Source of the DNA: Erodium maritimum
Lineage: Eukaryota > Streptophyta > Magnoliopsida > Geraniales > Geraniaceae
Reading direction: 5' to 3'
Assembly (NCBI GenBank): GCA_963921825.1
Contig: OY997592.1
Span: 25,647,730-25,711,729 of the forward strand
DNA: 64,000 nucleotides
Shown in pieces: positions 1 through 64,000 of the stretch. The translations under genes were made by a program, and so were the position numbers. The notes beneath the pieces are model-generated. The model did no database searches. It saw only the letters and a list, made by a program, of their open reading frames with translations, and was not told the DNA's origin. Position 1 is the first letter of the stretch; every line of letters starts with the position of its first letter.

Positions 1-346
1 TTGATTGGTTGTTGGTGTTACCGGCTTTGTCTGCTGATTATGTCGTAGTCAGTCTATTATCTGTGGTGGTGAGCGAACGCTCACCCCTAGCTGCTTTTCC
101 TACAGGTATTGGTCGCAGGTTGGACTAGGTGAGCTTCTGAAGCTTGAAGAGCTAGGAGCGGGATTCTGGGTTTATTTTGAGTCTAGCGACGGATACCATC
201 CTTTTGTCCACTTGTTGAGACATATTTTTAAGTTGTAGATATTATTTTTGTTGAACAAATGGTGATTTATGAAAAAGGCAACTAAATGTTTTATTACTTT
301 AAATGTTCGCGTCCCGAGTTCGGTTTACTAAAATTGGGGCGTGACA
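1..346 (+). mobile_element. 3' end of a long Ty3-type LTR, cut by the window edge
   Basis: This stretch aligns almost base for base with 12302-12647, the 3' end of the solo LTR described below, and ends with the same GGGGCGTGACA terminus at 336-346. Shared blocks include GTGAGCGAACGCTCACCCC and the run around 'GAGCTAGGAGCGGGATTCTG'. No primer-binding site follows position 346, so this looks like a solo LTR or fragment rather than the 5' LTR of an element continuing to the right. The family assignment (long-LTR Ty3/gypsy, possibly Tekay/Del) is inferred from terminus and length only. Confidence 0.75.
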
Positions 347-3300
347 AAATTAATTAACAACTTACTTGAAATCAGATTATTACCTGGACTTTTGGACAAC
401 GTATCAGACTTTTAAAGGACCTTGGACAAAACAAACTACTAGATTTAATTATCAGTTTTGAGGACCGTTACGGGTTGGACCGGGACTGATACGTCCCTTT
501 TATGTTAAACCAGGACGTTACCCCAAGCACGGAGAAGACCGGTGGGGCCAGGACGTCAGCAGCTAGGAGACGCAGCTGCTGGTTCTTCAAGAGGTAGGGA
601 ATTCCTCAAACCCGCTTTAATTCGATCGTACTAGAATGCATATAGGGAAACCTAATAACCGGTAAACAACTAGTATGCATGTAGGATGAGAACAACTAGC
701 GTAACCGATTGAACTGCGAACATTTACGTTTCTGTCTTGGGAATTGCCGTGCTGGTAGAATCAGGCCATGTCGTGCCCGTAGGATTGTCTGCTGATTGTT
801 GGATTTGTGTTGTGCTGTCTGAATCGGTTAATAAACAATAAGCATGTAAACGAGTATAATTGACTAGAGAACGCATGATCCGTGATTTGAGTGCTTTTCC
901 CCTGTTTTAATTGATATGTTCGATTGTGAATGTTTGGGGATACCGGTTAAGCCGGTGGGGTAACCACGTGGAGAGTGGTATCGGTAAGTGATGGTAAGTA
1001 CGGAACAGTTGTGAGTGTCATTTAAGGGTCAAAGCATATTATGTTCGGTGTAACATGTCGTTGCTATGCGTGGGCAAGTGTGCCATGATTGTTCTAATGT
1101 GAATCATTGTTGTGATATGGTCGGTTGAGAGATAGACCGACGTGATCGTGATTGTGGTGATGGTACTGTGGTTACCCGTGGTTGTGATCCTGTTGTGAGT
1201 GTGATTGCAATTGTTTTGATGCGCGACCGGTAAAGTGTGAGAGAAGTACTTCCGTCAGGTGTATCGTACCTTTCGGCGCGTAATCGGTGAAGTGTTGGGT
1301 TGTGGGTACTTTGGTTACATGAGAAAGGTGATTTCCCTACCTTCCGACCGTGAGTCGGTAAAACATTGTGTTCCGCGAAGAGGTGATTTCCCTACCTTCC
1401 GACTAGAACTCAGTAAAACGCTGTGTTGAGCACCGCGAGAGACGAGGCCTGTTGGGTCTCGAGGTAGGGTTGGAGATGAACCAACTCGCAGCGGAAAATC
1501 AAGGAAAACCAAGAGACGATTAAAACCATGAAACAACTAACAAAGAATGGATTCACAAGAGAAAAATTCAGCACTAGTTCTTACCAAAACAAGAACACCG
1601 GGTAACGAATGATTGGCTTGAGTCTCCAAGACGCCTACGTATCCACATGGGAATCAAAGCCACGTAGTTCTTCTCTTTGAGGACTCAAGAACACAAAAAT
1701 GGAGGAGGAAACTAGCCAAACCCGAAATGGCCATGGAAGAGGGAGAGAAAATGTGTTTCCTATTCTTGTCTTGTGTTTGTTATGTTGAAAAAGGATGACT
1801 TAAACATAACAAAACCCATACTTGTCCAACTAAAGGCATGGGACAAGTATGGTGTCAAGTAAGGTGTAAATAGGACAAAGTATGGCAAGACAAGATTGGG
1901 TTAGGTGGTGAATCACCAACACCTTAATCCTTGTCTTGCTTACTTAGTACTAATTAATCAAGACTTGATTAATTAGTTCCATGGGCCTTGGTTGCATGGG
2001 CCTTTCATGGGCCTCTTGGAACATGGCCCGTGACCATTTCCAACGAGGTCCCGTGATTCGCTCATCGCCTCCATGCCTTCCATACCGGAAATGTCCAACA
2101 TTATCCGACGCGATCAATCCCAAGACTCCAAGTCTTGTCTCGATCCGTAAAGTCCTATTCACTTACGGGCACATGACCCAAAACCCAGTTTTGGTCATGT
2201 CCCGAGACAACTCCCTTTTGGCCATTCTCCATAAATGTGTCAATGAGTTTCATCCTCCGGTGTGACCCTTAGGTTTATGCATGTCAATAGATCAACGTAA
2301 AATCCCATTTTACTTGATCCTATTTAAGTGGCAACTAACGAGACTTTAGTATTGCCTGACACTGCATAACGAATCGACCCTGTCGATTCTAACCTTTCCG
2401 TCGTCCCTGTCATTATCCTTTTATCTCCGATATCCTGATTGAGATAAGGCATAAAGCCGTCATCCTTATTATTCTCAATCACCGTTCCTTGATATGTGAG
2501 ATGACTGAAGATATGATACCCAGTATCATGTGCATGGCCATGCTATTCTTCCAGTCACTCTCGATCAAGTGGCCGAGAACCGATATCTTTCCCATACCTT
2601 AGTATGAGGGATAAATCCCTTAGCTGTCTTTCGTGTCACTCATGTAGCCCGTCCCCAAGCCAATCCTGGCCGTTATGGAAGCCCTGTTACGGACAACGTT
2701 AGGCTCAGGTCAAACTCAGTTGTTGACTACATAGCGATCACAAAGACTCCTTGGTCTAAGGATACATGACAAGCTACAACACTGAATATGTTCATGACTT
2801 AATCTATGGCACATATTCAGGGCGGGTCGTCCAATATCATGTCCCACATGATATCTATGATCAGACTCCGGAATCCCATTCCAATGACTAACAGAACGTA
2901 AGCCATAAAGAGCCATCTTTCATACTAGTCGCTTCTAGTGAAGCTTTGTTGACTAGGGACCCATCGAGTGTGATCTATCTCGATCTATGGTTCTATTCGC
3001 ATGGTGGGCATAGATCAGAGCACACATCGATATATTACTCCAACACATAAGTAATATAAAGCCGCTTTAATTTTATTGCTAACGATGATATATACATTTG
3101 GACATTTAGGATTGAACTACGGGCACTAAGACTAACAAGGCCGCGAAGAGGCAATTTCCCTGCCTTCCGTTGATCGGTACAACGCTGTGTTGAGCACTGC
3201 GATGAGGTCGACCGCCTATCCCGACTTTGTGTTGGGGAAGTTGCGTACGGCTGCGCCGGGCTGAGAGGGTTGCTCCCTAGACCGTGCAAGGGTTACAATT

Positions 3301-3960
3301 TCTGTATTTGATATTGCCTGAATTGAATGTGTATTATTGTGTTGTGACTTAGGGTGTTTTCCTTGGTTATGAGTGTGTGTTTAAGAACGCCTTGCTTGGA
3401 TTTTTTATGATTGTACTTATGAGTGTCGTTGACTATGTATTGGGGAAATTGTGTTCGGGTTGTCCATGGTGTGGCCTCAGGGTAGGCGTTGGGTGGAATC
3501 GGTGTTGGTATAGTTGGACATTGAGTATCCGAGTTTAAAGAGGGGTTTTGGCTTTTATTAGGTTTAAATGTCGTATTGTGTTAAAACCTTCATTATATTT
3601 TGAATTGTGGAAAAGCGTGTTGGTAAGTTCGAGATAAGGAGGTTTTGATGATTTTCCCTACTGAGCGCCAAGCTCACCCCCTATTTTACTGTGTTTTCTA
3701 CAGGTAGTGGTCATGACTTGGAGTAGAGGACATCGCGAAGCATGGGGCTAGCGAGGGGCCGGGTTATGTTATTTTATGTTTCGTAGTGACGTAACGGATA
3801 TTTGGATTTATGTATTTTACTGAGCGTAGGACTCAGAAATTCTAATACCTTTGAACTATTTTATTTACCGTTATCGAATATTATGGTTTTAAATTGTTAT
3901 TGTTTAAATTTCACTGAGTCGCGTCTCGGATCCGGTCAATACCGGATTTGGGGCGTGACA
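347..3960 (+). mobile_element. Decayed Ty3-type LTR remnant, interrupted by another element
   Basis: The segment ends at 3950-3960 with GGGGCGTGACA, the same kind of 3' LTR terminus as at 346 and 12647, and carries related landmarks: a GAGCGCCAAGCTCACCCCC block near 3663 and two copies of a 'GATTTCCCTACCTTCCGAC' type repeat (about 1330 and 1390), with a third diverged copy near 3149 beyond the insertion at 1468-3045. No TGTAA-type 5' LTR start was found after 346, so the 5' end is probably lost. No coding potential longer than chance was seen. Family relationship to the LTR at 9181 is inferred. Confidence 0.5.
1468..3045 (-). mobile_element. Solo-LTR-like insertion (minus orientation) within the Ty3 remnant
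   Basis: Read on the minus strand the segment starts TGTTGGAG at 3045 and ends CTCCAACC at 1468, a short terminal inverted repeat typical of plant LTRs, with one mismatch at the last base. It separates two homologous parts of the surrounding LTR remnant, which supports insertion. The expected matching 5-bp duplication is absent (GGTAG on the left, CATAA on the right), so either the true ends lie slightly outside or one flank has been altered. Short ORFs inside (for example 2716-2916) show no recognised domain. Confidence 0.45.
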
Positions 3961-4057
3961 ACTAGTCGATTGGAGTCCGTTGCAGCTACACTCAAAGTTT
4001 TTATAGGGATTGTCCATGTCAAAATATACGTGTGGCCATCTTTTCGATACTTTGTAT

Positions 4058-5807
4058 CTAGAACCTCAAACTGCAATAATTGATAATTGCGACTATGTTC
4101 TTTTGGACATCAATAAAGCATGTATGAGTATACAGAGTCCAATTATCTGCTTCCAACACTAATGGTGTCTTCAACAATAGGTATGTTGTATAACTCATCA
4201 TGAGGAGATTGTAGTGTTCTTGTCTTTGGTTATCTTTCTCATTATTGCAGCCCCAAATAAATTGCACCAGGTTTAGGTACTTGTCTCTGTAATTTTGAAA
4301 TGCGTTGTTGGCTAACTCAGAATGGGATGTGGTCTTCATGTATAGTTCCATTGGCAACTTGCGGTAGTATGTTGGTATCCAACTTGGATGAAGTTCATAT
4401 ATGCTCTTGAGCCATACATTGTCTTGCATACCAAACTCCTCCATCAGTGCATTCCACTTTTATTCAAAATATGGAGGATAAACCTTATCGTTGTAAATAA
4501 GGGCACGTAATTTCGGGTAGAATTCGGTATCGTGATATAGGTTGTTTGGTACTTGCGTCATTTTAATAGATCATGCATACAAAATATATGTGAAAATATT
4601 CCACAAAAACAATGATGCATATCTAGAATCAAGATACACGTTATTGACAACCATTGTATACATGTGAGAGATTATTGAACAAATTTAAATAAAATACAGT
4701 TCCCTGCCACAAACGTAATGTTTTGTATCTAGAATCTAAATGTACTATATCCACAATCATAAATTATGATTTGTGTTCGTGAGAATACCTTCAGTCCACT
4801 TTTTCCAATATGTGCCACATGCATAATTGCTAGTCGTAAAGACTCTAGGTATTGCAACCTTGATTGTAGGATCCTGATCAGTGAAAAAGTACACAAGATG
4901 CTTCCCCTTCATTGCTTTTAGGAACGCTTTGAACATCCATGTAAATGACTCGGTGTCCTCATGTGTGACGATCCCCAAGGAAAATGTGACCGACATCTTG
5001 TAGTTGTCTACTCTAGTGAATGGGCAGAAAGACATTGAATACCTGTGTGTATAGTATTTTTTTTTTTTGGTTAATATAGTGGGTACGTTCATATTATGAA
5101 ATGATTATGTCAACTTACTGGTTTGTCCTGTTTGTTGTATAATATGTCACATTATCCCTGTGCAACTCATAATTTCTCACATATATTTCATCACACCAGA
5201 ATAATTTTGTGAGCCTCCCCTACGAATCTTCATCATACTCATTGTGAAAACCATGGTTTGTGACCTTTTTATCCTTGAACTGATCACGGATGACCTAGAC
5301 ATCGCTGTTTTTTATGTACGCCTTCAGGTCATGTTCATAGTTCTGAAAGTCCCATTTGGTTGCTCCTACTTTGTTGGCTCCTCCACATTTTTGACTCATT
5401 AACGCATGGGCATCTGTAGGTCTTATATTCTCCCTGGAATTGTGGGTAAAACATTCAACATGACTATATTCCATGTGTTTGTTGGCACGCAAACGATGAA
5501 CATGTTTCTGCCCAACCAATTCATGGTTGTGTTGTGCAATATACTTGGTTACTATGTCCACTTGTTCCTTGTGTATATACTTGAATCTGATCAGTGCTTC
5601 ACAATTGGACCTTGTAAACATACGATTCCTCTTTATTGTAGTTTTGGGAACATGTGGATGTTTTCGCGCACAGACCTCACCTGGTTTCGAGCATATCTTG
5701 TACTTGGCCAAGATGAGTCTGTCCTTGCCAAGTTTCTCACTACCTCTACGTGTGTTGAACCCAAAACATTTACCATAAGTTTGATAGAAATATATCCTAT
5801 GATTCAA
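4058..5807 (-). pseudogene. FAR1/FRS-like MULE transposase, broken
   Basis: Three minus-strand blocks reconstruct a FAR1-family protein in the correct order. Block 5807-5295 holds the FAR1 DNA-binding domain: GFNTRRGSEK, then VCARK, a RSNCEALIRFKY segment and the HNHEL zinc-ligand motif. Block about 5240-5100 carries LTKLFWCDEIYVRNYEL, the start of the MULE catalytic domain, ending before an intron-like GTAAG. Block 5092-4757 continues with FCPFTRVDNYKMSV, ESFTWMFKAFLKAM and FTDQDPTIKVAI. Block 4444-4058 holds the WLKSIYELHPSWIPTYY and NAFQNYRDKY segments that follow. Stops and frame changes separate the blocks, and the first catalytic Asp (normally in a FDTTY motif) is replaced in VTYYTTN. 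FAR1-like proteins include both domesticated transcription factors and MULE transposases; here decay and repeat context point to a dead transposon copy. Confidence 0.8.
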
Positions 5808-5933
5808 TGTTTTGAATGATTATCCTACGTAGGGCGTTCATTCTCTCATGCACGATGGTGTGTACGTCAGCATCCCTCCATCAATACACACCTCTGATTC
5901 TATTGTGGAATCATTGTCCATGCTTTTAGTTGT

Positions 5934-7863
5934 ATACCCTGAAGTTTCATGTATTAACCTAGAACCCCTTCCGTCCAATTTTCCATCCAAATTCGGTTAT
6001 ATTTTTTTTAAAATACCCAAAATACCCTCCACATCTTTGAATAGATTAAAGTTAAACTAAAATAATTATAAATTACAGATTATGAAATAAATAAATAAAA
6101 CAAAAAACCTAATCTATATATCATTCGGTGCTTCATGTTCGCAGCTCCTCTATCTCTTACAAATCTTCAGATCTACACCGCTCGAGGAAGAACACGGTTG
6201 TGGGAGAAGCACCGCGCGACGAGGAGAGAGAGACGACTCAACTCAGGTAAGAGAAGAGAGAGGGGCGACGAGGGCAGTGAGGGAGGAGTCGTGTTCATGG
6301 GTTTTGAATTTGGGAGATTTTGTATCTGAATCTGGGTTTCGATTTTAAGCTCATGGGTTTTGAAATTTTGTTTTCGATTTCGATTTTTGAGGCGTTTTGT
6401 ATATGAATTTGGGGTTTGGCTCTATTTCTACCTTCTCTTTTGGGTCTTGTTGTTCTTGCTTATGGCTCTTCCCCAAATATCCCAATCGTTTTGACTGAAA
6501 TTGGTTTTTAAGATGGGTTTATGACTGAAATTGTATTGAGGTGTTCTCATATGATTTTTTTTCTCATATGATTTTCAAAGGGGTAAGGTTGAGGAATTGG
6601 AATTTAGTTGATTTAGGCTTTATGGTTTGTTTCGTAGCCGAGAAAATGGTGGGAGGAGAAGTAAAGGGACAACTGTTTTATTTATTTATTTGTGTTCATT
6701 GTCATTCTTCCATCATTTTTGGAATTTTGTTACTTCATTTATTAAATTCAGTTCATGTAGAATTGGAAAGATCTAGTTGCAAATTTTGAAGACATGGAAT
6801 TCAATTCATGTAGAGGTTAGAACTTACAACTATATAAACTAGAAATTTAATCTGCAACTGAATTCAATTTTATGCTATGAGGCATGAACTGCTATGAGGC
6901 ATGAACTGGTTATGAACAAAGCATATGGAACTTTTTCTCATACCCCTATCAGACTGTGGATTAAAGCTTGAATATTGGTAACTGTTTATCTGCTATGTTT
7001 TTGGATTCCAGTTTGCATTATGTCAATGTTTCTATGGGGAAATCGAGTTCGTGGTATCTGGTGGCACTCGAACAGGGCGGCGGCGTTGGCCAGTGTTGCA
7101 GGAGAAGCTCGCCGGAGATGAGATGGTGTTGCAGGAGAAGCTCGCTGGAGACGAAGACCTCGTCGGCGAGATGAAGCTGGATAGAGAAAGAATGGTGATG
7201 AAGATCAAGAGGGCGTGCTCAAGATCCATTAAGAAGGAGAAGAATATAACTAAATTGAAATAGATCTGATACGTCAGTATTGAAATAGATTTGAAGAAGT
7301 ACAGTAGGTGTGTAATATATAAATCTGTTTTTAATTTAATTTGATTGATTTATTATTTAATTAAATTAAATTAATTATTTTATTTAATATGTTTATTATT
7401 TTATATGTATATTTTATTTATATATATGAAAAATTGAAAAAATAGCGAGTTATAAAAAATTGATATAAAATATAAATGCAAATTTAAAAATAAAACTTAT
7501 TTTATCAAATGAAAATGATTTTTTAAATAAAAATATGATTTTTAAAAATAAAAATAAATTTTGAAATAAAAAAAATAAATTTAAATAAATTAATGAGAAA
7601 AAAATAATTAAAGAAAATGAATTAAAAATAAAAAATAGAGAAAATAAATTAATTAATTAAATAAAAGGAATGGCAGGGTTGTGTAATATTGATAGGTAGT
7701 TGAGGGTATTTTCGTCATTTAACAAAAAAAGACTAACCCTGACTGACGGAAGGGGTTCTGGGTTAATACATGAAACTTCAGGGTATGCATCGGTTAACTT
7801 TAAACTCCAGGGTATTCATCGGTTAAACGTGCATATTTAAGGGTATGCATTTGTAATTTACCC
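5934..7863. mobile_element. MULE-like TIR element, left end truncated
   Basis: The left arm (5934 onward: ATACCCTGAAGTTTCATG, then CCCCTTCCGTC) is repeated in inverted form at 7745-7790. The right arm continues further outward through two more 'GGGTAT' modules to a GGG terminus (reverse complement GGGTAAATTACAAATG at 7863), so about 75 bp of left terminus are missing. Modular TACCCT repeats and a PuPuCGGAAGG subterminal motif match the other MULE-like elements in this window. No target duplication can be assigned because of the lost left end. Confidence 0.65.
6135..7263 (+). other. Gene-like cargo inside the truncated MULE
   Basis: The interior is GC-richer than the arms and has gene-like architecture. 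An ORF from 6135 runs into a strong donor (CAACTCAG|GTAAGAG, junction at about 6246). After a T-rich, intron-like stretch there is a candidate acceptor (TTGGATTCCAG near 7013) and a second open block at 7051-7263 containing a 42-bp near-duplicate encoding two LQEKLAGDE units. No protein family was recognised. The arrangement resembles a Pack-MULE carrying captured exon and intron sequence, but the donor gene is unknown. Confidence 0.4.
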
Positions 7864-8280
7864 TTTGTATTAATCAAATCCGTATACTTTTTATTGGAGG
7901 AAATAAAAAATTGACCTTATAGTAGATGTTTGATGCACGTGTCCTCTGAATATAGTCCAACTTTTCTTGTTTCTTGTATTTGTTAAATCCCCCGCCCTTT
8001 TGGGTTCTACATAGTAGTGTTGATCGAGAGCTAATTCTCGTTCGACCGTATCTAGAAATGACCTAACATTCTCGATCCACTAGACGGATATAGACAACCA
8101 TTAGTTGATCGAGAAGGACGAGTCTTGGATTAGGGTCGATCGTCCGATAAGTGTAGACAATAGAGAAAGACATAATTGAAATCATGATCGCGATCGAGAT
8201 TGGTAGGGCTCAATCGATTAATTTCAGTTGATGTAAATTGTATTTTGTGTGGTTAAATTTTATAGGGATAGCTCGAGTGG
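7864..8280. other. Spacer with no recognised feature
   Basis: AT-rich spacer between the truncated MULE and the MuDR pseudogene. It contains a short GATCGAGA-rich stretch (about 8020-8110) with imperfect inverted copies but no ORF, TIR or LTR that could be supported. Confidence 0.5.
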
Positions 8281-10972
8281 TAATTCATGCTATATATGGT
8301 AGGGAACATAAGGAACAACAAGGGAAATATAAATGGGTACCAATAAATAAAGGAAGATATTGTTTTTGTTGATGATGATCCTAATATAAGTTTGAAGAAT
8401 TTGAAGGAGAAATTGTATGAAAAGATAGGAGTGGATGAAGAGGATATAAAATTGAATCTCAGTTACATACTTTCATGTATTGCACTGTTAATGAAGTAGT
8501 CCGTCCATTAAAGATAAAAGATGATGAAGTTGTTGAGGCATTTATTCTAGAACATGAGGTTCCCGATGGTTCCATCAAAGCCTGCCACAGTGGCATCGTC
8601 TTTGCTGCAGTAGCTATGGACGCGAACAACGGGATGTTTCCCTTAGCATTGACAGTGGTTGAGCAAGAGACTAATGATTCATGGAATTGGTTTGTCTAAG
8701 AAATCTTGTCTGACATTGAACTTGGTGAAGACACGGGTTTAGCTGTCATGTCTGACAAACAGAAGGCATGTCCCTATTTTAATGCATTATTTTGAAATTC
8801 AGTGTTGAAAAAAAATGTAGGATATGTATGCTAAGTGTTATAATTGCATGTTGTAGGGATTAATAGAGGTATTGAGCTTACATCCTCAAGTGGAGCATAA
8901 ACATTGCATGCGACATTTGTACGAAAACTGGTACAAGAGTTTCAAGTCGTACGAGTTGAAAAAGTTGATGTGAAGTGCTCTCGGTCTATAAGCCTAGAAA
9001 TGATGGAAGACTACATGGCTCAGATGAAGGAGGTAAATGTCAATGCTTACATGTGGTTGCAAGAGAGGCCTCCTCAAAACTGGTGCAAGTCCTTCTTCAA
9101 GACGGATTCAAAGGTAGCTGCCCAAATCAACAATATATGTGAGAGTTTTAATGTCTGGATTGGAAAAGGGAGAGACCTACTGTAATAACCACTCCCGGTC
9201 AACGCCAGTCAAATCTGCGAAAAACAGGAAAATTTAAAAAAATTCAGCAAACACTTGATTGAGCCTAAATTTGACGCCGAGGGTCATACCGGACTTAAGT
9301 TGACCCCTTTATCGACCAAAGTGAGTTCCGGGGGACTCAGGGCAACTTTCTGATCAATTTGGGAAAAGTTGACTTTTCGTTGGAAAAGTCAACGGAGCGA
9401 CGTTTTGGTCCATTCGAGGACCGTTTTGGATCCAAAAAGCTTAGCCGTCGTCGCAGCGGTCTTAGTTGAGCCGTTTCCTTGTATCCCGTGAAGTTTCGTA
9501 ATTTCTTGGAAAAAGTGCCCGTTCGGGGCCCGAGACGACCGAATTTCGCGAATCTGACTGAAAATATCTAAGAGATATTTTCGAAAAAGGCATGGGACCC
9601 ACATGACACATGTCATGAATGTGGTGGAAGGAAAAAGGGAGGACAACTTTACCCTTGACTTTAAAGAAAAGACAAAATGAAAAGGAGGGTTATTTTGGTC
9701 TTTTTGCTGTGTTAGTTTTGAAAAAAATACAAAGATGAGAGATAGAGGTGTGTTTGGCCACTTTGTGAAAAATGAGAGGTTTTTAGAGAGAGAAAGTGAG
9801 TTGGAAGAAGGAGAGAAAAGAGAAGAAGAAGTTGAAAGTTTTGGTGATTCCCGTCGATCAAACCGTTGGATCGTCTCAACGATAGAAGATTCAAGCTCAC
9901 ATCGACACTCTATACGGTGAGCATCTAACCGATTTTCGTTTTGGAACGTTTGAATTTTAGGGTTTGAGTTTAAATGGGTTGATTAAGGTTGGGTTTTGTT
10001 TAAGATTGGTTTAAAGATGAATGGTTGAGGTTTGAAGTTCGTTAGGAACGTTTTGGGGCAAAAAGCGATTTTTTTCCATTATGGATGTGTGGGGCCCACA
10101 TGCCCGGGTATCGGGTTTTCGTGTTTGGGTGGTTTAGAACGTTCCCCGGGTCATTAATCTACAACCAGATCGAATTTGGGAATTAAATTGTGAAAGTTGT
10201 AATTGACGGGTTTAGAAACTTTAAACGCTAATTAAATGACTCAGAAGTCGGAATTCGATTCCGTCGAGTGCCTAGGAACCCTTGAATTATTCTAAGACCG
10301 TAGAAAACAAAAACGGGAATTTTCGGATCCCCGGAAGGGCGTTTCCAAAACCAGGGCAGATTCGCCATGTCGGGCGAATCGGCCCTTTCCGGGTCCAATA
10401 TCGACAATGTCGAGTAATTGGGGAGTTTAGGAGTGATTGACATTGTCGGGGTTACATTTGGGCGTCAAGTTTATCGAATTTCAGTTTATTCCTACGAGTT
10501 TAAAAGTGCCTTAAAATTGTGTTCTTTTAGATCGTGCTGCAGACCGAGGGAAAGGAAGGCTAGGCGAGTGACTGAGATCACGCCGGAGCTTGTTGGTTAG
10601 CTTTTGGAGAACACATACGAGGTAGGGAAAAGTAGCCGGATCTCGGCCCTGACTAGAGAAATTTAACAGTAGAATTGCATGTGACACCGGGGTGTCGTGG
10701 GTTAAGTAGGTTTATCGAATATTAGAAAGGCATGATACGGGAACGTAGCGAATATTGGAAATGCATGTGACACTTAGTTTTGTCGTAGGAGCAGAGAACT
10801 TAGCGTTATTAGAATTACTGGAGGCATATGACCATGCCCGGAGGTTCATTGCGAACTTATCGAGATAAGGAGTACTGGAGGCATATGACCATGCCCGGAG
10901 GTTGATTGTGAAACTGTTGATATTAGGACTGTTGGAGGCATTGGTTATGCCGGAGGTTGATTGTGCATTTTG

Positions 10973-11650
10973 TGTCTTGAGTGGCCATGAGAGCCCGTGT
11001 TTTACGGTTGTGTCTTGGGTGGCCATGAGAGACCGTACTTTACTGTTGTGTCTTGGGTGGCCATGAGAGCCCGTACTTTACTGTTGTGTCTTGGGTGGCC
11101 ATGAGTGCCCGTGGGGTTGTTGAACCCGTGTCTTTACTGTTGTTGTGTCTTGGGTGGCCATGAGTGCCCGTGGGGTTGTTGAACCCGTGTCTTTACTGTT
11201 GGTGTGTCTTGGGAGGCCGTGAGTGCCTGTGGGGTTGTTGAGCCCGTGTCTTTACTGTTGGTGTGTCTTGGAAGGCCGTGAGTGCCTGTGGGGTTGTTGA
11301 GCCCGTGAGTTACTATTGGTGTGTCTTGGGTGGCCGTGAGTGCCGTGGGGTTGTTGAGCCCGTGAGTTACTATTGGTGTGTCTTGGGTGGCCATGAGTGC
11401 CCGTGGGGTTGTTGAGCCCGTGAGTTATGGTTGGTGTGTCTTGGGAGGCCGTGAGTGCCCGTGGGGTTGTTGAGCTCGTGAGTTACTGTTGGTGTGTCTT
11501 GAGTGGCCATGAGTGCCCGTGGGGTTGTTGAGCCCATGAGTTATGGTTGGTGTGTCTTGGGAGGCCGTGAGTTCCCGTGGGGTTGTTGAGTCCGTGTTTT
11601 ACCGTTGGTGTCTTGGGTGGCCATGAGTGCCTGTGGAGTGTTGAACCGGT
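10973..11650 (+). repeat. Minisatellite inside the solo LTR
   Basis: About twelve tandem units each begin TGTCTTGGGTGGCCATGAG. The first three units are about 38 bp long. From about 11084 each unit is about 58-60 bp because it has gained an internal segment around GGGGTTGTTGAACCCGTG, and roughly nine such units follow. Open frames across it (for example minus 11134-11394) are by-products of the repeat period and not genes. Confidence 0.9.
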
Positions 11651-11771
11651 CTTGTTGCTGTTTGTTGAACTTTTCTTGTGATTGTGATTGTGTTTGCCCG
11701 AGGTTAGTGACCCGACTTCGTGTCGGGAAGTGGTGTGGAATTTGGCTGGCTTACCTGACAGGGATCGGTAA

Positions 11772-11912
11772 GTTGCGAGCGTTCTTTGGCTGGCTTGACC
11801 GAGTTCGAGTCTCGGGAGGTTGCGAGCGTTCTTTGGCTGGCTTGACCGAGTTCGAGTCTCGGGAAGTAGCGAGTGTTCTTTGGCTAGCCTGACTGAGTTC
11901 GAGTCTCGGGAG
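11772..11912 (+). repeat. 47-bp unit repeated three times in the solo LTR
   Basis: Three consecutive copies of a 47-bp unit beginning GTTGCGAGCGTTCTTTGGCT and ending GAGTCTCGGGAG, with few mismatches. It is separate in sequence from the minisatellite just upstream. Confidence 0.8.
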
Positions 11913-14167
11913 GTTGTGAGCGTTTTTAGGCGATGAGAGGGCAGCTCCCCTTCCGACTAGCTATCGGAAAAGCAGCGCTGTATATATCGCCAACAGGTCG
12001 ACCGCCTGGAGCCTGACAGGGATCGGCAATGCGCGTGGGGCAGGCTCGAGCCCAGCCGGTTAGCAACCAGCACTGAGCAACTGACAGGAGTGCGATCCTT
12101 TGTGATCTTGTTTGGTGTGCGATCCTTTGCGATCTTGGGTGTTGCGGGGTGTTCTGTCGTGTCTTTGGAGGAGGTCGTCGATCGTTGTGTCGGGTCTACC
12201 TTACGTGTCCAAGTGTTGAGTCGACTGAGGAAAGTATCAATGTGTGGGTGTCGGTCGGGTTACTTGAGTTTGGGGATAGTGATCCCCGGGGTTGAGTTGG
12301 TTGTTGGTGTTACCGGCATTGTCTGCTAATTATGCCATAGTGAGTCTGTTATCCGTGGTGGTGAGCGAACGCTCACCCCTAGCTGCTTTTCCTACAGGTA
12401 CCGGTCGCAGGTTGGACTAGGCGAGCTTCTGAAGCTTGAAGAGCTAGGAGCGGGATTCTGGGTTTATTTGAGTCTAGCGACGGATACCATACTTTTGTCC
12501 ACTTGTTGGGACGTGTTTTAAGTTGTAAATATTATTTTGTTGAACAAACGGTGATCTTAAAGTGATTTAATGTAAAAGGTTTCAAACTGTTTTATTGTTT
12601 TAAAGGTTCGCGTCCTGAGTTCAGTTTACTGAAATTGGGGCGTGACACCTACCTATTATGAGTTTCTTGGAGTTCTATAGGAAGAGGATAATGAGTTGGT
12701 TCTATGCTAAAAGCACCTTGATAGAGAAAGGGGGAACGGACTTTGTCCAAGAATAGATGCTAGGTTTGGCATCACCATCAAGCAAAGCCAAAGATGTCTG
12801 GTTCAGCAGAGTGGCCCTACTTTGTACGAGGTCGAAGAAAAGAATGACACGTATATCGTGGACATCTCCATTTCAACTTGCATCTGCTTAGAATGGAAGC
12901 TCAGTGGCATCCCATGCAAGCATGCAGTGGCGTCGATTATTCATGCACGAGGCAATCCAAAAGAGTATGTGCATGAGTATTACTCTTTGAGGACAATGAA
13001 CAAAATATACCAAGGACAGATTTTCCCAATTGCAGGGCTTAAGAAATGTCAAAAACTACCAGCTGGGGAAGAAGCGTTATTGCCTCCTATAATACGTAAA
13101 CACCCCGGTAGACCAATAGTTAGGCGAATAAAGGGGGTAATGGAGAGACAAGGTCAAAGTGTAGGCTCCGGTCGTGGACAAGCCACTATTGAGGTTGAGG
13201 CTGAAACCACTACTGATGGGGACAATTTGGCGAAGACTAAAAACACAAGGAAAGGTATGATAATGACATGTGGAAACTGTGGCCAAACCGAGCATAACAG
13301 GAGAGCATGCCCAACAAAGGACTACGGGGTTACCAATGCAAAGTCGAACCGGAAAGCTACACCATCGAAACCATATTTCCGTGTCCTAGGTGATGGACAC
13401 ATAGTTGCACCTTTACTGGACAAGAAGAGAGCTTCGAGTGAAGCTAGATTGGAGAAGGATAGAAAACGTAAGCAACTTAAACGGGCACAACAACTAGTGC
13501 GTCAACAAGCAGTTGCATGTAACAATAATTTTACCATTAAATTCATATTGAAAGGTTATTTTTCATACTACAAAGTCAACAATTCATATATGCATACTTA
13601 TCTGTGGAATAGATGCTGAAAATAGTCAAACTACTGATAATTTGGGACAATCTGAAACTGCTCAAAATGCTAATCATTTGGGTCAATCTAAAAATGTTGA
13701 TAATATGGGAGGAACTGAAACTGTGGAAGAAGCTGAAACTATGGACCAAGCTGACCCTCTATTTCAACATGAAAATGTTGGAAATAAGGGTAAGTAAATT
13801 TGAGACATTAATTTCCTATTGTATGTCAGTTATGATGTTTATTTTGACATGGGTTTTGATGTTTTTGACAGATAATTATATGGGAACAGCTAAGGAAAAT
13901 CAGCATGTGGAAAAGAGTGAGGAAAATGGAAATATTGCGAGGCCAACACGACCACGATCTGCAAGAATTAGACAGCTAAGATCTGCCCTACCTACTGCTG
14001 ATGTTGAGCTCTCAAAGGTATTTTATTACTTCTAACACAAGATCTGATCCTTACTCGTAGTTGGAACTGTTAATCTATGAAATTACATGGTCATGAAGGC
14101 TGCATCTGGTTTTGTTGAGTGGAATTTCATGTGTTTACCTGATTTTTTTAAAAGAATAAATTCTCAT

Positions 14168-14374
14168 CGGGTTCGGGAAATAAATTCTTGAAATGATGTA
14201 GGAAGAAATATGGAATTTCATATGTGTTTACCTGATTTTTTTATTAGAATATGGAATTTCATGTGTTTACCATATTTGATTACTAGAATATGGAATTTCA
14301 TAAGTTCGGGAAATAAATTCTTGAAATGATGTAGGAAGAAATATGGAATTTCATATGTGTTTACCTGATTTTGG
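14168..14374 (+). repeat. Local duplication within the last intron of the MuDR pseudogene
   Basis: A block of about 69 bp beginning TTCGGGAAATAAATTCTTG occurs at about 14170 and again at about 14305, with extra partial copies of ATGGAATTTCAT between. The last exon's start (TGCATCTGGTTTTGTTGAGT) also appears at about 14101, upstream of the duplicated block, and again at 14398, so the intron-exon border itself was duplicated. Confidence 0.75.
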
Positions 14375-14875
14375 TTTCCTGTTTTCAATTGCAGGTTGCA
14401 TCTGGTTTTGTTGAGTGGCTAAAGAAGATGAAAATGGATGCAGCTCCAAAGCCTCGGAAGAGAGCCAAAACATTGAAAGGATGCAGCTCACAACCGTAGG
14501 GCAATTGCTAGTGTTGTGTGGGTAGTAGGTGTAAGTTGCTTTTTGGAGGTTGTAGTCCTTAATGGACATTAAGACACGGTTGGGTCAGTGTATGGTGATG
14601 TTTGATAGAGGGATGCAGACAAATGCTTTGGTCTCCATCCCTTTTTTGTGGTTCTCAAGGTAATATATTCCCCTAACGATGACAAACACATGTGACTTTC
14701 GAGGGAAGTAGTGAAAATTTTGATTCCCACCGGTGAATTTTGAAAGTGTCCAACCTTGAATTATTGTCCTTCTTTTTAGCATTGCAGTTTACTACCTCAT
14801 TGTCATCCTATAAATTGGCCTTTAACATGCTCATTCCATGCACAACCAACATTGCACACACTGTCCACACCAACT

Positions 14876-15244
14876 ATGTCCAACAACTACAATGACCCAA
14901 AAACCTTGATTGATGATTATAAGGAGTATGACTCTTCGTCTGGTGGGAGTGATACATGGGAAAAATATGAGCACCCAACCATTCCCGACTCTCTACCCCG
15001 TGATCCTTTTGGTGGTTACCCGTCTCCAACAACCGAATCTCCACTGCATACACCACCTGCAACTCCAGCTCACCTTCCTAAGGCAGAAACTGAACCTCCA
15101 CCACAACAGACTCTAGCTAAGAAAGAGGATAGCTCGGACCATGGTTACGTTGGGGACGACGATGAAGAAGGCAGCGGGGAAGAGTCAGGTTTTGCTCCAA
15201 ATACTGAAGATGATGAAGGCACTGATCCAGAAGACAACGAGTAA
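14876..15244 (+). CDS. Small acidic, proline-rich protein of unknown function
   Basis: The first ATG in this open frame is at 14876 and gives about 122 residues ending at a TAA (15242-15244). A TATA-like element (CTATAAATT, near 14808-14816) lies about 60 bp upstream. The N-terminal half is Ser/Asp/Tyr rich (DDYKEYDSSSGGSD), the middle is proline rich (PLHTPPATPAHLP) and the C-terminal third is strongly acidic (GDDDEEGSGEESG, then EDDEGTDPEDNE). No domain, signal peptide or membrane segment is visible. It lies between the MuDR pseudogene end and a decayed GRF gene, so it may be an accessory ORF of a transposon, a captured gene fragment or a small host gene. Low-complexity composition means chance cannot be fully excluded, although the frame stays open through compositionally varied sequence. 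Confidence 0.45.
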   Translation: MSNNYNDPKTLIDDYKEYDSSSGGSDTWEKYEHPTIPDSLPRDPFGGYPSPTTESPLHTPPATPAHLPKAETEPPPQQTLAKKEDSSDHGYVGDDDEEGSGEESGFAPNTEDDEGTDPEDNE

Positions 15245-15604
15245 CTTATGCTAAGCACTTATCATTGGCATGAACCAAACCTATATTTATTTTTCCTGCT
15301 TAACCATGTCCTATCTACTGTTATGAAAATGAAGTACTTATATTGTTCTAGGTGTTCACTTGCTATCTATAAGAACACATAAACACAAAAAATACAACTA
15401 TGAACCCATACCACTATTACATTACCATAACGACATAATTTCAAGTCTTGTTACATTAGGACACACAAATATTACATAAACAGTGAGAACCCACATTCCA
15501 CAATTCAGAAAAGAATCATGTAGGCCTTCTTGCTCGGTACATTACTACCCTTAAGAAATAGAAATAAGAACAACCCTACTACAATAACTAAAACCACTAG
15601 TCTA
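15245..15604. other. AT-rich spacer
   Basis: No ORF or repeat boundary was supported. It probably includes the 3' flank of the GRF-like gene lying on the opposite strand. Confidence 0.4.
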
Positions 15605-16280
15605 CATTTCGAACTCTTCCTCGTCAATGTATTCTTGTTCTTTTCCTTAATCTAGATAGCATCTTCCAATGCCTTAATTTTGTCATTCATTTAAGCAACT
15701 TCCAAACCAAAAACATCAAGATCATACCAACGAAAAAAATTACATTTTTTCTTCCCGTCCTAACACATACAAAAATAAGAGTCACAATATGAAGGACTTT
15801 ACTTTAAACACCATACATATGATATCAACATTGTGGTTAAAGATGAAGCTTACACTGAATTTACCACAACCATAAAACCTTCTCTCGGGATTTTCCTTTA
15901 ACAACGATGTACGAAGTGGAGCTTGCACTCCACAATAAACAGTACACAATTCTTGGATATCGAATCATATTCTCCTATTGAATATAGCTTATTAAAGTTT
16001 CAAAGTTGCCATTAACCATTCAAATCAATTTCAGCTTCAAAAGTAAATTCCATATATCTGTGAACCCACTTTCAACTACTAATTATAGTACATTCCTAGA
16101 TTTTTAGAGAACAAACAAACCCTAGATTTTTTTTTAAAAAAAATCATCAACAAACCCTAGATGTACTAGATTCTGTAATTTGGATGAACAAACCCTAGAA
16201 TTTTCGGATGCACCCACGATTTTGTTTTGACATTCAAACAAATCAAGGTTGATGATACTTACCTGAGCTTCTCCCTTCAT
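15605..16280 (-). pseudogene. GRF-type zinc-finger gene, decayed
   Basis: On the minus strand an ATG at 16280 starts a short first exon (MKGEAQ) ending at a strong donor CAG|GTAAGT (about 16262). A second exon (about 15985-15854) gives YCGVQAPLRTSLLKENP and RRFYGCGKFS, then a GTAAGC donor. A third exon from 15759 continues in phase with DGKKKCNFFRWYD. Together these give the CxCG...NP.RRF..C...C.FF.WxD signature of GRF zinc fingers, a small plant nucleic-acid-binding domain. Decay is visible as one extra T in the TTTA run before the first CG (frame shift between RYPRIVYC and YCGVQ) and a TAA at 15693-15691 just before a coiled-coil-like segment, MNDKIKALEDAI. Whether it was a host gene or part of a transposon is unclear. 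Confidence 0.6.
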
Positions 16281-16924
16281 CTTTCACCACGTCCTCTGCA
16301 CTCTTCTTCTTCTCTCTTCACTGGCTTTCCCTCTTCTTGTTCTTACCTCTTCATTCACGTGTTCTCTTTAATGACTTTCCCCTTTTCACGCAAAACACTT
16401 CACAATTTCCTCTATTTAAGCCAAACAAGTCGGGGCAATAATGTCATTTAAATTTTTATGACCCTTTACGTGACTTACACGTGGTCGACGAGTTAACAGA
16501 GCTGTTAACTTGAACATTTTTTTAAATATTTTTTAGGGTAAACTTCATCCCACTACCCTAAAAAAACTTGAGTTTCAACCCACTACCCTAACGAAACTTA
16601 GTTGCATCCCACTACCCTAACTTTCAATTTAGTGTCAATTTAGTACCCAACCCCTTACGACGTCAGATTTTGGACGGAAAAGGCACGCACGTGCCTCGCA
16701 TGTGCCACTAACTGATGCGTAAAGACTGATTTACCCTCGTCTCTCTTCAGCTTCCTTTACTGTAACACCCACAACCCTCAGTCTTCTCATTCACTCTCAG
16801 ACACAAACGAATCTCAGACAGACACGAAGACGACGAGCAAGAGTGAGGACGAAGGAGGAGGTTGCAGAGTTGTAGATTCTTGGCGCGCGTTTATCTGCAG
16901 AAGACGAACCTGGTTCTTGCTGAG

Positions 16925-19113
16925 ATGGGGAGAGTAAGTTTCCGATTCTAGGGTTTCGTATTTTATAGTTAGGGTTTTAATTTCTGAGTTTCTAGGGTTC
17001 TTTATTTGAGTAAAGGTTTCATATTTTATAGTTAGGGGTTAATTTCTGAGTTTCCTTTGAATGTGCCCTTGTTATTGCGAATGTTTGCAGAAACGTAGGG
17101 GTGTAAAAGAACCACCAAGGAGTTGTCCTGAGTCAAACCCCTTTCTTCAGGCTCCAATTTGTGTTGAAATCAATTATGGGGGAAAGTTTGTAGGAGCCGA
17201 TAATAGGTACGAAGGGGGTTCTGTTAAAGTCTTCCTTGTAAGTGAAGATGAATGCAGCCTCTTCAAGCTCACTGCCTTAGTGCATGATGCAGGACGTGAG
17301 CCCACTAGTACCCTGCATTATAAGGAAAAAAATCTAGTTAGGACTATGGAAAATGATAAGTCTGTAGCTAGATGGTTGAAGAGGTATAAAAGGTCTAGGG
17401 CAGCTAGGAAGTTGTACATAATAGATGGAGATCCACCACTACATGTGGTGTCTCCTAGTGGGGTGATTTTGGGAGGTAGTGAGGCAAAGAGTAATGGGAC
17501 AATATGCTTACAAGTCATGAAGCCAAGGGAGAGGCAGAAATTATACGAAGATGAGAATGAATATTTCTCGAGGCGTGGTCTTATTAAAATGTTAAAGTGT
17601 GGCCACAAGCTAGACAAATTCTGCATGTTGGATGGAAGGAGGATTATTCAGGAGCTACCAAGTGACAATGAGGATGGTGATTATCACGGTCGGAGGTCAT
17701 TTAGTTATTTGATGGGTATGAAAGTGTTTAATTATTTGATGATCAGTAATTACCTTGTTATGTGTATGAAATCTGTTATGTGATCACTAATATCCTTTTT
17801 TGTAGATTTAAATGATGATGAAGATGAGTACGAGGATGATGATATGGGTATGGGCATGAAATTGTAATAGATTGAGTAGGTTTGTAAGTTATTTACATGA
17901 GTTTGTTATTTGTAGGCCATGACTATGAAGAGAAGGAGGATAATGGACAAACATACAATGGCAGTGATGTTGATCATGTGGAGGATGCTGATGTTGATCA
18001 TGTGGAGGATTATGGTGATGATCATGTGGAGGATTATGGTGATGATCATGTGGAGGATGAGGATGAGGAGGACATGGTGTATGTAGACACAGACCATTGT
18101 GATGCAGAATTGGGTATGGAATTGAAACTAGACAAATTTAATTAGTAAGTATTGGAATTTGGTTGGTTCTGCCATCACTTGCCTATGTGTAGGAAATGAA
18201 GATGAGGAGGAGGAAGGACATGGACAAACAGACCATGAGGAAGCTGATTTGGGTATGGAATTGAACATTAGTTATAATTTGTGGTTTTCCTTTAATGTGT
18301 AGTTAATTTTGTACATGTTATTCATTAACCTGTTTTTGTAGAAAATGTAAATTCTCAAAGAGGCAACGATAAAGAGGATGTTGCTGAGGAACCAAAGACA
18401 AAGGGGAAGGAGCCAATGGAGTGTGAAGGCACTGGTGATGTTCCTGGGACAGAAACAGAAGGTGAAACTGACCAAATGAAGGATGACGAAGAACTGAAAT
18501 TGCAAAAGGAACGTAAGAGGAAAGGCAAGGCACCATTGGAGGATGATGTTGATGGCCATGAAGGCATACCTGAGGCTGATGATATGGGTATGAGTGATAA
18601 TGAGGCTAGTGATGATGCTAAGGGTGGTGCAATGGGCATGAATGAGACAGATGATATAGGTAATTTACTATTACTATTACTAATATTTCTGGTGATTGAC
18701 AAATGGATGCTCAAAATGTGTTGTGTGTAGGAGATGAAGATGAGAATCTGGAGGCTCGTCAATATCCAGATTGGCTGAAGATAGGGTAGTATGATAGTGA
18801 TGGGGATAGGGTTCATGGCAGCCGAGGATGGAAGGGTGCCGTGGAGGGTGAAAAAGATGCAGGGCATCACTCAGACTCTGATTTGGAGGAAATAGTGGAA
18901 GTTGAGTTAGAATCCGAGGATGAGGATGATGATCAAGTAGAAGAAGTGGATGCTACACATACGCTGGACCCCAGATGGGTAGATGGGCGTAGGGTGTGTG
19001 ACTTGGAAGATGTGAGGAAGAAGATACCAATGCGTCTAGGGGAGCTATTCAAGAATGCAAAGGCTTTCAGGAAGTTGTTCCTTGCATACGCTGTGAAGCA
19101 AAGCTGGCAGTAA
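16925..19113 (+). pseudogene. N-terminal part of a MuDR-type transposase
   Basis: A first exon (ATG at 16925, MGR, donor AGA|GTAAGT) joins in frame to an acceptor at about 17090 giving KRRGVKEPPRSCPESNPF. The long exon to about 17700 has the PB1-like start seen in plant MULE proteins (CVEINYGGKFV, RYEGGSVKVFLVSEDECS). A series of short acidic exon-like blocks follows (17806-18660). The last block (18841-19113) ends in the N-terminal DNA-binding start of MuDR transposases: LGELFKNAKAFRKLFLAYAV then KQSWQ and TAA. The right TIR begins one base after this stop. All catalytic DDE, SWIM and knuckle parts are absent, so the protein cannot be an active transposase; an in-frame stop is also present before 18790. 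Confidence 0.7.
17969..18062 (+). repeat. 24-27-bp coding repeat (DHVEDYGD)
   Basis: Four near-identical units of GATCATGTGGAGGA followed by TATGGTGAT or a variant encode DHVEDADV, DHVEDYGD, DHVEDYGD and DHVEDEDE. They form the acidic core of one exon-like block of the truncated transposase. Confidence 0.85.
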
Positions 19114-19460
19114 AGAGAAGACTGAGGGTCGTGAGTGTTACAGTAAAGGAAGCTGAAGAGAGACGAGGGTAAATCAGTCTTTACGCATCAGTTAGTGGCA
19201 CATGCGAGGCACGTGCGTGCCTTTTCCGTCCAAAATCTGACGCCGTAAGGGGTTGGGTACTAAATTGACACTAAATTCAAAGTTATGATAGTGGGATGCA
19301 ACTAAGTTTCGTTAGGGTAGTGGATTGAAACTCAAGTTTTTTAAGATAGTGGGATGAAGTTTACCCTACTTTTTATAAAATTATATACCTTTCATGTATG
19401 GAATGATGTGATAACTAAATGTTAAAAAACGTTCCGTGTAATTAATCTTCAAAAGATAAA

Positions 19461-21102
19461 GGGTTAAATATTGAAACTTACCCTTACGTTTTGGTCACGA
19501 ACACTACACTACCTATGTTTGCAAAATCATATTTGCCATACCTAAACTATTGGGCACGTGATACTGTTAGTAAAAGCTAACATCTGAAAGTATAATGATT
19601 GTTTTGCCCTTTTGTATTTGAATTAAGTTGCCTATATCATATGAATTGAAAGACTATCTTACCCTACTTTATCATTAATTTCTTAACAATTTATTAATAT
19701 TTTAATTATTTCTTTATAATAAATTTTTCATTAATTCTTTTTGAATTTTTTTATAAAACTTTGATTTCTGTATTTCTTGTTCTCTATTTTTTGTATTTAT
19801 TTTCTAGTAAATTTAATAATTATATTTGACAATTTTATATATAAAAAGTAATTTGTATTTGTTCTTTTTATTAATTTTAAAAAACAAATTGTTACGTTTT
19901 AGAAATATTTTTTTCCTTTTCATTTTGTAAGAGTGCTAGTTCTGTTATTAATTGTTTTTTTTTACTAATATTCGAATTTTTATTTATTTATTAATTTTCA
20001 TAAACAAAATAATTTATTTTTCAGTAACTTTTTTCTTTAATTTTCATTAAAAAAAATTGTGAAAGAGTTAAACAAATGTTCATAATTTCCGGCCAAACCT
20101 TCATTTTTTCCGGCCAATATTCAAAAGAGTTCAACAAAGAATAAGAGTCGGAAAATCACAACCCAAACTAAATCTGAAATTACATAAACCCAAACGACAT
20201 TTCGTTGGCGCACGTTACGAATCGAAAAACCAAAAATCACCAGAGAGTGGATGGGTTGCTCCGGTCAAGAGATGGCGAGGAACGCGAGCCTGGCTTATGC
20301 ATAGAGATTAGATTTGAACCGGGGAAGCGAGCCTCGCCGGATCTGGAACACGAGCTCCTACGAGAACTCATAACCCGAAAGAAAACACCCAAATCGAAGT
20401 TCCTCGTTTCAGATCTTTAAAACCCCCAACTTGTAACCTCGGAAATAGACGTTGTCGTTGCCGTTGGAGAAGAAGAGGACCTCCATTTTCGGGTTGTGGG
20501 TCGCCGGAGGCAGTCGTGTGCAAACGTCCACACGAAAGGGATGAAGAACTCACCGGAGGGGTTGAAGAACTCGCCGGACTGAGCTCATGCACGAGAAGAG
20601 GGCTCTGAGAGATGAAGTTGTTTGAGATGAGGAATAAAACTTGTTGAGCAAATTTTTATGCTCATCGCCGGCATCCATGCCCGTTCCTGTTAGATCCATG
20701 TGAAGAGGATGGAAGTTTGGTTCGTGTGAAAAGGAAATGGAAGATTGAGGATTGGTTTAGATAGGTAGGTTTAGATAATTATTTATTTACTTCTGTAATT
20801 ATTTTATTTATATAATTATTCTTTTTGTGTTATTTTAGTAATTGTATTTATTATTAAATGAGGACAAAATCGTAATTTTCTTTATAAATCTATAGGATTC
20901 AAATGTGTAAGGGCAAAATTGTCATTTTACTTTTCACTAAATGACACATGATATCAAATGACTAACAGAATAGCATATTTCATCCATATTTACTAACAGT
21001 ATCACGTGCCCAATAATTTAGGTATGGCAAATATGATTTTGCAAACATAAGTAGTGTAGTGTTCGTGACCAAAACGTAAGAGTAAGTTTCAATATTTAAC
21101 CC
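19461..21102. mobile_element. Non-autonomous MULE, 1,642 bp
   Basis: The TIRs of about 114 bp (19461-19574 and 20989-21102) start GGGTTAAATATTGAAACTTA and are nearly identical. They are flanked by a perfect 9-bp duplication AAAGATAAA (19452-19460 and 21103-21111). The outer interior is extremely AT-rich; 20200-20640 is GC-richer and gene-like (CGCCGGA-type codons) but has no recognised domain. The right end lies about 70 bp before the likely 5' leader of the Agenet gene. Confidence 0.92.
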
Positions 21103-21169
21103 AAAGATAAAATAGAGACGAAGGGGGGATTAGGTTAAAGTTACGTTGCAAAGGGAATGCTGAAGGAAG

Positions 21170-21390
21170 TAATTTGTTAATCCCCCCGTTAATCTCTCCT
21201 CCTCACTCACATCTCTCTCCGAACCAGACAAGCCGCTCGCCACTCCCCACTCCCCACACCGCTAGCCCATGCGCGTCCGCCTCTGCATCTGCCCGTGCGC
21301 GGCCGCCTCCACCTCCGCTCGTTGTACCGTGCTCCACCACCGCCCCCTATCTCCGAGCTTTATTTGTTGTAATTCAGACTTCACAACCGT
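21170..21390 (+). promoter_or_regulatory. Probable non-coding first exon (5' leader) of the Agenet gene
   Basis: A pyrimidine-rich, GC-richer block ends at a consensus donor ACAACCGT|GTAAGT (junction 21390/21391). A matching acceptor CATTACAG ends at 22108, 24 bp before the coding ATG. An upstream ATG at 21269 opens a frame that, across this splice, would run past the main start in another frame. The exact transcription start was not seen and 21170 is approximate. Confidence 0.55.
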
Positions 21391-22132
21391 GTAAGTCAAT
21401 TTTAAGTTTCAAGTTTTGCTTTTTCATTACAAAGTCAGATTTAAGAAACGGAATTAGTAGATTTTAGGTTTCAAATCCCTCCCTCCCTTTCCTTTCAATT
21501 TACATCCATAAGGAAATTATGGTTTCATTCTAATTGAATTATATCCTTGCATGGCTTTTACCCTTACTGGGATCCTCGTTCTCCACTTTCATATTTTCTC
21601 AGTAAGCAACTAGGGTATACACAATCAGAACTGCTCTTTTGATATATTTTTTTTATCTATTGTCATTTCCTTGAAAATAATGCAAACATTATGTGCGTGA
21701 AGTATAATTTTCATCTCAGTTGCTTAATAATGGTTAGCAGATACACAAACTGGACATACATATGCAGCAGTAATCTCTACATAGTCAGTAAAATGCGTAT
21801 AGAACTTTTCTTGAAACCAACCTCCTCCATCACAGAATATGATCATATATGGTCACTTTGTTTCAATCATTGTTTCTTAAACCTTCCATGTGTTTTTGGT
21901 GATTAGAATTGACTTGTTTATCGATCAAATCCATAATTGCACTTGTGGGTTTTGAATTTTCATGTGTTGTGTAGGTAATTTGTAGATTAACTTGTGTGTA
22001 GTGTAGGCACTTTTAAGTTTGAATTTTGGACACAATACTACTACTAGGTGCTATTTTGCAAAAAAATAAATTTGTTTCTATTAAATTTGGAAATTTTGTT
22101 CATTACAGCAGCATATATCGTAGTCGAGCATT

Positions 22133-25100
22133 ATGGGCAAGCTTAACCTACCGTTTAAAGTTGGCGAACAAATAGAGTCAAGATCTTTTGAAAAAGGATA
22201 TCGAGGGGCATGGTTCCAATGCACGGTATACCATAATTGTTAATCCAATTGATGAGCTTTCTTTTATCAGATCTGATCGTATATCATATTTCATTTGTTT
22301 GATGATGCTTTGATTCTGCAACCTAGATATGCACATAACACTACAGATTTTATAGTCTTTTTTACCTTGTGTTATTTCAGCTTAAATGCACAATATGGTC
22401 AAAGTAGCAAATAAAACTTTTTTTTTAATAAAACGCCTTGTGAACAATTCGGGCTCAATTGTATGCATTAGCGCATGGCACATATAAGTTCTATACAAGA
22501 TGAGCTAGTGAGGGTTGGATAGTGAAGGGTTAATTACCTTTTGCACCCCTTATCTATTGGTAACACATTTTTTGTTCCCCTGCGTTTTGTAACATTCGAA
22601 AACAGTTCCTACGTTTTGGTAACCGTTGTCTGTTAATTTTTTCGACGAAACGACTGTTTTACCCCTCACTATTCAAACAACCAACAATTTTACCGTTAAA
22701 AAACATCAAAATTATAATAATTTTTCATGAAATCTTTTTTCCTTAATTATTCTTTGGGAATATTTCAATATGATACCCTGCATAACATTTATTTTCATTA
22801 CAATACCTTAGACTGTTTTCCTTGCATTATAATATCCTGGCAAACATTTATTTTCAGTTTGGTATCTAATGTTACTTTTCCGTTAACTTTCCATCCGAAA
22901 AGTGTAAAAAGTCAAAAATACCCCTCAATAACAATCTAATTTTCAAACACATGCCATTGCTTTAAAAAAAATCAGTTTTATTTTAAAATTTACAATTTAT
23001 ATTTTAAAAATCATTTTTTTTAATTATTTTGTTGTTATTTATTTTTACAATCAGTTTTTTTTTAAATATGTTTTCATTTAAAAAAACTCAGTTTTTAGTT
23101 TTAAAGAATCAGTTTTTATTTCTATAGAAATCTGTTTTTATATTTAAAAATAGTATTATCTTCAAAAAAATTCTTTTAATTTTCTTTCTTTTTTAAATTT
23201 TTTTTTTTTGTGTTCTTCAATCTCACTATTGCTGAAACTCAACTTCACCATTTCCTCTAACACCATGGGAAGAAAATGCTAGAGCTCATACACAAAAAAT
23301 CAAGGGATAGTTGTCCAAAACTACCCTAAAGTTTCGTCCACAAACGAGTTGATGCACAAAGTTTTATCCACGCTGTGTAGCTACCCTGAAGTTTTGGCCA
23401 CGCTTTTGTGGATAAATTTAATTTTTCCCACGCTTTTGTGGGTGCATTGAAGTTTTGTCCACGCTTCTATTCAATCCGGGAAGCCAGCACAGAGGCCCAA
23501 GACCATCATTCTGAACATCCCTATTACGTCAAAACTGAAAAAGTAGTGGACAAAACTTCAGGGTAGCCACATAGCGAGGACGAAACTTTGTGCATCAATC
23601 GTTTGTGGACGAAACTTTAGGGTAGTTTTGGGCAATTATCCCAAAAATCAAAGCCTAGAAACACATTTCATATATTGCAATTGAGGACATGTTTCAAATC
23701 TGGCTATCAGCTCCTCCTATTATCATTTGAACACACATCACCGATTCATCTGTCCCTCAAAAAAATTACAACGGTTCAATTTTTCTAACCCCCTCCCTTC
23801 TTTCCCCCTCGCTCGCTCCCTATGCCCTGACTAACCCGCCATCATGGAGGATCTGAAGATACCCGCCGACGCTCTCGTGGTGGAGGAACTGGTTGTGGGG
23901 GTGAAGAAGGAGGATCCACGATCTGGCTCCGAGAAGAGGGGTTGAGAATGGGGGAGATGGGGTATTGAAAGGCGCGACTTTATGAGGGATGAGGAAGGTG
24001 GCGGAGATTGTGCTGGTGTGTGGTGAAGGAGTGAAAGAGATGGAGAATAGATATGGTTGAGTTGATGGTGGTGTGCGGTGAAGATAAGAACAGAAAAGGG
24101 AGAGAGGAAATGAAAAGGGAAGAAGAGAAGGAAATTTAGGGTTTCAAAAGACCAAGGGGTAAATTCGTCATTTTTCAAAAAAATTAGGTCATGTGCTTTG
24201 CAGATGACCATTTTCCGTTAAAAAATGGACGGAAAATTAACATTAGGTATGAAATTGAAAATATAAACGGTAGGTATAAATTGAAAATAAATGTTTCTCA
24301 GAGTATTATAATGCTAGAAAAACAGACTAGGGTATTATAGTGAAATAAATGTTCTGCAGGATATTAAAATGAAATTTTCTCTTATTCTTATTTATTTAGT
24401 CAACTTATTCCTTAATTAATTAAAATTTGTGTGTTTCTTAATTAGGCTTTTTCGTTGTTTGTTCAGTACTCAAACTCTCAAAATCTCAAAATCCAGCAAG
24501 TTCAGCTTCTTCCTTCAAACCTACAAGAATCTGAAACCCACTTCGAACCTCATAACATCTTAAGCTCGTCTTGTTCATCAATCTGGGCTGATGCTAGATA
24601 ACAAAACCCCATAAAACCAATCCACCATTACCATGAAGGATGGATCAATAGGTCCACCGATCTGGCTCAACCCAGCACAATCACCACAAAAAAAATCTAC
24701 GACCACGATCTACACAAACCCTAAATCGACATACGCTCCCTACCGTCATCCACGATGTTGTAGCCGATCTCTCTGGTCTGAAATCGATTTTAGATCTAAA
24801 GTCGAGAGGAAGAGAGGGAGACGGTCGAACGAGAAAAAGATCGGGAGAGCGATCGAGCTCCGGCGTCACTGGAGAGACGAGCTCCATCCGTGCATTGTTT
24901 TGAACGACGCTCGAAGCTCAAATCGCTTGAGAAGAACACCCACACCGGACAAGGTGGTCTCTCATGATCGACTCCGATCAAGGTCTCATCCCGCTGTGTT
25001 TCGTGGTCCCTGGAGAACTCGAGAGATGAAAAAGATGAAATGGTGGAGAAGGTTTAGCAATTTACTTAACAAGTTGCAATGAAACTGGTTACTAGCAATC

Positions 25101-28100
25101 TCAACAGAAACTTGTATTTCTTTAGAGTTGTTAGGTTTTATTATTCTATTTTTTGTATATTTATTTTTTGTTTTATTCATTATTTTCTTATTTTTGAATA
25201 ATTAATTTATTATCAAAAGGATAACCTCGTCATTTAGAAAAAAAATTAAAGTTTCAATTATTATAACGGATTTTTTTGGAATATTCCATCCAATTTGACG
25301 GAATATTCTAAAATTTACCCGAAAACGACAATTATCAATACACAAGGACTGTTTTTGAACGTTACAAAACACAGGGGTAATTAACCCAATAGTGAAATAC
25401 GACTAAGTTCATAGTCCACGACACAAATGGTGAACCTAACCTTGCGTCCTCTTACTAGCTAATATTCCTGTTCATATGGGATAAACTATTTTCCTATGAT
25501 CCAAGAGAATAAAAGATAGGGATAATTCCATTTTAGTACCCTAAAACTTTCGGATTTCGTTTTTAGTACCCTAAATGTTTTTTGTGCCACTTCGGTATCC
25601 TAAATCTTTGATAATTCCACTTTAGTACCCAACGACTTTCCATCCAATGCTGTTAACTTTTCATCCAATGAACATAAAATGTCCAAAATACCCCTCATGT
25701 TACATCAATTTTTCAAAAATTTGCCATTGTCCAAAATACCATTTATTAAATCTTTTTTATTATTTTATGAAATTATTTATTTAATTCTTTCTTATTTATT
25801 TAATTCATATATTTTTCAAATATTCATATAATTTTTTTTAAAAAAAACATTTTTATTTTTTAAAAAATTCGATTTTTGTTTAAAAATCAGCTTTTATTTT
25901 TTTTAAATTCAGTTTTTATTTCAAAAACCAGTCTTACAATTCAGTTTTTATTATAAAAAACAAGTTTATTTTTTCACAATGCTACGAACATCAATTTTTT
26001 TTTCATCCAAAGCTTATTCAGCTTTTTCATTTTTCATCAAATCTATGAACAGGAACTGTACAAATTGCAAAATTATGCAAAATTGAAACAACCCAACAAA
26101 TTACAAAACTTAAGAAAATACAACAAAATTAAGAACACAGAACATGACTTTATCCTTCATTTCTTCTCAGCAGCCATTCAGACCTTAAATTAAGAACACA
26201 AAATCATATTGAAATAAAAAAAATACAAAGAATCCCTTAAACTTCAACAGATTAAGCTTAAAATCGCAACACATCCAACGTAAATCCGAAGTAAAAATAT
26301 AAACAATTCCTACAAATCCAGACCCTTGTTCAGGAGCTCCCTAATTTCTACCAAAAAAAGACCCACAGTAATGAAATCAACCCAAAAAATAACTACGAGA
26401 TCAAACTTGGTAGGGTTTCATGCCAGGCGATGCCGCTGGTTCGACGTGGTAGGGTTCCATCTCCGGTGAGGGAGAACGACGGTTGATGGCGGAGGAATAG
26501 CACAGACCGAGGGAGAATGACGGCCTGGTCGGGGTTCACGGCTGCAGATCTCTGCGAATCTTCTTCCACGGCGAGGCTCCAACGGAGGAGTCACCAGATC
26601 TGCAATGGTGGCGGCTCCATGCTCCAGATTTGTGTGAGAGCTGGAGCTCTGAGGTTGTGGACGCGCTTCAACCACACGAGCTCGCCGCTGTCTCCGCACC
26701 ACGAGCTCGCCGCCGCCAATACCTCAGCCACGAGAGAAGAAGAGAGAAGCAAGGAGGTGTGAGAGTGATTAGGTTTTGAGAGTTCAGATGTAAAATTAGG
26801 GTTTTAATGTGCTTAAGGATAGTTTTGGTATTATCACAACAGACAGGGTCATGTGCCAAGCACATGCCCATTTTCCATCCAAAAATGGATGGAAAGTTAA
26901 CGGTGGGTACTAAAGTGGAATAAATGAAGTTTTAGGGTACTGATATGGCACAAAAAAGAGTTAGGGTACTAAAAACGAAATCCGAAAGTTTTAGGGTACT
27001 AAAATGGAATTATCCCTAAAAGATACATTAGATACATTTTTACATGCATCATTTCGTACTTCTAGTTAATATGTTTGATATAGATTCAAGGGATAATTTC
27101 ACTTTAATACCCTGTCAAATATTTAATTACATTTTGATACCCTGACATAAATTTTTTGCACTTTCATATCTAAACCAAACATTTAATTTCACTTTAGTAT
27201 GAAAAAAGTTAAAAAGACCATAATACCCCTAACTATTGCTCAAATTTTCAAACTCATGCCATTGAACCCAGAACTTAAAAATAAGTGAAAAGACAATAAT
27301 ACCCTCCATTGTTAGGGTATTAAAATGAAAATTTCACTATTTTTAAAATAAAATCAATTGTTCTTTATAAATTCAGTTTTTTTTTTATGAAAATTATTTT
27401 TATTTTCAAAAAATCATATTTTAATTTAAAAAATACATAAAAATTAAATTAATAAATAATAAATAAACAAATAAATATATACCTAAACCCCATTTTTTTA
27501 TATATACCATTAATCTGTTCGGCTTCAAAACCAAGAAGATCATCATCTTCAAAACCAAAATAAGAACACTATTAGATGTTGTGGCGAGAGGAGGAGAAGA
27601 CGCCGTCAGTGTGTCGGTGGGCTCAACCATAGCTTCGTCGTCGCCGGAGAGTGAAGAATTGGACCAGATCTAAACGGTCGATAGGTCTCGATCTGGGATG
27701 CTACTTCGACTTCGACTCGAGTTCCTCTGGGTTTCGTATTCACAAAGCTCGTCACCGCTCATCCTCGTTTGCTTTGTATGCCGGATCTAATCTTTTTTCG
27801 GACTGGGCTCGATGGTGGTCGACCGTTGGAGATAGGCTAGTCGAGGAAGAAGGCAAGACAGGACCATCGAGACTGGGGAGGTAATGAGCTTGAATCTGTT
27901 CATCCCGTTCATGCTTCGCCAGATCTGAATTCTATGACGCTTCTCTACATTTGAAAGCCATCGGCATCCTCCAGATTTGACTAGCAATGGCTTTAATTGT
28001 TCCTAGGGGTCTTGGGCTTTATTGTGGGTACTAAATAAGAACATTTGGTTACTCAATCTGGGTGTGGTTTTCGAATCTTGGTAAATAAATATGTGCGCAA

Positions 28101-31100
28101 ACATTTTTGGGTTTAATTTAGTGATTTTTATGGATTTATGTTTTTTCTTACGAGAACTATCCTTGAAAAGAAGCACTTAATTTTTTGGGACTCCATCATC
28201 GCTGGCTTTGAAGCCAGACCTCCATTTATTCTGTTGCGTTAAATCACCCACACAAACTTTCATCTTATTTTTTTGTTCTGTACCTCTTTGCTGATAATAG
28301 GGTTGGGGGTTTCTGGCATTGATGATAATCTGGGTAAAAAATGAGGAGAGAGACGAAGATGAGGAGGGAGACGAAGATGAGGAGGAGAGAGAAAATCTGG
28401 ATAGAGAAATGAAAAAAAATGATAAAATGAAAAAAAAAACAAATATAATAAAATATTAATTAAATTAATGAAACTGATTTTTATGTATTTTTTAAATTAA
28501 AATATAAAATTTTGAAAATAAAAATAATTTTCATAAATAAAAACTGAATTTATAAAAAATAGTGAAATTTTCATTTTAATACCCTAATAATGGAGGGTAT
28601 TATTGTCTTTTCACTTGTTTTTAAGTTATGAGTTCAATGGCATGAGTTTGAAAATTTGAGTAATAGTTAGGAGTATTATGGTCTTTTTAACTTTTTCCAT
28701 CCAAACTAACAGAAAGTTAACGGTTGGGTGCCAAAGTGAAATTAAATGTTTGGTTTAGGTATGAAAGTGCACAAAATTTATGCCAGGGTATCAAAGTGAA
28801 ATTAAATGTGTGGCAGGGTATTAAAGTGAAATTTTCCCTAGATTCAATACCATTTCATTTCTTATTGGTAAGTAAATCTTATGTATCTTTGTTTGCAAGA
28901 GCACAAGAGTGTTCATTTCGTTTAGGAGAGGATGCGCTAGGTGTTATGCGTACTGAGTAGTATTACATCCAAAATTTATCTTAATGGATGATGCTTGGTA
29001 TTGCTTCTAATAGTATTGCCAATGCGCATATATTGAAGTTGATATATTTATGTTGGAATCAGGTCACCTTGTTTGGATGACATAACTTTCGTGAACTTGA
29101 TGTTATCTCCATATTTCTCATCAGATAAAGGGGCATAAGAAGACCAAAGGTTCCTTGAAATATTTATTGGAGTACTGTCTCTTCCCAGAGGAAGGTGAGT
29201 AACTATTTTTTTGTTTTATGCATTCTCTATTGTTTTCCTTAGAGATTTCTTTGTTTTAACCTTGATCTCTACCTTGATTTGTTATCATTAAGTTACATAT
29301 TACAGTAGTATACAATACATTACCTGATGCTACATTGATTATGTGAATTATGGAATTACACATATGTTACACCATTCGTTCAGACAATTTGTACCATCAA
29401 CTTTTTCCTCAATTCTTTTCTAAATCAAATCTTGACTAGATGACACTAATGATGCATTTTAGTTTATGCACGATTAAAATTTTAGGAGTGTTAACTGCAT
29501 ATTAGTTATTAGAGCATAGAGTTACTGCCGCATTATTGCAGTATTTTAGGAGATCATGTACTATATAGTTTAATTAAGAATTTGACTTGTTACCAATGCG
29601 ATGTGTCCTACGTTTTTATTTCGAAATGTAGACTCGCTTGTATCTTGTCTCATGTGCATGACCATATCGATGGTCATGCGTAGTTCATTTTTGACTTTTA
29701 ATAAAAGGAAAAGTTCTCTGGAATGGTTATTGTTGTTTCCCACATACTGTCCCAGTGCTGAAATGTATGGTTATTGTGGTATATAACTTTCTCTCTGTTT
29801 ATAGTTAGAAGAAATATGTGGAACAATGCCTTTTATTTTATTTTTCAGTTGTAGTCATATTGATAACGGCAAAACATTCTCACTTTTTGTTGTAAAGTAA
29901 AGTTTTTTTTTGTTTTGTTTTGCAGAAGTAACTCCAGTGGAAGTATATCAAAAGCCCTCGGCTAATAGCAAGTCAAAGAAACAGTTGATGATGCGCCCTG
30001 CCTTCCCACCTATACATCGAGAAAGTCAAATGCCTGACCCTATTACTATTTCAGATGTGGTAGTCATTGTTGATGATGTCTGGAAGGTTGGGGACTTGGT
30101 AGATTGGTTTGCCGATGATTGCTACTGGTCTGGGACTATAACTGAAATATTGGAGAACAACATGGTTCAGGTAAATACATTTTGGACTTGCTGTTGTTCT
30201 TTAACTTTAACTTGTTATGAATGGGTCGTATGCATGGTTCTAAATATCCTGAGATCTCCATGATATCAAGGAAAAATAAGGCCACTGATACCGATACCTA
30301 AAAACGGTGACAAATCGCGGTCAACGCACCGAGTCAACTCGATCAACACGCTGAAAATGAGATAAAAAAAATATTTTTAACCATTTACTCTTTTTTTATT
30401 TATTGAAATTTGAAATGAATTTGTCTTTATCCTTATCTTCTTGTAAAACCTTCCTCTTTCACTTAGCATTAATTGGTTGTGTTGTCCTAATCTTTTCCTT
30501 TCCCTTTACTTCATTGCAAAACCCCTATCCCTATATTTTATTGCATTAGAAAGACAATAATAACCTTGGTAGTAACAAAATAAATGACACCAACCTTTCA
30601 CTTAATGATAATATTTACTAGTCATTACTAATAGAAAGGGATAATTGTCAAAACATGCACTTATGTTTCGTCCACAAACGAAATAGTGCACAATGTTTTG
30701 TCCACGTCGTCTGACTACCCTTATAAATCGTCCACGCACTTCTGTTAGAAAAGTGTAACAGCAGAACCTGAATTGACAATTTTGCCCTTTTGGTTTGAAA
30801 TTCAAAAATAAGAATTTCGTCCAAAAAAATGAGTGACTGAGGATTGTTAGGGAAATTTCGTCCAAAAAAAATTTCAGACACAAGCACATCATGGCACGTG
30901 AGGCTACAAATTCGAATATTCTGTTAATTTTACTGACAGAAGTGTGTGGACGATTCGTAAGGGTAGCCAGACGACGTGGACGATACATAAGTGCATGTTT
31001 TGACAATTATCCCTAATAGAAAATAATAGTATTTGTATGTATTATATCATAAGTATTTACTAGCCATTACTGGTTTATTTTTATACTAATCAATTTATTA

Positions 31101-34100
31101 AACTAGTTAATTTGTTATTACTATATGTATTATATATATATATAGGGTAGCTATCTAGTAAAAACCACCCTTATCGTGCAAACTACGAACCAATCTAAGC
31201 CACATGATGCGGTCAAAGTGACGTCAGCAGAACGCCCCAGATGTTGACACGTGGCGCGCACGCTGCTGTTTACATAGCACAATGCTGATAGTTTAGTACA
31301 AATGTAACCTATCAGCACTTTTGTACTAAACTATCACCACCGTGCTATGCAAACTATCAGCACTTTGCGCGCGCGCCCACGCGTCAGCATCTGGTAAGTT
31401 CGTAGTTTGCACAATAAGGTGCAGTGTTTTATATATTTAATTGCCCACGTGTCTGCATCTGGTGCGCTTTGCTGACATCACTTTGGGGAGATCCTATGAC
31501 TCAGATTGGTCGTAGTTTGCACAATAAAGGGTGGTTTGTACCTGATACCAACTCTCTCTCTCTATTTATATATATATATATAATACAAAACGTGATTTGC
31601 CGAGATCGCCCTGTTATATTGAAATGTCCTTAACGGTGATCTCGCCGATATTTCACCGCGACCGGTATTTAGAACCTTGGTCGTACGGTTTTATTCATTT
31701 CAGTTCATCATAGTGTATGATGCAAGGATACTCTTTTACTTCATACCCACGGCCAATACGTGAACATGATCTGTGTGTGCCATACATATGATTTCAAGTG
31801 TTTTCTCGATTTTCCAACATTTTTTTCTGCCGTGCAAGCAGACTGGTTAGGACACACCGAGACACAAACATGCTCCACTATATGTTTATAAAATGCAAAT
31901 TTAGTAGGAGTATATTATTTCTCTTTAAGAACACACTGATTTTTATTATTACAAGGAAAATGCATGACCTTTATAGATATATTTATCATCTTATAGATTA
32001 TATCCTGAATGTGTTGTCTGTTCTGATGACAATTGTTAGTTATTGTTTCCGTGTCATATCTTGTGTCCATATGCAACATAGATTGTAATGATTGCAGTAT
32101 GAGTGTCCCAATGTTTTGTCTTGCTAATTTTGAAATGTGTACTTTTCTACCTCAGTTGTGCGCCTTTGTGTTTGATGGAAAATGTTTGTATACTGTATGG
32201 ATTATTGAAAGTTATAGTAGTCAGTCCTACTCATGCTTTACTTTCACATGCTTTTGTCCCCAACCCTTATAGGAAAATTAATTACCTTATATCTTCCATT
32301 GGCCTCCCTCATATTAATCTCTTATATGTATATGCATACGTGTATTGTTACTTACTCTGCTATGGATTGATCACAAAATAGTATGGTTATGTGGAGTGAA
32401 AATGTCTTTACCCAGATCATGTGCTGCATGTTAACCTTCACCAGAGCAACCTGAATCATGCGGAGATTTTTCTTTTATCTCGTTTTGTTGTCGTGTCGTC
32501 CTTATTCAGTTGCGTATTTCTCATTTTCGACGAGAATATAGTTTTTGATTATTCACTGATGCTATCATGGAAACCAATCTCTCTTTTGTGGAATGACTTT
32601 GGACCGGAAAAACAACATACATTTAATCGGATATGAAATGTATCATATTAATCATATATATGTACTTATTTATAGGGTTACTTGCTAAAAACTACAGAGT
32701 TTAAAAGTGGGCAAAAACATACAATAAGTATTGTCCACAGTCTTCTGTTAAAATAATGAACAGAAAATCTGTTTTGTTGAGTATTGGGCTCATATGTTTT
32801 GCCCACAGTACTTTTCAAGGCTATAGCCTATATGTTCTGCCCACTATACTTTTTCAATGCTATATGTTTTGACCACAATACTTTTTAACGCTATATGTGT
32901 TTATGGTTACTAACTTCGGTACGGATTAATTGTATAATAGTATGGTTATGTAAAGTAAAAATATCTGTTAACCTATCAGTTCAGCCTGAATCCTTTGAAT
33001 ATAGTTTGTCCCATACATATTCAGTTTCTTATTCCTCATTACTGATGAGAATATAGTTTGTGCTAAACCGTCTGCTGCTGTCATGGAAAATAATCTCTCT
33101 TTCATGCCCCTACTAGAGCTTTCTGCAGTTCAGCAGAAGAAAAAGCACATTGATGAGAATTTTAGTGGAAGTTATTAACCCAGTATTTGGCTTTTTAATC
33201 AGATATGGAGTTGTCACTTTAGGCATTATCAGATGCTGTAAAAAGAGAACTATCAATCTATGTGACGACAATAGTGCTAGATACACTTGATGCACAGTGG
33301 ATTTTCACGTTTTGAACTGAATACGTTGTCACATTCTTCGAGTAAACACTTCCTAATGCAATCAGGCATGTATACATTTCATTAATTGTCAAAATCTGAC
33401 GAGTGCACTGGGAGAGGCACTTGATCATATTGTAGGATTGTCATTACTAGAATCAGTCACACCGATGATAAGAATGAGTGAATAAGTCCAATCTTCATTC
33501 GGTCACCCATCCCGTGGTTAATTTATTCATTAGAGGTCTCCTTTGCCTCTCCATTTCACTATAGTGCTTAATGTTAATGAGTAGATTCTATTTTGTTTTA
33601 CTCTTGTTTTACTTGGTTTCCCAGATTGAGTTACCACCTCCTCCTGCGGGTGAAGGAGAATCAGATGTAGCATCCTCCGAGGACTTACGACCATCCCTAG
33701 ATTGGTGTGAAGAACTTGGTTGGACGGTTCCACATCCTATGGTAGCTTTTACGATTTGACTTTCTATTATTGTATCCATCTCTTGCTCCTTTCTGTTTTC
33801 TTTGGCATTGTTTTTGTAGTTAGAGACAATGTTGCAGATTTTTTTTCTTCAAAATTTTCATTTTTTATCAAGAAAAACGTTTTGGATGTTATGGTGGTAG
33901 GTGCATGATTAATATCTTATATGTGGAGAAAAAGATAGATGATACAATTCATCTTAAGAAAGTTCATGGCTAAGCTTGACATGGCATGTTCACTGTTTGT
34001 ATGATTTGATATACCTGTGTGTTAGTATCTCGATTTTTAACTTCAAGCAACTAATATAAATACAATTAGTAACATCAATCTGAGTTGAAGTTTATCCCTG

Positions 34101-36371
34101 GTTGTCTTTCCGCATGCTTATATCCTGTCTCTATTTCAGGTTTCAGATATCATTTTTCTACTCCTTATCTTCCCTTGTTAATTTATTCACTTTGTGGTTA
34201 TAGGATAAAGAAAATCAGCGTCCTTGTGCTCGGTTAATCAGGCCAATGAGTACAGGTATAGTAGTTGCACTAATCTTTTTTTCAGTTCTTATCATTCAAA
34301 GATATGTTAATGTTGGCTGCATTTTGTACATTGTGAAGGGGCTGACATTTAAAAAGTATCTTATTTTCTATTTATGTTTCTTTATCTTCACGTAACTAAA
34401 CTCTAGATATAAATTCACTTGATACTCGATGGTTGTGTGTTTCTTCTTCTTCTTCCCCTGAGCTGCGGCGGCTATCCATCTCCCTCAACTTCAGAACTCC
34501 GCTGTTGACAACCTACTTGTCTCTGACTCGGCCGAAGCCATCTCCTCCCTATTACTCAAGCTCAACCTCTCCCACCTTGTATGTACCCACCTCTCCCTCA
34601 ACCTCTCTAGCAACGAGCGCTGCCCTGTCTCCATCGGCCTCAACCTCTTCGACGAGCCCGCCATCCTTTACAACCCCCCTCCGTTCATTTGGTTGAAAAT
34701 GTCACCGACGTCGATCTGTACTTGTTCTCGAGGCTCCTCCATGTGACTTTATTTTTAAGTTTCTCAGAAATAATAAGTTGAAAAAAAGAAATAGAGAGAC
34801 GATACGGCTGCAAAAACTAAGATAAGCGTGGAATAAATAAAGATTGTTGTCTTCTTGGTACAAAAGACAAAGGGTTAATTGCCAAAAGTTACTATTATGT
34901 ATTGTTCACGTGCAAAAAACTATTGTATGTATTGTCCATGTGTATAAACTGCCCTATCTTTTGACTATGGTTGTCTATTAGTTTTTTCGATGAAACTACT
35001 ACCCTTATGTATTCTCCACATGCAAGAACTACCCTTATGTCTGCGCCCCTAATTTTCCATCCATTTTAACAGAATATTTCAAAATTTGTCAGTAAACGAC
35101 CTTGGTCAAAAGATAGGGTAGTTTTTCACACGTGGACAACGCATAAGGTAGTTTTAAGGCATTAACCCAAAAAATAAATACATGGAAACCAATACTATGT
35201 AAAAAAAAGGTGGGAAGGCGAAGAGGTGCAAAGGGGAAGAGTGAAAAAGAAGTATAATTTAGGTAGTTCGTCAAAGACATGCATATTTTTTCAAGTCTTA
35301 ATCACCTTTAGCATCCCTTATGTATTGGTAATAAGATGAACCAGATCATGTTTTATGAACCAATTGTGCTGCTAATTTGTTTTGATATTGGGATGAACTA
35401 TTTGGGGTTTGCCTGGTTGTGCTAAATGAATTTTATCCTTAAATACTATCATTAATAGTTATTAGGCCATAACATCTCCCTCCTGCTTGTGGTTCCTTAT
35501 ATTTTTATTCTGTGAAGTATGAAGAGGGATTGTTTTTCTCTCTTTTTTATGGTTTCCTAATCAGGTAAACTCTTGTAACGAATTACTTATAAGTTACTGC
35601 ATTCTTTAGCTAATTTGGATCTGCATTTTGTTGGTGTAATGCTGGTATTCATTTGCTTAGCTGATTAAAAGATGAAGCTTCTTGACTGTAATGGGGTGAG
35701 GTTTTGTGCTCAAATTGATGGTCCGTGTTGTGGATGTAGGAAGGAAAGACATTAAGGCTACAACCAGGGATTCAGTTTCTTTATGTGCTGGCATATCGGC
35801 AGGCTCATTACCATGTCAGGAGAGATCAGAACAAATGGGAAAGAGACCTAGGAGCATAATTGATTCCAAGGAGAAGGAAAAAAGTGTGGATTTGGAGGTG
35901 GGTACTGGCATTGGAAACAGTGGTTTCGTTGTTTCTGCTCCGATGGCAAAGAGATCTCGGAGCGTGACTGAGTCTAAGAAAGAAAAAGCTGATAGAAGTG
36001 TGCATTCTATAGTTGGTATGGATATTGGTAAAGCAACTTGCTCCCATACTATTTCAAGTTCATACATTGGAGATGGTTCAGGTGAAATGATAGGATCTGT
36101 TATTGAGAAGGACCAATGTTTAAAGAAGACAGAAATCAGTGGAGCTAGAGCTGAGAAAAAACAATGTACCTTACGACCCAAGGAACCCATCGTTCTCAAT
36201 TCCATGTACTCTGATTCGTTGGAAGCTGCAATTATTGACTTGGAGGAACTTGCAAATCGAGTGAAGTGGCTCAAGGGTATTCTGCACTTTGGGGTGCCAT
36301 TGCCCACTCCTGCGCAGCCTCAGCCTGAATGGAAATTTTTGGAGCACCGTGGATCGTCCACTCCAAGATAG
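22133..36371 (+). CDS. Tandem Agenet-domain (plant Tudor-like) protein, six coding exons
   Basis: Join 22133-22225, 29125-29194, 29926-30170, 33625-33741, 34204-34255 and 35740-36371: 1,209 nt, 402 residues, every junction GT-AG and in phase. Agenet 1 (about residues 8-62) starts FKVGEQIESRSF and GYRGAWFQCT and continues across intron 1 into IKGHKKTKG and YLLEYCLFPEE. Agenet 2 (about 107-173) has VWKVGDLVDWFADDCYWSG, then LPPPPAGEGESD and LRPSLDWCEELGWTVPHP. The C-terminal half is basic and low complexity with KRPRS and KRSRS patches (possible nuclear signals), and ends with a helix, LEELANRVKWLKGIL, and WKFLEHRGSSTPR, as in plant Tudor-like proteins. Agenet domains are Tudor-fold modules that in characterised plant proteins bind histone tails or act in chromatin and RNA contexts; the ligand here is unknown. 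Introns are swollen by transposons but exons look intact. Confidence 0.88.
22756..24381. mobile_element. Nested MULE-like element, 1,626 bp
   Basis: Inverted arms of about 150 bp share modules such as ATACCCTGCATAACATTTATT and GTTTTCCTTGCATTATAATA, each a variant of a 30-bp repeat, followed inward by TTTTCCGT. The flanking 9-mers TTATTCTTT (left) and TTATTCTTA (right) match at 8 of 9. The interior at 23823-24130 is gene-like on the minus strand (Ser/Pro-rich open frame) without a recognised family. It carries the 339-bp mini-MULE 23304-23642. Confidence 0.8.
23304..23642. mobile_element. Mini-MULE, 339 bp, third nesting level
   Basis: Ends GGGATAGTTGTCCAAAACTA and its inverse, with TIRs of about 110 bp containing repeated CGTCCAC and TACCCTAAAGTTT modules. 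A perfect 9-bp duplication AAAAATCAA flanks it (23295-23303 and 23643-23651). It belongs to the same family as 30638-31013 and 42031-42381. It has no coding capacity. Confidence 0.92.
25519..27016. mobile_element. Non-autonomous MULE, 1,498 bp (intron 1)
   Basis: TIRs of about 155 bp begin GGGATAATTCCATTTTAGTA and contain three to four degenerate TTTAGTACCCTAAA modules, then ACTTTCCATCCAA. A perfect 9-bp duplication TAAAAGATA flanks it (25510-25518 and 27017-27025). The GC-richer interior at 26400-26730 resembles coding sequence on either strand, but no family is recognised. Confidence 0.93.
27090..28838. mobile_element. Non-autonomous MULE, 1,749 bp, long TIRs (intron 1)
   Basis: TIRs of about 280 bp start GGGATAATTTCACTTTAATA / GGGAAAATTTCACTTTAATA and again consist of roughly 30-bp modules around ATACCCTG, then a TTTCCATCC motif and shared unique sequence. 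A perfect 9-bp duplication TAGATTCAA flanks it (27081-27089 and 28839-28847). The interior at 27590-28060 is gene-like and GC-richer. Confidence 0.93.
30638..31013. mobile_element. Mini-MULE, 376 bp, inside the hAT-like element
   Basis: TIRs start GGGATAATTGTCAAAACATG and contain CGTCCACAAACGAAATAGTG and ACCCTTA modules. A perfect 9-bp duplication TAATAGAAA flanks it (30629-30637 and 31014-31022). Same family as 23304-23642 and 42031-42381. Confidence 0.93.
31143..31545. mobile_element. Hairpin MITE, apparently one and a half copies
   Basis: The left arm AAAAACCACCCTTATCGTGC has two inverted partners, at about 31399-31430 and at about 31510-31535. This suggests a complete hairpin copy (about 31143-31432) followed by a partial second copy. 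The core at 31265-31375 is a strong palindrome around GCTGATAGTTTAGTACAAA. AT dinucleotide runs flank both sides, so no target duplication can be assigned. Confidence 0.6.
32674..32910 (+). repeat. Fragment of a dispersed repeat, related to 38630-41800
   Basis: This block, starting GGGTTACTTGCTAAAAACTA and including CTTCTGTTAAAATAATGAAC and repeated TATATGTTTTG(A/C)CCAC modules, matches the sequence on both sides of the copia insertion at 38723-41422. Only one end is recognisable. Confidence 0.6.
34463..34746 (+). pseudogene. Coding-like fragment in intron 5, not part of the Agenet frame
   Basis: A GC-rich, intron-free stretch reads openly as AAAIHLPQLQNSAVDNLLV and SDSAEAISSLLLKLNLSHLV, then CPVSIGLNLFDEPAILY. 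After one frame change near 34682 it continues as VHLVENVTDVDLYLFSRLLH. Composition and codon use differ sharply from the surrounding AT-rich intron, so this looks like a decayed retro-inserted or captured exon. The family was not recognised. Confidence 0.45.
34872..35168. mobile_element. Small MULE-like TIR element, 297 bp (intron 5)
   Basis: Termini GGGTTAATTGCCAAAAGTTA and, inverted, GGGTTAATGCCTTAAAACTA, with TIRs of about 80 bp containing TGTCCA(C/T)GTG modules, then CCATCCATTTTAACAG. The flanking 9-mers AAAGACAAA and AAAAAATAA match at only 6 of 9, so the insertion is old or the boundary slightly different. Confidence 0.6.
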
Positions 36372-37751
36372 TGTAAATAGGACGATCACATTGTTGTCGT
36401 GTTGTTTTTGTCATTAAAATACGATGTACGAATGAAGATCCTTATTGATTAGCCCAATGTCAAGCGCGCGAAACGTATCTTTGGAGATCAATTAATATAA
36501 TATGCTTTTATTAAATGGAAAGAACTGTAAAAAGCTTTCAGCTATGTTGAGTATACAGCGTGTTTGTTCATCTTGTTTGGGCCAATTTCTTGCTCATGCG
36601 GATTTCTCCTGCATCCCTATTTACATAGCCCCACGTCTATCATTTAAGTGTAAGGACATCTGTAGTCCTTTAGAGAAAATATGTTTTTTTTTTTTATCAG
36701 CAAATTATTTTTATAGAAGAACCAAGTTTCCAAAATGGAAACAGGGTCAAGGGCGAACCCTCGTTACTAAAATATGTTTCTTTTGTAGTCTGATCAATAC
36801 AATTTCAGTTGCAGTTCATAAGCCTCAGGCTAGAATGTTATTTCTGGATTTGAAAAAAATTGAGCATAGTTAAAATTACATTGCACTCGAAGGAAAACAC
36901 ATTACATTGATAACTACTGTACAACAATTGAAATGGATGAAATTAGAAAAACTATAATATAATGGGAAATAATCAATCGTCGCTCCAAATATTGTTGATA
37001 TGTGTTCGATGAGGTCTTCTTTCAATATGTTATGAGCTTGATGATTCTTCATTCTGTCATTATTGAATCTTGGTTCGGATTTTTCATCCTAATTTTTTTT
37101 TTCTCACGAAACAGTGTTGCGGGTGATGGGTTCATGGTTTGATAAAACAACATTTATACTTCAGAGATGGATTTATGAAGCTATTTTCGATTGCACATTC
37201 CATTTATCGCTTGGAAAAGTTCGCCATTAACTTGAAGAGAAAAATTTAGATCAACAATTTGAGAATGAAAGAGTAAAATAAATAGTTTGTTTTTTTATGT
37301 TGAAACATACCTCTATTTATACTAATTTACTCCTAATAACCTCTAAAATTTGTCATAAATTTTGATTTTTCCAACTTTCATTCGGATAATTTCAAAAGTC
37401 AATTATTGGTCAATGGAAAAATTATTGTTGCATCCGATGCTTTCCAACGACGCTATTCATCACGTTGTAACCATAACACTGACAAAATCGACGTGTCCAC
37501 GACTATTCTGTCGGCATTTAGAGAACGCCAATGCTGCAAAAACGCCGCTTATTGCGGATACTATAAGGAGAGTTAAAAAAAAATCATGTATTCTTTTTCG
37601 TTGAATTTCAGACTATTTATTTTAAATGACAAAATTACCCTTGAAGTTTTAAATCTGATTTTTTGACTTAATCCTATCCTATGGTCTCTCACATATTCAG
37701 TCTCATATCTCTTCCATCTTCAACCTCTCTTTTTTTTTTAATAGGACAATT
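36372..37751. other. 3' flank of the Agenet gene and spacer
   Basis: Contains the probable 3' UTR (to about 36520), a T-tract at about 36686-36699 followed by ATCAGCAAATTA that could be a minus-strand retroposon tail, and otherwise AT-rich sequence without a supported gene. Confidence 0.4.
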
Positions 37752-38467
37752 TTTTTTTTTATAAAACCTCCATTTCAAAGCATGAAATAAGAGGGAAGCA
37801 ACAACCAACACTTACAAAAGATGAACCAACACAAGGTGAAGTACCAACAAACTAAATAATTACAAGATAGAGAGCAAAAACAAAATTCAGCAAGGGATAT
37901 AACTGAATTGATGAGGGTGTGATTGAGATTATGAGATGAATCCGGAGTTGAGACTGCAGCAAAGCCAATCAGGAGCTTTAACCAAGTGCTGAGGGATCAA
38001 ATGAGCTTGTGATCTATGTTATGAATGTGTTTTTAATCTTGAACAAGAGAGTTAAGTCCCAGAGAAGTAATACTGCAGGAGAGAAATGTTGCAGATCCTC
38101 CCTTGAGACAATACAGAAAGGGCTGCAACTGAAATATGAGCTTGAGATGAGGAACCTGAAACAAAAGAGCCCTGCAAGATAAGAAGCAAAGCAGTTCTAA
38201 GCAGGTCTGAAGGAGAAGACCAAACTCAAAAAAGCCCAGCAAGGGGAGAACAAGGGCAAGGGCAGACCAAACACTCAAACTTAGGAAAAAACTACCCTCA
38301 CAAGAAAGACAGCAAGAAGGACCCCCACACCAAGGCCTGAGAGGCCAACCTATAGTTAAAACCCAATGAACCTTACCACCACTCCCCAAAACACCACAGA
38401 TAATCTCCTCGACCGAGTTCACCTCCTCAAGAAGACCTTCGATATGTTCCAATCCTTTTTGACCCAT
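37752..38467 (-). pseudogene. Probable LINE 3' end (minus strand)
   Basis: Reading leftward, a GC-richer block with an open frame (38467-38033, no recognised domain) passes into TTCATGCTTTGAAATGGAGG and then a poly(A)-like run (T-run at 37751-37762 on the plus strand, preceded by ATAAAA). This layout fits the 3' terminus of a non-LTR retrotransposon, but no reverse-transcriptase or RNase H motif is left to prove it. Confidence 0.35.
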
Positions 38468-38722
38468 TATCTATAAATCTCTAACATTCGTTGATTATCC
38501 TATATCACAGTCCATTCATGTTAGCCGGCCTTCTTATTGCCACATCTTCGTCGTTCGTTCTCTTCGAGATTATAAATCTTGTGATGTATTTAGGCAAAGG
38601 ATGCATTATGGTTAAGGAGTCTTTGAATAAGGTTAATTGCTAAAAACTACATGTTTTTCTTACTTATTAAAAACTATATTGAGTTTAAGAGTGAACAAAC
38701 ACATACAATACGTCTTGCCATC

Positions 38723-41422
38723 TGTTAGATATACTTATCTGTTAATATTTTGTAATTCAAATATGATGTATATCTTGTATTTGAAACAAGATTAATGTGT
38801 ATTTAACCAATTGGGCATCAATGAGAATGACAGGAAACCTATTCCAACATGGTATCAGAGCAACGGAAAAGAGTTCGATAACTCGTCATTTCATCGATTT
38901 TGTGCATCTACAAGGATCTTTTTTCGTTTCTCGTGTCCCCACACATCATCTCAAAATGGTCGCGCTGAGCGTAAAATCCGAGCAATAAATAATTTGGTTC
39001 GTACTTTACTAGTTCACGCATCTTTACCACCTTCTTTCTGGCATCATTCTCTTCATATGTCTACGTATTTGCATAACATTCGTCCCTCTAAATTGCTTAA
39101 TTTTTCTTCTCCAACTCTATTTCTTTATAATCGAACACCGACTTATTGTCATCTTCGCGTGTTTGGATGTCTTTGTTACCCACTTCTTCCCTCCACTACA
39201 ATTCACAAGTTACAATCTCGCTCAACACCGTGTGTCTTTCTTGGATTTCCAGTACAACACCGAGGGTACAAATGCTTTGATCTTCAACATAAAAAGATCA
39301 TTACTTGTAGACATGTTATTTTTGATGAAACGGTATTCCCGTTCTCTTCTTTGTCTAACCCATCGCAGGATGCTTATTCATTTTTGGCACTTGATCGTCA
39401 CATTTGCTCCGTCTTTCCTTGGCTGACCAGCAAGTTGGCGTTTCCAATCCACCAGCAGATGTTCCCACTCCCAACCAAGTCAGCCCTTCTGGCACGGCCA
39501 GCTCATTTGTCCCGACCCAGTCCACCAACCACGTCGGCTCTCCAGTTCCTACCTCACCCGACCAACCCGGATCCTCCTCTTCACGGACATGCCCTTCTTC
39601 ACCTCCAGAACATCACAACACACCACCTTTCTCCTCGGCTCCAGCACCTACCCCTTCTCGTACAATCCATCCCATGACAACAAGAGGCCGAGCAGGTAAT
39701 GTTAAACCTCGTACCCTTTTTAATCTTCATACCTCTCTTGACCCATCTCCTATCCCAAAAAATCTCATACTCGCCTTAGCTGATCCCCATTAGAAACTAG
39801 CAATGTTTGACGAGTTTGATGCTTTAATTAAAAATAAGACCTGGGAATTAGTTCCTTGTCCTCCTGACACTAATGTGTTTCGGTCTATGTGGGTTTTTCG
39901 TCATAAAAGGTGTTCTGACGGTTCTTTTGAGCGTTATAAAGCTCGTCTTGTAGGTGATGGTCGTTCTCAGCAGATTGGCGTTGATTGTGAAGAAAATTTT
40001 AGCTCGGTCGTGAAGCCGGCTACTATTCGCACTGTTCTTAGTCTTGCCGTTTCTCAGTCATGGCCTATTCATCAGTTGGACGTCAAGAACGCTTTTCTTC
40101 ACGACAATCTCCAAGAAACGGTCTACATGCATCAGCCCATTGGTTTTCGGAGCAAAACTCATCCTGATCATGTTTGTCTGCTGAAACGATCACTTTATGG
40201 GCTCAAGCAAGCTCCCTGGGCCTGGTATCAGCGATTTACAGATTTTGTATCTACTATTGGCTTTGCTCATAGTCAATCTGATCATTCATTATTTATATAT
40301 CGTCGTGGCTATGATATTGCGTTTTTGTTGTTATATGTGGACGACATCATATTGACGACTTAGAGTCATGATCTTCGACTCTCTCTTATGGCCTCGCTGA
40401 GCTCGGAATTCGCTATGAAGGACCTTGGCCCGTTATCATTTTTTTGGGTATTGCAATCACCCGACATACGGGTGGGATGTTCTTATCTCAAAAGAAGTAC
40501 ACTGAGGAGATTATTCGTCATGCCGGCATGAGTTCTTGCTCCCCATCCGCGACACCGGTCGATACAAAGGGAAAGGTCAGTGGTACCGTCGGCGCTCCAT
40601 TTGCTGACCCGACTCTTTATCGCAGTCTTTCCGGTGCCCTACAGTACCTCACGTTTACTCGTCCGTATATCTCCTATGCCGTTCAGCAAGTGTGTCTTCA
40701 CATGCATGACCCTCGAGACTCGCATATGGGAGCGCTAAAGCGCATCATTCGCTACCTGCAAGGGACTCTTCACTTGGGACTCCATTTATATTCTTCGCGG
40801 ATATCTGAGTTGGTGTCGTATACTGATGCTGATTGGGCCGGTTGTCCAGACACTTGCAAGTCCACCTCAGGTTATTGCATTTTTCTGAGTGATAATCTCG
40901 TTTCTTGGTCGTCCAAGCGTCAGCCTACCATCTTGCGTTCTAGCACTGAAGCAGAGTACATGGGAGTTGCTAATGTTGTATCTGAATCTTGCTGGCTCCG
41001 TAATCTTTTATTGGAACTCCATTGTCCTTTATCTCGGACCACATTGGTCTATTGTGACAATGTTAGTGCCATCTATCTAGCCGGTAATCCAGTGCAACAT
41101 CAGCGAACGAAACATATTGAACTCGACATCCCTTTCGTCAGGGAAAAGGTTGCCAAAGGACATGTTCGGGTTCTTCATGTTCCATCTCGGTCCCAAGTTG
41201 CAGACATCTTTACCAAGGGGCTCCCTTAAGTCCTCTTCACTGATTTCAGGACCAGTCTGAACGTTCTACCTCCTCCCGCTCAGACTGAGGGGGTGTGTTA
41301 GATTTACTTATCTGTTAATATTTTGTAATTCAAATATGATGTATATCTTGTATTTGAAACAAGATTAACGTGTATTTAACCAATTGGGCATCAATGAGAA
41401 TGACAGGAAACCCATTCCAACA
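38723..41422 (+). mobile_element. Ty1/copia retrotransposon, internally deleted, 2,700 bp
   Basis: Two 127-bp LTRs (38723-38849 and 41296-41422) beginning TGTTAGAT and ending ATTCCAACA differ at three positions by eye. A perfect 5-bp duplication CCATC flanks the element (38718-38722 and 41423-41427). The primer-binding site TGGTATCAGAGC follows the 5' LTR directly and a purine tract (AGACTGAGGGGGTG) precedes the 3' LTR. Gag, protease and the N-terminal part of integrase are missing. Confidence 0.95.
38870..41229 (+). pseudogene. Copia integrase, reverse transcriptase and RNase H, broken
   Basis: The frame resumes inside integrase (NGKEFDNSSFHRFC, then NGRAERKIRAINNLVRTLL and the C-terminal VFGCLCYPLLP). 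After a variable region and frame change near 39420, reverse transcriptase starts about 39803 (MWVFRHKRCSDGSFERYKAR, LDVKNAFLHDNLQETVYM, LYGLKQAPWAWYQRF, LLLYVDDIILTT). A TAG at 40361-40363 and a frame shift in a T-run near 40440 follow. RNase H (40444-41229) is intact in sequence: YTDADWAG, STEAEYMG, CDNVSAIYLAGNP, RTKHIELD and the VADIFTKGLP end. The YVDD catalytic motif is preserved, but stops, frame shifts and the lost 5' third make it non-autonomous. Confidence 0.92.
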
Positions 41423-42030
41423 CCATCGTCTTCTGTTAAAATAATGAACAAAATATTCTGTTGTGTTAAGTATTGAGTCATATGTTTGTCTATATTACTT
41501 TTCAAGGCTATATGTTTTGACCAAAATAAGTTTTCGTGTTATATGTTTTGACCATAATATTTTTCAACGTTATACGTATTGTCCACATAATTGTTTTTTT
41601 TTTATCGGCGAAAGCATAATTAAATTAACCTCAATTCCGAGGTGGAAAAGGTTACAAAAAAGACACAATCCCACTACAGATTGCGAGAAAATAATTGTTG
41701 CAGTGGTTAACAAAATTATCATTATTTTAGAAGAAGGCAGTAGTTAATAGCTTATGGTATGTTTTTGTCTACTCTTAAACTTAATGTGGCTTTTAGCAGG
41801 TAGACAAAACATGATGTAAATTTGAAAAAAAAAAATAACCCTTTTAAGTATATGAAATAGTGTTTGTTCGATGGATTCAGTTTTTGAGCATGTTGAGATG
41901 TTCTATTTTATAGTGAAGGAATATATCGGTTGTGAGTTGCTTTAAGTTGTGCTTGTTAGAAAATGTGTTAAGGTGAAGCGGGGTATATATTGGTGTGTGA
42001 GCTCTTTTTAGAAGTGGGTGGTTATTTCTT

Positions 42031-42381
42031 GGGATAATTGTCAAAACATGCATTAAAGTTTCGTCCACAAATGAAATAGTGCACAATGTTTCGTCTACGT
42101 TGTGTGGCTACCCTAAAGTTTCGTCCACAAAATGAAATAGTGCACAACGTTTCGTCCACGCTGTGTGGCTACCCTAAAGTTTCGTCCACAAATGAAATAG
42201 TGCACAACGTTTCGTCCACGTTGTGTGGCTACTCTAAAGTAATTGGCTGATTTAGGTTTCATAAGTAATTTTACTAACAAATGTTCGTGGACGAAACTTT
42301 AGTGTAGTCACACAACGTGGACGAAACATTGTGCACTATTTCATTTGTGGACGAATTAATGCATGTTTTGACAATTATCCC
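42031..42381. mobile_element. Mini-MULE, 351 bp, with triplicated arm
   Basis: Ends GGGATAATTGTCAAAACATG and its inverse, with a perfect 9-bp duplication TTATTTCTT (42022-42030 and 42382-42390). Same family as 23304-23642 and 30638-31013. Its left arm carries three tandem copies of a 60-bp module while the right arm has one. Confidence 0.95.
42055..42235 (+). repeat. 60-bp module repeated three times in a mini-MULE TIR
   Basis: Copies 42055-42114, 42115-42175 and 42176-42235 each begin AAAGTTTCGTCCACAAA and end at TGTGGCTACYCT, differing at a few positions. The opposite TIR contains a single matching module. Confidence 0.92.
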
Positions 42382-42599
42382 TTATTTCTTTTTTAGCTTC
42401 AAACCCTCGATTTCCTATCTCTTTTTAACTCTTTCATTTCTTTGAAACCTACTAATGAGATTTACCATCACAGATCTGCAAGTCACACTTACCGTCTCTG
42501 TCAATTACGACCGTTAAACCCACAATCGATCACCACCCTTAATAAAAATAATTAATTTATATATTGTATTTTTTAGCGTAATGTTCAAATTTCATTAAT

Positions 42600-43530
42600 T
42601 AATGTTTGTAATAACAAGATAGTGCATTAGAGACTCTCTGACCACGAAGAACATACATAGACCATTTAAGAATGTTCGCTATTCTTTTCTCAATGGAAAC
42701 GTCATCGACGGTATTAGTATGTTGATGCCCCTTGGGCAATGACAGAAGACGGTGAGGGGGAACGGGGTACCGGAGATCCCGAGGTACCTCGACGGTAATA
42801 GTGATGAGGGAGGCAAAGCATCGTGTGGGGACCCCTCCCAAGGCCAGTCCCCGATGCTCCCTTTCCTAGGGAAATCCTTGATTCCTTGTTTAATAGTCAA
42901 CGAGTCTGCACAGACAAACTCGACGGCGGCGGCGGCTGCAGAGACGTCGACGGATTCAGGCGGCTTGAAGGTTGGTTGAAGACAAACCTCGGAGGCTCTA
43001 GTAAAGGAGCAATCCTAGATCTCGCACCGCCCGAAGCAGGAACCAGAGCAGGGTCGTGGTACGCCCGAGACCTCGACGATCTAGGGTTGAGAGGAAGTGG
43101 GAAGATGCTTAAGGAGGAAGTAATCTAGTATGTGAACCTCTGAGAAACCCTTTCGATTAGCCAGAGCCATAACCATGAAAGGGGTTGAGGCACTTGCGGC
43201 AGTGGAGGCCAGGGGGAAGGACGCTTCGGCTGCGGTATAGCCGACGACTGCGAACTCAAGGACGTCTATAGGGATGTCGGTGGCATCAGAGACGGCGGCG
43301 GCAGCAGGGGCGGCGGCGGCAGCATCAGGGACGAAGGCTGTAGAGACGAAAACCCCCGGCGCAGAAAGGAGATCGAACCAAGTCGGAAGATGCTAGCAGA
43401 AAAAAACTTCGCAGGATCCAAAGGGAAAGTGCAAAGGAGAGGCTGTGGAGAAGGGAGAAGCAAAATCATGGCATAAGGTATGGTAAAAATCATGGCCATA
43501 GCCATGGAGATTGGGGACTGCGGCAAAGAG
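42600..43530 (-). other. GC-rich gene-like block, unassigned
   Basis: This region is much more GC-rich than its flanks, with GCG/GCA triplet runs near 43283-43325 and 42925-42945. Minus-strand frames give stretches such as VPPHRLLSLPKGHQHTNTV and IANILKWSMYVLRGQ, but with stops and frame changes. It starts (minus) after an ACCCTAGCAGAACTCTC leader-like sequence similar to the leaders of LINE ORF1 copies further right, so a decayed LINE ORF1 or a captured gene is possible. No domain was recognised. Confidence 0.3.
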
Positions 43531-46500
43531 AGTTCTGCTAGGGTTTTTTATATATGGTCTTCGTACATGATTTTTTTTAAATTAATAATGAAATTATTTA
43601 AAAATTATTAATGAAAATTTTAAAAAATCAAAAAAATAAATATTGGAAAAAACGAATACACTTTTAAAAGAAAAATGGATGGAAAATAATAAGATTAAAT
43701 AATTAACTAAATTTAAAATAATAACCAAATTCCAATAAAATCAAAGAATACCCAAAAACTCAGAGTAATGGACTGTGCTAGGGTTTCCGCGCAGCGTCGT
43801 CACCCTTCCTCTCGGCAACGGTCTGGTGATGCTCTCTCTCCCTCGGATCGCATTATCTCCATCCTCCCCTCGCCGACTCCTCCGAAATGTGGGTTGGTCG
43901 AGATTGGGTCTCAGGCTTCCTTCTCGGCTCGCCGTCGTCGACCGTACTCCTCTAGGCGGACGTGATCCCCTCGGAACCCCCACTCCTTGGGGGATGGGGC
44001 ATCGTCGCCGACTCCATGCATGCCTTTATCCCCCTGGAAATTGTGGATTCTACCCCAATTGATGGCCACCTTCCCCCGATTCTCTCCTCGCCGGTCTCCC
44101 CGACCCTCGGGTTGGGTGATATTGGGTCCCAGACACCTGCCTCGGTTCCCCGCCATCGTCCCCACCCTTCCAGATGAGCTTGGTCCTCCCCAGGGGATTC
44201 CAATCCCTTGAGGGACTGGGTGGAGCCGCCGGTACCAGGGCTGCAACCAATTCAACCTGTGTCGCCGTCCCGAGAATTTGGACGCCCTGCATCTGCTGCG
44301 GATTTGGGACTGAATGGGATTGGATCACAAGGATGGTCACAGCCTAGGGTCCACCTTCCATCCCCGGAATCTCCCTCCCTATCGTCCCCTTCTGCGCACT
44401 CTCCTCAACGCAATTGGGATCCGGGTCTAGGGCCCTCGTCAATGTATATGAAGCCGGACATGCGGGTCCTCGCTTGGAATTATCGTGGGATTAGTACTGG
44501 ATTGACTAAGCAGCAACTTAGTGCTCATCGACCCCATCTCTTGTTCTTGCCAGAATCGCTGCCGGATACCCAAAATTGTTCCTTACTATGAAGATTAGGG
44601 GGTCGGGGACCGTGGATAGCCAAAGAGGTCTGGCTCTATTATGGGTGTCAGGTGTAAGGGTGACATTCAGGGTTTCATCTGATCGGTATATCGACGTTGA
44701 GGTCTCCGTCCCGGGACATGTTGGACTGAGGGTAACAGGATTTTATGGGGAACCCCGTCGGGATAGAAGACATCGGACTTGGGAAATGATCTGAAACCTC
44801 CATACATCCACATGGCCCAACTGGATCCTCATAGGAGATTTCAACGGTATTGTGGATGCAAATGAAACTACGGGGGGAGGATCGTATTCTATTAGCCTTA
44901 TGGACGACTTTGGTTCTTTAGTGCACGATCTCCGCCTGGTAGATGTCCCAATGATTGGTCACCCGTATACATGGTATAGGGGCCGGAGGCACGATACGCT
45001 GATCCAATCTCGGTTGGATAGAGCACTAATAGCGAGTGCTCTTTTCTCCTCTCTACCTGATCTGGACTTCCACAACACAAGGGTGACGATTTCGGACCAC
45101 TGGCGGATTCTTCTATCCCTGGCTCGACAAATGGACCACCGTGGTCCCCTAAAGATCTGTTTCCAATCCCAATGGATTCGCGACCCAGACTGTGGTCGCC
45201 TCATCCAGTCTTCCTGGGATAAGCGGTCGGCGAGGCCTATTGGGGAGGTCATAACAACGGTGGGAAAATCCCTGTTTGAGTGGGGTCGGGGGCATTTTCG
45301 CCGTAATCTCAACCATATCAAGTGATGTCAGTGGAGGATCGCGAATCTGAATGGTCGGACGGATAGGACAGGAGTGCATCTGCGAGAGGCAATTCAGATC
45401 CAGTATGAACGGGATTTGGGGGAACAGGAGGCGTTTTGGCGTCAGCGTGCGAAACAGCACTGGCTAGCCGAGGGAGATCGAAACACGAAGTTTTTCCAAG
45501 CAGCCTGTTCGTATAGACGTCATATCAATGCAGTCTTATCCATGAAGATGGAACATGGGGACTTGGTCACGTGGGACACGGGTACGGGGGAGTTGATTGT
45601 AGATTATTTCAATACATTATTCACGACGAGCCTGTCGGACCTGTGAGATTTCCTTATAACTCTACCCCAGTGTATCACCCCGACGCAAAATCAGGTGCTA
45701 CTATCTCCGTTCTCAGTGACGGAGGTCCGGAAGGCGGTATTTCAAATGGGACCTGATAAATCACCGGGTCCGGATGGTTTGAATCCCTGGTTTTATCAGC
45801 ACTACTGGCCGATTGTGGCAGACGAGGTGGTCCGGTTTATAACTGAGGTGTTTGCTTCGCGGAATTTTGACCCCATTTTGAATGATAGCTCCATCGTCTT
45901 AATACCGAAGAAGCTTGACCCGGACAAGATCACTGATATTCAGCTGATTGCCCTGTGTAACGTGATTTTCATAATCCTCTCTAAGGTCTTGGCTAACCGC
46001 TTGCGACCCCTTCTCCACACTATTATCTCGGACACTCAAGGGCCATTTATCCCGGGAAAGTGTATCCAGGACAACATCCTGATAGCCTTTGAGGTCATCC
46101 ATTTCCTCCTTTAGAAGCGACAGGGTGCGGTAGGCTATATGACACTCAAACTTGACATGACCAAAGCGTATGATCAGGTCAAATGGGATTATCTGCTTCA
46201 GATTATGGATTGGTTGGGTTTCTCAGAGGAGTGGATAGCGTTAGTGGCTTGTTGTGTGGATATATGTCCACTACACTATATCGTCCCGGGGAAGGGAAAC
46301 GCCACAACTAACACCGACACGGGGATTGAGGCAGGGCAATCCGCTCTCACCCTACCTCGTTCTCCTCTGTATGGAATAGCTCTCCTTTCTACTGCGTCAG
46401 GCCTGGACCGAGGGACGACTGAGGGGTCTTTGTGTCGCCTGAAGAGCTCCAGAGATTTCGCATATGTTCTTTGCAGGAGGCTGTTACATCTTTTTCCGGG

Positions 46501-48138
46501 CTACCCCTGAGGAACCTTTGGGACCCTTTCAGGTCAAGTGCTGAATTTGGATAAGTCGTCGATTATGTTCAGTAAGAACACCTCGCAGGCCATCAGATAA
46601 CAATGCTATCAGACTTTAAACATAGTAGAAACCCCCGTGGCATCGATGTACTTGGGTGTCCCAAACATGGTGGGCAGGAATAGGAATGCCGCCATGACAT
46701 ATCTGGACGTCAGGGTTGTTAAGCGTATTCGGTCATGGGACGGGAAACCTCTCTCGCCGGCAGGAAGGTAAGTAATGATTCGGTCAGTCCTGACCTCTCT
46801 TCCCTTTATGTCATGTCTGTATTCAGTATACCTGCAAGAATTATTGCCTGTATTAACGTGGCGCTAGCTCATTTTTGGTGGTGTGGAAAGACGGTTAGTC
46901 CAATCATCAGGCAGGATTGGGGTAAGTTGTGTATGCCTAAGGAGGATGGAGGTATGGTGTTCCGCCATTTGAGCGGTGTTAATAAAGCACTCACTAGAAA
47001 GAAAGCCTGGAGCCTTATCTATCGCCCAACTTCTATGATGGCCTGAGTGCTTAAGGCCCGCTATTTCCCGAAGGTCACCTTCCTTGAGGCCGGAGTTGGT
47101 ACGAACACGAGTTTTACCTGGTAGAGTATTCTGTCAACCAAGGAATTGCTTCGGAGTGGCCTTCGGATAGCGATTGAGGATGGCCGAGATACCCTTGTCT
47201 TGGGTACACCATGGCTGCTAAGGCCAAGCCCAGAAGTTACATCCTCAAACACGGCGTTGGTTGGGGCTCGAGTTGTGGGGCTTATGAAGCCGGGGCGGCT
47301 AAGTTGGGATGTTTCCGGATTGGGTCAAATATTCTCCATCGAAGAACAGAACAATATCCTTCAAGTACCCCTCTCGGCACTCCGGCCTAAGGAAACTTGG
47401 TACTGGGAGGATGACCGCCATGGAATGTACACTACAAAGACAGGGTACAGGGTACTGGTTATGGCGAGGCAGGCTGCGCGACAACAGACAACGTTGGTAA
47501 CATGGTCGGCGCTATGGTCTAACCCGACTATTGATCTTTTTGTGGAGAGGCCTGATTGATACTCTACAGGTATCTACTAATCTGACACGTAAGTTTGTTC
47601 CTATCTCGGCGACCTGTGACATCTGTGGGAAAGCGCCTGAATCAGTTGATCACTTATTTCTCGAGTATGGTTTGCTAAGAAGTGTTCGGCGCAAGTGGGA
47701 GATATTATCCCACAAGGTCTAAGTGGGACATTTGTGCAATGATGGGAGGTGATTGAGAGCGGGAGGTCCCGGGAGAAGGTGGCGGAGGTCCTATCCATCT
47801 TGTGGGAAATCTGGAAAGCACGAAATGAGCTCAAATGTAGAGGGACACCCCCACAGCTTTGAGGGTAATTTCCTCGGCGGGTGCACATCTGAAAGCTTGG
47901 AGGGACGCCTCCTCACAACCAAATCATGTACCCTCTGTCTGGCCGGCGAAGTGTACCCGTCCGCCCTCAGGTTCTATTGTTATCTTATAAATCTTAAAGT
48001 TGTAATATTATTGATGAACTTGTTCTAATACATAAGTAGAGAGCCCTTTATATAGGGTAGTAATCCTACACAATAAGGAAATAAGTTTAACCATAGGAAA
48101 TAGGAAATATCCTATTTTTCTATTTCTAACACTCCTCC

Positions 48139-49605
48139 TCAAGCTGGAGCATACAAATCAAAAGCACCCAACTTGTTACAAATATAGCTTATGCGAGGTC
48201 CACGTAGAGATTTAGTGAAGATGTCGAAACTGGTTTTGATGCAACCTGATATAATCTTCTCCCTGATAAACTGGCAATCAATTTCTATATGTTTGGTTCT
48301 TTCATGAAACACAAGATTGGACGCGATGTGTAGTGCTGCTTGATTGTCACATATTAATGTCATAGGAGTATCCTTTCTAAGGTTGAGTTCTTGAAGAAGT
48401 TGTTTCACCCATATGAGTTCACATGTTGCCAAGGCCATGGCTCTATATTCAGCTTCTGCACTCGATCTAGCGACAACAGTCTGTTTTTTACTTTTCCAAG
48501 AGATCAAGTTACCACCTATCATGTCACAGTAACCTGAAGTGGAACGCCTATCTGAGGGAGATCCTGCCCAATCTGCATCTAAATATGCAGCCACTTCAGT
48601 ATTTCCTCTATCCTCATACAATAATCCTTGTCCCGGAGACCCCTTAATATACCTCAGGATGAGCATTACTGCATCCCAATGGCTGTTACATGGGGATTGC
48701 AGAAACTGGTTGACCACACTTACAGCGAATGAAATATCTGGTCGAGTAATAGTAAGATAATTAAGCTTCCCAACGAGTCTACGATGTCTTCCAGGATCAT
48801 CTAAAGGCTCCCCATGTCCTGGAAGAAGTTTGGAGTTTGGATCCATAGGAGTATCACATGGCCGACAATCCAACATTTTTGTCTCTTCAAGGATATCAAG
48901 AGTGTATTTCCGCTGAGATATGACGATAGCGTTGCTAGCTTGGGCAACCTCAATGCCAAGAAAATATTTGAGTAGCCCCAAGTCTTTAGTCTGAAAATGC
49001 TGAAAGAGGTGGCTTTTTAAATTAAGAATCTCGGCTTCATCATCTCCTGTAATAACTATATCGTCCACATAAACAACTAGATAGACACTTCTGCCTTCTG
49101 AAGTGTGATGATAGAAAACCGAATGATCAGCTTCGCTACAGACCATTCCAAATTGTTGAAGAACTATACTGAATCTGCCAAACCATGCTCGAGGAGATTG
49201 CTTGAGGCCATAAATAGAACGTCGAAGCTTACACACCAAACCCGACTCCTCATGAGTAATAAAACCTGGTGGTTGCTCCATGTAGATGTCTTCATCGAGG
49301 TCACCATGAAGAAATGCATTTTTGATATCCAACTGATGAAGAGGCCAATGTTTGACCGCAGCAATGGAGATCAATAGACGAACAGAGGCAATCTTTGCAA
49401 CCGGAGAAAAAGTATCCCCATAGTCAAGGCCAAAAATTTGGGTATAACCATTGGCAACTAGTCGGGCTTTTAGACGATCCACTTGACCATCTGGTTCCAC
49501 TTTGACTGTATACACCCAACGACATCCAACTGTAGACTGTCCCGGAGGGAGAGGAACTAACTCCCAAGTACCTTGAGACTCCATAGCAGACATTTCGTCA
49601 ATCAT
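48139..49605 (-). pseudogene. Copia reverse transcriptase and RNase H (open, 488 codons)
   Basis: A continuous frame covers the reverse transcriptase: WVYTVKVEPDGQVDRLKARL, LDIKNAFLHGDLDEDIYMEQ, YGLKQSPRAWFGRF and VVYVDDIVITG with the YVDD catalytic motif intact. RNase H follows with DADWAGSPSDRRSTSGYC, SSAEAEYRAM, CDNQAALHIASN and RTKHIEIDC. Upstream of the first ATG the polyprotein is interrupted by a TAA in place of Gln (minus, just above 49605). The domain sequence itself shows no stop, so this copy decayed recently. It belongs with the integrase and gag pieces to the right as one polyprotein. Confidence 0.9.
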
Positions 49606-49741
49606 AGCTTACCGCCAACCATGGTGTGATAATGCCTCACTAGGAGATTTAGGAGTGGAAACAGCAAACAGAGAGGAAACAAAAGCATAATACGAGGGAG
49701 ATAAACGATGGTAGCTAAGAAATGAATAAACAGGATGAGGA

Positions 49742-51264
49742 TTACGAGTAGAGCGAGTACCACGTAGTAGAGCGAGTACCACGTAGTAGAGCTAGATGCT
49801 CGTCAGGGACCGCAGGCAGAACCGCGACACGTTGAGGTGCTAGAGAAGGAGATGAGTGCACTGGATCATCAACATGACCTGCAACTGAAGGAACATGTAT
49901 ACGCAGAGAATAAACCTGTAAAGGAGGCGACGCAACCATAGGGTTTGGAAGGGACATGATTGAGGGAACAGGTAAGATCTCACAAATATTGTGATTATCA
50001 GACTCCGATGAAGAAAAGTAAGAGCTTGACTCAATGAAGGAAACATCGGTAGAGATAAAATAACGATTGGTAGTGGGAGAATAACATTTATACCCTTTTT
50101 GAAGACGTGAGTATCCCAAGAAAACACATTTGATATCTTTTGCTGACAATTTATCTCGACCTGGTGTTTTATCATGAACAAAACAAGTGCATCCAAATAT
50201 ACGAAGTGGAAGAGGATATAATGACTTCTCTGGAAACAATATAGAGAAATGGATTTGATCATGTAAAACAGATGATGGCATACGATTGATCAAATACCCT
50301 GCAGCAAGAACAGCATCAGCCCAGAAACGACGAGGCGTATGATGATGAATGATAAGGGCACGTGCAGTTTCAACTAGATGACGGTTTTTACGTTCAGCAA
50401 CACCATTTTGTTGAGGTGTCAAAGTACAAGAAGATTGATGAAGAATACCATGAGAACGCATAAACTCTGTAAAAGGTGATGTAAAATATTCTTTAGCATT
50501 ATCACTGCGTAAAATACGTATGCCCACATTGAATTGAGTTTGAACTTCAGCAAAAAATTCTTTAAAAATGGAAAATAACTCAGAACGGCGTGTCATTAAA
50601 AACAACCAAGTGCATCGAGAGTAATCGTCAATAAAAGTAACAAAATATTGATAGCCCAATACAGAAGGAACACGACTTGGACCCCAAACATCAGTGTGAA
50701 CCAATTCAAAAGGAAAAGAAGCCCGATTATTTATACGTTTAGGAAAAGAAGTACGAGTTTGTTTCCCTAATTGACAAGACTCACACTTTAAAGTAGATAA
50801 ATGAGAAAGACTTGGTACTGAGCGTTTAAGTTTCGAGAGACTAGGATGACCCAAACGGTTGTGGATGGTAAGTGGAGACTCAGTAGAGGTGCATGCTACA
50901 GAAGATGCCTTTGCTTGAAGATAATATAATCCTTGAGACTCATATCCTTCTGCCATCACCTGTCCCGTACCGCGGTCCTGCACAAATACAAACTCGGCAT
51001 CAAATGTGACAGTGCAATTAAGAGCTCGAGTAATCCGAGATATAGAGATGAGATTAAATGGACTGTTAGGGACAAAAAGAACATATGCTAAGGGTAAGGG
51101 TTTTGCGGAACCAACTCCTTTTGTTTGGGATATGGACCCATCTGCAAGAGTAATACCCTGTAGATGCGAAGAAGTAGAGATATGAGTAAGAATATTTTGG
51201 TTACCAGAAATATGATTTGAAGCACCAGAATCAAGTACTCAAGGGTCTGTATGTGGAGAATGCC
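49742..51264 (-). pseudogene. Copia protease and integrase
   Basis: The protease motif VLDSGASNHISGN sits at about 51238-51200, directly after a UGA (51241-51239) that replaces the usual Trp. Integrase follows with the zinc-binding HNRLGHPSLSKLK and CESCQLGKQTRTSFPK, then the catalytic core LVHTDVWGPSR, FVTFIDDYSRCTWLF, LRSDNAKEYF and NGVAERKNRHLVETARALI, so the D, D and E positions are all present. Near its 3' end a 19-bp tandem duplication (49748-49766 and 49767-49785) shifts the frame away from reverse transcriptase. Confidence 0.9.
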
Positions 51265-52334
51265 CTAGATAAGCAATGGAATTACCAACACCAACATTAG
51301 CATTCTGATGAAGTGAAGATTTCTGCTGGGAAGAGCGAAGTCGCAAATAGTCCTCGTACTCAACACCGGTAAGGACAACAGAGGGTGACACCTGGCTGTG
51401 AAGGCGGGTGGGTCTTGTGCAGCATAAGCAGCTTTAGGAGGATAACCACGTACCTCATAACAAACCTCCTTAGTATGTCCCATCTTGTGACAGTGACTAC
51501 ATAGAGGATAACCACGTAACTCATAACAGACTTCCTCGGTATGACCCATCTTGTTGTAGTGGCTACATTGAATATCTTTGAGTTGGGAAGAACCACCTCG
51601 TCCTCCACGAACGCCACTACCACGACCTCCACCACCACCACCACGACCTATACCACGACCTCTCATAGAAGAAGAGTTGTGAGTATACTGATAGGCAAGT
51701 GCGGAGGCGTCCACTGTAGTAGGAGCCTCAGGTGTGGTGACATTGGAGGAAACACGTAATAGGCGGGCAGAAAAATCTTGTAATGTCGGGATAGTAGCAC
51801 TGGCCAATATTTGATCACGAACAGAGGACAATTCAGGACTCATAGCAGTAAGCCCTAACACCATGAACAATGTATCGCGTTGGGTCAATTGGACTTCTTT
51901 GTCATCAGTAATTGGCAAAAGTGCATTAAATTCTTCTTTCAACGACTCTAATCGACCAACGAATTGTGTCGTATCGAGGCCAGATTGCTTCAGCTGAACC
52001 ATATTAGTAATCACAGAATAAAATTGTTGAATGTCATTAGTGTATAATGCTTTGGCTTTGTTCCATATGCTTTGTAGATAGAATATAGCTGAGGATCAAT
52101 TGATTGCCACAATATAGTGACTAACAAGGCATCAATTTTCTTCCATTGAGCCTGTGTATCTTTACCAATATCTTCACTACACTTAGTGAGATGATCTTCG
52201 AGCCCTTGGCCCATAAACCATAATTCAATAGAGGCAGCCCATGATGTATAATTGGAGCTACCCCCGAGTTTCTCCGTCGTAATAACGGGAGGGGTAAGAA
52301 ACGAAGAGAACGGATTAGCTTTGATATCCGACAT
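51265..52334 (-). pseudogene. Copia gag with zinc knuckles
   Basis: The ATG at 52334 opens MSDIKANPFSSFLTPPV and LGGSSNYTSWAASIELWFMG, the copia gag N-terminus. A frame change near 52012 joins MVQLKQSGLDTTQFVGRLES, a Gly/Arg-rich stretch, and two knuckle-like copies, CSHYNKMGHTEEVCYELRGY and CSHCHKMGHTKEVCYEVRGY (51545-51425). The duplicated knuckle is unusual, and the first copy has lost its second Cys (CSHY instead of CSHC). Confidence 0.85.
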
Positions 52335-53489
52335 GATAGTAGATCAAAACGAGAGCGTAAAAATAGTCGTAGACAAGGAAATAGGCAACCTGAGGGAAAA
52401 AAATTCTGGCGACGGAGGCGGCGGTGGCGCGTGCGTGGTCCGACGGAGGTGATTTTTTCAGGTTTAGTAGATCAGAGTGCTCTGGTTTTGATGGTGCCGG
52501 AGGTGAGAATCAATGATGGCCAGAACTTTGCAGATCAGAGAAAAAAAGTCAGGGACTGTGTGGACGTTCGAGCGGCGCGTGGGGGCGCGTGAGGAGGCTG
52601 GTGGCGGTCCAGTTTCGGGGCTGGTGTCGCCGGAGACTCAGCTTTCAACAGGTTGAAGAATCAAGTTGATTCCGGGCCAGAATCGAGACTTTTTTTCGGA
52701 CAGGAGGCATTGTTGAAGGCCGGTTGCACTGTTCCGGTGAGGAAAAAAAAGGAAGAAAAAAAAGGTGAAACTAAGCCCTAAAACTCTGTTACCATGATAA
52801 ATCTCAAAGTTGTTGTAATATTATTGATGAACTTGTTCTAATAAGTAGAGATCCCTTTATATAGGGTAGTAATCCTACACAATAAGGAAATAAGTTTAAC
52901 TATAGGAAATAGGAAATATCCTATTTTTCTATATCTAATGTGGATGGGGCTGTCTTTCAGGATATACAGCAATCTGCTTGGGGTCTCATTGCTAGAGACC
53001 ACAGTGGAACAATCCGGCTGGCCGCAAATGGTATCCTTATGGGGGTATGGGAGCCGCTAATGGCCGAAGCATGTGCCCTGGCGACAGCTCTAAAAAACGC
53101 TCCAAGCTTGGGGCCTAATATCATTATTCGCTCAGATGCCCACATTCTTCTTAATCTAATATCTAAGGGCGACCCGCTGGTATCACCCATTGGGACGTTT
53201 ATTAGGGATATTCAGGAGCTTATTTCTCAACAAGAGGGGACTACCCTTCAATTTGAAAAAAAGAACTGCAAACAAGGCACCCCACTGCTTGCCGAGGAGG
53301 CTCGTTCAATGCATGTTCTTCAGTGGTCAGGTTCTGTACCTGACGCACTCTAGTATATTGTGGATTCTGATTTATAATAAAATTTCGCAACATTCGTTCA
53401 AAAAAAACTAAGTTTAAAATAATTATATTATAATTAATATTAAAGAATTAATAAATATTAATATTAGTAATTTAAATGTGCAAAAGTTT

Positions 53490-53800
53490 AGAATTCTCTC
53501 TCGCCTCTCGAGAGTAAACCCTAACCCTAGTCCCGCATAGTGCTCCCTAGCTCTGCTCCTGCCGCTGACACCACTGTTGATACCGTTGCTGCATCCATTG
53601 TCGGCCTTGTCTCGCCTCGATCTCCGTTGCAGCCTCCGTCCTCGATCCTTCCCCTTCCTCCTGGTGTGACTCTGCCCTTAAAGGTACGACATAGAAGGAA
53701 GCTGAAGCAGGACAGTTGGAAAAGTCATATAGGCATGGAGAATTTAGACTACGAAACTGACGAGAACTATTCAAGGTGGTGCCTGAAAGCTGCTTGATCC
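53490..53800 (+). pseudogene. LINE ORF1 N-terminal fragment
   Basis: Starts with a CTCTCTCGCCTCTCGAGAG leader and CCCTAACCCTAG, then an open Pro/Val-rich frame (53540-53797: VASIVGLVSPRSPLQPP and LPLKVRHRRKLKQD). Similar leaders and Pro-rich starts precede the better-preserved ORF1 copies at 55510 and 58980, which is the basis for the call. No DUF4283-like or knuckle region follows. Confidence 0.4.
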
Positions 53801-53980
53801 CATGGAGACGACTCTTTTTTTATGTGGAGTACGACCGAACATGAACTCGTCAGTAACACAGAAACTGAATAAAAAAAATGAAGAGAACTGCTCAAGGTGA
53901 TGTCTAAACGCTGTTTGATCTCATGGAGATGACTCTTTTCTCCGTGAGGAACACGACTGAAACTGAACTCATCAGTAGTA
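53761..53980 (+). repeat. Tandem direct repeat of about 120 bp
   Basis: Two copies (53761-53855 and 53882-53978) share GAGAACT(A/G)(T/C)TCAAGGTG, TTTGATC(C/T)CATGGAGA or close variants, and GAACTC(G/A)TCAGTA. They are roughly 80% alike by eye, and their function is unknown. Confidence 0.75.
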
Positions 53981-55509
53981 AAAGGAGGATATATGTGATT
54001 CAGGTCTTCCTCTTGGTAAAAGTCTCTCTCACTAATTATTGACCTTGCAAAAAGGAATACGGATAAAATAAAACAAGCCCAAACGATCAGCTTGATCAAA
54101 AATCGGGAGACGAAACGAATAGGACGCATCGGTGGAGGCCACGAAGGTAGGTGCATCGATGGGAGAATCATGGGGGTGGATGCGGCGGGGGCTGATCAAG
54201 CTTCAGAGGCGGCGGGGGTGGGTCCAGAGAGGTCCACCAGCTTCTGACTAACCAGGGTCAGTGGGGCGCGTTCATGATACATGAGGAGACGGAACCATCG
54301 GATAAGGAGACTTGAGCGGTGAGTGGTTATCGGTAAGTAAGGGGGCACGCTATTGAGATGAAGGAGATCGACCAACAGACTGGAAGGTACTGCTATTACA
54401 CCGTGAAGACCTTACTGTGGGTGATGCTAGTGCCGCCGATGACAAAACCCTAGCAGAGAGAGTCCTATAAGGACTGAAAACGTTTGAAAAACGCTCTTTA
54501 ATATACTTGATAATTAACATCTGAAAACGCTCCTAGGTTGTCTCGTGTAAGGACACTTCAAGTGCTTCGTATTTTAGGGTCTTGTATACGTTTGTTTATT
54601 GGAAATTGGTTATTTGTCCTAGGTTTGTGTCTCCTATTTATGTTTTTTATTTTGTCTCTAAACAATTCTTCTGTTACTCGGTAACAATATCATTGAGATG
54701 TTAAGATAGTCAGAATACCGTAGTTTCTTTATCATTTTTCCGACTCGTTACTATCTGTTTTCAATTGGATACCCTCTTACTTTTTTCGTAAAAAAAACAT
54801 ACTTAACAAATAACAACATTCTTCTTAAAAGCTAGAGATGGGAGTAATACAATGAAGATACTTTCAATGAACTAAAACAATACATCAGATAAAAACTTGT
54901 ACTAAGTTGTATCTGAAATTAACTTGCTACTTTGAATTTCTTGCTGCATGCCAGAGGATCCCTCAACTATTCAGTGAGAGAGAATTTAAGCTTGAACCCA
55001 TCTCTAGCTTTTAAATGAACAAAGGAGTTGGATTGGATTCTAAGAAACACCTTTTTCCAAATCAGCAGGCAGATCTTTGAAGACAGAGTTGTTTCTTGCA
55101 AGCCACGTTTCCCAGATAGTAGTACCTAGTCTCTCTTTGCAAAGGGTGGAGCCAGAGATCTCCAAGATGCATAAAAATCACCCAAATTCACTTAGGCAAA
55201 CAAAGGAGGCAATTTTTGTTGGTTAAAATGGTTACATATTGAGCAACGAGCCTTAAAATATTAAGACAGCCTAGTACTGTTTATGTATTCAAGATGGTCC
55301 TAAGAAACGTTGGATCAAGAATGATTGTAGTAATAGAATATTACCAATATAATGGACGGTGTACAGGTTGAATTTAGTATAAATATTTTTGTAAAAACAA
55401 GCATACAGTAATTACATGTACACAAAGGAAAACATATTATATTAAAATAACTCCTAACTGAGAAACAGTTCTTTCTCGGTATTTGTGACGTTGCCTTAGT
55501 ATCGACCTA
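53981..55509. other. Spacer without recognised gene
   Basis: Moderately AT-rich, with no ORF, TIR or LTR that could be supported. A GC-richer patch at 54120-54470 may be further decayed LINE leader sequence. Confidence 0.4.
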
Positions 55510-56920
55510 GCTTTTTGTCATGATTGTGCTGTCGCCCTCGTTTTCCGTGTCGTCACCCTCGTTTTCCGTGTCGTCACCCTCAGCCACCGACATGTCTCCA
55601 TCCCCAGGGAATTCCCTCGCTCCTCCTCCTCTTATCATGCCTACAAAACCACCAGTTGTTTTTTTTAAACCGATAAGAGAGAGGAAGAAACACCGGCTCA
55701 AAACCCCACCTCCAACTACGATACCTCATCCCCGACTGAACCTCTACAACCTTCGTTGTTGAAGGACCAAGCGTTGGTGGTTTACTCACCGGGTGACACC
55801 CCTTCTATCACGGCCAAGGTGAAACGGGGTCGGCCTCCCAAGCTGCTTGGTCAAGCCATATCGCCGGGTTTCATGGGGACTCCTCATGCTCCTATGAGTT
55901 CACCGGAGATGATCCCACCACCTCCTCTGATAACCATAGTGGTGGCAACTACTACTAGGGTTACAGAACCTCCTACTCTTCTGGTGCTGACAACCCCTCC
56001 TCCTAGGTTTCTGACCCCGCCTCTGGTGACCAAGGCGATGGACACCTTCGCTATGGTTTCAACTCCTAATGTTCCGCCGTCATCGATGAGGGACCTCCAA
56101 GCCATCTTTTCTTCTTGGTGCCTTACTGAGGAAGAGGTGATGAAGGTCGTGGTGTCGTACAACCCACCGGAACCTCAGGTGTTGGAGCGGCTCTACTTTG
56201 GTATGGTGGGTCGTCAGGCGTCTCCTAACCCTCATCGGAAAGAGGTGATGCTCTCAGTCATCACGCGTGCATGGGGTCGTGACGGTGTGGGCGTGGTGGT
56301 CAAGGATCTCGAGCCCGACACATTCGCATTCTATTTTGTGTCCCTAGAGGCTCAGGTCAGGGTTCGCCATAACAAGTCGTGGTGTTTCCATGGCCATGCA
56401 CTACTACTAGGGGAGATCCCCGACCCTTTGGCTCGAAACCTCCCGCATCTGGACCGGCTCCAGCTTTGGGTGCATGCTAGGGGGATACCGCCCCTCGTCA
56501 GGACAAGGGCGAGCACGTGGAAACCTCGTGTGATAAATGGGGCCTCTATTAGGGTGGGACAGTGAGAGTCGGTTCTTGATGGACGATCACTGACCCTTTC
56601 GGTGTATCATGATCATGCACTTCCAGGAATAATCAAATCCGATAAGGGTTAGTCTAACATATGAACGATTCCCGCTTTTTGTTTTAATTGCTGGAAAATC
56701 GGTCACATGGTCCGAGATTGTGATTGGGAGGTGTTAGGGGTGCCCGCTTTGAAGGACTCGATCTTGGAATTCAAAACTGTCAAGGTGGATAGACCGCTGG
56801 GATTTGCACCATTGATCTCGGACACAATACCTAATGTTGGGTCATCTCAAGGGAAGAAGCCCCTTGTGACCCCGGGCACGGTACCTGACCCGTTCATCGG
56901 GTATTAGGGTCAGATCGGGG
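55510..56920 (+). pseudogene. LINE ORF1 (gag-like) remnant
   Basis: An N-terminal Ser/Pro-rich part begins with a 21-bp duplicated stretch (CGTTTTCCGTGTCGTCACCC, twice near 55540-55580). The frame from 55756 carries KRGRPPKLLGQ, a Pro-rich linker and the DUF4283-type region (EVMLSVITRAWGR, FAFYFVSLEAQVRVRHNKSW, CFHGHALLLGEIPDP, LDRLQLWVHARGIPPLVR) to a stop at about 56565. After stops, CFNCWKIGHMVRDC gives the CCHC knuckle at about 56680-56725. This matches plant L1 ORF1 proteins that bind LINE RNA. No ORF2 follows, so the element is truncated. Confidence 0.75.
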
Positions 56921-57209
56921 TGGCGCCTTACCCTCGAGGTCCTGGTCAGACTTCAGAGATAATCCCCCTAGGTGTTCAGAGATAGGCCCTCTGGGTTTGT
57001 CCCATTTAGGAAGCTGCAGGGCCAGAAGAGGGATACAACGGGAGAACCGCGGGAAGACCAGGCGAGGGTAGGGAAGCAGCCCCACCACGAGGTATGTTGG
57101 ACAACATAGGCTCCAGGGACTTACTCTAGAGAGAGTCCCTGAGACGAGCTGGTACTCCCAGCCACACTGCAAAGTTCAAGTTCGTTAGTTCACTTGACAA
57201 AACGAATCC

Positions 57210-57416
57210 TTGGAAAGCATGGACCAAGCAGCGTTTAGGCCTTACTTTAAGCGGTTCTTGGTAGTTGGCACCTTTTGGTATTATTTTATAATTCTAGCTT
57301 TGGCTTCAATTCCTATTTTAGTTATATTTCTTGTATTAGTTATGCTTGCTATAACCGCTTTTTATTGGATCGGTTCGTTTATGAGAGTTATTGGATCATT
57401 ACCCCTTCAAGAGTAA
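57210..57416 (+). CDS. Short hydrophobic ORF, unidentified
   Basis: The 68-codon frame starts MESMDQAAFRPYFKRFL and continues with a long hydrophobic stretch (about residues 20-60, two possible membrane helices), ending IGSLPLQE. AT-rich codon use differs from the GC-rich LINE sequence upstream. No family was recognised. It may be an accidental frame in AT-rich DNA or a piece of a captured gene; the basic-then-hydrophobic pattern is the only argument for reality. Confidence 0.2.
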   Translation: MESMDQAAFRPYFKRFLVVGTFWYYFIILALASIPILVIFLVLVMLAITAFYWIGSFMRVIGSLPLQE

Positions 57417-57456
57417 CGACCATTGTAATGAACCTATTTTCTATTTAATGAAACCT

Positions 57457-57595
57457 ATTTTTTTTTTATCAGAGAGAATTACAGGGAAATCCTATTTTAG
57501 TCTAATCTAACCCACCACCCAATACCCACACTTACTCTCAAGTAAGTGTACCCACCGGGTTTCGAAACCTACTTCTTATTCTAAAAAAAGGACAA
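57457..57595 (-). mobile_element. SINE-like retroposon (tentative)
   Basis: On the minus strand the segment contains GGTTTCGAAACCC, close to a Pol III B box, and ends with CTCTCTGATA followed by an A-run (plus-strand T-run 57457-57466). An A box and a target duplication were not found. Confidence 0.3.
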
Positions 57596-57957
57596 CATAT
57601 TATTTGGTAATTGTGAAAAAGTAGGCTTTCTTGAAACGGGAAGGAAGGAATTTTATTTATAAGATCTCAACATACAACTAAGTGTAGGTTGTCTTCATGT
57701 TAGAAAAAATTGGGTAAAAAGACATGTTTTATTCCCATTGAATGGAAGAGTGTTTTTGGTTTGAGATGTCTTTCAGTATGCTCATATTTGTAAAATTGAG
57801 GGTTTTTTCATTAGTATTGTTTTCTATTTGGAAATTGGTCCTCTAATAAATTTGTTGATAAAAAACACACAACAAAGTGTTTTCGGAAAAACCAAACCAG
57901 ACCACGACAGAACAGATACAGAATGAGTCTCTCTGGTTAGTCAATGCGATGCTCGAT

Positions 57958-58515
57958 TCACTGTCCTGGTAACATACTAAAGTTTGACATCCTCGAGATA
58001 TAACTGGAGGGCCTGGTACTTTTCAAAAACTGTCCCACGGGGGAGTGCAACTGGACGCTCCTATTAATGAGGTCCATTAAATATTGGGCATCACTTCGAA
58101 TGATGACCCGGGCCGCACCCTCATTCACGTCCCATCTGAACGCCTTCTGGATCGTCATTGCCTCCGCAAATTTGACTAAGCGTACACCTGGGAGGAGGCC
58201 ACTCATTCCATCCCTTTCTTGGCCATAATCATCTCTGCATATCATGCTCCAAGCCATATGGGCCATATTCTAAAAAATCGTCCCATCAAAGTTGACCGTC
58301 ATCCAACCCACTGGCAGCAGTAACCACCGTGTTTCCCTGTGATGAGCCATTCGAGGTGTCAGAGTATCCGATGTAAAGTGCATCGCACGACAACTCTAGA
58401 TATGGCTCTGAATTGTAACATCAAGTGCCAGCGAGGACGGTTGGTTCTGGTTCCAAACCAATCTGTTCCTCGGTTTTCATATCTCCCAAACAATTAACGC
58501 CATAAGGGACTTAAA
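57958..58515 (-). pseudogene. LINE ORF2 C-terminal fragment with RNase H
   Basis: Reading leftward: FKSLMALIVWEI and KPRNRLVWNQNQPSSLALD (linker after the zinc-binding region), then GWMTVNFDGTIF, an in-frame TAG, and MAHMAWSMICRDDYGQERDG with FAEAMTIQKAFRW, VIIRSDAQYLMDLINRSVQL and HSPVGQFLK. This is the RNase H part of an L1-type LINE. The order and spacing match the LINE at 43723-53405, but this copy is on the opposite strand and truncated at both ends. Confidence 0.75.
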
Positions 58516-58979
58516 TTTCTCCTTCGGGCGAGGGGTGATCGACATCGACGGTGCTGGTGATGGCGACATGGGGGATGATTTGCGGAGGAAATTGAGTGGT
58601 GGGGACGGAAAATAGGTAGGAGGTGGAGAGAAAACAAAAGCCATAAAATAAAATAAAAACCATTGTCATCTTCCAAACTCGAAAGGGATGAGGAGTATGA
58701 CTATGGTGACTATGATAAAGGTGTACAGAAAAATAGAGAAGAGAAGGAGTATTGGAAGTGCTCACAAGAGAAAAGTGTTTTTTACATACGAATTGGAAGG
58801 TGGATCGTTTAATCAAAGCATAACCCCAACTATTGTTGCTTACTGTGTATATTGGACAACAATTATTTGAATTTATTGTGTTTTTGTATTTGCAATATGA
58901 ATGCTTTTATACTATGATAAAAGCATTTTTGTTTAAAAAAATAATCCCGAGGAAACCCTAATTCTCTCTCGCTAGAACC
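58516..58979. other. Spacer between LINE fragments
   Basis: A minus-strand open frame (to 58816) contains a hydrophobic stretch, MVFILFYGFCFLSTSYLF, but it merges into the LINE linker downstream and has no recognised family. Confidence 0.35.
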
Positions 58980-61095
58980 TGTCAGGGCCTCTTCTTAGGA
59001 AACACTAGCCCTAGTTACCTATGGAGCTTCATGTGCCTATCACCGTCGTCAACAAGCCCACTACACCTATCGGCTCGGTCCCGTCGCCGCCTGCACCCGT
59101 GTGTTTCTCGGCAATCCCTCCTCCTCGACCTTTCTCGGTTGTGGAGTCTCCTTTAAAGCCTCGACGCTGAAGGAGGCCGAAACAAACACTAGTCGAGACA
59201 CCCTTTCAACCTCTTCTTCCACCACCATCCTCTGCGATATTGCCGACGCATCAATCAATGGCGATAATATCTTTCTCTCCAGGGTCCTCTAAGCCGCTAG
59301 CAAAACCACAAAGAGGTCACCCGATGAAGATTTCACCAATTGCTTCCTCCACAAGTAACTCACCGACCGCTCATAGCCTTGGAAAAGTCATGCCACCCTC
59401 AATGGGTGTTGATTCTATCCCAGGTGAAGCCTCGTCACCTCCGCTGCTGATTTCTCCTACTGTCGGAGAGGCCTCCCCACCATCATTGTGTCGGGATCCT
59501 CTCCATGAAAAAGCTCCAATAGTGGACGACGGGAGAACGACCTTGGGGGGGCGCTGACTGATGGGGCCCCGATCCCTAATGTGGCGAGGATTCCTATAAC
59601 CCCATCAATGATTACCACACCTCCGGGCATGGTTCATCATCGCAGGGTGCCTAAGACGCGTGAAGCTAACTCTATCCCATGGATATCAGCACCGCCGGAA
59701 TCTCTCGAGGTCAACCTAACTAGTCTCTAAGATGTCCTTTCTTACTGCTCGCTGGATGAGGAGGAGAAACTGGAGATTCTCGTCTCGTACCCCGGTCAGC
59801 CCTTCGAGCCTTGCTCCCCAGCAATTCGCCATGTTGGGAAAGCTCTGGTCTTCAAAGCCTCCGTAGAAGGAGGTTCTGCTCCGGATGATCACGAACGCGT
59901 GGGTAGATCTGTATAGGGCCTGGTAATCAAGGACATTGGTCCTGGGGTTTTTGGCTTCTACTTTGAGTCGGAGGAGGCTCGTGCGTGGGTTCGGAGCAAC
60001 GAACCTTGGTGCTTCGATGGCCATCTGCTACTCCTCGGTGACTTTGACCCAATGGCGAGTGATTTTCCTATCTTGGATCGGCTCCAACTCTAGATTCACG
60101 CCCATGGTCTCCCTCTATTGGTGCGGACCCGAGCGACCAGGAAAATAATTGGCTCGATTCTAGGGCTATTTTTTGAGGTCTAATGTGATGAATGGGGCCT
60201 TTGCTGGGGAGGAACGATGAAAGTGCGCTTATGGCACCTCGTGGAACGTCCCTTACGCTGTCATTTGCTACTGAGGTTCAAGGACTTCTCGGAGTCGGTT
60301 CGAGTCTCGCTTACCTACACGAAACTGCCCTCCTTCTGCTACAACTATGGGCTGATCGGACATGTGGTTCAGGAGTACGATCGGGATATTGTTGGAGGTC
60401 CACGGTTCGACTCATCCATGTTGGAGTTCCAAAAGGACCGGAATGCCAAGCCATATGCGACAGATTAGGGGAATTAGGGGTCTCGAAGCCAACCACTAAG
60501 GGTCGGCCTTGTATCCTTGAGCACCGTACCTAAGGGTACCTTGCCTCGAGAAAGGGGCCCAATTATATCCTTGAGCACTGTATCTAAGGGTACAAGACCT
60601 CGGGGTCACATCCAAGCCAAGAATCTCGATCCAGGCTGGAAAAACTTGGTGGCCGGATAACTGAGGTTTCAAGCATGCATGGGCACAGAGATGAAGTTGG
60701 AACTAGAGATGGACCCGGCTCTAGAGGAGTGAAGAGGGGTTCTGCTAGTGAACCCTAAGATTATCAGGCGATGGTAGGTAAGCAACCCTGATAGGAGGGA
60801 TGATTGGTCCCTCTAGCTTCGGGAGGGGTTTCTGGTTAAAGTCTTGCCTCCTACAACTGATGCAGTCCAGGCTCAGGCTCTTGAGTAGGACTTCCAGTTT
60901 CGTTTTCCAAACCTCACATTTCCTTCCTGCTTATATGATGTCTCAATATCATTTGTGATGGTTATAATGTTAAAGGAACTGGGACACATGCGTTCTAATG
61001 TCTGTTCTTCTTAAGTAGTCAAAAAGTAATTTTTCAGTCGTACTCATTTATAATTGAAATCTGACTTAATAAAATTGCACTCTTCACCAAAAGAA
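58980..61095 (+). mobile_element. Internally deleted LINE: ORF1 remnant plus 3' tail
   Basis: The CTCTCTCGCTAGAACC leader is followed by MELHVPITVVNKPTTPIG and a Pro/Ser-rich N-terminus with several stops. The DUF4283-type region lies at 59870-60150 (FGFYFESEEARAWVRSNEPW, CFDGHLLLLGDFDP, LDRLQL, IHAHGLPLLVRTRAT). A knuckle-like FCYNYGLIGHVVQEY is at about 60330. From about 60900 the sequence becomes a LINE-like 3' end finishing TTAATAAAATTGCACTC and CCAAAAGAAA, comparable to the tail at 53370-53405. No endonuclease or reverse transcriptase lies between, so ORF2 has been deleted. Confidence 0.65.
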
Positions 61096-61589
61096 ACAGG
61101 TTTAATAAGCCTGTAATAATAAATGGCGGTTGGAAGTAAATATGAGATAATTGTAACATGGATACGTGACCATGAAAAAGGGAGAGTAGAAAAACAGTAC
61201 ATGCCAGGAAAATAAAGGAACACGATCCGTTAGTTCGGGCAAGAAAGGAAATTACAAACCCTCCTCCTCACTCCACGTACCAAGTCAAATTATCCAGCTA
61301 TTTTCTTCACCATACTGTGGGTCTTAACAAAGCTTATATAAAATAATATAATTTGTTAATTTATCTGTAAGTTAAATATAACGTCCAAAGTCCTAAAAAA
61401 CTTATTAATAATTTATCAAGCAAATAAGCTCTGGTATCATATTAACTCAAACTTATCTAGAAATATAATTTAATAAATATGACAGACAAATGTAATTTAT
61501 CTCATGATATGATTCGTACATGTTTATAGAGGTGAGAGTAGACTCTTAATAAATAAGGGCATGAGTTTAACCTTCTTCATGCTTCAGTT

Positions 61590-61620
<31 letters not shown>

Positions 61621-62520
61621 GGCATATCTGTCTGTAGCATTTTGTTTAGGCTGAATCTAGGCTTTTTATTGAATCATTAAAATGTAGTGTTTCAGGTTGA
61701 AACACACATTAATGTATGTGTTAAAAGAAATTAACATGGAAATGTACAACTTTGTCATTACTTACTGCTCATGTTATAGGATGCTTGTTGGCTTTGGCAT
61801 TAGGTTAATAACCTTTTGGAAAGTTTCTTTGTGAAAAGGATTTAAGCATGGCCCAACAATCTCCACCTCCAAATCCCTCTTTAGACTTTAGCTGTAGTTG
61901 GTATCGACCTTTCACATGACTCAAAAAGCTACTGCTTTGAACATTTGGAGCCTTTCCTTATTTTGCAATATGTGTTTAAGTTGATGATGAAAAGGAGACG
62001 GTGATTTTAAAGGGTAAAGAAGAAAGGGTCTCTTTTCAATTTTCATTGAAAGTTGCAGTAGACAGATTTAGACAATGAGAGGACTTGCCCATCTTGACCA
62101 ATATTGTATTATGCTTCCCATTAAACCAAACAGAGCAAATCAATAGGCTCCTTCATGGCTCTTGGTTACTTGAGAAAAATTATAAGTTATGACTATGACA
62201 TAATCTTGATCACCCCATCAAATATTCAAATACTTAATTATACATTTGAAAACTATTTATTTTACATTCATATGAATCCAAACAGATAAAAACGATAAGT
62301 TTATATGACTTGATTACTTGATCAAGAATTTAGGTTATGGTTGATTATCATACTAATGACTCAAATATTTTACTGTTAACTTAATAAGTCTCAATACCGA
62401 ATAATATCATTCCACGTCTACTATTTTTTACATAGCATTGCGTTTATTCATTAACGATGGTGTGTTTTGGATGTTAACATACTTTTACATCAATCACAGA
62501 AACAAACCAAATAAAACGGT
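61096..62520. other. AT-rich intergenic spacer
   Basis: No gene or element boundary was supported. It contains a (TA)n microsatellite at about 61597-61620. Confidence 0.5.
61597..61620. repeat. (TA)12 microsatellite
   Basis: An uninterrupted TA dinucleotide run of about 24 bp in AT-rich spacer. Confidence 0.9.
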
Positions 62521-62610
62521 AAAAGAGATTAAGACGATATTTTCTCTTCTAACACAGGGTTTCTTTCACTTAATGTTTCTAGTACGATTAGTTGTCGGTT
62601 AAGGTATACT

Positions 62611-64000
62611 TTGTACAAAGACATTGAAACACAACTTAAAAATAAGCCCATTTTCTCTCTAACAGAAACCCTACCTGCCAAGGTCGACCTTCTTCTTCCC
62701 CCTCTACCCATCAACGACATCCATGGCGTTGACGCCATGGTATCCGGCCATGGATGTCGTCGGCGGTATCCCCTCTTTCCCCTCTTCCCTCTCCCCACCA
62801 CTTTCTCCTCTTACTTTCTCTTTCCTCACTACAATGCCTCTCTCCCTGGTTTCCTCTTCGTCTCTTTTTGAATCCTCCGATAGCTTTGTTGGAGCTTTAT
62901 CGTGCTCGACTGGTGTTGTTCAGACTATCCGATTTCAACGGTCGTTCCCTCGCCTGATTTTGGTCGTGTGTTCGCTAGAGGTTACACAATGGGTTGCGGG
63001 TGCTCCCGGTTTTTGCAGATCTCTGCTTCTCCAGCCAAGATCTGCAACTCGGGTTTGCGTCTTGCCTCCTCATGCCTTATGTTGCTTTGGGAGCTGATTT
63101 TTGGTGTTGCGGCTCCGACATGGGGACTTCTCGATGGTCATCTCGGGTTCGTTCTGGGTCGGGTCCAGCTTCGTCTGGTAGGGGCAGGCCGAGTGTGAAC
63201 TACGTAGGTTCTGGCCTAGGTCGGGTTCTACAACAGTTCGGGCCCTAGACCGGGTCGGATTCAACCCAAGTTTTGTTTTGTTTGAATAGGGCTAGGTTGA
63301 CTACTTCTTCCTCACAAGTGCTTCTCGGTTCGTCGGGCTGCCTTTTCTGCTTCTCGTGAACTTAGTTTAGGGGAGTCCAAGCTCGCACACCAGATCTGGT
63401 TTTGGTCAGATATCGTTTTGGGCTCTGTCCATGTTTGGCTTCGCTCGTGCTCGGTATTATTACAGGTTTTTCCTATCAGGTCTTCGTTTGGTGTTTGTCG
63501 ACGAGGGATTACCGGTTTTGGTATCGGAACTCTCAGCTCGAGCTTTAGTGTCGGATCCCCAATTCGTGAAAGGGTCAGTATTCGACCGGTGGTGTGGTGG
63601 TGGAAGCAGGGTTGTTGTGCTTTTTTCAAACCCGTTCTTGATGGTTCTCAAGCGGCTTGTTTCAGATCTATCGTGGGAAGCGTTTCTTAATCGTTTCGAT
63701 CTTTGATTCGTTGTGAATCTGGTCTCGTCCCTCGTCATCGCGGAGGGTCAGAATCTTAGTGGTGGCGTTCCGCTTCTCTACAACCTTTAATGTCTGATAT
63801 GTCCGAGTGTAGGCTGGCTCGTGCTCGGTATAACTACAGCCCTTCCCCTTCGGGTCCTTGTTTGGTGTTTGTCGACGAAGGGTTATCGATTTTGATTTTG
63901 GAATGCTCATCTCGAGTCCAGCCTCGGATCCCCAGAAGTCTAGACTTATGACTGCCTGTTTGTTGGAGTGTATTGGTCAGAAGCTCGGTCATGGTGTTGC
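62611..64000 (+). other. GC-rich block at the window edge, unassigned
   Basis: A sharp change in composition begins at about 62640 with a CTCTCTCTAACAGAAACCCT leader-like sequence, then pyrimidine-rich sequence and several short frames on both strands, none with a recognised domain. The leader resembles those of the LINE ORF1 copies further left, so this may be the 5' part of another LINE continuing beyond the window. Confidence 0.3.
63424..63945 (+). repeat. Direct repeat of about 130 bp
   Basis: The block around CTCGTGCTCGGTAT (about 63440) through TTGGTGTTTGTCGACGA to TCGGATCCCC (about 63560) recurs at about 63820-63935 with about 75-80% identity by eye. The two copies are about 385 bp apart. 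Confidence 0.75.

Follow-up and report, generated by a model that had tools for sequence, protein, structure and literature searches.

MULE ends differ from one family to the next, and how the transposases recognise them is, to our knowledge, poorly understood. The question is raised in concentrated form by a 26-kb interval of Erodium maritimum DNA (16536..42381 of the window, that is, of the whole 64,000-nucleotide stretch analysed, C5:25647730-25711729), which is crowded with MULE-like elements whose TIRs look as if assembled from modules of about 30 bp, in families that do not align with each other. Whether such modules are real, whether they are common to the families and what they could be for is addressed here from the window itself and from genome-wide searches covering 763 Mb in 40 contigs.

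Elements in the window

The whole window was scanned for GGG...CCC pairs delimiting 120-5,000 bp, with TIRs matching at 15 or more of 20 positions and duplications (TSDs) matching at 8 or more of 9. Seven elements were returned, all inside 16536..42381, while eight Markov shuffles gave none. With the TSD length set to 7, 8, 10 or 11, the same scan returned no element. Six of the seven TSDs are perfect over 9 bp, and that of E1 matches at 8 of 9; all six perfect duplications listed in the first-pass annotation were recovered in this way. A relaxed scan added E3, with a TSD of 8/9 and an alignment score of 13 (the best of five shuffles reached 11.5). E4 and E10 are decayed and their ends were set by eye. 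The ten elements originally described as having GGG...CCC ends and 9-bp duplications accordingly divide into seven that are firm, an eighth, E3, that is weak, and the two decayed ones. E5 lies inside E4, and E4 inside E3. The arms of E1, E2, E6 and E7 are 114-234 nt long, in keeping with the long TIRs of MULEs, and the 9-bp TSD of MULEs is present in the seven elements (8-9 of 9 positions) and, perfect, in three parents described below.

Table 1. Positions of elements and related features in the window; cores are numbered from the element tip.
Feature	Position	Strand	TSD	Cores and remarks
E0	5931..7863			Outside 16536..42381; right end 7863, cores 19/50/79; left end truncated; found via its period
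Two-gene MULE remnant of the same general kind	8300..15937	+		Transposase pieces (SWIM) 12711-13619; GRF-finger-like exon 15937-15800, minus strand
E1	16536..19366	+	TATTTTTTA/TACTTTTTA	Left cores 19/49/78/109; right TIR partly decayed (48/108)
E1 left TIR	16554..16649	+		Four cores at 19/49/78/109 of the element; GGACGGAA then at 137
E2	19461..21102		AAAGATAAA, perfect	Left cores 19/50/79
E3	22527..25387		GATAGTGAA/AATAGTGAA	TIRs decayed, single slot filled (at 18); contains E4
E4	22756..24381		TTATTCTTT/TTATTCTTA	Right end GAG, not GGG; left cores 19/49/78/108; by eye
E5	23304..23642		AAAAATCAA, perfect	Cores 19/79; nested in E4
E6	25519..27016		TAAAAGATA, perfect	Cores 19/49/78-79/108; parent family at C8:46631310-46637729
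E7	27090..28838		TAGATTCAA, perfect	Right-end cores 19/49/78/109; left end partly decayed
E8	30638..31013		TAATAGAAA, perfect	Left core 79, right core 49 only
E10	34872..35168		poor	Decayed; right-end cores 19/49
E9	42031..42381		TTATTTCTT, perfect	Expanded 30/60-bp array; left core 79 (and 140)

Cores locked to the element tip

The modules of about 30 bp that had been proposed are real, since TRF recovers their period with no motif assumed: ten of its 89 rows for the window have a period of 29-32. On the whole the original observation is confirmed, and the case for it is stronger than first put. These start at 7761 (outside the interval), 16546, 19282, 23359, 26905, 27094, 28732, 32828, 41480 and 42055; eight are in E0, E1, E5, E6, E7 and E9, and the other two (32828 and 41480) are in related pieces without fixable ends. 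Counted from the tip, TACCC-like cores stand at 19, 49-50, 78-79 and 108-109 in families that otherwise look unrelated.

Among 16 representative ends, which reduce to about 11 groups because four are of the E1 lineage and E5, E8 and E9 are mutually related, 43 of the 64 slots of this lattice are filled, a count favoured by the choice, in some families, of whichever end is better preserved and by a loose list of core words to which TACAC was added after L053 had been seen. Shuffles scored with the identical list fill 2.9±1.6 (maximum 9 in 1,000), and the lattice shifted down by 2-10 bases, or up by 2-19, fills at most 11. The fit is poor in L036 (no slot), in E3L, E8R and E9L (one each) and in E5L, E10R and L054L (two each). 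Identity across the representative ends is 0.457 at the cores and 0.332 elsewhere, and the spacers hardly align. Ungapped identity between families peaks at offsets 0 (0.338), +30 (0.320) and −30 (0.321) over a background of ~0.275; smaller rises are seen near 10 and 35. The spacing of 29-31 is not a whole multiple of 10.5-bp turns. The idea that one architecture is shared by families whose sequences do not align, for which an above-chance comparison of modules between families had been suggested as the check, is borne out as far as that comparison could be run, the sharing being far above that in shuffles.

Matches in the whole genome show the same register. The pattern GGGATAATTN{4,14}TACCCTN{14,34}TACCCT has 1,030 matches (reversed control 0). 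The first 100 listed come from a single contig, and 93 of them are 54 long, which by eye corresponds to a core at 19 and a spacing of 30; most are from two or three abundant families and so are not independent. Three 53-long matches among these, from E6-type ends, seem to be without one whole module. The looser pattern GGGTTAAN{4,16}TACCCTN{14,34}TACC has 1,644 matches (control 38), and in its first 100 listed, dominated like those of the other pattern by a few abundant families, 70 are 53 long and 15 are 52 long. The letters of 38 of these 100 were inspected and 13 were chosen as distinct: the first core is at 18-19 in all 13 and the second at 47-50 in 11. Among the others inspected, a first core at 12 and a second core at 40 were seen in one match each. 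Loose tip matches were also collected from 200 kb around MULE-domain hits elsewhere (L009-L028). Of these 528, six carry a core at 19, four at 49 and five at 79, where the mean per position is 0.77; positions 5 and 23 also reach seven and five.

The motif inside the array is less general. GGAYGGAA / TTTCCRTCC is present in E1, E3R, E4, E6, E7R and E10R, and in the E1 lineage GGAYGGAA is at 137 in 18 of 27 listed ends. The common inner motif of the first-pass annotation thus holds for these, but by eye no obvious copy is seen in E2, E5, E8 or E9 and it was dropped as a universal feature.

The modules of one TIR change together. For ten module sets the cores were positioned by hand and the eight bases preceding each core compared: identity is 0.579 within a TIR (49 pairs) versus 0.429 between families (581 pairs), or 0.445 between families for the same module number. 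The excess within TIRs was reached in none of 2,000 permutations. After TACCC comes TA, TG, TT or A, depending on the family.

Transposase-bearing parents

When E1 was compared with the genome, copies matched its first 2,574-2,576 bases (40 of 876 candidates scored). Elements of 6,767, 6,764 and 6,702 bp, each with a perfect TSD and modular TIRs as in E1, are present at three loci (L029, L030 and L031). The transposase of L030 has PF03108, PF10551 and SWIM domains, the first two marking it as a MULE DDE transposase; SWIM is found in the C-terminal pieces of L030, L053 and L054. Judged by the match over its first 2,574-2,576 bases and by the same TIR, E1 is a deletion derivative of this ~6.7-kb autonomous MULE.

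The array of the E1 lineage is closely kept. By a tally using a lenient word list, in 17 of the 27 ends listed the cores stand exactly at 19/49/78/109, and a further two join them after correction of a start placed one base early; the remainder have a one-base shift, a lost core or, in L041, two modules lost. The exact ends include L037-L040, whose branch shares only about two-thirds identity with E1. In five diverged lineages, L041 left out, conservation is 0.942 at the cores versus 0.792 elsewhere, and of 122 circular shifts none of the others is as high.

Four further lineages were picked from a transposase search by protein identity alone, at 60%, ~50-51% (L053), 44% (L054) and 39%. The first led to C8:46631310-46637729, a 6.4-kb element with a transposase match of 60%, its interior left unread, TIRs matching at 20/20, a low-complexity TSD (TTTTTTTAT/TTTTTTTTT) and cores at 19/49/78/108. 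Its first 120 bases, ungapped, are 84% identical to the left end of E6 and 81% to the right, against 42-54% for four other ends, and on this likeness it is taken as the parent family of E6. L053 (1023-6986; TSD 8/9) has TACAC at 19, then cores at 50/79/109. L054 (1182-7300; TSD perfect) has cores at 19 and 50, and a TACTC at 79 that is outside the word list and was uncounted. For the 39% lineage the two pieces fetched gave one left-end candidate and no TIR pair; the lattice is therefore found in three of four lineages chosen by transposase identity, the fourth having been examined in those two pieces only. An autonomous partner with ordinary Mutator TIRs and no array was one of two outcomes that the first-pass annotation had named as fatal to its proposal; as far as the search could be taken, the TIRs are modular in L029-L031, the C8 element, L053 and L054.

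Other candidates for parents were set aside. L009-L021, the top PF10551 hits, were rejected as what we take to be FAR1/FRS-type host genes, and TIR-like repeats beside L013 and L015, at first taken as parent ends, were dropped as unrelated short elements. L022-L028 have no TIR pair within 10 kb, and a search with E6 ends gave no recognisable parent among the 40 listed of 1,368 candidates.

A second gene accompanies the transposase. In L029-L031, L053, L054 and the window remnant, an exon with likeness to a GRF zinc finger is encoded downstream of it on the other strand; in the C8 element this exon is partial, cut at the end of the piece. A Pfam scan of L030, L053, L054 and the window gave GRF E-values between 4e-5 and 0.086, and none of the four reaches the curated cut-off. 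In L054 the next exon has weak coiled-coil matches. Over 165-230 residues, the transposase pieces of the remnant share 37-39% identity with those of the parents.

Relatives, and what the array may do

The closest published system is Abermu (Hvu_Abermu), present in monocots and dicots with a TIR of 138-145 bp; as here, there are GGG...CCC tips, a 9-bp TSD, a TIR of ~140 bp, a MURA-like transposase and TA-rich targets (PMC9168764). Its type II resembles the parents in an opposite ORF between the transposase and the 3′ TIR, a feature found in L029-L031, L053, L054 and, in part, the C8 element. The function of that ORF is unclear in Abermu (PMC9168764), and here it is GRF-finger-like. The likeness is one of description, and the text consulted mentions no modular TIR or 30-bp ruler (PMC9168764). 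Maize MuDR/Mu, also by description, shares the 9-bp TSD, the long TIR, the DDE MULE domain, a convergent second gene and a MURA motif of ~32 bp (PMC3310237, PMC9168764). The case for the distinct plant MULE clade suggested at first pass is not made: the transposase of the E1 parents is of the ordinary MuDR type, the layout matches Abermu and the inner motif is not universal.

Repeated material in MULE ends has precedents. Muta1 and Muta5 of Aedes aegypti are alike in general layout, a long TIR comprising a tip motif and tandem short repeats (PMC5225508). Theirs are nine copies of 12-15 bp beside the tip, whereas here up to four units of ~30 bp are phase-locked across families, and they have a FLYWCH finger instead of PF03108 and SWIM (PMC5225508). 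The repeat number varies in their non-autonomous copies, and those tested still moved, though less often than a construct with full ends (PMC5225508). The tandem-TIR MULEs of Ferguson and Jiang are plant MULEs with repeated TIR material, and tomato PM-ZIBP has repeated motifs inside one TIR (PMC3310237). Whole TIRs are duplicated in the tandem-TIR elements, whereas the unit here, 29-32 bp, repeats inside a single TIR (PMC3310237). VANDAL elements and VANC offer short motif arrays that evolve together and are read by a coevolving protein, the reader here being putative (PMC5735166, PMC10398659). They differ in that the motifs lie in non-coding regions including introns, the reader is anti-silencing and the TIRs are degenerate (PMC5735166, PMC10398659); here the arms are 92% (L053) and 97% (L054) identical and those of E1 96% complementary. 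Modular TIRs in MULEs are already known, from Muta1. For a 30-bp ruler locked to the tip, no description was found in a limited search of the text of open-licence literature, and six DNA strings looked up there gave no match.

The reading that we prefer, at a probability of about 0.62, is that the ends are an ordered array of transposase-binding sites, in non-autonomous MULEs that would be mobilised by MuDR-type transposases. The TIR is built as a ruler, in which the tip GGGWTAA is followed by up to four modules of ~30 bp, typically CA-N6/7-TACCC, with cores locked at about 19, 49, 79 and 109; GGAYGGAA and CAYGTG often come next. Each module would be a single site for the transposase that the element itself encodes or depends on. 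The maize relative of this enzyme, MURA, binds a motif of ~32 bp in Mu TIRs (PMC3310237), so a 30-bp module may be about one footprint. Several transposase copies would align along the array from the tip inward, and the aligned array would select the true end, pair both ends and direct the cut to the GGG tip. If the transposase changes specificity, all modules of a TIR would be rewritten together with the spacing kept. Register with the tip, conserved cores, nearly uniform spacing and linkers that change jointly are the features to be expected of such ordered sites. Against the reading stand the ends that fit the lattice poorly, the spacing that is no whole multiple of 10.5-bp turns and the 39% lineage with no TIR pair in the two pieces fetched. 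Four modules may be unnecessary, since L041 is without two yet is a genomic copy and three E6-type ends seem to be without one.

It is unlikely that the modules are instead an array for an accessory protein encoded by the element, for example the convergent GRF-finger protein in a VANC-like anti-silencing role, the transposase reading the tip only. A GRF-finger-like exon does occur in all four lattice-bearing autonomous lineages examined (the E1 parents, L053, L054 and, partly, C8) and in the window remnant; GRF fingers, however, bind single-strand DNA, and a lattice in nearly base-exact register with the cut site is needless for silencing control. The motifs of VANC form arrays that change together, as the modules do here, but those of VANC21 sit in non-coding regions, introns included (PMC5735166).

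Less likely again is history alone, an ancient tandem duplication in the ancestral TIR inherited without present function. Related elements would then share register by homology, and modules of one TIR resemble each other. Yet cores persist and spacers turn over across transposases that share only 44-51% identity, the spacing has withstood indel pressure and the linkers before the cores change together.

The telobox, CCCTAAA, is a site for telomere-repeat-binding proteins. That the cores are telobox-like host-factor sites of this kind, or promoter elements driving transcription from the TIR, is the least probable reading, for though E6 cores read TACCCTAAA and MuDR TIRs contain promoters (PMC3310237), the common part is TACCC with varying 3′ bases, not CCCTAAA, and short gene-less elements such as E9 keep or expand the array.

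The preferred reading, an array of sites for the transposase, might tentatively, at somewhat less than even odds, be extended to the whole MuDR-type branch of plant MULEs: a transposase multimer would act on four phased sites counted from the tip, families would diverge by rewriting their modules under fixed spacing, and a genome would contain many mutually private transposition systems. A ruler common to families with dissimilar spacers provides base-exact sites and spacings for mutation. The tip with cores at 19 and ~49 is a simple annotation signature of MULE ends, and the ruler pairs non-autonomous families with their parents, as for E1 and E6.

MULE coding remnants and a putative second gene

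The MULE transposase remnant of the window is interrupted by an insert of ~3.5 kb (about 9183-12648), which looks like a solo LTR and within which lies a 58-bp tandem array at 11085-11644. Judged from sequence, the second gene of this MULE, of the autonomous parent at L030 and of the autonomous lineages L053 and L054 would be a convergent GRF-zinc-finger-like exon, its Pfam match falling below the cut-off in every case (0/4 scanned exons reached it). A repeated MULE-domain family at other loci (L022-L025, L027 and L028) has one protein start in common, GGNNVPEAVAYE; no TIR pair was found for it within the 10 kb fetched.

Features located (window coordinates unless a locus is named)
Feature	Position	Strand	Detail
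MULE transposase remnant	8300-14500	+	SWIM at 12711-13619
Convergent GRF-zinc-finger-like exon	15937-15800	-	
Same	L030:6219-6434	-	
Same	L053:6617-6495	-	
Same	L054:7085-6873	-	
Open stretches, candidate host gene	about 22130, 29925, 33620, 35736	+	
Inverted-repeat element	31144-31530		arms 31189-31254 / 31445-31510
GGTTAATTGC/GGGTTACTTGC ends	32675-32900		31-32-bp arrays
GGTTAATTGC/GGGTTACTTGC ends	38630-41830		31-32-bp arrays
Long ORFs	48139-52095	-	

Other element ends and Copia-type candidates

The GGTTAATTGC/GGGTTACTTGC element ends at these two places are related, and the second, at 38630-41830, is split by a candidate Copia-type remnant with ORFs at 38796-41229. The long ORFs are likewise read as candidate Copia-type. 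The inverted-repeat element has AT-microsatellite surroundings.

A candidate host gene

The stretch 22120-36375 (+) looks like a multi-exon host gene; no Pfam match was found to its open stretch at 29925. The MULE-type elements E3-E8 and E10 sit between its open stretches.
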